Made by a program: the position numbers and the translations under genes. Of a DNA stretch of 64,000 nt, positions 1 through 64,000 are shown one piece after another. The notes under the pieces are model-generated. The model saw only the letters and a program-made list of their open reading frames with translations. It did not search any database and had not been told where the DNA came from. Source of the stretch: Liquidambar formosana (taxonomy: Eukaryota > Streptophyta > Magnoliopsida > Saxifragales > Altingiaceae); contig CM077833.1 in NCBI GenBank assembly GCA_039720395.1, forward strand, positions 534,501 through 598,500, read 5' to 3'. How positions within the stretch are numbered: position 1 is the stretch's first letter; the number at the start of each line of letters is the position of its first letter.

Positions 1-696
1 CACGATCGCTTGGTTTTGGTTGAATCTTTGATTTGATCGATTTCACGAGTCGTTTTCAAGTGTGGATCGAAACTTAGGTTTCCCAATTTTGGCTTGGGAC
101 TAAATGTAGGAAATAGTGCTTTTTAGAAACTCAAATGAATGTTTTGTGTGCGCGTTGGTGCTCATTGGGCCTCTAATTAGGGTTTCTTTGATTGTGGATT
201 TTAACGACATCTGATCTTCGATCAAATGGCTCCAAGTTGATCTTAAGGGATTGAATTGAAGATCCAATGGTCGGTTTGACCATTGGATGAGAAATGGTGA
301 TGAATTGAACCACCTAAAGTTGTATCAAGGGTTCGATTTTGGGCAATTTGGGGATCGGAGGGCTTGTACCCTTTGATTCCCAATCAAATGGTCCTAGACT
401 GCTCTAGGGATATTGTATTGAAGATCCGAAGGTTGAATTGGCCCTTAGATCAATGATTATTGAGAATTAAACCACCTAGTGCTGTGTTAGGGGTTCGATT
501 TAGGCTTTTTTGGGTATCGTGCCTGTTCCTGGCCCTAGGGCCTCGGAAATCAGATGTCGAACTAGGGAGATGCCTTGCCCTAGAGGGTAGGACATGGTGA
601 ATAAAGTTAGGTACAAAGTGTGTCCGACCTAATTGCACTGTTAACGGGTTAATTGATTTTGTCCGGAGGCGGCCTGGCAAAATTTGGGTGTCTACA
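1..696 (-). mobile_element. LTR fragment of a Tat-like gypsy element
   Basis: The segment ends (plus strand) in ...GGGTGTCTACA, which on the minus strand is a TGTAGACACCC LTR start of the kind seen in the Tat-type LTRs further right. Immediately after position 696 the sequence changes abruptly to copia leader sequence, so 696/697 is an insertion boundary. The other end lies outside the window, so it could be a solo LTR or part of a full element. No coding sequence is visible. It carries an internal imperfect duplication (separate entry). Confidence 0.5.
211..520. repeat. Imperfect tandem duplication, period about 162 bp
   Basis: Two diverged copies of one unit lie inside the LTR fragment. 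Anchor words recur 162 bp apart: GAAGATCC at about 258 and 420, followed by a TTGATGAATTGAA/TTGAGAATTAAA-like stretch, ACCACCTA and GGGGTTCGATTT in both. Confidence 0.5.
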
Positions 697-1064
697 ACCA
701 TCAAAAGTTCATAGTTGCTGCTATCGCATCATTCCCGTGTAAAACTATCTTCCTGGACGGTTTGTAGTAAAAAATTCATAACTTTTGCTACAAAACTCAG
801 ATTGATGCCTCGTTTGTTGGATTGGAAAGTTGATTCGAAGATCTTTCTAGCCACATATGGTACTAAACGTTTGGAGAAGAACTCAGATTTCGGTATGCAA
901 AACAAGATGACAGTTTTTCATGGCTACCATGAAAACTGTTCAAAATAGTTTTATAAAACCCTAGTGTTCTTAAAACTAGTTAGAACACCATTAACCAATT
1001 AATTATACCATAAATTCCAGCCCATATGGTGTTTGTGTAAAGTACAATCATAGCTCTGATACTA
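697..1064 (-). mobile_element. Diverged copia leader fragment with primer-binding site
   Basis: Read on the minus strand this is a diverged relative of the leader of element 1 (compare 6218-6725): the same order of motifs, including CATATGGGCTGG, TTCATGGTNGCCATGAAAAA, CATCTTGTTTTGC and AAAGTTATGAATTTTTTACT. It starts with a TAGTATCAGAGC primer-binding site (1053-1064), one base off the usual TGGTATCAGAGC complement of initiator tRNA-Met. It is cut at 697 by the gypsy LTR fragment. Confidence 0.7.
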
Positions 1065-1933
1065 TAACACCCTTGTCATTAAATTAGTTTAATTATGTTA
1101 TTAACTGGTAATTTGTTGGATTATAATTTGCATGTGCAGTACACGTGACTTTTAGACCGTTTTTTATGATACATGACGTGTGGGTTATTGTCATTTTGCA
1201 TCATATGCATGCTAGAATGAGCATGGTTACCGTTTGAACGCATTTCGGCTCATTACTGGGCATTTTCAGCAAGGGTCGATTGATCTGGCCCTGAGGCCGA
1301 TCGATCGGAGGTGCTATGAATAATCAGATTAGGTTCTGCCATGGTCTGATTGATCGGGCCTCAGACCCTGACCGATTGGGGTATGGCAAAATGCAAATTT
1401 TTTTTTAAATGTGTTAAATGATGCATGTGCCCCTGGTTCTTTATAAAACCCACCAAACACGATTTTTAGAACCTCATTGCTGCATTTTGAAGACCAAGAG
1501 AGAGAGAGAGAGGAGAGAGAGGAAGGGTGTGTTTAGAGAGAGAAAATCACATTTTTCTCTTGCATGCATGGGTTTTTCACTCTCTTACCTCATTTTGATG
1601 CTTTGGGAAGCTTCCTAAGGGATGGATTCATCTTCTACCACGTGTGGGTTATAGATCAAGCTTGATTTGTGGTGTTTGGAGCTTGTTCTTGCATTCTAGG
1701 CTTGGATCTAACCCTCCAAATGCATTTTCTCTACGTTCGGTGCAACGTATTTGAGGTAGGTGTAATTTTCATGGGTTTCAATCATAGGGATGATAATGGG
1801 TTAGGATATAAGCCCAACTATGTTGAAAAAAAATGTATATTTATATTATTCATGAGATTACATGATTTTTGGGTATATTATCATGTATATTTTGTAATGC
1901 ATGTACTGAGGAGTCTAGTTTACATAACCTTAT
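1065..1933 (-). mobile_element. Probable copia LTR remnant
   Basis: This stretch abuts the primer-binding site at 1053-1064, so by position it should be the 5' LTR of the minus-strand copia element. It is unlike the LTR of elements 1 and 2. It contains an (AG)n run at about 1497-1535. The far end is not resolved because element C begins at 1934. No gene is visible. Confidence 0.35.
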
Positions 1934-2414
1934 TGTAAGCGCCGCGGGCAGGTGCGGCCCTTTGGATGTGTACGCTATTGCGAAGCGCTAGCGTGTCAGG
2001 AGTCGCCACCCAATTCAGCCTTGGGAACTAATCATACCATTCTGGGGAATTCAATCTCAAATTCGACGTATTCGGACCAGAGATTCAGAGTTCGGAGCTA
2101 AGGTACAATGTTGGGAAGGTGTTAAGCACCCAACAATGTTCGATAAAAAACCGGCCTCCGTAAACGATTATTGGCTATATTTAACCCGGAATATTTAATT
2201 AAATTTCATCCATAAGCACACAATTTATGAAATGTCATGCCAATCATATGAAAAATGATGTGAATAAAATGAGGAAGAGGTTATAATACATAACAAAACA
2301 AAATATACAGGTTAACATTTAATGGACTAACCAAAATCAGGGTAAATCATCATAAATATTTAATATTACAAAGAGACATGATTATAACTGAAGTAATTGA
2401 AAGTGGGTAAAGGA

Positions 2415-2516
2415 TGCGTACGCAATAGAAATTAATGAGTACGCATAATGCGTACGCAACACCAACAAATGCGCACGTATAAGTATGCGTACACAACAAA
2501 CACTAATGCGTACGCA
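2415..2516. promoter_or_regulatory. TGCGTACGCA palindrome cluster in C LTR (downstream half)
   Basis: Perfect decamers TGCGTACGCA start at 2415, 2449 and 2507. Variants between them include TGCGCACGTA near 2470 and TGCGTACACA near 2485. The motif is its own reverse complement and holds a CGTAC core. Confidence 0.7.
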
Positions 2517-3127
2517 TACGTTTACTGTGTTCTTCCCCCTGATCTTGGCGCGAACTGAAATCGCACGCATCACTTTTCATCTTGTTAGGGGTCAACTTCT
2601 TTCTAACTTATCTTAATCATTTCTTAATCATATTCAATGATTCAAAACTCGGATCGCAATTCTCATAGTATACTACAAGCACACATAACTCATTTACACA
2701 GATATTTACAGAACCATGGTCATGTTTGAGTTCAAAGTCCTGGGTTTGCAACCCAGCGACTGTCCGGTCCGTACAAAGAAAAAAAAATAATTAATGATAT
2801 CTATCTACCGAGTACATCTTGGTTAATCCTCGATGTATTCTTTAGTGTTAAAAGAAAGAATAATAAATATTGGAATGAGAATAACTTACCCTCAGGTTTG
2901 AGTGCCTCCGATATCGATGCGGCGATTCCCATCTTGTCGCCTTAGATTGCAGCTTTAAATTCCCTTAGTTTCTTCCTGGTTTTCTAGTGATTGGGCAATT
3001 GTTTAATGGATGATTTCATTTCTTTTTCTCTATAAGTTTCTGACTGGTTTTCTCACTGGTTTCTCAACTCTCCAATGGTTTAACTAGAATGATTTTTCTG
3101 AACCCCTTCCTCTGTTCAGAAGAGTCT

Positions 3128-3137
3128 GTATTTATAG
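3128..3137 (-). promoter_or_regulatory. TATA box of C LTR promoter
   Basis: Minus-strand CTATAAATAC, the same motif as in the B and A LTRs. It would start the element C transcript about 30 bp further left. Confidence 0.6.
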
Positions 3138-3337
3138 ACTGCGGTAAGTCGATTCTCCTCATTAAAAAAAACTGAAATCACACCTGTCCGACCCAGGAAA
3201 TCAGTAACCGGCTGGTTCCCTTGTCTTGTTCCCCACATTTCAAATTCAAGTGGTCGCTGAAATCTTCTCCCTCTACCCCATGCTGATCAGACTTGGGTGA
3301 AAACATCGGTGCTGGAAAATGGGGAAGTGACAGATGG

Positions 3338-3402
3338 TGCGTACGTATATGCTACTATTTCGTACGCATCATGCGTACGCATATAGACTATATGCGTACG
3401 TA
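3338..3402. promoter_or_regulatory. TGCGTACGCA palindrome cluster upstream of the C LTR TATA
   Basis: Four copies: TGCGTACGTA (3338), TCGTACGCAT (about 3359), perfect TGCGTACGCA (3372) and TGCGTACGTA (3393). They lie 201-265 bp upstream of the minus-strand TATA box, the same place as the 80-bp palindrome in B and A LTRs. Confidence 0.7.
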
Positions 3403-3555
3403 AGAGGTAAACACACAGGCTCTCAAGCTGCAATCTAAGCAACTCGTCGGGAATTGCTTTGTCAATTTCTCGGGACACACAATAAACCTCATCATCGGGA
3501 TTCCAAATCGGGCGATCTCACATCTGATTGGGCGGTACAAAATGGGGTGTCTACA

Positions 3556-3571
3556 GTTGCCCCTCTTTCGA
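3556..3571 (-). other. Polypurine tract of element C
   Basis: Minus-strand AAAGAGGGGCAAC directly precedes the LTR start TGTAGACACC. This is the expected plus-strand DNA priming site for a gypsy element read on the minus strand. Confidence 0.65.
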
Positions 3572-3839
3572 TTATACTCACTCGTGAGTAATATCGGAAG
3601 ACTTCATATACTCGTTCCATTTTTACCGACTGACCAAATCGAAATCAAAGTAAAAACATGCAATAGGTCGAGTTAGGAATCACCCAACTACCTACGTACC
3701 CTATGGAAGGGATCAGACCCACCGTAGTTCATGCAAACAAAATAAAAACTCACCTGGGCAGTGATGTTGGGTATAAGTGTATGAATTAAAGAAAATAGCC
3801 ATCTCGAGCTTATGAGGAATTGTCCTTGACGAAGGGCAA

Positions 3840-4190
3840 TAAGGCGTTATCGAACCCTATAACAAGGGTTGACCTCAGCAGAGGCCCACGTAAGTGATTT
3901 CGGGCCCTCTAAAGAGGGCTGACCTCAACAGAGGCCCACGTAAACGATTTCGAGCCCTATAAAGAGGGCTGACCTCAACAGAGGCCAACGTAAACGATTT
4001 CGGGCCCTATAAAGAGGGCTGACCTCAACAGAGGCCCAAATCGGGTGATGTCAGACCCTATAAAGAGGGCTGACCTCAACGGAGGCCCAAGTCGGTCATA
4101 TCGGACCCTACAAAGAGGGTTGACCTCAATGGAGGCCCAAGTCGGTGGTAAATTAGCTGTGATTCTCTGACCTTAACGAAGGTCCAATGC
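3840..4190. repeat. 50-bp tandem array in C 3' UTR, stem-loop units
   Basis: About six to seven copies of a 50-bp unit built around CCCTATAAAGAGGG and GACCTCAACAGAGGCCC. Each unit holds two hairpins: a stem such as AGCCCT/AGGGCT, AACCCT/AGGGTT or ACCCT/AGGGT with a 6-nt loop, then CCTC/GAGG with a 4-nt loop. Tandem repeats next to the 3' LTR are typical of the Tat lineage. Confidence 0.8.
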
Positions 4191-4317
4191 TGGATTGAGA
4201 TCTAAACAAAAGCCGGATGTTAAATCAAAATCTTTGCGAGGGTTGGGTATTCGGGACCTAATCGTGGGTCAAGTGTCGATATTGCCCCTGGTTTACAGTC
4301 AACCAAAATCATGCAGA

Positions 4318-4382
4318 TGCGTACGCACAAACCACTACTGCGTTCACATAAGGCGTGCGCAAGGCTGTCACATGCGTACGCA
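4318..4382. promoter_or_regulatory. TGCGTACGCA palindromes upstream of the C PMD gene
   Basis: Perfect decamers at 4318 and 4373, with a GGCGTGCGCA variant between. Before element 1 inserted at 4530, these lay about 290 bp upstream of the PMD start codon at 17723, followed by a possible TATA-like TTCTATACC near 4499. Confidence 0.65.
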
Positions 4383-4529
4383 ACTATGTTTTAATTTTCA
4401 CACAGTAACCAGGACGGCGTCGTTTCGTTTAGCAATGGTTTCAAAACTCATGCCTCTTCGTCTCCTGCGAGAATCGTTTCTGTTTCAACTCCTTCCCTTT
4501 CTATACCCTCTTCACATCCGAAACCCTTA

Positions 4530-6217
4530 TGTTAGGATTATGCCCTAGAGCCAATCATAGAGATGATTGTTTAGGGATTAGGAACAATCATTTGATTTCA
4601 TTTATGTATGTCACATTTATTATTGATTTAATAAAAGGGCTTATTCTATTATGTTTATATGCATCATTTATATTTACATAATATGTCCATGGAGTTAGAG
4701 TTGAGAATATAGAATTACAAAGAGTTGTAATTTTGAGACTATAGATATATCTCTGTACTAAACTCCTTAAGCATTCCTAGTTGAAGGTTCACTATGATGG
4801 ACAGTAATGAACCATAGGACTAGCACTTGCTAGGTTGACTCTATAGGAGGATAGTTAGTCTCAAGCTATTTGTGTGGAGACACTACAACCAACAAGTGGG
4901 TGCCTATTACGAGAATAGGTACACTGAATGTGACCAAAGATATGAGATAAACTGAATAGAGTTTTATCCTGCCTGTCAATCAGTTTCTCATTGTTATAGT
5001 GGTATAAGTAATCCTTAGACCTGAGACACCATAGTTGCCTTATGCATGTAGCTTTAGAAGTTTGATAACACTAAGTGCAGATCCTATTCAGGGGTCTGCA
5101 AAGGTGTTCATTGGCCCTACTGCTATGTGTGTGAAGGCATGTGAGTGATCAACAAGGGATCCATCACTCTCAGGAAAAGAGAGAGAATGTCTTATATAGC
5201 ATTCATAATATAACTCATTAAATCCATGGCCATGGTAGGATGAATATGAAAAGAGTTTCATGAGTTCATCAATGAGTTGATATCTATGAATGAGTATAAA
5301 GTAATTGAACTAGGACTTGACAGACTTCCATGTCCTATTAGTTCAATTGGAGACATTGTGTTGAAGGAAGGATGCAATTGTAACCTATAAACTATAACAG
5401 AAGGGTTCTTTGTAAATGACTATTCACCTCATTAAGGACCACACCATGAGCCATATGCTAGGTGTTACTCATGGTTAGTAGAAGCCCTAATTGATATAAG
5501 TGAGTTATAATCAATTAGGGAATTGGAAGGAGTTCCAATTAGACCCTAAATGGAAAGAGTTCCATTGTGCACACCTCGTGTTATTCCTACTACTTAATGA
5601 TGTGAACCCAATGGGTCACACACTGATCATGCAAGAAGGGCTTTAAAGTCTATGAGAGAAAGGGTTTTAGTGAATAAAGAATAGTTCTTTATAGGCCTAT
5701 TTGTATTTGATACAAATAATAGGGGTTAATGTGCAATTAAGTGTAATTACACATAACCCTATTAGGGTTTCTTCCCCATGGCCAGCCCCCTTTAGTGGGC
5801 TGCCTATATAAGTCACACTTATGTGTGACATGGCATAAGAGGCTTGCACAATAAACCCTAGCCGTCCAGCCCTTTGGAGGCTCCCCAAGGGCTGGCCAGA
5901 ATTTCCAGCACTCTCTCTCTCTCTCTCTTCTCTTCTCCTACTCTAGCAACAACAAGGAAAAGAGGATTAGGACTTGAAGCTCTAGCTAGGTGTGGATACC
6001 GTTGGAGGCAGCACACTTGGGCTGCTCATTCACCGCTGTCCGGAATCAAAGCTTGGAGCAAAAAGGAGAAGACAAAAATTCTGTAAGTGTTCTAACCCTC
6101 TTTGTAGTTAGGGTTTGATTTTGTGTTATGCATAGTTAGATTCATGGGATTGGGAATCGTAGGAAAAATTTTTTATATTCCGCCTTTGTATTTTTCCCTC
6201 TTGTTCGATTCCCAACA
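4530..6217 (+). mobile_element. Element 1 5' LTR (1,688 bp)
   Basis: Starts TGTTAGGATTATGCC and ends GATTCCCAACA. A TATATAA box is at 5805-5811, followed by a CT-rich stretch at about 5913-5935. Closely matches 15887-17575, 50308-51971 and 58349-60012; the element 2 pair is a slightly diverged version with a shorter CT-rich region. Confidence 0.92.
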
Positions 6218-6218
6218 G

Positions 6219-6230
6219 TGGTATCAGAGC
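6219..6230 (+). other. Primer-binding site, initiator tRNA-Met type
   Basis: TGGTATCAGAGC, one base after the 5' LTR. This is the usual copia primer-binding site complementary to the 3' end of plant initiator tRNA-Met. Confidence 0.9.
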
Positions 6231-9200
6231 CATGATTATGCATAATACAAAATACATATGGGCTGGTAATTATGGTGTAGTTGAATGATTCAAAAATCTG
6301 GAAAATTTTTCTGCATAATTGTTTTTCCTCCATGGCTGAACCTAGGGTTTGGAACCCTAGGTCAATTCTCTTTTACTCCTCTTCTAATTGATGGTTAAGT
6401 GTAGCCATGGATGCAATAGGTTGCATAGGGTTTGAGTTTGGAGAAGAAGAATAAGGAAACTAGGGTTTTATAAAACTGTTATGAACAGTTTTCATGGTTG
6501 CCATGAAAAACCGTCATCTTGTTTTGCCTGCCGAATTCAGAGTTCTTCTCCAAAATTTTCTAGCCATATATGGTTAGAAAGCTCTTTGAATAAGCTTTCC
6601 AACCCAACAAACGGCGCGTCAATCCGAGTTCTGTAGTGAAAGTTATGAATTTTTTACTACAGGCTGTCTGGAAAGACAGTTTTGCTCGGGAATGATGCAA
6701 TAGCCACAACTTTGAGTTATTGATGGAGATCAAAGGCATGGCAATGGTTGCCACCACTTGGGTTATGTTCTAGAAATGGTAGGGAAAGGTTCCCAAGCAT
6801 TTAGATGCATCATAATTGGATTAAGATGCTAGAACAGAAGGAAGAAGGAGAAGAACACCATGGAGGCTGAATCTGGGTTTTAGAACCCTAAGGTTCTTGC
6901 AATTAATTCTAATTAAAGCTGCTGTATTTATGATGGCAAATCATTGTAGGATCATTATATATCATGTGTATATGATTTTCTTTAAGTTTCAAAAAGGTTT
7001 TGATGGAAAAAGATTCAAAAAGTTTGAAAATTTTTCATGAACAGCATAGCAGAATTTTTCTGCAGAAAAGTCATCAATGGAGTTTTGATTAGAACTTGAG
7101 TTAGGGAACTCCAAATTGCATGAAACCAATTGCATTAGTTTCCTAAGACATGTAGGATACTGGGAAAATTCGTTTGGTAGCCTAATTCATTCATCTTGCT
7201 GGGTTTTAAATCAATTTCTGACAATGGACAGTATGCTGTAAATTTCTGGGCAGCCTACTGTTGTTTTAATTGTTTAGAACAATTGGTGATGATTTGATCA
7301 TCCAAACCTCTTCTATTAGCTTAGTATTTCATGTAGGGACATGATACAAAAGCTGGTTTCAATGGAGGAGTCGAATTGATAAGGTTTTAGAAGCTATTGT
7401 GACCTTCAAGGTCTGCAACAATGGCTCCAGCAATGGGTTTTGGAAACCCTGATTGTTCTTGATGATGGCAGCCACTTCCACCACTTCTCACGTGTCCAGA
7501 GGCTTGTCCCACACCCCTAGGATGTTCTCCCATGACTGGCCATGGCCTCCCACAGTCGTTGGTGGCCATGGCAGCCTAGCCAAGCTCAGGTAGCCCCCTG
7601 GTAGTGACGGCTGCATAGAGTTAAGGATGAAACCCTAATTTTGAGTTAATGATGAAACCCTAATTTCATTATGGCATTAATTAAAACCCTAATTAGAATA
7701 TTAATTACCTTAATTAAGAGTTAATGATTGGTCATTAAATGACCAATCATGGTTATTGATTGTTAGGGCATAATTAATACCATTAATGATGTCTAGGGTT
7801 AGGGTTTTGGAAACCCTAATTAGTGTAATTAATTAAGGGTAATTAATACCCTATTTGGCATTAATTAAACCCTAATCCCTTTTATTAAATACCATATGAA
7901 CCTAGGGTTTTAATGATTGGACATTAAATGACCAATCATAAGGCATTTAATGATTAGGGCTTGCATTTAGGGTTTAGGGTTATGCATTTAGGGTTTAGGG
8001 TTTCTAATACACTAATTCATCATTTAATTGATTTTATTTAATTCCCATGTTAATTATTTAATTAATATTGATTAATTTTATAATGTTTTAAATGGTTTAA
8101 AACACAATTAGGGATTAAATTAAAATCTGGAAATTCTTAATTAAATGAAATTGTTTTGTTTAAATAAGGAAACCCTAATATTGGATATTAGAGTTATTTT
8201 AGGAAACTTTATATGTTTCTATTAATTTGATTAATTGAAACTAAATGTCTTAAATGTTAAGACTTTATTTAATTCTAGATATTTTTGTTTAAACCTAATA
8301 AGATTAGGATGCATTAATGAGATTAATGTAAATCATTCAAGAGAATTACCATAATGCCCATATGTTTTAATGCTTACAGTTTTTCTTTACATTATGCAAT
8401 GAGATTGTATGTATGTGTTTGGATGATGATTATGGACTATACCCCTTAAACCAATTGTGATTGGCCGTCTTATGAATGGGATTTTATTATTTACAAGAGT
8501 TGTAATTTTATTAAGGTGATGTAATTTATTTGGGGCTTGCATGCCACCTTCCCTCTCCCTCTCTCTCTATCATTCTCTTATGTACCCCACATTCCCCTTA
8601 TGTATCCCTTTCTTTAAATTATGTAAATGTTATGTAATCGAGAGCGCACTAAGGAGCATGGTGGACCCAAAGGAGCATGATAGAGCCCAACAAGCCAATG
8701 GTGGAGACCATCAAGCCAGGGAGCATATTGAAGGACTTGAAAGCTTAGAGAAGTTTTTCAAGAAAGCATGCATGTTACGAATGGTTTATTTTACGATCAC
8801 CTACACCCACCTTAGACCTTGGATTCAATCTATTGGCTTGGATTGAATCCTCTCAAAGTCCATAATCATCATAGTGGGAGCTTTAATTTATGAGATAATT
8901 GTATTAGCTCCAATACTATAGTTTGGTATATGTTACCTATTCACTTAGGGACTAATATCAAAATATGGTACTTTATATATGTTGATATATAATAGCATGC
9001 GATGTATGATTTATAATAGCATGAGATGTATGATTATAAATAGCATAATTTATATGTTTAAATTTTGATACATAGGATGCATGTTAATTTGATGAGACCC
9101 TTTAAAACCCCTCTTATTTAATATTAAGTTGAAAATGGAGAAGTCATTAGGGAATGAATTCTTCATTGCCTTCCATCATTATAGGATCATCTAACGTCCC

Positions 9201-9290
9201 TTAATGTGGGTACCTGGCTGCAGACATGTAGGAGCTACCCATGTTAAAGACATTACTTGAAACTATCACATATGAGATATCATGGGGTGC
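6231..9290 (+). other. Long untranslated leader of element 1
   Basis: About 3 kb without a supported gene. Its first 500 bp recur, diverged and inverted, at 697-1064. The stretch 7620-8000 is rich in AAACCCTAA/TTAGGGTTT telobox-like words and TTAATTAA runs. A perfect 12-bp-arm palindrome (TGATTGGTCATT and complement, 1-nt centre) lies at 7725-7749, with a second version near 7915-7940. A CT-rich block is at about 8541-8575. The same leader occurs in element 2 (51985-55060). Confidence 0.7.
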
Positions 9291-9530
9291 CTAAACTGGT
9301 ATATACCAAGAAACTAACATGTGAGGTATATATTTGGCGAAACATCCCTGTGTGAATGATGGGTTTAACTTAACTAGGGAAGTATTCCAAGAAACTAACA
9401 TGTGAGGTGTATGTTCCCTAGAGGCAAAACGATTGGAACTTGCTTATGAAGCAATAGACAAAGAGTTGTCTTCTTATTGTGGGTTAGAAGCCAAGAAACT
9501 AACATGTGAGGCTTCTAGGTCACAGTGGGA
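9291..9530 (+). other. Three hairpins with a common 17-nt loop
   Basis: The 17-nt loop AAGAAACTAACATGTGA occurs at 9308-9324, 9389-9405 and 9493-9509. Each is flanked by CC/GG and then a different complementary stem: TATATACC/GGTATATA, an outer CTAGGGAA/TTCCCTAG (9374-9381 and 9414-9421), and TAGAAGCC/GGCTTCTA. The same three are present in element 2 near 55064-55280. They sit in the leader upstream of the gag trace. Confidence 0.75.
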
Positions 9531-9849
9531 CCCCAATCCCCATTAGGAATGAGATTCCCGAATTCCATTAGAGGGTGTCTGGAAGTTGATAAAATAGTGG
9601 GAGGAACCATATGATTAAAGACCCAATCATTATGGATAAAAATGAAATCTAATTCTCTGTTTATGTAGATTACCTAATTACTCACCTCAAAACCCCTATT
9701 TCCTAATATATAGGATATTGATAGTTTGACTAAACCCGATTTCTTTGATTGACTTAGGAAATTGAGAATTGTTCTTAATTTCAAAAGATTGTTCATATGC
9801 TATTAGGCCTTTTCTTAAAGGCCCTCCATAAAACATCCTAAGAAGAAAA

Positions 9850-10260
9850 AGACACTATGCACAATTGGCATCTTGTTGTCATGCTATATGATAGTATTGA
9901 TGACTAATGAGCTTCAGAAGCAAAATTAGTCAATGCAAGTGCCTTTGATGTCCTACATCACATACAAAGGTTGTATAGTGAGTAAAATAATACTATAAAG
10001 TATAGTACTTATAAAGGACTTCTTCTAGACTAGGATGTAATAAAAGTTGTTTATTAATAATCATTCTTTTGAAAAATGATTAATCACATAGAATAGCTTG
10101 AGAAGCTAGATGTGATTTAAAATGGAAGCATAGAGGAAAGCAAGTCTTGAAAAGTCAAAGACAAAGAAATATAATTATTTTGTAGTAAATATAAGGTATT
10201 GTAAAGGGAACTTGATAAAGTATCAGTCTTCCTAGAAGAACCAAACTTTTGAAGTTTTGG
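9850..10260 (+). pseudogene. Decayed copia gag
   Basis: Short translated patches broken by stops resemble copia Gag, most clearly a patch reading like DVLHHIQRLYSE, which fits the family's 'D-[IV]-[LM]-x-[HN]-L-x-x-L-Y' region, followed by a K/E-rich tail. No open frame of useful length remains. Element 2 has the same remnant at about 55610-56030. The gag identification is by eye. Confidence 0.5.
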
Positions 10261-12179
10261 TTCATGCTCTAAACTAAATTGTTGGTTAGTTCTGCTTCTT
10301 GGTTTTTGGATTCTAGTGTAATCTAAATCAAAGCAGAAAGTTAAGTAGATAATAAGTTACCTTTAAAAATTTTAATAGAGCAAGAGTTGCTAGATTAATT
10401 TTGGGAACTTATTTCTTAACTAGGTCATTTAAGACATTCTAGAAATTTGATTTCTGAATTTAAATGACTAATTAGAGCGAATGCAACGTATTCTGAGAAT
10501 ACAAGAGATGTAGAGATGTGAACCCCAGAAATGGTTAAGGCCCACAGGAGGGTTTAAAAGTCGCCAATCTGTGGACCCAGGAAAAGAGGGCCCACGAATG
10601 GGTTTGGAAAAAGAAAGGAGTCGCCACCTTATTTTTTAAAGGAAACAAGGAAAACCCTAAAAACGGTTTTGTTTTAGGAAAACAAAAGATTGACTCCATA
10701 TTTAAAAATGGAAAGGCAAATGATCTTTTGGAAACCAGAGAATTCGGGGATTCGGAGGCTAAGTTACGATATGGGAAGGTTCTAGGCACAGCCTATAGGC
10801 ACCCATATCGCCCTAAACGGTCTCTTAATTTAATTGGGCTAAATCAAAGTCTTAATCACACATAAATCAACAGTTATCATCACAAGACAGCATGCATATC
10901 ATTCATTCATTCATCCATATAATCATGTAAATCAAAGAAAAAACAGAAAAAAGAAGGAGGGGGAGAAAACCTAGGATACTTAGTATCCTAGGGCGGACTT
11001 GAACATCACGAAGAGCGCCTACGTACCATGTATGGAAATACATGGATCAAAGTCCACGTAGTTCGAAAGGGAATAGGGTTATAACCTAATCAAGGCCTAT
11101 GGTAAACCCTAAGTTTCCTTTCAAGTAAAACATGGTAAGTTTCCAAAATAAATGATTCTCAAAAGATTTTTGGTAAAATATGGAATTTTGATAAAAGATG
11201 GAAACTTTGATTTAAAAGGTATCTTTTATTGAAAGGAAACTATAGAATCTACCATACCCCTCTATTAGGAAACAACCCTAGGGGGGGAGAAAGGGAAAGT
11301 TTCAAAGGAAGGAAAGAAGGGTGAATTGGGGCACCCTCACACCCTACTTACCTTAAGCAAAAGCAACCTGTCAAAGTAACCACCCTATTGCATAGGGTAA
11401 TTACCTTATTTGTAAGATTTCATCTCACAATAGCCAAAATAACCACCCCACATTGGTGGGGTAGTTGCACCTGTTGTACCTGTCAAAGCACCTGCAATTT
11501 CCATGCAAAACATACCAAAAATACCAACCAAACAAGCTAGATTCCAAATCAAGCCATTATCATGCCCAAACATGGGCTAACACATGCTCAAAATATCATA
11601 TCAAAGACAAATAACAGATCTGGACAGAATTGAAATAAGGCTTAAAATCAACCACCAGTCATGCAACAACATGAATCATAAGCTAACTGAAACCCTAATT
11701 CAACCCTACATGCAATGACATGCAAAAAACCCTAAAATCAACTATATGAATGCTAGAAATATCATAGTTATCAAATATGCAGCACATATATGTCAACTAT
11801 GAAGAAAACACAAGAAAAAACCCTAAGCTATCATGCTATATGCTACTTTCCTAATACAAGGATGAATGAAACCCTAGAATCACAATTGTGCTCAAAATCA
11901 CATAAAATAACTCTAAATCATGCAAAGCCCATCATAGACATCATGCTAATCATGCATATTAATCAATAGAAGCATCAACACATGATAAAAACACAAACTT
12001 GCACATGAAATATAGCTATTCTAAGTAAAAACCTAATTTCAGCACAGGAGAAACCCTAGAATTGCAAACATGCAGTAAATCACATGGAATAACATCCTAG
12101 CATACTAAACAGCCCACAAATATGATCCTAAACATGCATACTAACTAATAGAAATAGCAAAACACAACAAAAACACAAA

Positions 12180-12530
12180 CTTTAATATGCAAAAGAGTTA
12201 TTTCATGCAGAAAACCGTTTTAAGCACCTAAGAAACCCTAAAGTCCCAAACATGCAGTAAATCACATGGAATAACATCCTAGCATACTAAACAGCCCACA
12301 AATATGATCCTAAACATGCATGGAAGCAACAAGACATGATAAAAACACAAGCTCTAATATACCAAAGAGTTATTTCATGCAGAAAACCATTTTAAGCACC
12401 TAAGAAACCCTAAAGTCCCAAACATGCAGTAAATCACATGGAATAACATCCTAGCATACTAAACAGCCCACAAATATGATCCTAAACATGCATGGAAGCA
12501 ACAAGACGTGATAAAAACACAAGCTTTGAT
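12180..12530. repeat. Two 172-175-bp tandem units inside the LTR
   Basis: A unit running from AGAGTTATTTCATGCAG to ACATGCATGGAAGCAAC occurs twice. B LTRs also carry two (22735-23080 and 62290-62640), A LTRs only a part of one. This accounts for most of the length difference between the 3.3-kb and 2.96-kb LTR types. Confidence 0.7.
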
Positions 12531-13021
12531 ATGCAATCATCCTATTCTATGCAAAAACCCTAACTTTAAAAGAGAGAAGAGGAGGAAGGGGGGAATACCT
12601 ATGGTGAAGTATCCTTTTGCTGCTGTAGGGTGTCCTCCTTCTCTTGTGTACTGCTGGGAGTTCCTTCCTTCAAGCCTTCAAGCAATGCTCCAACCCTCCT
12701 CCAAGCTTACTCTCACACTCTCTCACTCAAAGTATAGGTTAAACTACCCTAAGGATGGCTGCCATAGCCTCCAAGTCTCACACAAAGTGCCTCCAAAGTG
12801 TCCCCTATTGCTGAAGTATAAGGGGGTATTTATAGGGATTGAGGGGAAACCCTCAATGGTTGGGATTAAAACCCTAGGGATTGATCCAAGGGCTCTTAGA
12901 GGTTACCTTGGGGCTCAAGTAGGTCAAAAAAGGCTGAAATTAGGGTTAAATGGCGGCCAAAGGCGAGCAAATCCGAGAAAATAGGGTGGGAGCCGCGTCA
13001 AGGCTCAAAAAAGGAAAGTGG

Positions 13022-13101
13022 CTCGGGTGACCACCTGGGGCTGGGCGGCTAGCAGCCTGGGCCCAGGCGGCTAGCCGCCCAGGCCTGGGTGGTCACCCGA
13101 G
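13022..13101. promoter_or_regulatory. 80-bp GC-rich palindrome in the solo LTR
   Basis: Two 40-bp arms that pair almost completely (CTCGGGTGACCACC outside, GGCGGCTAGCCGCC in the right arm, TGGG/CCCA centre). The left-arm core has a one-base change here, GGCTAGCAGCC. It lies about 190-265 bp upstream of the minus-strand TATA box. Confidence 0.8.
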
Positions 13102-14149
13102 GCACTGTCAGCTTATGCCCATTTTTGACCCTTTCAGCTTCCAAATGTGTTTCAGGGCCCAAATCAACTCCGATTTTGACGAAACGAAAGCCAAAACGAC
13201 CGTGTTTCGAAGGGGAATGTAATTTGAGTCACTTGAGGGCAAGAAACCCTAGCCATGGCTGCATGGTTGAGTCCTACAAAGGTGGTTAACCGCTATGCCT
13301 CACCATCGCTTAGCTTAGGTATGCACATAGGGTCGCACCGAATGCTTTCCAATTCGAAATTCAACCTCCCTAAACACATTTGGGGATGAAATCAAGACCA
13401 ATCAAGGTCAAATGAGTAGTCATAGAGTGAAAATCATGAGCCAATTCGAGCTAACCCGAAGTAGGTCTTTTAGCCAACCTGAGCCTTAATGAGCCATTCT
13501 AATCCCGAACCTTCAATTCATCGAATTGAACCCACAAATACCTCAAATACAACCATATGAACTCCAATTGGCAATTTGGAGATCATTTCAAGGTCAAATG
13601 GAAAGTTTGTGATCAAAAAGACGATTATGCCCCTCAAGTCACAAAAGTTCTAATTAACCCTCGAGATCAACTCCAAATCGAACCAAAATTCATACACACC
13701 ATCCTTAGGACCCTAGAAACTCAATGCAAAAGACTAGACTCAAAAAGGAAACAAAAAGACTCATGCAATGACAAACCCTAGCTAAGGTGACAGGTGGCAA
13801 AAATGGGGTGTGACAAGAGACTCTCATTTAAATGTAACGATTATGACTTGGTTATGAGATTACCAAACCCATCTTTTACTTGGTGAAGTGAAAGAGTTAC
13901 ATTTATAATTTGACTAATACATTGTGATGTATATAGTCATGTAGAGCATGCATTCAATTACAATAGACTCATCTTAGAATACCATAGCTCAATGGTGAAT
14001 CTAAGAGAACGAATTGAACCCTATTAAGATATGGTTTGATCCATGATGAGTTTTACTAATGTATCCATCTAGGATATACCTTAAAATTGCTACATATTGA
14101 TAATTTAGGGTTCACTCCAGTTTTGTCCCAATTATATCAGATATAATAT

Positions 14150-15840
14150 GGGAAGAAACCCAACTTAAAGAAGTTAAGGCTTGGGCTTGTGCTACATATG
14201 TCTGGAAACATAATGTAGACAATCTGGAAATACGGTCAAGTAAGTGTTGAATTGTGGTATATCCCAAAAGTGGTTGGGATAGTATTTCTATTACCCTAAT
14301 GAACAAAAGTTGTCCATTAGGATGTTTGCTGGATTTTCTTGAGAAAGAGTTCATTCAAGAAAGATGCAAAAGTAGATAGAATTTATAGAATTGTCTGTAA
14401 AGCCGCAAACGAACAAAGATCCAACCCTTGTCTTTGTTGAGACAAAACCCTTAACTACACTACAATCTTTTCATAGATCAAATTGGATATTTCTTAACAT
14501 AAGAGAGATATTGTATCTCTATTAGAATGTGAAAGAATTGTTCTTTGGTGATAAAGATCACCAAGATAATCCTATTGATTATGACTAGACGATGTTTCAC
14601 ATCAACTCGAGAAATGACTAAGAGTCATTAAATCCAATATGGACAGGTAGAGACCTAAAAGGCTTGGCTATTTAAGAATGTTTTCAACATAGGCAAAAAG
14701 TTGTCTATAAAGAAACTTGTTTGATAATAGTTATGCTGAAATCCATTTGGATCTTGTTATCTATAAACACACATTTTGAATATAAGATATGTCAAAAAGG
14801 ATATAAAGATGTTATATCAAATGGTGAAAAACCATAAAAGTGTGTAAGTTATAGAAGTCTATTAATAGACTACAAGGTTCTCATAATTAGAACATCTATA
14901 AAGTTGAGGTAATCAAATTGTTTGATTTCTCTCATTGTATAGATGGACCATGAGTGTATAAAAGGTTAGTGGGAGTGCGATCGTTTTTCTTTATCCTAAG
15001 TATGGATGACATCATAATCATTATGAATGATATATGAATGTTATCTAATGTAAAGTTTTAGTTTTTGGAGAAAAACTAATTCATGAAAGATTTGGCAAAA
15101 GCATCCAATAAGATCTATAGAGATAGATCATATAGATTGCTAAGTATCTCCAAATCATCAAACATAGTTGAAATGTTGAAGGAGTTCAACATAGAGAATT
15201 CTAAGGGAGGTCTGATTTACTTCAGATAAGAATTCATTATTCAAGGGCATGTGCCCTAGGATAACACAAGTAAGATTCTTAAAGTGTTAAGAAGCCTTAT
15301 TTTACACTATGTATTGAACCTGATATCTATTATGTTGTAATTGTTACAAATAGTTATCAATCAATTCAAATTTGGAATATTGGATTGTATATGGAAATTG
15401 TAAACTCATAGTAGATGGGTATATGGATTTGGATATAATCCATATGGGGTATATTTTATATTCACTTTAGTTGGTGAAATACTTAATGGAAGAACTGTAT
15501 GAAAGATACAGTGGATTCCATTATTAAGGGTGAATTAATTGTCGCATTGTCTAGGAGACTGTTTGGATCTATAAGTTCATTTAGAACTTAGAGTTGTTCC
15601 TTCCATTGAGTTGCCCACACCTTGTTTTGTGACAACAATGGGTCTATATCTCAAGTATAGGAATCACGGTCTCATCAAAAGTCCAAACACATAGAGCGGC
15701 AATTCCAAGTGATTAGAGGAATCATTGGAAAAGGTAATAGATACATTACAGAAGATATTATCTACATAAGTTTTTGTAGACCTACTGACTAAAGCTTTAA
15801 AACATAATTTGTTATGTCTAAGACCAACATCTTGAGAAGA
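14150..15840 (+). pseudogene. Decayed copia pol (integrase end, RT, RNase H)
   Basis: Broken translated patches are in the copia pol order. Near 14180-14350 an integrase-end pattern (NVDNLEIRSSKC ... FLEKEFIQER). Near 14980-15230 an RT pattern in which the YVDD region has decayed (MDDIIII), then IYRDRSYRLL and FNIENSKGGLI. Near 15690-15810 an RNase H end (HIERQFQVIRGII ... LTKALK). Stops and shifts interrupt all of them. The polypurine tract and 3' LTR follow directly. Confidence 0.7.
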
Positions 15841-15872
15841 TAGGTATGCGATACATGGTCGATTGGCTTTAG

Positions 15873-15886
15873 TGCAAGTGGGAGAT
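15873..15886 (+). other. Polypurine tract of element 1
   Basis: GCAAGTGGGAGAT immediately before the 3' LTR start, the common copia form AAGTGGGAGATTGTTAGG. Confidence 0.8.
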
Positions 15887-17575
15887 TGTTAGGATTATGC
15901 CCTAGAGCCAATCATAGAGATGATTGTTTAGGGATTAGGAACAATCATTTGATTTCATTTATGTATGTCACATTTATTATTGATTTAATAAAAGGGCTTA
16001 TTCTATTATGTTTATATGCATCATTTATATTTACATAATATGTCCATGGAGTTAGAGTTGAGAATATAGAATTACAAAGAGTTGTAATTTTGAGACTATA
16101 GATATATCTCTGTACTAAACTCCTTAAGCATTCCTAGTTGAAGGTTCACTATGATGGACAGTAATGAACCATAGGACTAGCACTTGCTAGGTTGACTCTA
16201 TAGGAGGATAGTTAGTCTCAAGCTATTTGTGTGGAGACACTACAACCAACAAGTGGGTGCCTATTACGAGAATAAGTACACTGAATGTGACCAAAGATAT
16301 GAGATAAACTGAATGGAGTTTTATCCTGCCTGTCAATCAGTTTCTCATTGTTATAGTGGTATAAGTAATCCTTAGACCTGAGACACCATAGTTGCCTTAT
16401 GCATGTAGCTTTAGAAGTTTGATAACACTAAGTGCAGATCCTATTCAGGGGTCTGCAAAGGTGTTCATTGGCCCTACTGCTATGTGTGTGAAGGCATGTG
16501 AGTGATCAACAAGGGATCCATCACTCTCAGGAAAAGAGAGAGAATGTCTCATATAGCATTCATAATATAACTCATTAAATCCATGGCCATGGTAGGATGA
16601 ATATGAAAAGAGTTTCATGAGTTCATCAATGAGTTGATATCTATGAATGAGTATAAAGTAATTGAACTAGGGACTTGACAGACTTCCATGTCCTATTAGT
16701 TCAATTGGAGACATTGTGTTGAAGGAAGGATGCAATTGTAACCTATAAACTATAATAGAAGGGTTCTTTGTAAATGACTATTCACCTCATTAAGGACCAC
16801 ACCATGAGCCATATGCTAGGTGTTACTCATGGTTAGTAGAAGCCCTAATTGATATAAGTGAGTTATAATCAATTAGGGAATTGGAAGGAGTTCCAATTAG
16901 ACCCTAAATGGAAAGAGTTCCATTGTGCACACCTCGTGTTATTCCTACTACTTAATGATGTGAACCCAATGGGTCACACACTGATCATGCAAGAAGGGCT
17001 TTAAAGTCTATGAGAGAAAGGGTTTTAGTGAATAAAGAATAGTTCTTTATAGGCCTATTTGTATTTGATACAAATAATAGGGGTTAATGTGCAATTAAGT
17101 GTAATTACACATAACCCTATTAGGGTTTCTTCCCCATGGCTAGCCCCCTTTAGTGGGCTGCCTATATAAGTCACACTTATGTGTGACATGGCATAAGAGG
17201 CTTGCACAATAAACCCTAGCCGTCCAGCCCTTTGGAGGCTCCCCAAGGGCTGGCCAGAATTTCCAGCACTCTCTCTCTCTCTCTCTTCTCTTCTCCTACT
17301 CTAGCAACAACAAGGAAAAGAGGATTAGGACTTGAAGCTCTAGCTAGGTGTGGATACCGTTGGAGGCAGCACACTTGGGCTGCTCATTCACCGCTGTCCG
17401 GAATCAAAGCTTGGAGCAAAAAGGAGAAGACAAAAATTCTGTAAGTGTTCTAACCCTCTTTGTAGTTAGGGTTTGATTTTGTGTTATGCATAGTTAGATT
17501 CATGGGATTGGGAATCGTAGGAAAAATTTTTTATATTCCGCCTTTGTATTTTTCCCTCTTGTTCGATTCCCAACA
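15887..17575 (+). mobile_element. Element 1 3' LTR (1,689 bp)
   Basis: Matches the 5' LTR with about six differences by eye (for example one G insertion in CTAGGGACTTG). TATATAA box at 17163-17169. TSD CCTTA follows at 17576-17580. Confidence 0.92.
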
Positions 17576-17580
17576 CCTTA

Positions 17581-17722
17581 GCCCCTTCTCATTCTCTCTC
17601 TCTCTCTCTGCTTCTCTTATTCTTCCTCTTCTTAAACTTTCTCTTGTTTTTCCCCCTTTCACAAACACCGTCGTCGTCCTAAGTTTTTCTCCGGCGATAC
17701 CCGAGGCTCTTCATCAACAAAA
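17581..17722 (+). promoter_or_regulatory. 5' leader of the C PMD gene
   Basis: CT-rich stretch (CTCTCTCTCTCTCTCT and TCTTCCTCTTCTT) leading to the start codon at 17723, typical of a plant 5' UTR. Its upstream promoter is now 13 kb away at 4316-4529 because element 1 inserted between them. Confidence 0.5.
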
Positions 17723-20484
17723 ATGGCCACGAAACGAGTTTGTGGTGATGACGATGGCTTCGTCATCAACAGGTGGGACCCGCAGCTTCCACCAAATGCT
17801 ATCCCGGAGATTCTGTATCGCCCTACGGACCACCGTTCCCAGATTGCATGGCAGCAGCGGGTATGTTACAAAAGATTTGATTTTTCCTTTTAAAGCTTTG
17901 ATTTTTATTAATGCACGCTAAAAATTCAAAATTTAAATAACTTGTGATGCCTAATAAACCTATAAAAAACATTGTGAACTCTGAAAATAATGATGGGGAA
18001 GAAATGGAAATGGCGGGACAATACAAAAGCTGTGTGTGAACAGGGGGTTAAAACGTCTGCGTACACAAAACCGCCAGTTGCGTACGCAACAAAAAAAAAA
18101 AAAAAAACAAGTCACCCTCGACATCATGACCTATGTGACCTAGGGCCTTTAAAGGTTATTTTGACTGACAATATTGCACAAAAAAGTAAGGGTATCCCCA
18201 TTTAGGCGCAACCATGTTTTCAATGATGCGTACGCACACACCTGTTTGTTTACGCATCACGAATTCACAGTTCTAAGTTCAGCACTTGGAGGTTTGGTCA
18301 TAAAAAGGAGAACCGAAGTTGTGTTTGACGAATGCCATGGATGCGTCCGCAACTTAAGTCAGTGCGTACGTAGTATTGGTATACTGGTTGAGATAAGCTG
18401 TATGCGTACGCAGACATTCATGTTGCGTGCGCATCCTTTGTCAATGTCGGGACTTTAAAGTCTGAATTTTAGACTTTATTCTTGGCGAGATGAATTAGGG
18501 GTTGTGTTGAGTGAGACTTGAGTTTCTGTTGCGCACGCTTCTGGGTGCATTGCGTACGCATGGGTGAACTTTTTCCTAAAATCATGGATTGCTCTGGTGC
18601 GTACGCATCTGCGGGGGTTGAGTACGCATGTTTCATGAATTCTATGGTATAGAATTGTCTAATATACATACCTGTTTTTATATTTACTTGACTTTAATTT
18701 TTGCAAATTCCGAAGAAGAAATACAAGTGTGGTAGCATGGATAACCTGAATAGTTGGTGGGGTCGGCTTACCAAGGAGACCCGACAACTGGTCATAGACG
18801 TGGGCTTTGGGAAGCTCACCAATGACACCATCACGCGCCGTCCTGGCCCTACACTTGTGCTTGCCTTGGCCGAGTGGTGGTGGGACACCACCCACACCTT
18901 CCATATAGCCGGACGGGAGTACACCATGAGCCCGTATGACTTCTATCGCCTGATTGGGCTTAGGATGAGGGGACGATGGTTTACATTTGAGCTGACGAAG
19001 GCCGATCGCAAGGCCTTGACCTTGTGCTTGTTGGGAGTCCCTTGCCCATCTGCTACACTGAAGTACCCAGCTTTGCTTGCTGCGTACTCTCAGAGAGGCC
19101 AGGATACTGCGGAGGATCGCACGCAGATGGCGCGAGCATTCATTCTATACCTCCTTGGCGCCTTTCTGGTTGCCAATTCTGCGCAGACGGTGGAGCCTGG
19201 ATGGCTACTGGCTTTGGATAATTTGACTACTGCGAGAGAGTATGGCTGGGGGAGTGCGGTCCTATCTCATCTGTACGCCACTATGGATTCACTAAGTCGG
19301 CTAGTGTCTGATCCTACTGGGTGTTGGTGCTTGTGGGGGGTAAGATGCTTCCTTTCCTTTTTCTTTTCTGTACTTTTCTTTTTCATTTTTGACTGTAAAT
19401 GGTAACATCTGAACTGTACAGTCGTGGGCTCGTGAGTATCTCACCCTGGAGCCGCTGATGGATGGAGACGAGGCTTCCCACATCGTGGTCAGGGAGTTTC
19501 TGGACAGACTGGATAGAGTAAGTGCCTTCCTTTCCTTTCTCTCTCTTTTTTTTTTTTATTTTTTTATTTTTTTATATTTTTTTTTTACTATACTAATTTC
19601 CTCTTTTGCAGGTGAATGCCCGACCATGGGTGGGTGCTCCTGAGCTGGGTCCTCAGGACTGGGAGGAGGATGCACGGGAGATATCAGAGATCTCCTGTCT
19701 GTTATCTTATCCTCGGGCACGCACCTTCTATTTTGCTAAGAGGGTGGTGCCCTAGCTCACCCTCGACCCGGAGCTGCGCCAGAGGGTTCCTTATGATCCG
19801 CCTTCCTTTTTACTGATCCCCTATTCCATGAGCGCAGCGAATGTGGAGGAATGGCGAGAGGGCATACATTACCTGTCTCGACTGCTAGGACCTTCAGAGA
19901 GTTATTGTACCTTTGCGCGCGAGCGGCTCATGCCCCGCCTTGTAGGACATCAGGTATTTTGATTGTCCCTGTGTTTCCTTTACCTGTTCTTGATATTTGA
20001 TGCTCACTTTACCTGCTTCTTTTCTGTCAGGTTCCTTTTGCTGGTGCTTCTGGCGAGGGATTCCCACCTGTATTCCCTTCTTAGTCTGTCCCACTCTTTC
20101 GCCGTGACGGCCGGATCCGTGAGGTGCGCATTCAGTGAGACATGACGGCCTATCCTTGTCCTATTCCTCCTAGTACACGTCAGGTATGTTTCTCTATTTT
20201 GCAAAAATGTGGTTATCATGTGATGTATGCATGTCCTAATTGTTTTTCCCATTTTTCCCTGTTAGCTTACGCTCCCCGAGACTGAGTTCGTCTATCAGAT
20301 GATAGGCGGACTCAAGCAGCTATGCATTGATCAGTCACAGACTATCTTGGAGCTGCGGGGAGGCGTGGGACGAGGCGGTGGTGGTGATATAGACAGTGAT
20401 GATGATGATGATGGGGATGGTGATCAGGAGAGCGTGATGCAGCCCCCTCGTGGTCGCGGTGGTGCCAGTTCATCCAGTGCTTAG
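17723..20484 (+). pseudogene. Plant mobile domain (PMD) gene of element C, three stops
   Basis: Six exons with phase-0 introns and GT-AG ends: 17723-17860, about 18716-19339, 19422-19517, 19612-19953, 20031-20183, 20266-20484. Exon 2 carries the PMD signature (LNSWWGRL ... ALAEWWWDTTHTFHIAGREYTMSPYDFYRLIGLRMRG), matching exon 2 of the B gene. The last exon encodes a Gly/Asp-rich tail and ends at TAG 20482-20484. Three in-frame stops break it: TAG 19753, TAG 20082, TGA 20136. The first aligns with a Gln in the B protein, so CAG to TAG is likely; all three fit C-to-T decay. The acceptor of intron 1 is the least certain boundary. The gene lies antisense to C's expected gag-pol. The role of these element-borne PMD proteins is unknown; cellular PMD proteins such as MAIN act in silencing and genome integrity. 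Confidence 0.8.
18058..18607. promoter_or_regulatory. TGCGTACGCA palindromes in intron 1 of the C PMD gene
   Basis: Perfect decamers at 18079, 18227, 18403, 18551 and 18598, plus variants TGCGTACACA (18058), TGCGTCCGCA (18342), TGCGTACGTA (18363), TGCGTGCGCA (18424) and TGCGCACGCT (about 18530). This is the densest cluster in the window. Confidence 0.7.
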
Positions 20485-20809
20485 AGGTGATAGATTTTTT
20501 TTCTTTGTTCACTTGCCCCCTCTTTTCTCAGAACAGTTTCTTTATTGGTTTTTCAGGATGTGTATTAAACATTTGCACTATAACCTTTATTTCAGTTTTT
20601 TTATTTTAGCAATTATATGTTTATATAAGAAAATGCATCTTTCAAAACGCGAATCTCCATAAACCACTGATATGAAAACAATCTGCCATGATTTAATCAG
20701 ACAAACCAACCATTGTCTTTCGGACTTGGTATCCGTCATGAAAATCCGTTGGCAGAAATCCACACTGATGTGTGCACAGGAGAGCCTGATGCGCATGTAA
20801 GACAATCTG
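20485..20809 (+). other. Spacer between the PMD and DUF7745-like genes of C
   Basis: Probable 3' end of the PMD gene: T-rich, with no open frame I can support. It leads into the promoter region of the next gene. Confidence 0.4.
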
Positions 20810-20810
20810 A

Positions 20811-20833
20811 TGCGTACGCATCTTGCGTACGCA
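20811..20833. promoter_or_regulatory. Two TGCGTACGCA palindromes upstream of the C DUF7745-like gene
   Basis: Perfect decamers at 20811-20820 and 20824-20833, with a TGATGCGCATG variant just upstream. They lie about 77 bp before the start codon at 20910. Confidence 0.7.
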
Positions 20834-20909
20834 ACATAGCTTTCAAACCTTTCTGAATGCCTTAAATCATTTCTTTTATTCCATCACCTCTTTTCAGAAG
20901 TTCTTGATA

Positions 20910-21096
20910 ATGGCAACTCTTTCTGATTGGATTAAATCCTTTAATCGTCAGTTTCGCGAGGAGTTGAATACACAGTTCCACTTAGCTTCTTTACTTGATT
21001 ACTCCAAAGTGCGGGTCGATCAAGACTTTCTTCAATTGACTGCGGGATTTTGGGATCCTTCTCGTCATGTGTTTCGCTTTAACAATTCAGAGATGT
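20910..21096 (+). pseudogene. DUF7745-like gene of element C, 5' part
   Basis: Starts MATLSDWIKSF and ends in GFWDPSRHVFRFNNSEM, where element B is inserted. The reading frame resumes at 63938 after removal of B and one copy of the GATGT duplication. The F-W-D-P-x2-H-V-F-R-F-N signature matches the intact copy in element B (42178-43443), about 55 residues into each protein. No function is established for this family; it is common in plant retrotransposons. The start could be upstream at 20823 in the same frame, but 20910 has the better family match. Confidence 0.75.
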
Positions 21097-23391
21097 TGTG
21101 GACCCCGAAAAACGAAGTTAAGGGCCCACGGGGCGGTTTTAGGTTTGAAAAAGGAAAAGGAGTCGCCACCTTATTTTTCTAAAGGAAATAAGGAAAACCC
21201 TAAAAAACAGTTTTGTTTTAGGAAAACAAAAGATTGACTCCATGTTTAAAAATGGAAAGGCAAATGATCTTTTGGAAACCAGAGAATTCGGGGATTCGGA
21301 GGCTAAGTTACGATATGGGAAGGTTCTAGGCAAAGCCTATAGGCACCCATATCGCCCTAAACGGTCTCTTAATTTAATTGGGCTAAATCAAAGTCTTAAT
21401 CATACACAAATCAACAATTATCATCACAAGACAGCATGCATATCATTTATTCATTCATCCATACAATCTAGTAAATCAAAGAAAAACAGAAAAAAGAAAG
21501 GGGGAGAGGAGAAAACCTAGGATACTTAGTATCCTAGGGCGGACTTGAACATCACGAAGAGCGCCTACGTACCATGTATGGAAATACATGGATCAAAGTC
21601 CACGTAGTTCGAAAAGGAATAGGGTTATAACCTAATCAAGGCCTATGGTAAACCCTAAGTTTCCTTTTAAGTAAAACATGGTAAGTTTCCAAAATAAATG
21701 ATTCTCAAAAGATTTTTGGTAAAATATGGAATTTTGATAAAAGATGCAAACTTTGATTTAAAAGGTATCTTTTATTGAAAGGAAACTATAGAATCTACCA
21801 TACCCCTCTATTAGGAAACAACCCTAGGGGGGGAGAAAGGGAAAGTTTCAAAGGAAGGAAAGAAGGGTGAATTGGGGCACCCTCACACCCTACTTACCTT
21901 AAGCGAAAGCAACCTGTCAAAGTAACCACCCTATTGCATAGGGTAATTACCTTATTTGTGAGATTTCATCTCACAATAGCCAAAATAACCAACCCACATT
22001 GGTGGGGTAGTTGCACCTGTTGTACCTGTCAAAGCACCTGCAATTTCCATGCAAAACATACCAAAAATGCCAACCCAACAAGCTAGATTCCAAATCAAGC
22101 CATTATCATGCCCAAACATGGGCTAACACATGCTCAAAATATCATATCAAGGACAAATAACAGATCTGGACAGAATTGAAATAAGGTTTAAAATCAACCA
22201 CAAGTCATGCAACAACATGAATCATAAGCTAACTAAAACCCTAATTCAACCCTACATGCAATGACATGCAAAAAACCCTAAAATCAACTATATGAATGCT
22301 AGAAATATCATAGTTATCAAATATGCAGCACATATATATCAACTATGAAGAAAACACAAAGAAAAACCCTAAGTTATCATGCTATATGCTACTTTCCTAA
22401 TACAAGGATGAATGAAACCCTAGAATCACACTAGTGCATAAAATTCCATGAAATAACCCTAAATCATGCAAAACAGAATATGAACAGCACTCTAACCATG
22501 CATATTAATCAATGGAATGATCCACACATGAGAAAAATACAAGCTTGCACATGAAATATAGCTATTCTAAACATAAACTCAATTCCAGCACTAAGGAAAC
22601 CCTAGAATCCCAAACATGCAGCAAATCACATGGAACATCATCCTAGCATACTAAACAGCCCATAAACATTATCCTAATCATGCATACATTCCGATGGAAG
22701 CAACAAAACACAATAAAAAATATAAGCTCTAATATACCAAAGAGTTATTTCATGCAGAAAACCATTTTAAGCACCTAAGAAACCCTAAAGTCCCAAACAT
22801 GCAGTAAATCACATGGAATAACATCCTAGCATACTAAACAGCCCACAAATATGATCCTAAACATGCATGGAAGCAACAAGACATGATAAAAACACAAGCT
22901 CTAATATACCAAAGAGTTATTTCATGCAGAAAACCATTTTAAGCACCTAAGAAACCCTAAAGTCCCAAACATGCAGTAAATCACATGGAATAACATCCTA
23001 GCATACTAAACAGCCCACAAATATGATCCTAAACATGCATGGAAGCAACAAGACGTGATAAAAACACAAGCTTTGATATGCAATCATCCTATTCTATGCA
23101 AAAACCCTAACTTTAAAAGAGAGAAGAGGAGGAAGGGGGGAATACCTATGGTGAAGTATCCTTTTGCTGCTGTAGGGAGTCCTCCTTCTCTTGTGTACTG
23201 CTGGGAGTTCCTTCCTTCAAGCCTTCAAGCAATGCTCCAGCCCTCCTCCAAGCTTACTCTCACACTCTCTCACTCAAAGTATAGGTTAAACTACCCTAAG
23301 GATGGCTGCCATAGCCTCCAAGTCTCACACATGCCTCACACTTCAGAATTTTCTCTCCCAGTGGCCTCCCCTATTGCTGAAGTATAAGGGG

Positions 23392-23401
23392 GTATTTATA
23401 G
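23392..23401 (-). promoter_or_regulatory. TATA box of B LTR promoter
   Basis: Minus-strand CTATAAATAC. Equivalent boxes lie at 62950-62959 (B 5' LTR, the one that would drive gag-pol), 30720-30729 and 40406-40415 (A) and 12826-12835 (solo LTR). Confidence 0.65.
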
Positions 23402-23587
23402 GGATTGAGGGAAAACCCTCAATGGTTGGGATTAAAACCCTAGGGATTGATCCAAGGGCTCTTAGAGGTTCCCTTGGGGCTCAAGTAGGTCAAAAAGGGC
23501 TGAAATTAGGGTTAAATGGCGGCTAAAGGCGAGCAAATCCGAGGAAATAGGGAAGGAGCCGCGTCAAAGCTCAAAAAAGGAAAGTGG

Positions 23588-23667
23588 CTCGGGTGACCAC
23601 CTGGGGCTGGGCGGCTAGCAGCCTGGGCCCAGGCGGCTAGCCGCCCAGGCCTGGGTGGTCACCCGAG
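23588..23667. promoter_or_regulatory. 80-bp palindrome in B 3' LTR
   Basis: Near-perfect palindrome, 186-265 bp upstream of the minus-strand TATA box. The left-arm core reads GGCTAGCAGCC, the right arm GGCGGCTAGCCGCC. Confidence 0.8.
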
Positions 23668-24374
23668 GCCATGTCAGCTTCAGCCCAAAGTTGACCCTTT
23701 CAGCTTCCAAAAGTGTTTCAGGGCCCAAATCAACTCCGATTTTGACGAAACGAAAGCCAAAACGACCGTGTTTCGAAGGGGAATGTAATTTGAGTCACTT
23801 GAGGGCGAGAAACCCTAGCCATGGCTGCATGGTTGGGTCCTACAAAGGTGGTTAACCGCTATGCCTCACCATCGCTTAGCTTAGGTATGCACATAGGGTT
23901 GCACCGAATGCTTTCCAATTCGAAATTCAACCTCCCTAAACACATTTGGGGATGAAATTAAGACCAATCAAGGTCAAATGAGTAGTCATAGAGTGAAAAT
24001 CATGAACCAATTCGAGCTAACCCGAAGTAGGTCTTTTAGCCAACCTGAGCCTTGCTGAGCCATTCTAATCCCGAACCTTCAATTCATCGAATTGATCCCA
24101 CAAATACCTCAAATACAACCATATGAACTCCAATTGGCAACTTGGAGATCATTTCAAGGTCAAATGGAAAGTTTGTGATCAAAAAGACGATTATGCCCCT
24201 CAAGTCACAAAAGTTCTTATTAACCCTCAAGATCAACTCCAAATCGAACCAAAATTCATACACACCATCCTTAGGACCCTAGAAACTCAATGCAAAAGAC
24301 TAGACTCAAAAAGGAAACAAAAAGACACATGCAATGACAAACCCTAGCTAAGGTGGCAAAAATGGGGTGTGACA

Positions 24375-24389
24375 GAAGCCCCTCATTGG
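24375..24389 (-). other. Polypurine tract of element B
   Basis: Minus-strand CCAATGAGGGGCTTC directly precedes the 3' LTR start TGTCACACC. The same motif stands at 31704-31718 in element A. Confidence 0.7.
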
Positions 24390-24595
24390 TGAGCAAGTTT
24401 CACTTGCAAGCCAATGACCAAAAGAACAACCCATTTTTGCCCGGGGAATTGATTTCATCAAGACCCACTGGGGAAAAGAGGGTGATCATATCATTGAATT
24501 CTTCGAATTCATCATACACAAACACAGAGGTACTCTTCATAAGTTCTACAGAACTCTTCTCATACTGTATACCAGTTTCACTGGGGGGACAAGAT

Positions 24596-24915
24596 GAGGT
24601 ATCCACAGCTTACATCGTACTTCGTTCGATGAAAGGTCTTCCCATACTACACCAGTGACAACTGGTGAATAATACGAGGTATCCATAGCTTACATCGAAC
24701 TTCGTTCGATGAAAGGTCTTCCCATACTATGCCAGTGACAACTGGCGACTAGTACGAGGTATGCATAGCTTACATCGAACTTCGTTCGATGAAAGGTCTT
24801 CCCATACTATACCAGTGACAACTGGTGAATAGTACAAGGTATCCATAGCTTACATCGAACTTCGTTCGATGAAAGGTCTTCCCATACTTTGCCAGTGACA
24901 ACTGGTGAATAATAT
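24596..24915. repeat. 80-bp tandem array in B 3' UTR
   Basis: Four copies of an 80-bp unit, starting near 24596, 24676, 24756 and 24836. Each unit holds two hairpins: CATCGAAC/GTTCGATG with a 3-nt loop (one mismatch in the first copy) and CCAGT/ACTGG with a 4-nt loop. The array is in the element's 3' UTR, next to the 3' LTR. Confidence 0.85.
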
Positions 24916-25640
24916 GAGGTAACACTATGCCATCAAGGCTATCCCAAAATATGAGAAAGATACATCCTTCTCATATTCAAACCATTAAGGTTACCATTCA
25001 AATGTCGAGGTAATCACATAACACGAGAAAGATCACGTCCTTCTCTTACTCAAATCAATCAAGGTAAACACATACCACAGGAAGCCATCAAGGCTATCTC
25101 AAAACATCAAGGTTATCATTCAAATATCAAGGTAATCACATCCTATACTGCACCAGTGACAACTGGTGAATAATACGGGGTAACACTATGCCATCAAGGC
25201 CATCTCAAAATATGAGAAAGATACATCCTTCTCATATCCAAACCGTCAAGGTTATTACTCAATTGTTAATCACATACCATACTGTACCAGTAACAACTGG
25301 TGAATAATACGAGGAAGGTCACAACCTTCAATCAGGGTAAACACATACCATTGGGAAAGATCGCATCTTTCAAGTCATCGAGGTAAACATGGGACGTGAG
25401 AAAGATTGCATCCTTCTCATATCAAACTCTCAAGGTGAACACATAGCATGAGAAAGATCGCGTCCTTCTCATAAGCAAACCATCAAGGTAAACATAAGTC
25501 ATGGGGAAAGATCACATCTTTCAAATCATCAAGGTAAGCATGTAATCATGAGAAAGATTGCATCTTTCTCTCACTAAGTCATCAAGACAAAGGTAAGCTT
25601 CAACTTACCAACCCTCAACAATCTCACCAAGTCATCTCAT
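24916..25640. repeat. Irregular short-repeat region with GAGAAAGAT hairpins
   Basis: Interspersed units of ATCAAGGTAAACACAT and GAGAAAGATNNNNTCCTTCTC. The best case, 25550-25570, has 9-bp arms GAGAAAGAT/ATCTTTCTC with a 3-nt loop. A further copy of the CCAGT/ACTGG hairpin lies near 25150. No gene is visible. Confidence 0.65.
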
Positions 25641-26013
25641 ATGGAGGCTATTCATGCCTCAACTCAAACATCACCTCATATAGGAGACACATTCTCCTCA
25701 TGAAAGAAATCATTCACATGCATATAGGGAAGGTATCTTTATCCCAAATGACAACGAATCATAATGACATAGGAGGGAACTCATCCCTAATGATCAAAAA
25801 CCATATGCATAGAGAGGGTTGTTCAACCCTACTAGCATGCCATGCCCACACAAGGCCACTAATGCAATCCATTTCAAAAACATTTCATGTCAAACAATGT
25901 CAAGATATTCACTCATTTTTCAACTCAAAACAAGCTTGAGAATTCATCTCAAAGAGGGCTCAAAAGCGCGAATAGGCGAGCAAAGGCCAAACGAGCGCAA
26001 CGGAGCGAGCAAG
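25641..26013 (+). other. Spacer upstream of the B PMD gene
   Basis: No supported gene. The right part (AAAGAGGGCTCAAAAG ... GGCGAGCAAAGG) resembles the sequence that precedes the palindrome in the LTRs, so the palindrome travels with some flank. Confidence 0.45.
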
Positions 26014-26094
26014 GGGGGCTGACCACCTGGCTGCTGGTGGCTTGCCGCCCAAGCCCAGGCGGCTTGCCGCCCCATGCTGGGCGGTTACCCGAGG
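26014..26094. promoter_or_regulatory. Diverged copy of the palindrome upstream of the B PMD gene
   Basis: Same architecture as the LTR palindrome (CTGACCACCTGG ... GGCTTGCCGCC ... GGTTACCCGAG) but with more mismatches. It lies about 300 bp before the start codon at 26390. A possible TATA-like TTTTTAAACCC follows near 26114. Confidence 0.65.
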
Positions 26095-26389
26095 CTAGGG
26101 TCCTCAAAATTATGGGTTTTTAAACCCTTGACCCCCATTTGTGCTCACACTCACCCAATTTCAAAAATTGAGAGTTTCTCTCTCTAGAAACTCATTCCAT
26201 CTTCTCCAAACACTCACAAACACATTCTCAATCAAAGTTTCACTTGCAATTCAAGTTGTGTGCATGAAATAGCATCAAGAACAAGTCATTTAACAACAAA
26301 AACAAGCATCAATCATCAAGTTGCAAGATCAAATTCATCATCTTCCTTATCAAACCCATTTTTCTCACATACAAGCTCAACCATCAACA

Positions 26390-28687
26390 ATGGCTTCTAG
26401 CAATGATTCCAACATCAAGTATCCATATTATGTGATCAAGAATACATACAAGGCACCAATCTATGATGCATCCCAAGACAAAGTGTTGCTTGAACCTAAG
26501 AAGCATCTCTCCTACCTCCATTCCCAACATGAGGTTAGTTCTTCCCAACTTAACATGTTTATCATGAAATTTTGATTTCTATTGGATAAAATGCATTCCC
26601 ATGATCTTCTTTTGATTGTTTCTATCATTGTTAAGCCAAGTTCATTGATTTGGCAAGAATTGAATGTGCAAAAAGCTTGTTTCCCAATGCTTGAGAAAAG
26701 ATGCCCACCAAGTGTTTGATAAAATGCCAAAGAGACAAAAACATGTTCAATTCTTGAAAAATCAATTGGTTTGCATTGTAGAACCAAGTCATATGGTCTT
26801 GGCAAGGATTTGATATACAAAAATCTTTCATTTCAATGCTTGAAAACAAGTTACACACCAAGTGTTCGATAAAATGCCCGAAAGGCAAAAACATGTTCAA
26901 TCCTTACAAAATCAATGAATTTGAATACACAAAGTCATGGGCATTCATTTCTAATTCATTTCATGAATCAAAACCCATATTTTAAAACTTTTGGAAAACC
27001 ATTTGAAATCAATTACCAATGTATGCCCAATATCTCTATGTTTTCAATGCTAACTCAATACACAATCTTTTGACATAGCCCGACTTCCAAAGTCTCCGTA
27101 CAAGGACATCAATAAAGGGGCTCATCTCATGGTGGAGACATATGAATCATGCCCAACCACGTGCTCGCAAGATAATAAAGAAAGCGGGCTTTGAGCCCTT
27201 CCTAGATGCTCTATGGAATGAGCAATGGGATAGGCAAGCCTTGTTTGCCTTGACAGAGCTATGGTGGGACACCACCAACACTTTCCATTTTAGCTTTGGG
27301 GAGATGACCATGACCCCTAAGGACTTCACCATGATAACTGGGTTGAGCTTGAAAGGCAAGCGCTTGGAATACTATGAACATGCCAACATGGATCAAAACT
27401 ACATAGTAGCTCTACTTGGGGTTGAAGCGGAATTAAGCCCAAAAGGTGTGCACCGTACTTGGCTCTACAACACCTTTGCCACTGAAGAAGAGAGTGAGGG
27501 GACGAATCCCAAATACATTGTGAGAGCTTTCTTGCTCTACATGATTTCATGCACCTTCTTTGCGGGCACCAATGACATGGCTCGACTTGAGTTGTTAGCT
27601 AGCATGGAAGATGTGAACAAAATTGGGAGATACAATTGGGGTGGAGCTGCTTTCGCAAACATGTATCGCTCCATGACTGACATGTCCCGAGGAGTTGCAA
27701 AGAACTTTGGGGGACTTCCTTTCGTTTGGGAGGTAACAAAGAACATTCAATTCTCTATTATTTCCCGAAACTTAACACACACATGATTTCATCTATATAT
27801 ATTTTTTGGTTTTCCCCAGATATGGTACTACGAGTACCTGAACATGTGTCGCCCAACTCTTGCTAGTGATGCCATGTCATGGCCCATCCTTCAGAATTAT
27901 GCTCCATCTTGCTTGGCTACAAGAGCCTCCAATCGACACGATTATGCCCATGCAAGGGCATATCTTGCTAGCTTGACTGCTGATATGGTAAAATCTTTCT
28001 CTCACTTTATTTTTTTTATCTTTCTTTTTTCATTTCTCATTTCAAACTCGACAGGTGGAATGGGATCCATGGAGGCTGTGGGAGCATAGGCTTCCCGAGA
28101 AGTACTCCTCTTGTTTGAAGTTGACAAGCAAAAGGGTCCTCTTTGAAGGCCCCACAGGTAGATGCTGGTATCTTGGGGAACAAGTCCTGAGACAAGTCCA
28201 TGGAAATATGAATGCAGCTGTGACACCTTCCATGCCACCAGAGAACATGAGGCATACTAGCCACCTAGTGGGGGATGAACTAGAAGAAGCTCTGAGGGGT
28301 TGGGATGCTGAGGGATTCACCTCCCCTCGCATAGAATACATTGCCTTCTGTCGACAATATCTGATGAATCCTAGGGTCACTGGTCTCCCACCTCAAGGGG
28401 TGAGCTCCCCAAACTCTCAAATTCTTTTTTAAGATCATAAGGAAGACTTCTCTTGACAAACATTTGAATTTCAGGGCCGACGGGCAAGGGGACACAGCTC
28501 CACAGTTGGATCTGCCACTGGGATGACTTACAACGACGAGGATGAGGACCTTGACGGAAATCAACCTCCACCCCTCCCACAACTAAATTGGTATGTGAAC
28601 TTGTGCAGTGGGACAAAATTTGTGAAGACTGACATTACCCATCCACCATTCGATGAATATCCCAAGATCGATCCATATTATGAGAAT
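26390..28687 (+). CDS. Plant mobile domain gene of element B, exons 1-5
   Basis: Exons 26390-26533, 27079-27732, 27820-27987, 28055-28399 and 28475-28687. All introns are phase 0 with GT-AG ends, and exons 6-7 follow after element A. Joined, they give about 580 residues with no stop. Exon 2 has the PMD core: GLISWW, then FALTELWWDTTNTFHFSFGE, MTMTPKDFTMITGLSLKG, and a C-terminal YNWGGAAFANMYRSM. Exon 5 is acidic (YNDEDEDLDGN). The gene is antisense to gag-pol, between pol and the 3' LTR, which is a known Tat-lineage position for extra genes. Its biochemical role is not known. The intact frame beside decayed C copies suggests it was recently under selection. The start could also be 26321, in frame. 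Confidence 0.82.
26650..26935. repeat. Diverged 151-bp duplication in intron 1 of the B PMD gene
   Basis: Two copies starting near 26651 and 26802 (GGCAAGAATTTGA/GGCAAGGATTTGA ... CACCAAGTGTTTGATAAAATGCC ... CAAAAACATGTTCAAT). Confidence 0.6.
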
Positions 28688-28746
28688 GTGAGTTCTAAAC
28701 TCTTATCTTCTTGAAATTGGATTCTTTCATCATTGTTAACCATGTT

Positions 28747-28799
28747 TGTGAACCCCAGAAATTGTTAAGGCCCACAGGAGGGTTTAAAAGTCGCCAATC
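28747..28799 (-). other. LTR extension with fossil primer-site junction
   Basis: The B LTR start TGTGGACCC aligns with A LTR position 28800, not 28747. The 53 bp before it end in AGTCGCCAATC, matching the AGTCGCCAGTC that joins the primer-binding site to the LTR in element B (60645-60654). The same extension is present in A's other LTR (38433-38485) and in the solo LTR (10517-10569). Confidence 0.65.
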
Positions 28800-30915
28800 T
28801 GTGGACCCAGGAAAAGAGGGCCCACGAATGGGTTTGGAAAAAGAAAGGAGTCGCCACCTTATTTTTTAAAGGAAACAAGGAAAACCCTAAAAACAGTTTT
28901 GTTTTAGGAAAACAAAAGATTGACTCCATATTTAAAAATGGAAAGGCAAATGATCTTTTGGAAACCAGAGAATTCGGGGATTCGGAGGCTAAGTTACGAT
29001 ATGGGAAGGTTCTAGGCAAAGCCTATAAGCACCCATATCGCCCTAAACGGTCTCTTAATTTAATTGGGCTAAATCAAAGTCTTAATCACACATAAATCAA
29101 CAGTTATCATCACAAGACAGCATGCATATCATTCATTCATTCATCCATATAATCATGTAAATCAAAGAAAAAACAGAAAAAAGAAGGAGGGGGAGAAAAC
29201 CTAGGATACTTAGTATCCTAGGGCGGACTTGAACATCACGAAGAGCGCCTACGTACCATGTATGGAAATACATGGATCAAAGTCCACGTAGTTCGAAAGG
29301 GAATAGGGTTATAACCTAATCAAGGCCTATGGTAAACCCTAAGTTTCCTTTCAAGTAAAACATGGTAAGCTTCCAAAAATGAATGATTCTCAAAAGGTTT
29401 TTAGTAAAATATGGAATTTTGATAAAAGATGGAAACTTTGATTTAAAAGGTATTTTTTTATTGAAAGGAAACTATAGAATCTACCATACCCCTCTATTAG
29501 GAAACAACCCTAGGGGGGAGAAAGGGAAAGTTTCAAAGAAAGGGAAGAAGGGTGAATTGGGGCACCCTCATACCCTACTTACCTTAAGCAAAAGCAACCT
29601 GTCAAAGTAACCACCCTATTGCATAGGGTAATTACCTTATTTGTAAGATTTCATCTCACAATAGCCAAAATAACCACCCCACATTGGTGGGGTAGTTGCA
29701 CCTGTTGTACCTGTCAAAGCACCTGCAATTTCCATGCAAACATACCAAAAATGCCAACCAAACAAGCTAGATTCCAAATCAAGCCATTATCATGCCCAAA
29801 CATGGGCTAACACATGCTCAAAATATCATATCAAGGACAAATAACAGATCTGGACAGAATTGAAATAAGGTTTAAAATCAACCACAAGTCATGCAACAAC
29901 ATGAATCATAAGCTAACTGAAACCCTAATTCAACCCTACATGCAATGACATGCAAAAAACCCTAAAATCAACTATATGAATGCTAGAAATATCATAGTTA
30001 TCAAATATGCAGCACATATATATCAACTATGAAGAAAACACAAAGAAAAACCCTAAGCTATCATGCTATATGCAACTAAACTCACACAAGGATGATAAAA
30101 ACCCTAGAATCACAATTGTGCTAAAAAACACATTGAATAACTTTAAATCATGCAAAGCCCATCATAGACATCATGCTAATCATGCATATTAATCAATAGA
30201 AGCATCCACACATGAGAAAAATACAAGCTTGCACATGAAATATAGCTATTCTAAACATAAACTCCATTCCAGCACTAAGGAAATCCTAGAATCCCAAACA
30301 TGCAGCAAATCACATGGAATAACATCCTAGCATACTAAACAGCCCACAAATATGATCCTAAACATGCATGGAAGCAACAAGACATGATAAAAACACAAGC
30401 TCTAATATGCAATCATCCTAATCTATGCAAAACCCTAACTTTAAAAGAGAGAAGAAGAGGAAGGGGGGAATACCTATGGTGAAGTATCCTTTTGCTGCTG
30501 TAGGGAGTCCTCCTTCTCTTGTGTACTGCTGTGAGTTCCTTCCTTCAAGCCTTCAAGCAATGCTCCAGCCCTCCTCCAAGCTTACTCTCACACTCTCTCA
30601 CTCAAAGTATAGGTTAAACTACCCTAAGGATGGCTGCCATAGCCTCCAAGTCTCACACATGCCTCACACTTCAGAATTTTCTCTCCCAGTGGCCTCCCCC
30701 ATTGTTGAAGTATAAGGGGGTATTTATAGGGATTGAGGGGAAACCCTCAATGGTTGGGATTAAAACCCTAGGGATTGATCCAAGGGCTCTTAGAGGTTCC
30801 CTTGGGGCTCAAGTAGGTCAAATAGGGCTGAAATTAGGGTTAAATGGCGGCTGGAGGCGAGCAAATCCAAGAAAATAGGATGGGAGCCGCGTCAAGACTC
30901 AAAAAAGGAAAGTGG

Positions 30916-30995
30916 CTCGGGTGACCACCTGGGGCTGGGCGGCTAGCCACCTGGGCCCAGGCGGCTAGCCGCCCAGGCCTGGGTGGTCACCCGAG
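30916..30995. promoter_or_regulatory. 80-bp palindrome in A 3' LTR
   Basis: Both arms hold GGCTAGCC cores (left arm GGCTAGCCACC, right arm GGCGGCTAGCCGCC). It lies 187-266 bp upstream of the minus-strand TATA at 30720-30729. Confidence 0.8.
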
Positions 30996-31849
30996 GCCAT
31001 GTCAGCTTAAGCCCATTTTTGACCCTTTCGACTTCCAAATGCGTTTCCGGGCTCAAATCAACTCCGATTTTGACGAAACGAAAGCCAAAACGACCGTGTT
31101 TCGAAGGGGAATGTAATTTGAGTCACTTGAGGGCAAGAAACCATAGCCATGGCTGCATGGTTGGGTCCTACAAAGGTGGTTAACCGCTATGCCTCACCAT
31201 CGCTTAGCTTAGGTATGCACATAGGGTCGCACCGAATGCTTTCCAATTCGAAATTCAACCTCCCTAAACACATTTGGGGATGAAATTAAGACTAATCAAG
31301 GTCAAATGAGTAGTCATAGAGTGAAAATCATGAGCCAATTCGAGCTAACCCGAAATAGGTCTCTTAACCAACCTGAGCCATATTGAGCCATTCTAATCCC
31401 GAACCATCAATTCATCAAATTGAACCCATAAATACCTCAAATGCATCCATATGAACTCCAATTGGCAACTTGGAGATCATTTCAAGGTTAAATGGAAAGT
31501 TTGTGGCCTAAAAGACGATTATGCCCCTCAAGTCACAAAAGCTCTTATTATCCCTCAAAATCAACTCTAAATTGAACGAAAATTCATATCCAATGTCCTT
31601 GTGATTCTAGAAAGCTAATGCAAGTAACTAGACTCAAAAACAAAACAAAAACATGCATGGAATGACAAACCCTAGTAAGGTGGTGCAAAAATGGGGTGTG
31701 ACAGAAGCCCCTCATTGGTGCAGCAAGTTTCACTTGCGAACCAATGATAAAAGAACATCCCATTTTTGCTTGGGAGAGTAATTGCATCAAATTCAAATGG
31801 AGAACTCCATCATCCTATGGAATTCATCACATATCTTAAGCAATTAGAA

Positions 31850-33770
31850 GTCAATGTCTAGGTAAAGGTCAATACCTAGGACAAGTAGATGCAACTCTAA
31901 GTGAAGGTCAACACCTAGGATGAGTACAAGTCAATACTCGAAGAGAATAAAAGTCAGTATTGGGAGTGAAAGTCAACACTCAGGATGAGTAACAGTCAAT
32001 ACTCAAAAGGAGTAGGGATAAATATGAGTGGAGGTCAACACTCGGAGTGAATACTAGTCATACTCAAAGGGAATAGGAATCAGTATTTGAAGTGAAGGTC
32101 AACACTCGGGGTGAGTACTAGTCAATACTCGAGACAAAAATGCTTTAATGATTAGAATGAGTATAGGTCAATACATAGGGTAAGTATGGGTCAATACTCA
32201 AGATGAATATGCGACAATATTCAAGGTAAGTATGGGTCAATACTTTGGATGAGTATATATCAGTACTCGGAATGAGTATAGGTCAATACTCAGGAGAGCC
32301 AATAAGACATCGTATGGGTAAGAGTCATTACTCAAATGAGAACCCATGATGGATAGAAGTCAATATCCATACTGAAAATCTAAAAAGAAATCCCATGAAT
32401 AGAAGTCAATACTTAAAAACACACAAGCAAGGGTCAATGCTTGCTATGAGTAAAGATCAATACTCATAAAGAAAAACTTACGAGCAAGGGTCATTGCTTG
32501 AAATGAGTAGGATTCAATACTCACAGAGAAAGTCATACGAGCATGGGTCAATGCTCAAGATAAAATGTATATAAGCAATGGTCAATGCTTGAAATGAGTA
32601 GGATTCAATACTCACAGAGAAAATCACACGAGCAAGGGTCAACGAGCAAGGGTCAATGCTCAAGCAAAAGTCAATGCTTGAAATGAGTAGGATTCAATAC
32701 TCACAAAGAAAATCATACGAGCAAGGGTCAATGCTCAAGATAAAATGTATACAAGCAAAGGTCAATGCTTGAAATGAGTAGAAGTCAATACTCACGAAGA
32801 AAATTATATGAGCAAGGGTCAATGCTCAAGGTAAAATGTATATAAGCAAAGGTCAATGCTTAAAATGAGTAGGATTCAATACTCACAGAGAAAATTATTC
32901 GAGCAAGGGTCAATGCTCAAGATAAAATGTATACAAGCAAAGGTCAATGCTTTAAATGAGTAGGATTCAATACTCACAGAGAAAATCATTCGAGCTCACA
33001 GAGAAAATCATTCGAGCAAGGGTCAATACTCAAGATAAAATGTATATAAGCAAAGGTCAATGCTTAAAATGAGTAGGATTCAATACTCATAGAGAAAATC
33101 ATTCGAGCAAGGGTCAATGCTCAAGATAAAATGTATATACGCAAAGGTCAATGCTTGAAATGAGTAGGAGTCAATACTCACGAAGAAAATTATATGAGCA
33201 AGGGTCAATGCTCAAGGTAAAATATATATGAGCAAAGGTCAATGCTTGAAATGAGTAGGAGTCAATACTTACTATATGAACAAAAGTCACTGTTGGTGAT
33301 GAATAGGGGTCAATACTCAAAGAATGCCGAGATATTGCATAGGTAGAAGTCAATACCTAAAACAATAACATATGAATAGAGGAGGCATGATGAAGGGGTT
33401 TGGAATCAATACGAACAAAGGTCAATGCTCGAGAGGAGAATATTGGTGAATATTTAGGGACGAGTAGAGATGAATACTCGAAGTGAGTACATATGAATAC
33501 TCAGGGACGAGTGCATGTGAATACTCGGAGTGAGTACATGTGAATACTCGGGGATGAGTAGAGGTAAATACTCGGAGTGAGTACATGTGAATACTCGGGG
33601 ATGAGTAGGGGTGAATACTCAGGGTGAGTATTGGTGAATACTCGGGGATGAGTAGGGGTGAATACTCAGGGTGAGTATTGGTGAATACTCGGGGTGAGTA
33701 CTGGTGAATACTCGGGGTGAGTATATGTGAATACTCAGGGTGAGTACATGTGAATACTCGAGAGAGCCTA
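31850..33770. repeat. Hairpin satellite array in A 3' UTR
   Basis: About 1.9 kb of 20-35-bp units, each an inverted repeat of 5-7 bp around an 8-nt loop of the type AAGGTCAA, GGATTCAA or CATGTGAA. Stems differ but stay complementary: CTAGGTA/TACCTAG (31858-31879), GAGTG/CACTC (32026-32043), ATGGATA/TATCCAT (32349-32370), GAGCA/TGCTC, AAGCA/TGCTT, GAGTA/TACTC. From about 32450 to 33290 three stem types alternate in a roughly 91-bp higher-order unit. The right part (33420-33765) is dominated by GAGTA units. Confidence 0.88.
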
Positions 33771-36029
33771 CGAAGACACTAGTTAAGTGGGGAGTCCCTA
33801 TTCATAAGACAGGAATGGTATAGAGACTAAGCCAAAACCATATGGAGAGAAACTATCAACCACACAACCAAAAACGAAAGCTAATCAAATATGATCATGG
33901 GAAAATGAACCCCCAAAACTCAATGAACACTGCATATTACTAATGCACACATCAATTAATCAATCAACTCAAGTAAAATTGATTCACACAGATTTATGAG
34001 CACAAGTTCATGCACAGAAATATTATCTAGAAATGGTTTTGCAAACCTATCATTCTTTTTCCTTAAAGACCTCTTTACATACTTAGCACAATCATGGAAT
34101 TTTCAGAAGCATTTTTCTTTGTTTATAAAATGGTGGTCGAACCTTCTTAGGAAACAATGCAATTTAGGAGGATCGGATCAAACCCATGAATTCTTTTTCA
34201 AGGTATAGGAATGGAGTGGAATCACCTCTTATTCTCTTCTTCTTTCTTCACTTCTCTTTTTTCAAAACCCTAACTTTTGCCTAGATTGCCCTTACAGGTT
34301 TTCAACCTGGCGGGTTGCCCTAATTTTTGCCTAGGCCGCCCTTTCGGGTTTTCAACCTAGCAGGCTCTTCTTCTTTTCCTCTTTTTTTTTTTTTTTTTTT
34401 TTTTTCTTCTTCTTTTTCCCTTCTCTCCTTAGCACAAAGAAATTCAACTCATGAAGCCCCAGCCCATTCCCTTCATCAATTTATTTAAGTTCTCTGAACA
34501 AGACAAACTAGCCCCAGCATTCATTCAAATTCTTCTTTAAGAAGCATAATCAGCCCCTGGGTTCATAACACATTCACGTTCTTCAATTGAGCAAAATAAA
34601 TCAACCCCAATCTCACGAAATCACATGCTTACAACTAAGGCAAATCGTTTCACAGTGGTTACTGCTACCCCTTTTCCATCATTAAATCCATGACAAGAGT
34701 CTAAGTCAGAAGGTAAGAAGATATAGAGTTTGATGGAATCCACAAATGAATCATTATGACTGAACACTTTCAAAGGACGAGGTCTATGACCACTAGAAAT
34801 ACACAAGACTCAAGAGAGGCGAAGGAGGTAAATGGGGGGACATCCGAAGGACTCAAACCAAACAAGAACAAGAAGAATAATCAAATTAACTTTCTCGGTG
34901 GCATGTAGTATTTTAGCTCACTAATTTGATGAATAAGACCGTTTCTTCTTAACTTAGTCACAAAGAATTGCCTTCAATGGTTGGTTATATGTAAAGCCTC
35001 TTTCTTTCTTCCTCTTTTTTGTTTTCTTTTTCAATGAATTAGACCGCACCCAAAGTAACTTTATGGGCTGCCTACGTATCTCCACTTTGATTAACCAAAC
35101 TAACATTTCTTTTTTGGTAGAGAATCAGGTCTTCGTAGTTCAAAGCATTCTATTTTTTTCATCATTTTTTCAAAAGCCCTAACTTTTGCCTAGGTCGCCT
35201 TTTTAGGTTTTCAACCTAGCGGGCTTAGGCTCTACACATAACCACATAGGGACCACCCTTTACTTGGCTTGAACTTCTCCAACGAGTCACGAACATGGGT
35301 TGTAGTCTTCTTTGATCATAAAACTCTCTTGATTGTTGTTGATTCTCCTTCTTGAGGCTTTTGGATGTTAATCTCCTCCCTTTTCTTTTTGTACTTTTTT
35401 TTTGTTTTTTTGTGCACTTTTCCTTCTCTTTTTTTTCTTTTCACAATTTTTTCTTTTGACTTTTTTTTTTTAGGGAGAGGGAAATAAACATCTCCAAAAG
35501 CTCACCATGCTAATTGATTTCTTCTTTTGATCTCTGAATTGCTTCTTACAAGGGTTTCAAGATCTTCTTAAGTTGCTTGCCCTAGGTCTTCATGTAGTGT
35601 AATGGGCGGGTGGCCCTTATGTTTACCATTTTGGACTTCTCATTGTTTCCAAGTTAATCAATTGCAGCTCATTCATCATTCATCATTCATTATGTTTGCT
35701 CTTTAGTGGGAAGAGCTTTCAAGCTTCTTAGGAAATATTTTCATGCCAGTTTGATTGTCAATTGATTGAGGAGAATAGAAATAGAGAGACAATGGAATTA
35801 TTGAAATCAAACTTTGTATTGAGGGAATGAAGGTGAACACATTGACAATGACTGGGACTCAAAAGACTCAAAACTTCAATGGACATTTGACTTGAAAGAC
35901 GAAAACAATTAAATAACTAGAAAACAAAGAAATAAACCCTAAGTCTTCTGTAGGACAAACAACCTAAACTCTTTATCACAAACAGTCATGACAAAATTGG
36001 TGCGACAGTGAGCACTAAATGGATTGCCT
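33771..36029 (-). other. Non-coding stretch of A replacing pol
   Basis: No supported gene. It holds three copies of a roughly 50-bp block (TTTTGCCTAGG ... GGTTTTCAACCTAG) at about 34262-34315, 34316-34372 and 35172-35225; element B has one copy at 43575-43628, just after its pol stop. The segment near 35041-35100 (GACCGCACCCAA ... GGGCTGCCTACGTATC) matches B 43429-43470. So A kept the sequence flanking the pol end while losing pol. Poly-T runs occur at 34383-34412 and about 35395-35475. Confidence 0.65.
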
Positions 36030-37316
36030 TTAGAGTGAATGATTGGGTGCCTTAGGTGGAGAGACAATTCCCTTGTCAAAGAGGTCTTGGATTTCATGTT
36101 TCAACCTTGGGCATCGATCAGTGCTATGCCCCTTGCCTTGGTGGAAGTCACAATACTCATTCTCTTTAAAGCGACGAGGTAATGGGTTAGGCAACGGTGC
36201 TGGGTCAAGGGGTTGAAGCAAACCTTTCACCTTTAACTTCTCAAAAACATCGCTTAATGGCATGTAAAGTTCGGTAAATTGGCGAGACTGTTGGGGAGAT
36301 ATGGCATTAACATGCCTATGTGTCTTTCCATTACTTCCAATTCGGGAGTTCCCTAATGTCTCATCTTCCTCAATTGTACCATCACCAATGGCATCTTCTA
36401 CTTGAGTTCCAGCCCCAATCAAGGCCTTAAAGTTTGGAAAATAGCTTGCAAATAGATGCTTATGGTAGATAGGGAGGAGGTTCTTAACTACCATCTGAAT
36501 CTGCTCTTCTTCATTGGGTCGGTTCACCATTTGAGAAGCCTTTCGTCTCCACCTTGTAATGAATCCAGAGAAAGTTTCATTAGCCCCTTGTTTTGTAGTC
36601 TCCAAGTCTCTTCGAGTAACGTCCACCTCCGTATTATACTTGTAGTGCTCCGAGAATTCATTACATCTGTCCTCCCAAGTCCGAGTCCTATTCTCATCCA
36701 ATGATAAAAACCATTTCAAAGCGGAAGTGGCCAAGGTTTCATGGAACATTTGAGCCAAAAGCTCGTCAGTGGCCCCTCGAGGGTGCATAGCTCGCACATA
36801 CATCTTCAAATGAGTCTTAGGACAGCCTGTCCCATCAAATTTCTCCAACTCTGGCATCTTGAATTGCAATGGAATACGAGCTGTTGGAAACAGAGATAAA
36901 GTTCTCACATCGACCATGTCATCAGCCTTACGAATCCCTTTTATAGTTCTCTCCAATGCCTCTACCTTGCTAGCTAACACAGAATCATTACTGGTACCCT
37001 CTCCTTTGGTTTCCCCTTCTAGGTTGATGACTACAGGTTTTGAACTACTTTCCCCCCTTGTTTTGGTGTTCTCATTGGATTGAGGTCCCTCTTTGGTGTC
37101 AGCCCCATGAGGTATACCCGAGGAATGGGCCTTAGAGCCATTCTGTTTGAGATCTGCCATCTTCTGTTGGTTCTCTTGAGCCATTTTCAATGCTGTATCG
37201 GATGTCTTGGCGGTGTGGTCAAGCTTGGCCATAATGGCTTTCAAGCAAGCCTCAAGGTCAAAGTTCCTTTCACTAGTCCCTTTGTTAGCCATCTCGGGTT
37301 CAAAATTTGAGTCCAA
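36030..37316 (-). CDS. gag: Gag of element A (428 aa)
   Basis: Full open frame, start 37316, stop at 36030. It forms the capsid/nucleocapsid of the retrotransposon particle. The core (MPELEKFDGTGCPKTHLKMY ... ALKWFLSLDENRTRTWEDR ... TKQGANETFSGFITRWRRKAS) is close to the B Gag. One zinc-knuckle-like motif, C-x2-H-x4-H-x4-C (CDFHQGKGHSTDRC), lies near the C-terminus, where B has two; the protein ends soon after. It is the only protein gene in element A. An intact frame in an otherwise non-coding element suggests Gag works in cis or that A is very recent. Confidence 0.9.
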   Translation of the reverse strand: MDSNFEPEMANKGTSERNFDLEACLKAIMAKLDHTAKTSDTALKMAQENQQKMADLKQNGSKAHSSGIPHGADTKEGPQSNENTKTRGESSSKPVVINLEGETKGEGTSNDSVLASKVEALERTIKGIRKADDMVDVRTLSLFPTARIPLQFKMPELEKFDGTGCPKTHLKMYVRAMHPRGATDELLAQMFHETLATSALKWFLSLDENRTRTWEDRCNEFSEHYKYNTEVDVTRRDLETTKQGANETFSGFITRWRRKASQMVNRPNEEEQIQMVVKNLLPIYHKHLFASYFPNFKALIGAGTQVEDAIGDGTIEEDETLGNSRIGSNGKTHRHVNAISPQQSRQFTELYMPLSDVFEKLKVKGLLQPLDPAPLPNPLPRRFKENEYCDFHQGKGHSTDRCPRLKHEIQDLFDKGIVSPPKAPNHSL

Positions 37317-38410
37317 CCTTAATAAGTTGTCACGGGTTTAATCCAACCCCCCTTCAAGAACAAAATCCCCTTTTTAGGCTATGACCAAAACATTTTAACA
37401 ATATTTCCATGACTGTGCTAAATTGATAAATGTGATCTTATAAAGCATCCCCTTAGTTAGACATCTCATCTTCAAGGGTACCTTGAAGTGTGAAGGTGAC
37501 GTACTAAGGACATGAAGGTGAGTCACTTAGTCTTAGGTTCTAACCATTAGCAATCACAAAACTATCAAGAATCACTTTCCCCCAAGTGTAGGCAAACTAT
37601 GAGCCAGGTCTAAATAGGATATCTCCCTAGTTAGACACCTCATCCTCAAAGATGTCCTTAAGATGGAAGGTGAGGTGGCATACTAAAGACATAAAGATGA
37701 ATAAGCCCCAACTTCTTAACCCTTAATTAAACACTTCATTCCAAACAAGCCCCTATTGGTTTACTTAAAAGCCCATGATTAAATGATCTTAGCTCACATA
37801 CCTTTAATTAGTCCATCCTTCCTTTTCGGAGCCCCTTGGGTGAAGGGTGGATGTACTTACTAAGGGTACGTAGGTGAGACCATATATCAAGTGTCAATCA
37901 CTACACATGGTTAAAATAAACCTAAGCCTAGAACACAACTTATGAGCATAGCAACACAACACAAGCACGGCATGATATCACTACAATCAAGTATGGGTGC
38001 ATAAAGGTGAGACCATAGTGCCCTACAAGTCTGTCTATATGGACTAATGATAAGGGTAGGCTGGGGTCCTTCACTTGCTTGAGCAATCTTTATACCTAAC
38101 CACATGTGGCATCAGGAACGCCGCGTGGGTCCAGCAGTACGTGATTAACTCATTTGATATACCCAAGGGCAAGCCCAAGGGTACTTGGCAAGAGAGGTTG
38201 AGAGCTTTCACCCCAACACATGGAATCAGGAAAACCAAGGTTGAGGCTAGGCCCGTCAATGGCAAGGGACATCGATCCTAATATGCAAGAATTTGCGCAC
38301 ACAATGCAATAAATGAAAGCACACAATCAAGCGGATGCAATGTGATTGATTTTAATTAACAAAAGAAATTAACTTAGCCCAATCAAATTGTATAGAGTCT
38401 AGCCCACAAT
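37317..38410 (-). other. 5' UTR of element A
   Basis: No supported gene. Loosely repeated phrases (GAAGGTGAG, TACTAAGGACAT and relatives) recur near 37490, 37650, 37850 and 38000. A patch at 38075-38281 is highly similar to B 60297-60503; the differences do not favour synonymous sites, so it looks like conserved leader rather than protein. Confidence 0.6.
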
Positions 38411-38428
38411 TCCCCAGTGGAGTCGCCA
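38411..38428 (-). other. Primer-binding site of element A
   Basis: Minus-strand TGGCGACTCCACTGGGGA, 4 nt from the LTR edge. Same as in element B. It resembles the tRNA-Arg-type sites reported for Tat/Ogre elements; the exact tRNA should be checked. Confidence 0.75.
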
Positions 38429-38432
38429 AGTC

Positions 38433-41389
38433 TGTGAACCCCAGAAATTGTTAAGGCCCACAGGAGGGTTTAAAAGTCGCCAATCTGTGGACCCAGGAAA
38501 AGAGGGCCCACGAATGGGTTTGGAAAAAGAAAGGAGTCGCCACCTTATTTTTTAAAGGAAACAAGGAAAACCCTAAAAACAGTTTTGTTTTAGGAAAACA
38601 AAAGATTGACTCCATATTTAAAAATGGAAAGGCAAATGATCTTTTGGAAACCAGAGAATTCGGGGATTCGGAGGCTAAGTTACGATATGGGAAGGTTCTA
38701 GGCAAAGCCTATAAGCACCCATATCGCCCTAAACGGTCTCTTAATTTAATTGGGCTAAATCAAAGTCTTAATCACACATAAATCAACAGTTATCATCACA
38801 AGACAGCATGCATATCATTCATTCATTCATCCATATAATCATGTAAATCAAAGAAAAAACAGAAAAAAGAAGGAGGGGGAGAAAACCTAGGATACTTAGT
38901 ATCCTAGGGCGGACTTGAACATCACGAAGAGCGCCTACGTACCATGTATGGAAATACATGGATCAAAGTCCACGTAGTTCGAAAGGGAATAGGGTTATAA
39001 CCTAATCAAGGCCTATGGTAAACCCTAAGTTTCCTTTCAAGTAAAACATGGTAAGCTTCCAAAAATGAATGATTCTCAAAAGGTTTTTAGTAAAATATGG
39101 AATTTTGATAAAAGATGGAAACTTTGATTTAAAAGGTATTTTTTTATTGAAAGGAAACTATAGAATCTACCATACCCCTCTATTAGGAAACAACCCTAGG
39201 GGGGAGAAAGGGAAAGTTTCAAAGAAAGGGAAGAAGGGTGAATTGGGGCACCCTCATACCCTACTTACCTTAAGCAAAAGCAACCTGTCAAAGTAACCAC
39301 CCTATTGCATAGGGTAATTACCTTATTTGTAAGATTTCATCTCACAATAGCCAAAATAACCACCCCACATTGGTGGCGTAGTTGCACCTGTTGTACCTGT
39401 CAAAGCACCTACAATTTCCATGCAAACATACCAAAAATGCCAACCAAACAAGCTAGATTCCAAATCAAGCCATTATCATGCCCAAACATGGGCTAACACA
39501 TGCTCAAAATATCATATCAAGGACAAATAACAGATCTGGATAGAATTGAAATAAGGCTTAAAATCAACCACAAGTCATGCAACAACATGAATCATAAGCT
39601 AACTGAAACCCTAATTCAACCCTACATGCAATGACATGCAAAAAACCCTAAAATCAACTATATGAATGCTAGAAATATCATAGTTATCAAATATGCAGCA
39701 CATATATATCAACTATGAAGAAAACACAAAGAAAAACCCTAAGCTATCATGCTATATGCAACTAAACTCACACAAGGATGATAAAAACCCTAGAATCACA
39801 ATTGTGCTAAAAAACACATTGAATAACTTTAAATCATGCAAAGCCCATCATAGACATCATGCTAATCATGCATATTAATCAATAGAAGCATCCACACATG
39901 AGAAAAATACAAGCTTGCACATGAAATATAGCTATTCTAAACATAAACTCCATTCCAGCACTAAGGAAATCCTAGAATCCCAAACATGCAGCAAATCACA
40001 TGGAATAACATCCTAGCATACTAAACAGCCCACAAATATGATCCTAAACATGCATGGAAGCAACAAGACATGATAAAAACACAAGCTCTAATATGCAATC
40101 ATCCTAATCTATGCAAAACCCTAACTTTAAAAGAGAGAAGAAGAGGAAGGGGGGAATACCTATGGTGAAGTATCCTTTTGCTGCTGTAGGGAGTCCTCCT
40201 TCTCTTGTGTACTGCTGTGAGTTCCTTCCTTCAAGCCTTCAAGCAATGCTCCAGCCCTCCTCCAAGCTTACTCTCACACTCTCTCACTCAAAGTATAGGT
40301 TAAACTACCCTAAGGATGGCTGCCATAGCCTCCAAGTCTCACACATGCCTCACACTTCAGAATTTTCTCTCCCAGTGGCCTCCCCCATTGTTGAAGTATA
40401 AGGGGGTATTTATAGGGATTGAGGGGAAACCCTCAATGGTTGGGATTAAAACCCTAGGGATTGATCCAAGGGCTCTTAGAGGTTCCCTTGGGGCTCAAGT
40501 AGGTCAAATAGGGCTGAAATTAGGGTTAAATGGCGGCTGGAGGCGAGCAAATCCGAGAAAATAGGATGGGAGTCGCGTCAAGACTCAAAAAAGGAAAGTG
40601 GCTCGGGTGACCACCTGGGGCTGCGCGGCTAGCCACCTGGGCCCAGGCGGCTAGCCGCCCAGGCCTGGGTGGTCACCCGAGGCCATGTCAGCTTAAGCCC
40701 ATTTTTGACCCTTTCGACTTCCAAATGCGTTTCCGGGCTCAAATCAACTCCGATTTTGACGAAACGAAAGCCAAAACGACCGTGTTTCGAAGGGGAATGT
40801 AATTTGAGTCACTTGAGGGCAAGAAACCATAGCCATGGCTGCATGGTTGGGTCCTACAAAGGTGGTTAACCGCTATGCCTCACCATCGCTTAGCTTAGGT
40901 ATGCATATAGGGTCGCACCGAATGCTTTCCAATTCGAAATTCAACCTCCCTAAACACATTTGGGGATGAAATTAAGACTAATCAAGGTCAAATGAGTAGT
41001 CATAGAGTGAAAATCATGAGCCAATTCGAGCTAACCCGAAATAGGTCTCTTAACCAACCTGAGCCATATTGAGCCATTCTAATCCCGAACCATCAATTCA
41101 TCAAATTGAACCCATAAATACCTCAAATGCATCCATATGAACTCCAATTGGCAACTTGGAGATCATTTCAAGGTTAAATGGAAAGTTTGTGGCCTAAAAG
41201 ACGATTATGCCCCTCAAGTCACAAAAGCTCTTATTATCCCTCAAAATCAACTCTAAATTGAACGAAAATTCATATCCAATGTCCTTGTGATTCTAGAAAG
41301 CTAATGCAAGTAACTAGACTCAAAAACAAAACAAAAACATGCATGGAATGACAAACCCTAGTAAGGTGGTGCAAAAATGGGGTGTGACA
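38433..41389 (-). mobile_element. Element A 5' LTR (2,957 bp)
   Basis: Same length as the 3' LTR with about eight substitutions by eye. TATA at 40406-40415 (minus) and 80-bp palindrome at 40602-40681. Followed by the TSD ATGTT. Confidence 0.92.
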
Positions 41390-41407
41390 ATGTTTATACT
41401 TTCCTAG

Positions 41408-41703
41408 GTTCCACGGGAGTATGCCCAGGAATGCATTGAACTCAATGAAGGATTGAGGAGGGATCTTGTGCGAATGAGTTTAGAGAACTCAGTTCTAGAA
41501 GCACGCTTGAATCCCCAAGTGAGTGATCATCTTTTTAGCTGTTAACTAGGATTGGCACCATTACCCTCCTAACTCATTATCTTTGTTTGCAACAGGCATC
41601 ATCGTCTAATCCACCACAGGATATGCCCCCTTCTAGAGCACCTCGTTCAGGGCATGATGGAGCTGGGCCAAGTCGAAAGAGAAGGCCCACGGGAAATCAT
41701 TGA
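41408..41703 (+). CDS. Plant mobile domain gene of element B, exons 6-7
   Basis: Exon 6 is 41408-41518 (VPREYAQECIELNEGLRRDL...), a helical, charged stretch; exon 7 is 41596-41703, a Ser/Pro/Arg-rich tail ending GNH and stop TGA 41701-41703. The acceptor of exon 6 (TTTCCTAG) lies 13 bp right of element A's TSD, so intron 5 is now about 12.7 kb but still has both splice sites. Both introns here are phase 0, continuing exons 1-5 in frame. Confidence 0.8.
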
Positions 41704-41954
41704 GTTTCACTCACCTCTTGTTAGGAATGTTTGGAACTTACTATCTTCTTGTCATGTACTAATTAGGAATTTCAATTCCCAACCTTGAACCTTTATTATG
41801 GATACTTGATGAATCTATGTTGAACTTTATTGCAATGATATGATCTTGTATTGTGTGAAAAATGGGCTTAAATCAAGCACAAAAAAGTCAAAACATCACA
41901 AAAGGGCCAAACGAAGGCATAACAAGGCAAAAATGGGCGAAACAAAGCGGCGGT
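41704..41954 (+). other. Spacer between the two antisense genes of B
   Basis: Probable 3' UTR of the PMD gene followed by A-rich sequence (CAAAAGGGCCAAACGAAGGC...) resembling the flank of the other palindromes. No gene is seen. Confidence 0.45.
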
Positions 41955-42034
41955 CTCGGGTGACCACCTGGGGCTGGGCGGCTAGCCGCCTGGGCCCAGG
42001 CGGCTAGCCGCCCAGGCCTGGGTGGTCACCCGAG
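41955..42034. promoter_or_regulatory. 80-bp palindrome upstream of the B DUF7745-like gene
   Basis: The best copy in the window: 40-bp arms pair except for about four central-arm bases, and both arms contain GGCGGCTAGCCGCC, itself a 14-bp palindrome. It lies about 87 bp upstream of the TATA box and 143 bp upstream of the start codon. Confidence 0.85.
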
Positions 42035-42120
42035 CCCGAAGCGGTGTTTCGCCTGATTTTAGGAAACTTCCTATTTTGACGGGATTCCACCTTCCAAAAC
42101 ACGGATTTCCGAATTTTTTC

Positions 42121-42130
42121 CTATAAAAGC
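42121..42130 (+). promoter_or_regulatory. TATA box of the B DUF7745-like gene
   Basis: CTATAAAAGC, 48 bp upstream of the first base of the start codon. It gives the antisense gene its own plant-type promoter and a short leader of about 25 nt. Confidence 0.65.
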
Positions 42131-42177
42131 ACATCCAAGGGGTCTCAAACCCTACTAACATTCATTGAGAGCAAGTT

Positions 42178-43443
42178 ATGGAAGCCCTAGACAAGCTCTT
42201 GAGTGATTTTCTGAAGGTTATGAGTGCGGAGGCAAGGAAGGAGTTCAAGCGCTACTGCTTGGATCCATTGTTTTCTTTGATGCATGTGAAGCTTGAAACC
42301 ACTCTTCTTACTGCTGCTACATATTTTTGGGATCCCCAACTTCATGTATTCCGTTTCAACTATGAAGAGCTATGCCCAACAATGGAAGAGTTCTGCGCTC
42401 TGTATGGAGTTTCACCTGTAGGACCTTTCATCCTCCCTACTCCACGCTCAAGTTACTTGATTTCCTTCTCCAACTTCCTTGGGATTTCTCAACAAGAGGC
42501 CTCCATATTTGTGAAGGATCATAAGGTGAATCTCATGGAAATAGCAACTTCCTTCTTGGCTCATGATAGCAAAGGTACCCTGAATTTCAACCTTCCCACT
42601 CAACATGCTCTTGCTTTCTGCTTGATTGGTCGCTTCCTTATCTCCACGGGGACTCTCTATGTCCCTATTCAAATATGCGAACTGATCCCTTTTCTTCTTG
42701 AACACAACAACCTGATTCCCATAGTGCTAGCTGAAACTCTCAACAGTTTAGACAAAGTTCATGATAACCCACAAGCCCCATTAGGAGGGAGCCCCATTCT
42801 ACTGCAGATGTGGCTTTTTGAAAAACTTAACTTCTTGTCTCCTACCACCACTAATCCGTACAAACCTCAACATTATTGTTGCCGTCAAGTTGAACTTCCT
42901 GGTCAATTTTCTTTGAGGGAATGGTTGGGCTACTTCCAAACTCTCTCATGGCGAAACATCAGGTGGTTTGTCTCCACATGGGGATGCAAGGAACAAATTC
43001 TTCTCCGAACTTCTGGGTGTGCTATGGTTAAGCTCATAGGGTTGAGGTCAACTTCATTCTATTGGACTTCAAGAATCCTTCGTCAGATGGGTGCCATGCA
43101 AACCATACCTACTTCTGTGGTATTTGATCATTCTGTCGAACCTGTGGGCCCCACAATGGTTAAGTGGGCCAAGACTAGATGGACTGACCAACTGAAACTG
43201 ACTCGAGTTGAAAACACTGATGGGCCTTATGTCATGAGCCCTGAATACAAGACATGGTTGAAGACTAGCTTGGGTGAAAGAGAAACCATTCGCAGGAAAA
43301 GGATTTATGACCTTATCAAGGACACAGGACTTGGATTTTGCAGGGAAGACATTCTAGAAGCAGTGGAAGCAGCACATGCACATGCTAATAATTCAATTTT
43401 GAGATTTGTTGTTGTGGTGTTGTTTGGACCGCACCCAAGGTAA
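42178..43443 (+). CDS. DUF7745-like protein, antisense gene of element B (421 aa)
   Basis: Single open frame starting MEALDKLLSDFLKVM. Residues about 45-85 carry the family core: TYFWDPQLHVFRFNYEELCP followed by TMEEFCALYGVSPVGPF, shared with the broken copy in element C (20910-21096 plus 63938-64000). The rest is mixed helical with no catalytic motif I recognise. The last residues (from about NNSILRFVV on) run into sequence homologous to the non-coding block near 35041 in element A, so the present C-terminus may be new. The gene converges with pol, whose end at 43629 is less than 200 bp away. The function of this family is unknown; the identification as DUF7745-like is from its signature by eye. 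Confidence 0.78.
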   Translation: MEALDKLLSDFLKVMSAEARKEFKRYCLDPLFSLMHVKLETTLLTAATYFWDPQLHVFRFNYEELCPTMEEFCALYGVSPVGPFILPTPRSSYLISFSNFLGISQQEASIFVKDHKVNLMEIATSFLAHDSKGTLNFNLPTQHALAFCLIGRFLISTGTLYVPIQICELIPFLLEHNNLIPIVLAETLNSLDKVHDNPQAPLGGSPILLQMWLFEKLNFLSPTTTNPYKPQHYCCRQVELPGQFSLREWLGYFQTLSWRNIRWFVSTWGCKEQILLRTSGCAMVKLIGLRSTSFYWTSRILRQMGAMQTIPTSVVFDHSVEPVGPTMVKWAKTRWTDQLKLTRVENTDGPYVMSPEYKTWLKTSLGERETIRRKRIYDLIKDTGLGFCREDILEAVEAAHAHANNSILRFVVVVLFGPHPR

Positions 43444-43628
43444 CTTTATGGGCTGCCTACGTATCCCCATCCTTTTTTTAATTTTTTTTTCATTTTTTTT
43501 TTTCATTTTTCTTCATTTTTCTCTTTTTTCATTTTTTTTTTTTTTAGGAATGGGGAATCAGGCCCTCGTAGTTCAAATGCCTTAACTTTTGCCTAGGCCG
43601 CCCTTATGGGTTTTCAACCTAGCAGGCC
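43444..43628. other. Convergent spacer between the DUF7745-like gene and pol
   Basis: T-rich (several T8-T12 runs) and then a copy of the TTTTGCCTAGG ... GGTTTTCAACCTAG block found three times in element A. No gene is seen; it is a likely overlap of two 3' ends. Confidence 0.5.
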
Positions 43629-43776
43629 TTACACATAGTACTTCTTCAATTGATCCAAATTGGTAGGGCGAGCGAACTCAATTCCATCCAAATCCATGAG
43701 GCGAACAGCCCCTGCTGGTAATATCTCCTTGATAACATACGGGCCACCCCAACTTGGCTTGAACTTCCCTCGTGGA
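43629..43776 (-). pseudogene. pol: Integrase C-terminal tail of B pol, out of frame
   Basis: On the minus strand the sequence after the T run encodes the usual gypsy integrase end (FKPSWGGPYVIKEIL ... LMDLDGIEF ... LKKYY, stop TAA at 43631-43629), but in a frame shifted by one base from the main pol frame. An extra T in a T6 run at about 43777-43784 explains the shift; with five Ts the frame would be continuous. Confidence 0.8.
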
Positions 43777-46700
43777 TCAAAAAATTGGAGCTCTGATTTC
43801 TTTCAACACCAAATCCCCTGTCTTCAAACCTCGGTCTTTGACATGCTTGTTAAATGCTCTTGCAACCCTTCGCTGATATCCCTGCACATGATACAAGGCC
43901 CTCAATCGCCTTTCATCGAGCAATGCCAGCTCATCATAACGGTTCTTAACCCAATCTGCTTCTGCTATCTGACTTTCCACAGCAACCCGTAATGACGGTA
44001 CCTCCAACTCAATAGGCAAAACAGCCTCCATCCCATACACCAAGGAATAAGGGGTAGCCCCTGTTGATGATCTCACAGATGTTCTATAGCCCCACAAGGC
44101 TAATGGCAACTTCTCATGCCAATCAGTGTAGGTGTCAGCTGTTTTCTGTAGTATCTTCTTAACATTCTTGTTGGCAGCCTCCACTGCTCCATTAGTCTGC
44201 GGGCGATAAGGGGAGGATAGATGGTGCACTATATTGTATTTCCGCAAGAGCTCCTTGGTTTCTTTCTGAAAGTGCTGACCATTGTCTGAAATGATCTCAT
44301 GGGGTACCCCATACCTGTAGATGATGTTGAGCTGTATGAACTGTGCTACCTTCTTGGCGTTCAGGGTCTTGAAAGATGCTGCCTCTACCCACTTAGTGAA
44401 GTAATCGATAGCTACCAAGATGTACTCATGCCCATTGGAGGCTTTCGGCTTAATCTGCCCAATTATATCTATTCCCCACACTGCAAACGGCCAAGGCGAC
44501 GACATGCTTGTCAAAGGCATGGAAGGCAAGTGTTGTCCATTAGCAAAGACTTGACATTTGTGACACTTCTTAACATGTGCATGGCAATCTCTCTCCATTG
44601 TAGACCAATAGTAGCCCAACCTCATGATTTTCTTAGCTAGCATATAACCATTCATGTGCGGTGCTCCAACTCCTTCATGGATTTCACTAACAAGACGTTC
44701 GGCTTCTTCCTCAGTGACACACAATAGATGGACCCCATCGTATGACCTCCGGTATAGCTTTCCTCCACACAAGACATAGTGACTCGCTAGCCTCCTCAGT
44801 GTTCTCCTATCAATGCGGGTTGCTCCTTCTGGATACTCCCTTTCCTCGATGAATTTCATGATGTCATAGTACCAAGGATGGCCATCCTTTACCTCTCCTT
44901 CTCGAATAGAACAGCAATACACAGGTTTTTCTCTACATTCTATTACCAACGGTTTTACATTCCCACCATCCGGGATTTCCACCATAGAAGCTAGAGTTGC
45001 CAAAGCATCAGCAAATTGGTTCTTATTTCTTGACAAATAATTGAACTCTATTTCCACAAATTCTTTAGTCAAGGCTTCTAAGTATGCATGATATGGCAGC
45101 AGCTTCTCATCACGAGTCTTCCACTCTCCCTTTATCTGGCAGATAATTAGTGCTGAATCTCCGAAAACCTCTAACTCTTTGATCCCCAATTCTAGTGCAG
45201 CTTCCAACGCGAGGATGCAGGCTTCATACTCAGCAATGTTGTTGGTTGCTTCAAACCCTAGCTTAACTGCCAAGGGTGTAAATGCTTCTTCAGGTGAAAC
45301 CAGTAGGACTCCTATCCCATACCCTCTCTTATTTGCAGCTCCATCAAAGTATACTTTCCAACTCTTCCTTCCAATCTCCAGGACATCCTCATCGGGGAAT
45401 TGATCATTAAATTGTTCTGATGACGCCACAGGGCAGCTAGCCAAGTAATCTGCAATGACACTTCCTTTTACTGACTTCTGTGTTACATACTTTATGTCGA
45501 ATTCATTGAGAAGAATCGACCATCGGGCAGTTCTGTAGGACAAGACCGGCCTTTCTATCAGGTACTTCAGTGGGTCCATTCGGCTTATCAAGAAAACCTC
45601 ATACGACATCATGTAGTGACGTAGTTTCTGAGTTGCCCATACCAAAGCCACACAAGCCTTCTCTATGGCGTTGTACTTCACCTCATAATCTGTCATCTTC
45701 TTGCTTAGATAGTAAATGGCATTCTCCTTTTTTGACCCCTCAAGGTACTGAGCTAGCATAGCTCCTGTCGCGGTTTCAGTGACCGACAAGTATAACAATA
45801 ACGGCTCACCTTGTCGCGGAGGAACTAGAATTGGTGGATTACTCAAATACCTTTTGATAGTCTCAAAGGCTCCTTGACATTCTTCATTCCATACCTTCGG
45901 CACACCCTTCTTAAGCAACTTGAAAATCGGCTCACACACCATAGTCAAATTAGCAATGAACCTGCTTATGTACTGAATTCTCCCCAAGAACCCTCGAATC
46001 TGCTTTTCTGTGCTAGGCGGCTCCATCTCCACAATGGCCTTGATTTTTCCCGGATCGACCTCGATTCCTCTCTGAGTAATCATGAATCCTAATAGCTTGC
46101 CTGCAGTGACACCAAAAGCGCATTTCTGAGGATTCAACCGCAAGTTGTACTTCTTTGCTCGCTCCAGGAACCTTTCCAGTGCCATGAAGTGTCCTTCTCG
46201 ATCCACGGACTTCACGATCATGTCGTCCACATATACTTCCACCTCCTTATGGATCATGTCGTGCAGCAATGTTGTAGCAGCTCTCTGATAGGTAGCCCCG
46301 GCATTTCTCAAACCGAACGGCATCACTTTGTAACAATATGTTCCCCACTGTGTGATAAAGGCCGTTTTCTCCATATCTTGCGGCGCCATCTTTATCTGAT
46401 TGTATCCGGAAAACCCATCCATGAAAGAGAGGAGCGCATGTCCTACAGTACTATCTACCAATACATCAATGTGGGGCAAAGGGAAATCATCCTTAGGGCT
46501 TGCTGCATTAAGATCTCGAAAATCCACACACATCCTCACTTTTCCATCCTTTTTAGGCACGGGAACTATATTAGATAACCACTTGGGATACTCCACAACC
46601 TGTAGGAACCCCGCATCGAGTTGCTTGGTTACTTCCTCCTTTACCTTCAATGCCCACTCGGGTTTCAATCTTCTCAATTTTTGCTTTACCGGCTTTTTAA

Positions 46701-47008
46701 GGGGATTGGTGGGGATGAAGTGCTGCACAATGTCTGGATCTATGCCGGGCATGTCTTCATAAGACCATGCAAAGGCCGTTATGTTGGCCTTTAAGAGGGC
46801 TATCAGCTTTTCTTTTTCAAGTGGTGAGAGGGTTATCCCAATTTTAATTATCTTTGGCAATTCATTTGTCCCTAAATTGATTGATTCCAATTCATCCATA
46901 TTAGGTTCGGTGACACCCCTTTTCCTTTGCTCGGCGAGCTCCGGGGGGACGTCATTCCTAGGATCTATATCCATGCCATAAATATCCATAGAAGAGAGAA
47001 AGGAAACA
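43777..47008 (-). CDS. pol: Pol of element B: RT, RNase H, second RNase H, integrase
   Basis: The open frame extends up to 47148, but coding probably begins at the splice acceptor (47008) or at the Met of MDIYGMDIDPR. Numbering from 47148: RT about 160-345 with the catalytic YVDDM at 306-310; first RNase H about 450-570, lacking the usual acidic start (YLSVTETATGAMLAQ); second, archaeal-type RNase H with D602, E640, D664 and D714; integrase zinc finger H824/H831/C862/C865; DDE core D894, D955, E990. Two RNase H domains, the first degenerate, is a Tat-lineage hallmark. It makes and integrates the element's cDNA. The frame ends early (43777) because of the T-run frameshift. Confidence 0.93.
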
Positions 47009-47187
47009 CTGCAAGCAAACAATGTATAAAAGAAACACACTTCATTAAAGGAACAAACAAAAAGACACAAACTTGAAAAGGAAACAAAACTTGGTGCCAC
47101 AACTATGAAACGACTCCTAACTCCACAAAGTGGGATAGGCGGACACACTTTATTGAAAGCAAGAAAGACTCTAACTAAAGAACCTAC
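47009..47187 (-). other. Probable Ogre-type intron between protease and RT
   Basis: Minus-strand donor GTAGGT at 47187-47182 and acceptor TTTGCTTGCAG ending at 47009. Donor leaves two bases of a codon and acceptor supplies the third, so removal of 179 bp joins the protease and RT frames and skips the protease-frame stop at 47186-47184. Pea Ogre is known to splice an intron in this place. Confidence 0.65.
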
Positions 47188-48587
47188 AAGCTACTATCAG
47201 GCAAGTCATGATCTTCCTCTTCAAGGATCTCTGCAATGGCTCCATCTTCTAGGTACCAATTGTGAAGTGGCATGATTGCATGGTGAATTGACGAATCTTG
47301 GCAATCTTCTGTTGCTGACTCCCCCAAAGTAAGAACCATATCTTGGAACATGGTAACCATAGCCTCGGTATCCACATGTTCTACCCAGTCTTCTTTCTTC
47401 TTTCCCACAGAATTGTACCAACTTGTCAAGCTCTGAGGATTCGGCCCATCTGTAAAGTACTTGTCACAAAAGTCTTTGTCTGTCAGTGCTGGATCAGAAC
47501 TTGGATAAAAAGTGCAATAGTGTGATGGCTCTTCCTTCCTGAACTCTTTTTCTATACATTGCACATACTCAAACCCCGACAAGGGTATCTCAATTGATTC
47601 TGGTTTTATTTCGCATATGGGTACACCCGCCATTTTCAAATCATAATCCCCGTGAAGTGTGACAATGGCTCCCTCATGTGGGAACTTTACCTTTTGATGC
47701 AATGATGATGGTATAGCCCCAGCGGGATGAATCCAAGGCCTTCCCAATAATAGATTAAAACATGACGGCACATCCAAGACTTGAAACTCCACTCTGAACT
47801 CTGTGGGTCCCATGATTAAAGGTAAAGTGATCATCCCAATTACTTCTCTACGGGTATTATCATACGCCCTCACTGTCTGCCCAGATGGGGTGAAATCAGT
47901 GGGCCCCAAGCCCAAAACAGTTGCAGTTCTCAAGGGACATACATTTAGTGCGGAACCATTATCAATCAAAACTGTAGGAACTCTCTTCCCCATGGTATCA
48001 ACAGTTATATGCAAGGCTTGGGAGTGGCTTGGCCCACTCTTAGGTAAGTTCGCCTCTGCGAACACTATAGTGGAATTCTTCGGAGCAGGGTTTACTAGAT
48101 TCACCAATCCCTCAGGGGACAAATCAACCGGAACCTGTATCTGATTTAACAACTTCAACACTGTCTGTCTGTGCTTGTGAGAGGCCATAAGCAAGCCCCA
48201 TATGGTGATATTGGCATTGGTCTTCTTCAATTGTCGGAGTACTTCATCCTCTTCTTCTTGCACATCAAGGCGCTTATCTAACTCACCCAGTGGATTATCA
48301 GATTCCAAGTGCGGAGGCTTGAAATGGTGGCCCCCTCTTGTCATGTGGTCTACTTCTTCATCACTAGCCCATATGTCATCAATTTCATTTGTGTCACCCA
48401 TCAGGTCATCCCATTCAATCATGTCAATGTCCTCCATCTGCACCTCTTCGGGTATATCATCCCAGCCCGTAGGAATTATGGGCTCACTTGGCAATGGATC
48501 AGGATAAAGCACATAGTAATCAAACTTCCCCGAAGGTTCTCCCAATAACCCCACTTGAGGGTCTCCTGCTTCATATCTTTCTTTCAA
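47184..48587 (-). CDS. pro: Aspartic protease region of element B
   Basis: Open frame of 467 codons that directly follows the gag stop in the same frame; it has no Met of its own at the start (first codon TTG). Residues about 190-320 are the retropepsin domain: active site VLIDNGSALNVCPL with D-N-G at 209-211, and the flap-side LLLGRPWIH at 279-287. The N-terminal 190 residues are acidic linker, the C-terminal 150 unknown. It cuts the Gag-Pol polyprotein. Expression must need read-through of the UAG at 48590-48588 or a different initiation. The annotated stop (47186-47184) falls inside the likely intron. Confidence 0.85.
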   Translation of the reverse strand: MKERYEAGDPQVGLLGEPSGKFDYYVLYPDPLPSEPIIPTGWDDIPEEVQMEDIDMIEWDDLMGDTNEIDDIWASDEEVDHMTRGGHHFKPPHLESDNPLGELDKRLDVQEEEDEVLRQLKKTNANITIWGLLMASHKHRQTVLKLLNQIQVPVDLSPEGLVNLVNPAPKNSTIVFAEANLPKSGPSHSQALHITVDTMGKRVPTVLIDNGSALNVCPLRTATVLGLGPTDFTPSGQTVRAYDNTRREVIGMITLPLIMGPTEFRVEFQVLDVPSCFNLLLGRPWIHPAGAIPSSLHQKVKFPHEGAIVTLHGDYDLKMAGVPICEIKPESIEIPLSGFEYVQCIEKEFRKEEPSHYCTFYPSSDPALTDKDFCDKYFTDGPNPQSLTSWYNSVGKKKEDWVEHVDTEAMVTMFQDMVLTLGESATEDCQDSSIHHAIMPLHNWYLEDGAIAEILEEEDHDLPDSSL

Positions 48588-48590
48588 CTA
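48588..48590 (-). other. In-frame UAG between gag and protease
   Basis: Minus-strand reads CAA CAG TAG TTG AAA. Gag and protease are in one frame with only this codon between them. It can be a programmed read-through stop or a recent CAG to TAG change; sequence alone does not decide. Confidence 0.8.
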
Positions 48591-50228
48591 CTGTTGGATG
48601 GACTTCTTTGGCAATCGTAGGGTCTTTTGATCAATGAGGTCTTGAACGACCTTTCTCAACATAGCACAGTCCTCAGTGTCATGGCCGGGTATACCATGGT
48701 ATTGGCAATATTGATGGGGTGTTTGGGGTCTTGGCTTTAGAGGGTGAGGTATGATAAGGCCTTGGTTACAGCATTGGTGAAAGGCTTGGGTCAAGGACAT
48801 GGGTAATGGAGTGTATTGTCTTATGGGTAGGCAAGGTCGAGATGGGTCGGCTTCAATGGCATTTATGGAGTTGGATGAATTATGAGAGGGAAGTGGATTT
48901 TGAGTGACATTTGGGCGATTTGGTGGAGTTGGTGGTGAGATGATTTGTTTGTCAAGTAAGTCTTGGATCTCATGCCTAAGGCGATAGCAACGGTTGGTTG
49001 AGTGACCTTTGGCTTGGTGGAATTTGCAGTATTCATTCTCATTGAAGCTCTTGGGCAATGGATTTGGTGGTGGTCTTGGGTCGAGAGGTTTCAACAGGCC
49101 TCGGCTTTTTAGCTTTTCAAGTACTTTCTCAAGTGGCATATGTAGCTCGGTGAATTGGCGAGGTGGGTTGGTGTCATTTAGGGAGATGGGTTGAATAGGT
49201 TGGGCTATGGCATTGACCTCGGCATTGTTTTTCCCAGCAAAGTTCGGCCTGCGGCTCTTTTGGACTTCTTCTGTCTTGATTGACCCATCAGCTATGGCAT
49301 CCTCAACTTGGGTACCTGCCCCGATAAGAGCCTTGAAATTAGGGAAGTAGTGAGCAAAGAGGTGCTTGTGATACACCGGCAATAGGTTCTTAACTACCAA
49401 CTGAATCTGATCTTCCTCATTCGGTCTATCTGCCATTCTCGAGGCCTTTTGCCTCCACCTTGTAATGAAAGCGGAAAAGGTCTCATTAGCCCCTTGTTTT
49501 GTGGTCTCTAGGTCCCTTCTTGTGACATCCACCTCAGTGTTGTACTTGTAGTGCTCTGAAAACTCATTACATATGTCCTCCCACGTTCGGGTTCTATTCT
49601 CATCCAAGGCTAGGAACCATTTTAAAGCAGAAGTGGCTAGGGTTTCATGGAACATTTGGGCCAAGAGTTCATCTGTCGCTCCTCGAGGGTGCATAGCTCG
49701 TACATACATCTTCAAATGGGTCTTGGGGCAACCCGTTCCATCAAACTTTTCTAATTCAGGCATCTTGAATTGTAGTGGAATACGAGCTTGAGGAAACAAA
49801 GATAGGGTACGTACATCCACCATGTCATCTGTCCTACGGATTCCCTTTATAGTTCTCTCCAAGGTTTCTACCTTACTAGCCAACACAGAGTCTGTATCAG
49901 AGGTCTTCCCCTTACTTCCCCCTTCTAGGTTAAAAACTTCAGGTGATTCATTCCCCTTGGGCTGAGTGCTTCCCCCATCATTGGTCTTAGTGCCTTCTCC
50001 AGACTGGGTCCCATTTTCGGTGTTATCCCCCGGGGTACGACCATTATTCTGTTCGGGTTCGGACATCTTATGTTGGATATCTTGGGCCATTTTCAAAGCT
50101 CTCTCGGATACATCAGTGGTGTAGTCAAGTTTGGTCATGATAGCCTTCAAACAAGTCTCAACATCAAAACCCCCTTCACTAGTTGCTTCATCGGCCATGT
50201 CTGACTGGTTGGTAGAATCAATCTTCAC
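48588..50228 (-). CDS. gag: Gag of element B (546 aa)
   Basis: Start 50228 (MKIDSTNQSDMADE...), stop UAG at 48590-48588. Residues about 150-290 are the retrotransposon Gag core (MPELEKFDGTGCPKTHLKMY ... FHETLATSALKWF ... ETFSAFITRWR). Two zinc-knuckle-like motifs of the form C-x2-H-x4-H-x4-C at 401-414 and 508-521. A coiled, charged stretch lies around 115-135. It forms the particle that packages the element RNA. Close relative of element A's Gag, which lacks the second knuckle. Upstream, only 79 bp separate it from the element 2 insertion. Confidence 0.93.
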   Translation of the reverse strand: MKIDSTNQSDMADEATSEGGFDVETCLKAIMTKLDYTTDVSERALKMAQDIQHKMSEPEQNNGRTPGDNTENGTQSGEGTKTNDGGSTQPKGNESPEVFNLEGGSKGKTSDTDSVLASKVETLERTIKGIRRTDDMVDVRTLSLFPQARIPLQFKMPELEKFDGTGCPKTHLKMYVRAMHPRGATDELLAQMFHETLATSALKWFLALDENRTRTWEDICNEFSEHYKYNTEVDVTRRDLETTKQGANETFSAFITRWRQKASRMADRPNEEDQIQLVVKNLLPVYHKHLFAHYFPNFKALIGAGTQVEDAIADGSIKTEEVQKSRRPNFAGKNNAEVNAIAQPIQPISLNDTNPPRQFTELHMPLEKVLEKLKSRGLLKPLDPRPPPNPLPKSFNENEYCKFHQAKGHSTNRCYRLRHEIQDLLDKQIISPPTPPNRPNVTQNPLPSHNSSNSINAIEADPSRPCLPIRQYTPLPMSLTQAFHQCCNQGLIIPHPLKPRPQTPHQYCQYHGIPGHDTEDCAMLRKVVQDLIDQKTLRLPKKSIQQ

Positions 50229-50307
50229 TAAGCGCCCTTGCTGGTCGCGGATCCAAGCCAGTACGTCCTCTCACTCCTCTAAGAAGGGAACAATCAGTCT
50301 CTCATCC

Positions 50308-51971
50308 TGTTAGGATTATGCCCTAGAGCCAATCATAGAGATGATTGTTTAGGGATTAGGAACAATCATTTGATTTCATTTATGTATGTCACATTTATTA
50401 TTGATTTAATAAAAGGGCTTATTCTATTATGTTTATATGCATCATTTATATTTACATAATATGTCCATGGAGTTAGAGTTGAGAATATGGAATTACAAAG
50501 AGTTGTAATTTTGAGACTATATATATATCTCTGTACTAAACTCCTAAAGCATTCCTAGTTGAAGGTTCACTATGATGGACAATATTGAACCATAGGACTA
50601 GCACTTGTTAGGCTGACTCTATAGGAGGATAGCTAGTCTCAAGCTATTTGTGTGGAGACACTACAACCAACAAGTGGGTGCCTATTATGAGAATAGGTAC
50701 ACTGAATGTGACCAAAGATATGAGATAAACTAAATGGAGTTTTATCCTGCCTGTCAATCAGTTTCTCATTGTTATAGTGGTACAAGTAATCCTTAGACCT
50801 GAGACACTATAGTTGCCTTATGCATGTAGCTTTAGAAGTTTGATAACACTAAGTGCAGATCCTATTCAGGGGTCTGCAAAGGTGTTCATTGGCCCTACTG
50901 CTATGTGTATGAAGGCATGTGAGTGATCAACAAGGGATCCATCACTCTCAGGAAAAAGAGAGAGAATGTCTCATATAGCATTCATAATATAACTCATTAA
51001 ATCCATGGCCATGGTAGGATGAATGTGGAAAAGAGTTTCCATGAGTTCATCAATGAGTTGATATCTATGAATGAGTATAAAGTAATTGAACTAGGGACTT
51101 GACAGACTTCCATGTCCTATTAGTTCAATTGGAGACATTGTGTTGAAGGAAGGATGCAATTGTAACCTATAAACTATAACAGAAGGGTTCTTTGTAAATG
51201 ACTATTCACCTCATTAAGGACCACACCATGAGCCATATGCTAGGTGTTACTCATGGTTAGTAGAAGCCCTAATTGATATAAGTGAGTTATAATCAATTAG
51301 GGAATTGGAAGGAGTTCCAATTAGACCCTAAATGGAAAGAGTTCCATTGTGCACACCTCGTGCTATTCCTACTACTTAATGATGTGAACCCAATGGGTCA
51401 CACACTGATCATGCAAGAAGGGCTTTAAAGTCTATGAGAGAAAGGGTTTTAGTGAATAAAGAATAGTTCTTTATAGGCCTATTTGTATTTGATACAAATA
51501 ATAGGGGTTAATGTGCAATTAAGTGTAATTACACATAACCCTATTAGGGTTTCTTCCCCATGGCCAGCCCCCTTTAGTGGGCTGCCTATATAAGTCACAC
51601 TTATGTGTGACATGGCATAATAAGAGGCTTGCACAAAAAACCCTAGCCGTCCAGCCCCTTGGAGTCTCTTTTCTCTCTCTCTCTCTTCTCCACCTCTAGC
51701 AACAACAAGGAAGAAGAAAGAAAGGACTTGAAGCTCTAGCTAGGTGTGGATACCGTTGGAGGCAGCACACTTGGGCTGCTCATTCACCGCTGTCCGGAAT
51801 CAAAGCTTGGAGCAAAAAGGAGAAGACAAAAATTCTGTAAGTGTTCTAACCCTCTTTGTAGTTAGGGTTTGATTTTGTGTTATGCATAGTTAGATTCATG
51901 GGATTGGGAATCGTAGGAAAAATTTTTATATTCCGCCTTTGTATTTTTCCCTCTTTGTTCGATTCCCAACA
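50308..51971 (+). mobile_element. Element 2 5' LTR (1,664 bp)
   Basis: TGTTAGGATTATGCC ... GATTCCCAACA. Shorter than the element 1 LTRs mainly in the CT-rich region. A TATATAA box lies near 51588. Confidence 0.93.
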
Positions 51972-51972
51972 G

Positions 51973-51984
51973 TGGTATCAGAGC
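51973..51984 (+). other. Primer-binding site of element 2
   Basis: TGGTATCAGAGC, one base after the LTR; initiator tRNA-Met type. Confidence 0.9.
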
Positions 51985-54900
51985 CAGGTTATGCATAATA
52001 CAAAATACATATGGGCTGCTAATTATGGTGTAGTTGAATGATTCAAAAATCTGGAAAATTTTTCTGCATAATTGGTTTTCCTCCATGGCTGAACCTAGGG
52101 TTTGGAACCCTAGGTCAATTCTCTTCTACTCCTCTTCTAATTGATGGTTAAGTGTATCCATGGATGCAATAGGTTGCATAGGGTTTGAGTTTGGAGAAGA
52201 AGAATAAGGAAACTAGGGTTTTATAAAACTGTTATGAACAGTTTTCATGGTTGCCATGAAAAACCGTCATCTTGTTTTGCCTGCCGAATTCAGAGTTCTT
52301 CTCCAAAATTTTCGAGCCATATATGGTTAGAAAGCTCTTTGAATAAGCTTTCCAACCCAACAAACGGTGCGTCAATCCGAGTTCTGTAGTGAAAGTTATG
52401 AATTTTTTACTACAGGCTGTCTGGAAAGACAGTTTTGCTCGGGAATGATGCAATAGCCACAACTTTGAGTTATTGATGGAGATCAAAGGCATGGCAATGG
52501 TTGCCACCACTTGTCTTATGTTCTAGACATGGTAGGGAAAGGTTCCCAAGCATTTAGATGCATCATAATTGGATTAAGATGCTAGAACAGAAGGAAGAAG
52601 GAGAAGAACACCATGGAGGCTGAATCTGGGTTTTAGAACCCTAAGGTTCTTGCAATTAATTCTAATTAAAGCTGCTGTATTTATGATGGAAGATCATTGT
52701 AGGATCATTATATATCATGTGTATATGATTTTCTTTAAGTTTCAAAAAGGTTTTGATGGAAAAAGATTCAAAAAGTTTGAAAATTTTTCATGAACAGCAT
52801 AGCAGATTTTCTCTGCAGAAAAGTCATCAATGGAGTTTTGATTAGAACTTGAGTTAGGGAACTCCAAATTGCATGAAACCAATTGCATTAGTTTCCTAAG
52901 ACATGTAGGATACTGGGAAAATTCGTTTGGTAGCCTAATTCATTCATCTTTCTGGGTTTTAAATCAATTTCTGACCATGGACAGTGTGCTGTCAAATTCT
53001 GGGCAGCCTACTGTTGTTTTAATTGTTTAGAACAATTGGTGATGATTTGATCATCCAAACCTCTTCTATTAGCTTAGTATTTCATGTAGGGACATGATAC
53101 AAAAGCTGGTTTCAATGGAGGAGTCAAATTGATAAGGATTTAGAAGCTATTGTGACCTTCAAGGTCTGCAACAATGGCTCCAGCAATGGGTTTTGGAAAC
53201 CCTGATTGTTCTTGATGATAGCAGCCACTTCCACCACTTCTCACGTGTCCAGAGGCTTGTCCCACACCCCTAGGATGTTCTCCCATGGCTGGCCATGGCC
53301 TCCCACAGTCGTTGGTGGCCATGGCAGCCTAGCCAAGCTCAGGCAGCCCCCTGGTAGTGACGGCTGCATAGAGTTAAGGATGAAACCCTAATTTTGAGTT
53401 AATGATGAAACCCTAATTTCATTATGGCATTAATTAAAACCCTAATTGGAATATTAATTACCTTAATTAAGAGTTAATGATTGGTCATTAAATGACCAAT
53501 CATGGTTATTAATTGTTAGGGCATAATTAATACCATTAATGATGTCTAGGGTTAGGGTTTTTGATAACCCTAATTAGTGTAATTAATTAAGGGTAATAAA
53601 TACCCTATTTGGCATTAATTAAACCCTAATCCCTTTTATTAAATACCGTATGAACCTAGGGTTTTAATGATTGGTCATTAAATGACCAATCATAAGGCAT
53701 TTAATGATTAGGGCTTGCATTTAGGGTTTAGGGTTATGCATTTAGGGTTTAGGGTTTTAGGAAACCCTAATACACTAATTCATCATTTTAATGATTTTAT
53801 TTAATTCCTATATTAATTATTTAATTAATATTGATTAATTTTATAATGTTTTAAATGGTTTAAAACACAATTAGGGATTAAATTAAAATCTAAAAATTCT
53901 TAATTAAATGAAATTGTTTTGTTTAATTAAGGAAACCCTAATATTGGATATTAGAGTTATTTTAGGAAACTTTACATGTTTTAAATTAATTTGATTAATT
54001 GAAACTGTAATGTCTTAAATGTTAAGACTTTATTTAATTCTGGATATTTTTGTTAAAACCTAATAAGATTAGGATGCATTAATGAGATTAATGTAAATCA
54101 TTCAAGAGAATTACCATAATGCCCATATGTTTTAATGCTTACAGTTTTTCTTTACATTATGCAATGAGATTGTATGTATGTGTTTGGATGATGATTATGG
54201 ACTATACCCTTTAAACCAATTGTGATTGGCCGTCTTATGAATGGGATGTTATTATTTACAAGAGTTGTAATTTTATTAAGGTGATGTAATTTATTTGGGG
54301 CTTGCATGCCACCTTCCCTCTCCCTCTCTCTCTATCATTCTCTTATGTACCCCACATTCCCCTTATGTATCCCTTTCTTTAAATTATGTAAATGTTATGT
54401 AATCGAGAGCGCACTAAGGAGCATGGTGGACCTAAAGGAGCATGATAGAGCCCAACAAGCCAATGGTGGAGACCATCAAGCCAAGGGAGCAGATTGAAGG
54501 ACTTGAAAGCTTAGAGAAGTGTTTCAAGACAGCATGCATGTTTCGAATGTGTTATTTTACGATCACCTACACCCACCTTAGACCTTGGATTCAATCTATT
54601 GGCTTGGATTGAATCCTCTCAAAGTCCATAATCATCATAGTGGGAGCTTTAATTTATGAGATAATTGTATTAGCTCCAATACCATAGTTTGGTATATGTT
54701 ACCTATTCACTTAGGGACTAATATCAAAATATGGTACTTTATATATGTTGATATATAATAGCATGCGATGTATGATTTATAATAGCATGAGATGTATGAT
54801 TATAAATAGCATAATTTATATGTTTAAATTTTGATACATAGGATGCATGTTAATTTGATGAGACCCTTTAAAACCCCTCTTATTTAATATTAAGTTGAAA

Positions 54901-55060
54901 ATGGAGAAGTCATTGGGGAATGAATTCTTCATTGCCTTCCATCATTATAGGATCATCTAACGTCCCTTAATGTGGGTACCTGGCTGCAGACATGTAGGAG
55001 CTACCCATCTTAAAGACATTACTTGAAACTATCACATATGAGATATCATGGGGTGCCTAA
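51985..55060 (+). other. Untranslated leader of element 2
   Basis: Counterpart of 6231-9290. Telobox-like AAACCCTAA words and TTAATTAA runs at 53380-53800; the TGATTGGTCATT palindrome appears twice, both perfect (near 53480 and 53665). No gene is seen. Confidence 0.7.
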
Positions 55061-55063
55061 ACT

Positions 55064-55285
55064 GGTATATACCAAGAAACTAACATGTGAGGTATATATT
55101 TGGCGAAACATACCTGTGTGAATGATGGGTTTAACTTAACTAGGGAAGTATTCCAAGAAACTAACATGTGAGGTGTATGTTCCCTAGAGGCAAAACGATT
55201 GGAACTTGCTTATGAAGCAATAGACAAAGAGTTGTCTTCTTATTGTGGGTTAGAAGCCAAGAAACTAACATGTGAGGCTTCTAGG
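55064..55285 (+). other. Three common-loop hairpins of element 2
   Basis: Same three loops AAGAAACTAACATGTGA and the same stems as in element 1 (9291-9530). Confidence 0.75.
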
Positions 55286-55609
55286 TCACAGTGGGACCCC
55301 AATCCCCATTAGGAATGAGATTCCCGAATTCCATTAGAGGGTGTATGGAATTTGATAAAATAGTGGGAGGTACCATATGATTAAAGACCCAATCATTATG
55401 GATAAAAATGAAATCTAATTCTCTGTTTATGTAGATTACCTAATTACTCACCTCAAAACCCCTATTTCCTAATATATAGGATATTGATAGTTTGACTAAA
55501 CCCGATTTCTTTGATTGACTTAGGAAATTGAGAATTGTTCTCAACTTCAAAAGATTGTTTATATGCTATTAGGCCTTTTATTAAAGGCCCTCCATAAAAC
55601 ATCCTAAGA

Positions 55610-58290
55610 AGAAAAAGACACTATGCGCAATTGGCATCTTGTTGCCATACTATATGATAGTATTTATGACTAATGAGCTTCAGAAGCAAAATTAGTTAAT
55701 GCAAGTGCCTTTGATGTCCTACATCACCTACAAAGGTTGTATTGTGAGTAAAATAATACTATAAAGTATAGTACTTGTAAAGGACTTCTTCTGGACTAGG
55801 ATGTAATAAAAGTTGTTTATTAATAATCATTCTTTTGAAAAATGATTAATCACATAGAATAGCTTGAGAAGCTAGATGTGATTTAAAATGGAAGCATAGA
55901 GGAAAGCAAGTCTTGAAAAGTCAAAGACAAAGAAATATAATTATTTTGTAGTAAACATAAGGTATTGTAAAGGGAACTTGATAAAGTATCAGTCTTCCTA
56001 GAAGAACCAAACTTTTGAAGTTTTGGTTCATGCTCTAAACTAAATTGTTGGTTAGTTCTGCTTCTTGGTTTTTGGATTATAGTGTAATCTAAATGGAAGC
56101 AGAAAGTTAAGTAGATAATAAGTTACCTTTAAAAATTTTAATAGAGCAAGAGTTGCTAGATTAATTTTGGGAACTTATTTCTTAACTAGGTCATTTAAGA
56201 CATTCTAGAAATTTGATTTCTGAATTTAAATGACTAATTAGAGCGAATGCAACGTATTCCGAGAATACAAGAGATGTAGAGACTCTCATTTAAATGTAAC
56301 GATTATGACTTGGTTATGAGATGACCAAACCCATCTTTTACTTGGTGAAGTGAAGGAGTTACATTTATAATTTGACTAATACATTGTGATGTATATAGTC
56401 ATGTAGAGCATGCATTCAATTACAGTAGACTCATCTTAGAATACCATAGCTCAATGGTGAATCTAAGAGAACGAATTGAACCCTATTAAGATATGGTTTG
56501 ATCCATGATGAGTTTTACTAATGTATCCATCTAGGATATACCTTAAAATTGCTACATGTTGATAATTTAGGGTTCACTCCAGTTTTGTCCCAATTATATC
56601 AGATATGATATGGGAAGAAACCCAACTTAAAGAAGTTAAGGCTTGGGCTTGTGCTACGTATGTCTGGAAACATAATGTAGACAATCTGGAAATACGGTCA
56701 AGTAAGTGTTGAATTGTGGTATATCCCAAAAGTGGTTGGGATAGTATTTCTATTACCCTAATGAACAAAAGTTGTCCATTAGGATGTTTGCTGGATTTTC
56801 TTGAGAAAGAGTTCATTCAAGAAAGATGCAAAAGTAGATAGAATTTATAGAATTGTCTGTAAAGCCACAAACGAACAAAGATCCAACCCTTGTCTCTGTT
56901 GAGACAAAACCCTTAACTACACTACAATCTTTTCATAGATCAAATTGGATATTTCTTAACATAAGAGAGATATTGTATCTCTATTAGAATGTGAAAGAAT
57001 TATTCTTTGGTGATAAAGATCACCAAGATAATCCTATTGATTATGACTAGACGATGTTTCACATCAACTCGAGAAATGACTAAGAGTTATTAAATCCAAT
57101 ATGGATAGGTAGAGACCTAAAAGGCTTGGCTATTTAAGAATGTTTTCAACATAGGCAAAAAGTTGTCTATAAAGAAACTTGTTTGATAATAGTTATGCTG
57201 AAATCCATTTGGATCTTGTTATCTATAAACACACATTTTGAATATAAGATATGTCAAAAAGGATATAAAGATGTTATATCAAATGGTGAAAAACCATAAA
57301 AGTGTGTAAGTTATAGAAGTCTATTAATAGACTACAAGGTTCTCATAATTAGAACATCTATAAAGTTGAAGTAATCAAATTGTTTGATTTCTCTCATTGT
57401 ATAGATGGACCATGAGTGTATAAAAGGTTAGTGGGAGTGCGATCGTTTTTCTTTATCCTAAGTATGGATGACATCATAATCATTATGAATGATATATGAA
57501 TGTTATCTAATGTAAAGTTTTAGTTTTTGGAGAAAAACTAATTCATGAAAGATTTGGCAAAAGCATCCAATAAGATCTATAGAGATAGATCATATAGATT
57601 GCTAAGTATCTCCAAATCATTAAACATAGTTGAAATGTTGAAGGAGTTCAACATGGAGAATTCTAAGGGAGGTCTGATTTACTTCAGATAAGAATTCATT
57701 ATTCAAGGGCATGTGCCCTAGGATAACACAAGTAAGATTCTTAAAGTGTTAAGAAGCCTTATTTTACACTATGTATTGAACCTGATATCTATTATGTTGT
57801 AATTGTTACAAATAGTTATCAATCAATTCAAATTTGGAATATTGGATTGTATATGGAAATTGCAAACTCATAGTAGATGGGTATATGGATTTGGATATAA
57901 TCCATATGGGGTATATTTTATATTCACTTTAGTTAGTGAAATACTTAATGGAAGAACTGTATGAAAGATACAGTGGATTCCATTATTGAGGGTGAATTAA
58001 TTGTCGCATTGTCTAGGAGACTGTTTGGATCTATAAGTTCATTTAGAACTTAGAGTTGTTCCTTCCATTGAGTTGCCCACACCTTGTTTTGTGACAACAA
58101 TGGGTCTACAGCTCAAGTACAGGAATCACGGTCTCATCAAAAGTCCAAACTCATAGAGTGACAATTCCAAGTGATTAGAGGAATCATTGGAAGAGGTAAT
58201 AGATACATTACAGAAGATATTATCTACATAAGTTTTTGTAGACCTACTGACTAAAGATTTAAAACATAATTGGTTGTGTCTAAGACCAAC
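55610..58290 (+). pseudogene. Decayed copia gag and pol of element 2
   Basis: Counterparts of the element 1 remnants: gag patch near 55610-56030, integrase end, RT and RNase H patches near 56620-58250. Stops and shifts match those of element 1 at most places, so the decay predates the separation of the two copies. The empty site of element 1's solo LTR is at 56278-56282. Confidence 0.65.
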
Positions 58291-58348
58291 ATCTTGAGAA
58301 GATAGGTATGTGATACATGGTCGATTGGCTTTAGTGCAAGTGGGAGAT

Positions 58349-60012
58349 TGTTAGGATTATGCCCTAGAGCCAATCATAGAGATGATTGTTTAGGGATTAG
58401 GAACAATCATTTGATTTCATTTATGTATGTCACATTTATTATTGATTTAATAAAAGGGCTTATTCTATTATGTTTATATGCATCATTTATATTTACATAA
58501 TATGTCCATGGAGTTAGAGTTGAGAATATGGAATTACAAAGAGTTGTAATTTTGAGACTATATATATATCTCTGTACTAAACTCCTAAAGCATTCCTAGT
58601 TGAAGGTTCACTATGATGGACAATATTGAACCATAGGACTAGCACTTGTTAGGCTGACTCTATAGGAGGATAGCTAGTCTCAAGCTATTTGTGTGGAGAC
58701 ACTACAACCAACAAGTGGGTGCCTATTATGAGAATAGGTACACTGAATGTGACCAAAGATATGAGATAAACTAAATGGAGTTTTATCCTGCCTGTCAATC
58801 AGTTTCTCATTGTTATAGTGGTACAAGTAATCCTTAGACCTGAGACACTATAGTTGCCTTATGCATGTAGCTTTAGAAGTTTGATAACACTAAGTGCAGA
58901 TCCTATTCAGGGGTCTGCAAAGGTGTTCATTGGCCCTACTGCTATGTGTATGAAGGCATGTGAGTGATCAACAAGGGATCCATCACTCTCAGGAAAAAGA
59001 GAGAGAATGTCTCATATAGCATTCATAATATAACTCATTAAATCCATGGCCATGGTAGGATGAATGTGGAAAAGAGTTTCCATGAGTTCATCAATGAGTT
59101 GATATCTATGAATGAGTATAAAGTAATTGAACTAGGGACTTGACAGACTTCCATGTCCTATTAGTTCAATTGGAGACATTGTGTTGAAGGAAGGATGCAA
59201 TTGTAACCTATAAACTATAACAGAAGGGTTCTTTGTAAATGACTATTCACCTCATTAAGGACCACACCATGAGCCATATGCTAGGTGTTACTCATGGTTA
59301 GTAGAAGCCCTAATTGATATAAGTGAGTTATAATCAATTAGGGAATTGGAAGGAGTTCCAATTAGACCCTAAATGGAAAGAGTTCCATTGTGCACACCTC
59401 GTGCTATTCCTACTACTTAATGATGTGAACCCAATGGGTCACACACTGATCATGCAAGAAGGGCTTTAAAGTCTATGAGAGAAAGGGTTTTAGTGAATAA
59501 AGAATAGTTCTTTATAGGCCTATTTGTATTTGATACAAATAATAGGGGTTAATGTGCAATTAAGTGTAATTACACATAACCCTATTAGGGTTTCTTCCCC
59601 ATGGCCAGCCCCCTTTAGTGGGCTGCCTATATAAGTCACACTTATGTGTGACATGGCATAATAAGAGGCTTGCACAAAAAACCCTAGCCGTCCAGCCCCT
59701 TGGAGTCTCTTTTCTCTCTCTCTCTCTTCTCCACCTCTAGCAACAACAAGGAAGAAGAAAGAAAGGACTTGAAGCTCTAGCTAGGTGTGGATACCGTTGG
59801 AGGCAGCACACTTGGGCTGCTCATTCACCGCTGTCCGGAATCAAAGCTTGGAGCAAAAAGGAGAAGACAAAAATTCTGTAAGTGTTCTAACCCTCTTTGT
59901 AGTTAGGGTTTGATTTTGTGTTATGCATAGTTAGATTCATGGGATTGGGAATCGTAGGAAAAATTTTTATATTCCGCCTTTGTATTTTTCCCTCTTTGTT
60001 CGATTCCCAACA
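58349..60012 (+). mobile_element. Element 2 3' LTR (1,664 bp)
   Basis: I see no difference from the 5' LTR. Preceded by the GTGGGAGAT polypurine tract and followed by the TSD CATCC. Confidence 0.93.
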
Positions 60013-60633
60013 CATCCTAAGGGTCTGTCCTAGGCTTCCATATTTGTCTCAATGACTTCACGCCATATATACTCAATTAGTCCCTTTTAATCCAATCACC
60101 TTTGCAAGGGTCATGGGCGAAAGGTACGTATTAAGGATATAGGGTGCAAAGGTCCTCTATTAATTTTTCCGTTAAGCACATCACAAACACGGTCATGATA
60201 TCATTACAAACAATGTGGGTGCATAAGGGTGAAACCATAGTGTCCTACAAGTCTGTCTATATGGACTAATGATAAGGGTAGGCTGGGGTCCTTCACTTGC
60301 TTGAGCAATCTTTATACCTAACCACATGTGGCATCAGGAACGCCGCGTGGGTCCAGCAGTACGTGATTAACTCATTTAATATACCCAAGGGCAAGCCCAA
60401 GGGTACTTGGCAAGAGAGGTTGAGAGCTTTCGCCCCAACTCATGGAATCAGGAAAACCAAGGTTGAGGCTAGGCCCGTCAGTGGCAAGGGACATCGATCC
60501 TAACATGCAAGAGTTTGCGCACACAATGCAATAAATGAAAGCACACAATCAAGCGGATGCAATGTGATTGATTTTAATTAAACAAAAGAAATTAACTTAG
60601 CCCAATCAAATTGTATAGAGTCTAGCCCACAAA
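60013..60633 (-). other. 5' UTR of element B
   Basis: The remainder of B's leader, cut off from gag by element 2. It contains the patch 60297-60503, highly similar to A 38075-38281. No gene is supported. Confidence 0.65.
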
Positions 60634-60651
60634 TCCCCAGTGGAGTCGCCA
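60634..60651 (-). other. Primer-binding site of element B
   Basis: Minus-strand TGGCGACTCCACTGGGGA, 3 nt from the LTR edge; same as element A, Tat/Ogre tRNA-Arg-like type. Confidence 0.78.
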
Positions 60652-60654
60652 GTC

Positions 60655-63600
60655 TGTGGACCCCGAAAAACGAAGTTAAGGGCCCACGGGGCGGTTTTAG
60701 GTTTGAAAAAGGAAAAGGAGTCGCCACCTTATTTTTTTAAACGAAATAAGGAAAACCCTAAAAAACAGTTTTGTTTTAGGAAAACAAAAGATTGACTCCA
60801 TGTTTAAAAATGGAAAGGCAAATGATCTTTTGGAAACCAGAGAATTCGGGGATTCGGAGGCTAAGTTACGATATGGGAAGGTTCTAGGCAAAGCCTATAG
60901 GCACCCATATTGCCCTAAACGGTCTCTTAATTTAATTGGGCTAAATCAAAGTCTTAATCATACACAAATCAACAATTATCATCACAAGACAGCATGCATA
61001 TCATTTATTCATTCATCCATACAATCTAGTAAATCAAAGAAAAACAGAAAAAAGAAAGGGGGAGAGGAGAAAACCTAGGATACTTAGTATCCTAGGGCGG
61101 ACTTGAACATCACGAAGAGCGCCTACGTACCATGTATGGAAATACATGGATCAAAGTCCACGTAGTTCGAAAAGGAATAGGGTTATAACCTAATCAAGGC
61201 CTATGGTAAACCCTAAGTTTCCTTTTAAGTAAAACATGGTAAGTTTCCAAAATAAATGATTCTCAAAAGATTTTTGGTAAAATATGGAATTTTGATAAAA
61301 GATGCAAACTTTGATTTAAAAGGTATCTTTTATTGAAAGGAAACTATAGAATCTACCATACCCCTCTATTAGGAAACAACCCTAGGGGGGGAGAAAGGGA
61401 AAGTTTCAAAGGAAGGAAAGAAGGGTGAATTGGGGCACCCTCACACCCTACTTACCTTAAGCGAAAGCAACCTGTCAAAGTAACCACCCTATTGCATAGG
61501 GTAATTACCTTATTTGTGAGATTTCATCTCACAATAGCCAAAATAACCAACCCACATTGGTGGGGTAGTTGCACCTGTTGTACCTGTCAAAGCACCTGCA
61601 ATTTCCATGCAAAACATACCAAAAATGCCAACCCAACAAGCTAGATTCCAAATCAAGCCATTATCATGCCCAAACATGGGCTAACACATGCTCAAAATAT
61701 CATATCAAGGACAAATAACAGATCTGGACAGAATTGAAATAAGGTTTAAAATCAACCACAAGTCATGCAACAACATGAATCATAAGCTAACTAAAACCCT
61801 AATTCAACCCTACATGCAATGACATGCAAAAAACCCTAAAATCAACTATATGAATGCTAGAAATATCATAGTTATCAAATATGCAGCACATATATATCAA
61901 CTATGAAGAAAACACAAAGAAAAACCCTAAGTTATCATGCTATATGCTACTTTCCTAATACAAGGATGAATGAAACCCTAGAATCACACTAGTGCATAAA
62001 ATTCCATGAAATAACCCTAAATCATGCAAAACAGAATATGAACAGCACTCTAACCATGCATATTAATCAATGGAATGATCCACACATGAGAAAAATACAA
62101 GCTTGCACATGAAATATAGCTATTCTAAACATAAACTCAATTCCAGCACTAAGGAAACCCTAGAATCCCAAACATGCAGCAAATCACATGGAACATCATC
62201 CTAGCATACTAAACAGCCCATAAACATTATCCTAATCATGCATACATTCCGATGGAAGCAACAAAACACAATAAAAAATATAAGCTCTAATATACCAAAG
62301 AGTTATTTCATGCAGAAAACCATTTTAAGCACCTAAGAAACCCTAAAGTCCCAAACATGCAGTAAATCACATGGAATAACATCCTAGCATACTAAACAGC
62401 CCACAAATATGATCCTAAACATGCATGGAAGCAACAAGACATGATAAAAACACAAGCTCTAATATACCAAAGAGTTATTTCATGCAGAAAACCATTTTAA
62501 GCACCTAAGAAACCCTAAAGTCCCAAACATGCAGTAAATCACATGGAATAACATCCTAGCATACTAAACAGCCCACAAATATGATCCTAAACATGCATGG
62601 AAGCAACAAGACGTGATAAAAACACAAGCTTTGATATGCAATCATCCTATTCTATGCAAAAACCCTAACTTTAAAAGAGAGAAGAGGAGGAAGGGGGGAA
62701 TACCTATGGTGAAGTATCCTTTTGCTGCTGTAGGGAGTCCTCCTTCTCTTGTGTACTGCTGGGAGTTCCTTCCTTCAAGCCTTCAAGCAATGCTCCAGCC
62801 CTCCTCCAAGCTTACTCTCACACTCTCTCACTCAAAGTATAGGTTAAACTACCCTAAGGATGGCTGCCATAGCCTCCAAGTCTCACACATGCCTCACACT
62901 TCAGAATTTTCTCTCCCAGTGGCCTCCCCTATTGCTGAAGTATAAGGGGGTATTTATAGGGATTGAGGGAAAACCCTCAATGGTTGGGATTAAAACCCTA
63001 GGGATTGATCCAAGGGCTCTTAGAGGTTCCCTTGGGGCTCAAGTAGGTCAAAAAGGGCTGAAATTAGGGTTAAATGGCGGCTAAAGGCGAGCAAATCCGA
63101 GGAAATAGGGAAGGAGCCGCGTCAAAGCTCAAAAAAGGAAAGTGGCTCGGGTGACCACCTGGGGCTGGGCGGCTAGCAGCCTGGGCCCAGGCGGCTAGCC
63201 GCCCAGGCCTGGGTGGTCACCCGAGGCCATGTCAGCTTCAGCCCAAAGTTGACCCTTTCAGCTTCCAAAAGTGTTTCAGGGCCCAAATCAACTCCGATTT
63301 TGACGAAACGAAAGCCAAAACGACCGTGTTTCGAAGGGGAATGTAATTTGAGTCACTTGAGGGCGAGAAACCCTAGCCATGGCTGCATGGTTGGGTCCTA
63401 CAAAGGTGGTTAACCGCTATGCCTCACCATCGCTTAGCTTAGGTATGCACATAGGGTTGCACCGAATGCTTTCCAATTCGAAATTCAACCTCCCTAAACA
63501 CATTTGGGGATGAAATTAAGACCAATCAAGGTCAAATGAGTAGTCATAGAGTGAAAATCATGAACCAATTCAAGCTAACCCGAAGTAGGTCTTTTAGCCA

Positions 63601-63932
63601 ACCTGAGCCTTGCTGAGCCATTCTAATCCCGAACCTTCAATTCATCGAATTGATCCCACAAATACCTCAAATACAACCATATGAACTCCAATTGGCAACT
63701 TGGAGATCATTTCAAGGTCAAATGGAAAGTTTGTGATCAAAAAGACGATTATGCCCCTCAAGTCACAAAAGTTCTTATTAACCCTCAAGATCAACTCCAA
63801 ATCGAACCAAAATTCATACACACCATCCTTAGGACCCTAGAAACTCAATGCAAAAGACTAGACTCAAAAAGGAAACAAAAAGACACATGCAATGACAAAC
63901 CCTAGCTAAGGTGGCAAAAATGGGGTGTGACA
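60655..63932 (-). mobile_element. Element B 5' LTR (3,278 bp)
   Basis: Drives gag-pol on the minus strand: TATA at 62950-62959, 80-bp palindrome at 63146-63225, two 172-bp units at about 62290-62640. About four differences from the 3' LTR (for example near 60739-60746, 60910 and 63571). Confidence 0.93.
63146..63225. promoter_or_regulatory. 80-bp palindrome in B 5' LTR
   Basis: Same as 23588-23667; it lies 187-266 bp upstream of the TATA box that would transcribe gag-pol. Confidence 0.8.
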
Positions 63933-63937
63933 GATGT

Positions 63938-64000
63938 GTCCTACCATGGAGGAGTTTGGAGCTATTCTCGGGCGTTCCGACTTTACTCATGTCCTGCTAC
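63938..64000 (+). pseudogene. DUF7745-like gene of element C, continuation
   Basis: Frame resumes from 21096 across element B: PTMEEFGAILGRSDFTHVLL, matching the PTMEEF motif of the intact B copy. The gene runs off the right edge. Confidence 0.75.

Follow-up and report, generated by a model that had tools for sequence, protein, structure and literature searches.

The window, i.e. the whole analysed stretch of 64,000 nucleotides (64 kb) from Liquidambar formosana, contains retrotransposons that are inserted into one another, and tandem repeats are plentiful in it. Element B is bounded by a 3' LTR (21097..24376) and a 5' LTR (60655..63934), both on the minus strand and 99.9% identical to each other. 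Its gag (48588..50228) and pol (43777..47148) lie on the minus strand as well. Two further genes between pol and the 3' LTR run antisense to them on the plus strand, a PMD gene (26391..28739, predicted start), whose exon 27079-27786 scores as PMD, and a DUF7745 gene (42178..43443, 421 aa), which also scores as PMD. The PMD gene is interrupted at ~28740 by a nested element, B', and resumes after 41389. The pol protein comprises RT (197-357), RNase H (420-550), a second RNase H-like domain (RVT_3, 601-719) and integrase (887-983). An additional RNase H between RNase H and integrase is given as the criterion for Ogre/Retand elements in the available part of PMC6317226, and the antisense PMD-type extra ORF between pol and the 3' LTR is a further feature of that group. 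The elements are Ogre/Tat-type Ty3 retrotransposons.

Pairs of GGCGGCTAGCCGCC occur at seven places in the window, each of which is either a B-type LTR or the region upstream of the B PMD or DUF7745 gene. With up to 2 mismatches and on both strands, the B 14-mer gave 28 matches versus 0.13 expected, which correspond to 14 sites or seven pairs. The two 14-mers, 22 bp apart, are part of a quasi-palindromic cassette, which is found in the 3' LTR (23586..23670), in the 5' LTR (63144-63228), in a B-type LTR (10517-13828) inside the A element (cassette at 13020..13104), and in the left (30914..30998) and right (40600..40684) LTRs of B'. Upstream of DUF7745 it lies at 41952..42036 (91% over 85 bp), followed by TATAAA at 42122-42127. 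A diverged copy upstream of the PMD gene was placed by alignment at about 26022..26096, with its two 14-mers at 26036 and 26058. The dyad of the cassette is near-perfect, being 88-89% symmetric at the LTR and DUF7745 copies; the PMD copy reaches only 56%. In the 3' LTR a TATA box is read at 23393-23400, and the cassette lies about 186-270 bp upstream of it, in agreement with the 186-265 bp given by a sequence-only reading of this DNA.

Element C is represented by a 3' LTR on the minus strand (1934..3556), for which the bounds were taken from the TG..CA ends and the adjoining polypurine tract, and which aligns from end to end with an LTR-like stretch of the locus L048 (84%). All 23 window sites of TGCGTACGCA (up to 1 mismatch; 0.27 expected, and 23 reached in 0/100 shuffles) fall inside this element. 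Four decamers spaced 21-13-21 form an array in the LTR (3338..3402), ~202-266 bp upstream of a TATA box at 3129-3136 that reads TATTTATA on the plus strand; the sequence-only reading gave 201-265 bp. A second array in the LTR (2415..2516) consists of a quartet (2415/2436/2449/2470) and a pair (2486/2507), and is not counted as an upstream site because it lies 3' of the TATA box. The antisense PMD gene of C (17723..20485, plus strand, predicted start and end; exon 18698-19402 scores as PMD) carries pairs of decamers in its first intron (18058..18628), namely at 18058/79, 18227/47, 18342/63, 18403/24, 18530/51 and 18598/619. Further 5' lies another 21-13-21 array (4318..4382), both inner sites of which have 2 mismatches, and which is separated from the first PMD exon by the nested A element starting at 4530. 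Two decamers 13 bp apart (20811..20833) precede the start portion of a probably DUF7745-like gene (20910..21096, plus strand), which is cut off by the insertion of B; no TATAAA lies between these decamers and that start. The remaining piece of only ~62 codons was not called by Pfam, and its assignment is a weak point, as it rests on tblastn matches of 36-37% with the L046 and B proteins.

The spacing of the sites corresponds to two helical turns in both families, 22 bp in B (7/7 pairs) and 20-21 bp, sometimes 13 bp, in C. Within element C, 21 bp was found in 8 of 15 adjacent gaps, which none of 100,000 uniform-gap simulations matched. C-class gaps of up to 30 bp measured 20 bp (14), 21 bp (27), 13 bp (5), 19 bp (2) and 16 bp (1). 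Across the genome, exact C decamers form 6,916 close pairs versus 0 for the reversed control, and among the matches listed 45 of 50 such pairs were 20-21 bp apart.

A related family, L046, shows the same layout, with antisense PMD and DUF7745 genes in the same order as in B, and with conserved decamers, whereas its spacers and LTR cannot be aligned to those of C. Its 18 spacers are all 10 or 11 bp long and comprise 16 distinct sequences, and 21 of 24 sites are exact. As the spacers keep their length while their sequences vary, the C-class sites are not duplicated units, and a simple tandem duplication as origin of the C arrays was rejected. The LTR array of L046 lies ~166-257 bp upstream of its TATA box. 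The agreement in LTR position between differing motifs that the sequence-only reading had noticed extends to three families (B, C and L046), and B sites and C sites exclude each other between families. That reading had also placed the same motif upstream of the PMD and DUF7745-like genes. In B and L046 the promoters of the LTR, PMD and DUF7745 indeed have one motif in common, and the preserved parts of C agree with this. As a general rule for the three places the claim fails: in family D a dyad was found only at DUF7745, with none outside that promoter in two of two upstream stretches, and no dyad was found in L051/L052.

In 79 in-register C sites, preselected for up to 3 mismatches, the ten positions are 94-99% conserved and the flanks at most 56%. 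Both 14-mers upstream of DUF7745 are kept in 28 of 30 B copies, and a loss of exactly 22 bp is seen in 2 of 30. Between B copies the non-CpG difference is 0.75% in the 14-mers versus 3.4% upstream and 7.6% at synonymous positions. Between the cassette and the TATA box the difference is 0.69%, a level of conservation like that of the 14-mers, and for the cassette together with its edges (2.06%) it hardly falls below that of the CDS (2.3%); this indicates conservation of the promoter and not of the palindrome alone. CpG differences, compared as a possible sign of hypomethylation, amount to 4.4% in both the 14-mers and the CDS, and to 19% upstream, where only 4 CpG positions contribute. For conservation of the B LTR cassette, a comparison with 1.3 kb of LTR gave 0/76 versus 44/1275 and 2/76 versus 80/1292, which is weak and in the right direction. 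The antisense DUF7745 ORF, with a dN/dS of 0.10, is selectively maintained and under purifying selection.

The PMD and DUF7745 proteins are akin to each other. Six of seven PMD proteins match DUF1985, with E values from 5.9e-7 to 0.003 that in no case reach the curated cut-off. No sequence relatives of PMD or DUF7745 were found in the PDB at E<=1, DUF7745 had no match in the literature search, and its predicted fold (10-row alignment A2, pLDDT 45) is too poor for comparison. The three PMDs that accompany TGCGTACGCA share 43-46% identity with each other versus 24-26% with the B PMD. The PMD tree leaves the C-like group unresolved against long branches, and the co-variation of motif and protein therefore rests on pairwise identity. 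Of the co-variation expected earlier it stands that the motif has so far followed the PMD lineage; with two to three motif lineages nothing goes beyond common descent.

The evenly spaced arrays that several families have in their own promoters and before their two antisense genes suggest that each of these families makes a protein which recognises its own DNA. In B and L046 the LTR and the PMD and DUF7745 genes share one family-specific cis-element of palindromic sites phased at two helix turns. Probably one antisense protein, acting as a dimer or larger oligomer, binds the array of its own family; putative binding at the LTR promoter and both antisense promoters would result in a control of transcription and chromatin that is autoregulated and based on self-recognition. 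We consider it fairly probable that a self-encoded PMD/DUF7745 regulator binds the arrays of its own family, where the identity of the binder, its binding as an oligomer and the effect of the binding are what we infer. The C array 3' of the LTR TATA, the restriction of the family D motif to DUF7745, the lack of a dyad in L051/L052 and the conservation of the B promoter beyond its palindrome count against such a regulator. Anti-silencing is a plausible outcome, and activation or anti-silencing as by VANC is rated above repression. A wider reading, which we offer only tentatively, is that Ogre/Tat elements encode a sequence-specific system of anti-silencing or activation, in which PMD and DUF7745 proteins, as distant kin of VANC DUF1985, might oligomerise on phased arrays found in one family only, hold the LTR as well as the genes that encode them in an open state, and change in step with their sites; each family would thereby turn into a regulatory island of its own. 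The palindromes first noticed are confirmed and stronger than first described, to which the phasing at 22 bp and at 20-21 (13) bp, the almost complete symmetry of the B cassette and the recurrence in the genome are new additions; the element-specific regulatory circuit is partly supported.

Host transcription factors could also read the arrays, since both motifs resemble known plant factor cores. The B palindrome reads as two inverted GCC boxes (AGCCGCC, ERF), and the C motif contains CGTAC, the SBP/SPL core. LTRs commonly borrow host factor sites, and the sites here are promoter-proximal. The families would then exploit different host factors, and the function of the antisense proteins would lie elsewhere. 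However, every one of the ten positions in the C site is equally conserved, with the outer T and A equal to the GTAC core, two unrelated host factors would need to produce identical positions and two-turn phasing in both families, and the motif of one family recurs at its antisense genes but is missing from the other family. We regard host factors as a serious, though rather unlikely, alternative. Still less probable is a self-encoded repressor, for which the array would be an operator that holds down the LTR and the antisense genes in copy-number control or latency. Autorepression would explain sites at all three promoters no less well than activation does, but selection for a conserved element gene that represses its own LTR is less obvious, and the accessible parts of PMC7156037 and PMC9899485 tie MAIN/MAIL1 to the activation of DOWN-motif genes. 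That the arrays are passive repeats, arisen by tandem duplication or acting through cruciform or RNA structures that lack a dedicated binder, is very improbable: the long quasi-palindrome of B, the many tandem repeats of the window and the exact 22 bp loss speak for it, whereas the constant spacer length in the C class, the recurrence of sites before several promoters on both strands and the persistence of decamers beyond their surrounding sequence speak against it.

A close parallel, already drawn by the sequence-only reading, is VANC of the Arabidopsis VANDAL transposons. According to the available parts of PMC5735166 and PMC10398659, VANC is an element-encoded protein for which motif binding and demethylation were shown, its short family-specific motifs have accumulated in noncoding parts of the elements, and related families carry different motifs. 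Family-specific short motifs repeated in noncoding regions are found here as well. As to the DUF1985 reported in VANC (PMC5735166), the PMDs resemble it below cut-off. The parallel does not extend to the carrier, since VANDALs are Mutator-like DNA transposons, whereas the carrier here is an LTR retrotransposon with LTRs, gag and pol. Furthermore, the VANC motifs (YAGTATTAY, AGTTGTCC/AC) are non-palindromic and occur in tandem repeats, unlike the palindromes described here (PMC5735166, PMC10398659), and whereas motif binding and demethylation are demonstrated for VANC, binding by the present proteins is putative and demethylation a possible outcome. For the PMD proteins MAIN and MAIL1, too, there is a link with a promoter motif and with TE expression; unlike the proteins described here they are encoded by host genes, their DOWN example CATGCAGTTT does not resemble our motifs, and direct DNA binding is not established in the portions of these accounts available (PMC7156037, PMC9899485). 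The PMD-type extra ORFs of Ogre elements are the same kind of gene in the same kind of element. PMD is present in 57% of them, whether the extra ORFs function is left as a question, and the accessible parts of these accounts describe no cis-motif or regulatory circuit (PMC6317226, PMC9289625). A limited literature search, covering its sources in part, found no description of such a self-recognising system in LTR retrotransposons.

The arrays could show how giant retrotransposons control or evade silencing. If products of the extra ORFs bind family-specific phased palindromes, the question of their function in Ogre elements becomes directly testable, and LTR retrotransposons would resemble VANDAL DNA transposons in encoding regulators of expression or silencing that target the element itself. 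This would bear on the action at the DNA level of element-derived host PMD proteins (MAIN, MAIL1) and offer natural protein-site pairs for studies of plant chromatin control. A further locus, L065, was considered as a possible new family and turned out to be another B copy.

The window is filled with nested LTR retrotransposons, all on the minus strand (source assembly 718 Mb). Element C, with its LTR at 1934-3556 (minus strand), is interrupted by a nested A element and truncated by element B, whose LTRs (21097-24376 and 60655-63934, minus strand) are 99.9% identical. B itself contains a further element, B' (28740-41389), and an A copy. Gag and pol of B are encoded on the minus strand, PMD and DUF7745 on the plus strand between pol and the 3' LTR. 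The B DUF7745 protein also matches the PMD profile (E 1.1e-14), which indicates that PMD and DUF7745 are related to each other. In the B pol a second RNase H sits between RNase H and integrase, a place in which an extra RNase H is described as a hallmark of Ogre/Retand elements (PMC6317226).

The two A elements (4530-17575 in C, 50308-60012 in B) look recent and non-autonomous, because their LTRs are near-identical (99.6% and 100%) and their stop-to-stop open reading frames, of which those of at least 90 aa were listed, do not exceed 108 aa except for one running past the border. Both match in inverted orientation (6452-6726 and 52205-52479) a 275-bp segment left of C (698-972) at 83-84%. B' retains a gag fragment (36030-37316) and, at 31900-33760, extended tracts of repeated 23-bp and 91-bp units built around GTCAATACTC; no antisense gene was detected in it by the ORF/gene scan of the window. 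Its LTRs hold a single unit where B-type LTRs have tandem 172-183-bp duplications (11868-12536, 22414-23079 and 61972-62641).

With at most one mismatch, TGCGTACGCA occurs 23 times in the window against 0.27 expected; every one of these sites falls within element C (6.1 kb), and the B and A sequences examined contained none. GGCGGCTAGCCGCC-type sites are paired at seven places. Five of these lie in copies of the B-type LTR, and the other two precede the PMD and the DUF7745 gene of B. The palindromes and decamers described in the sequence-only reading are therefore present. The similar promoter positions it had reported were also recovered: the sites lie about 202-266 bp from the LTR TATA box in C and about 186-270 bp in B. 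The distance is about 166-257 bp in L046, a locus elsewhere in the genome which belongs to a family related to C.

That reading had overlooked the spacing of the sites, and their regular geometry extends it. B pairs are spaced by 22 bp in seven of seven cases. With at most two mismatches allowed, C sites form quartets spaced by 21, 13 and 21 bp (2415-2470, 3338-3393 and 4318-4373) and many further pairs 20-21 bp apart. Gaps of up to 30 bp in C-class sequence measure 13 (5), 16 (1), 19 (2), 20 (14) and 21 bp (27), counts which take in related copies. Two exact C decamers lie within 25 bp at 6,916 places in the genome, the reversed pattern at none. Among 50 plus-strand matches listed, which all fall within the initial 8 Mb of a single contig and include related copies, decamer spacing is 21 in 30, 20 in 15 and different in five (lengths tallied by hand).

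L046 carries arrays in the LTR (590-681), ahead of a TATA box and PMD gene (1304-1496), directly in front of the main PMD exon (2186-2297) and, with six sites, upstream of DUF7745 (4611-4722). Of its 24 sites 21 are exact; the 18 short spacers, each of 10 or 11 bp, include 16 distinct ones and have a mean identity of 0.47 against 0.38 in shuffled letters. Only 38 bp of its noncoding DNA, at the end of the LTR, can be aligned to C; what else matches is PMD/DUF7745 coding sequence or short repeats. A set of 79 in-register C-type sites, preselected at three or fewer mismatches, shows 94-99% conservation at each of the ten positions, compared with at most 56% in the flanks.

Relative to the DUF7745 start, the pair stands near -201/-179 in 28 of 30 fetched B copies; the other two have 22 bp deleted and kept one site, and a 31st copy likewise carries the pair upstream of DUF7745. 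Among the 28 copies, the two with deletions being excluded, the paired 14-mers show a non-CpG difference of 0.75% and the stretch from the cassette (the B quasi-palindrome) to the TATA box one of 0.69%. The entire cassette including its margins reaches 2.06%, the CDS 2.3% and the sequence farther upstream 3.4%. Since the first two values are alike low, constraint covers the B promoter as a whole and not the palindromes alone.

The antisense DUF7745 gene is selectively maintained. Pooled over all 30 B copies, dN/dS is 0.10 (synonymous difference 7.6%, nonsynonymous 0.8%); these copies were the top-ranking protein matches when 99 of 6,440 candidates were scored, a ranking that biases dN downward and is not a plausible source of this difference. 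An internal stop occurs in eight of the 99 scored rows (hand count). The window copy has a divergent C-terminus (43387-43443); other copies match over residues 1-403 and for the most part have an open frame of 431 aa. The related protein P0001 ends in a basic tail.

As proposed, the motifs are family-specific, with no B site in 43 kb of C-class sequence and no C site in 161 kb of B sequence. A change of motif together with protein had also been suggested. The PMDs of C, L046 and L047 (a second C-like locus), all of them with TGCGTACGCA, share 43-46% identity, versus 24-26% each to the B PMD. This would fit co-divergence but is no proof of it, because the whole elements share the same kinship pattern.

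The claim of a common motif at LTR, PMD and DUF7745 holds for B, L046 and, as far as preserved, C, but was not borne out in the sequence examined of a further family, D. A genome search with PF24924 revealed further families among 118 scored of 3,958 candidates, and in nine of the 12 loci taken the DUF7745 TATA box is preceded by yet another dyad, the third in all, with the sequence CACGCCTAC/GTAGGCGTG or a variant of it. L062 aligns to the D family with a decayed dyad, and L051 and L052 have a 39-41-bp tandem repeat and no dyad. In both D upstream stretches (L063 and L064), possibly not spanning the whole LTR, the dyad was not found; single half-sites occur at L063:2383 and L064:7533, and a one-mismatch half-site recurs within the L064 tandem repeats. 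D sequence contains one C-type site (one mismatch).

Two unrelated motifs share their geometry in families with homologous antisense proteins, which points to these proteins as putative readers of the sites. A dimer or oligomer on one DNA face would select sites two helical turns apart and leave the spacer sequence free, and the family's own antisense proteins would be candidate binders in preference to two unrelated host factors. Host factors could read the palindromes, as that of B equals two inverted GCC boxes and the C motif contains CGTAC, the SBP core; however, the full dyad is evenly conserved, the geometry is common to both motifs, and B and C sites are mutually exclusive, points which weigh against host factors, though not decisively.

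For the antisense proteins as readers, VANC offers a comparison. VANC proteins are described as DUF1985 proteins that bind short family-specific motifs and cause methylation loss (PMC5735166). DUF1985 similarity was seen in six of seven PMD proteins scanned, all from families other than D, always under the Pfam cut-off (best E 5.9e-7), and family-specific motifs are common to both systems. With these properties of VANC, anti-silencing or activation would be the natural candidate outcome to consider first, and the PMD/DUF7745 system may work like a VANC-type system; by its carrier, LTR retrotransposons, it is outside the VANC family. Repression by the antisense protein and a structural role of the palindromes are given lower odds. 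While the original observation is confirmed and extended, its interpretation, that an antisense-gene product recognises its own family's palindrome, is partly supported.

Between its LTR and its PMD gene, B has a tandem repeat with an 80-bp unit (24596-24921) that includes the dyad CATCGAAC-TTC-GTTCGATG, a candidate for another repeated palindrome. In the D promoters (L053-L062) a second inverted repeat, CCCACTCACGC...GCGTGAGTGGG, is located just upstream of the DUF7745 TATA box.
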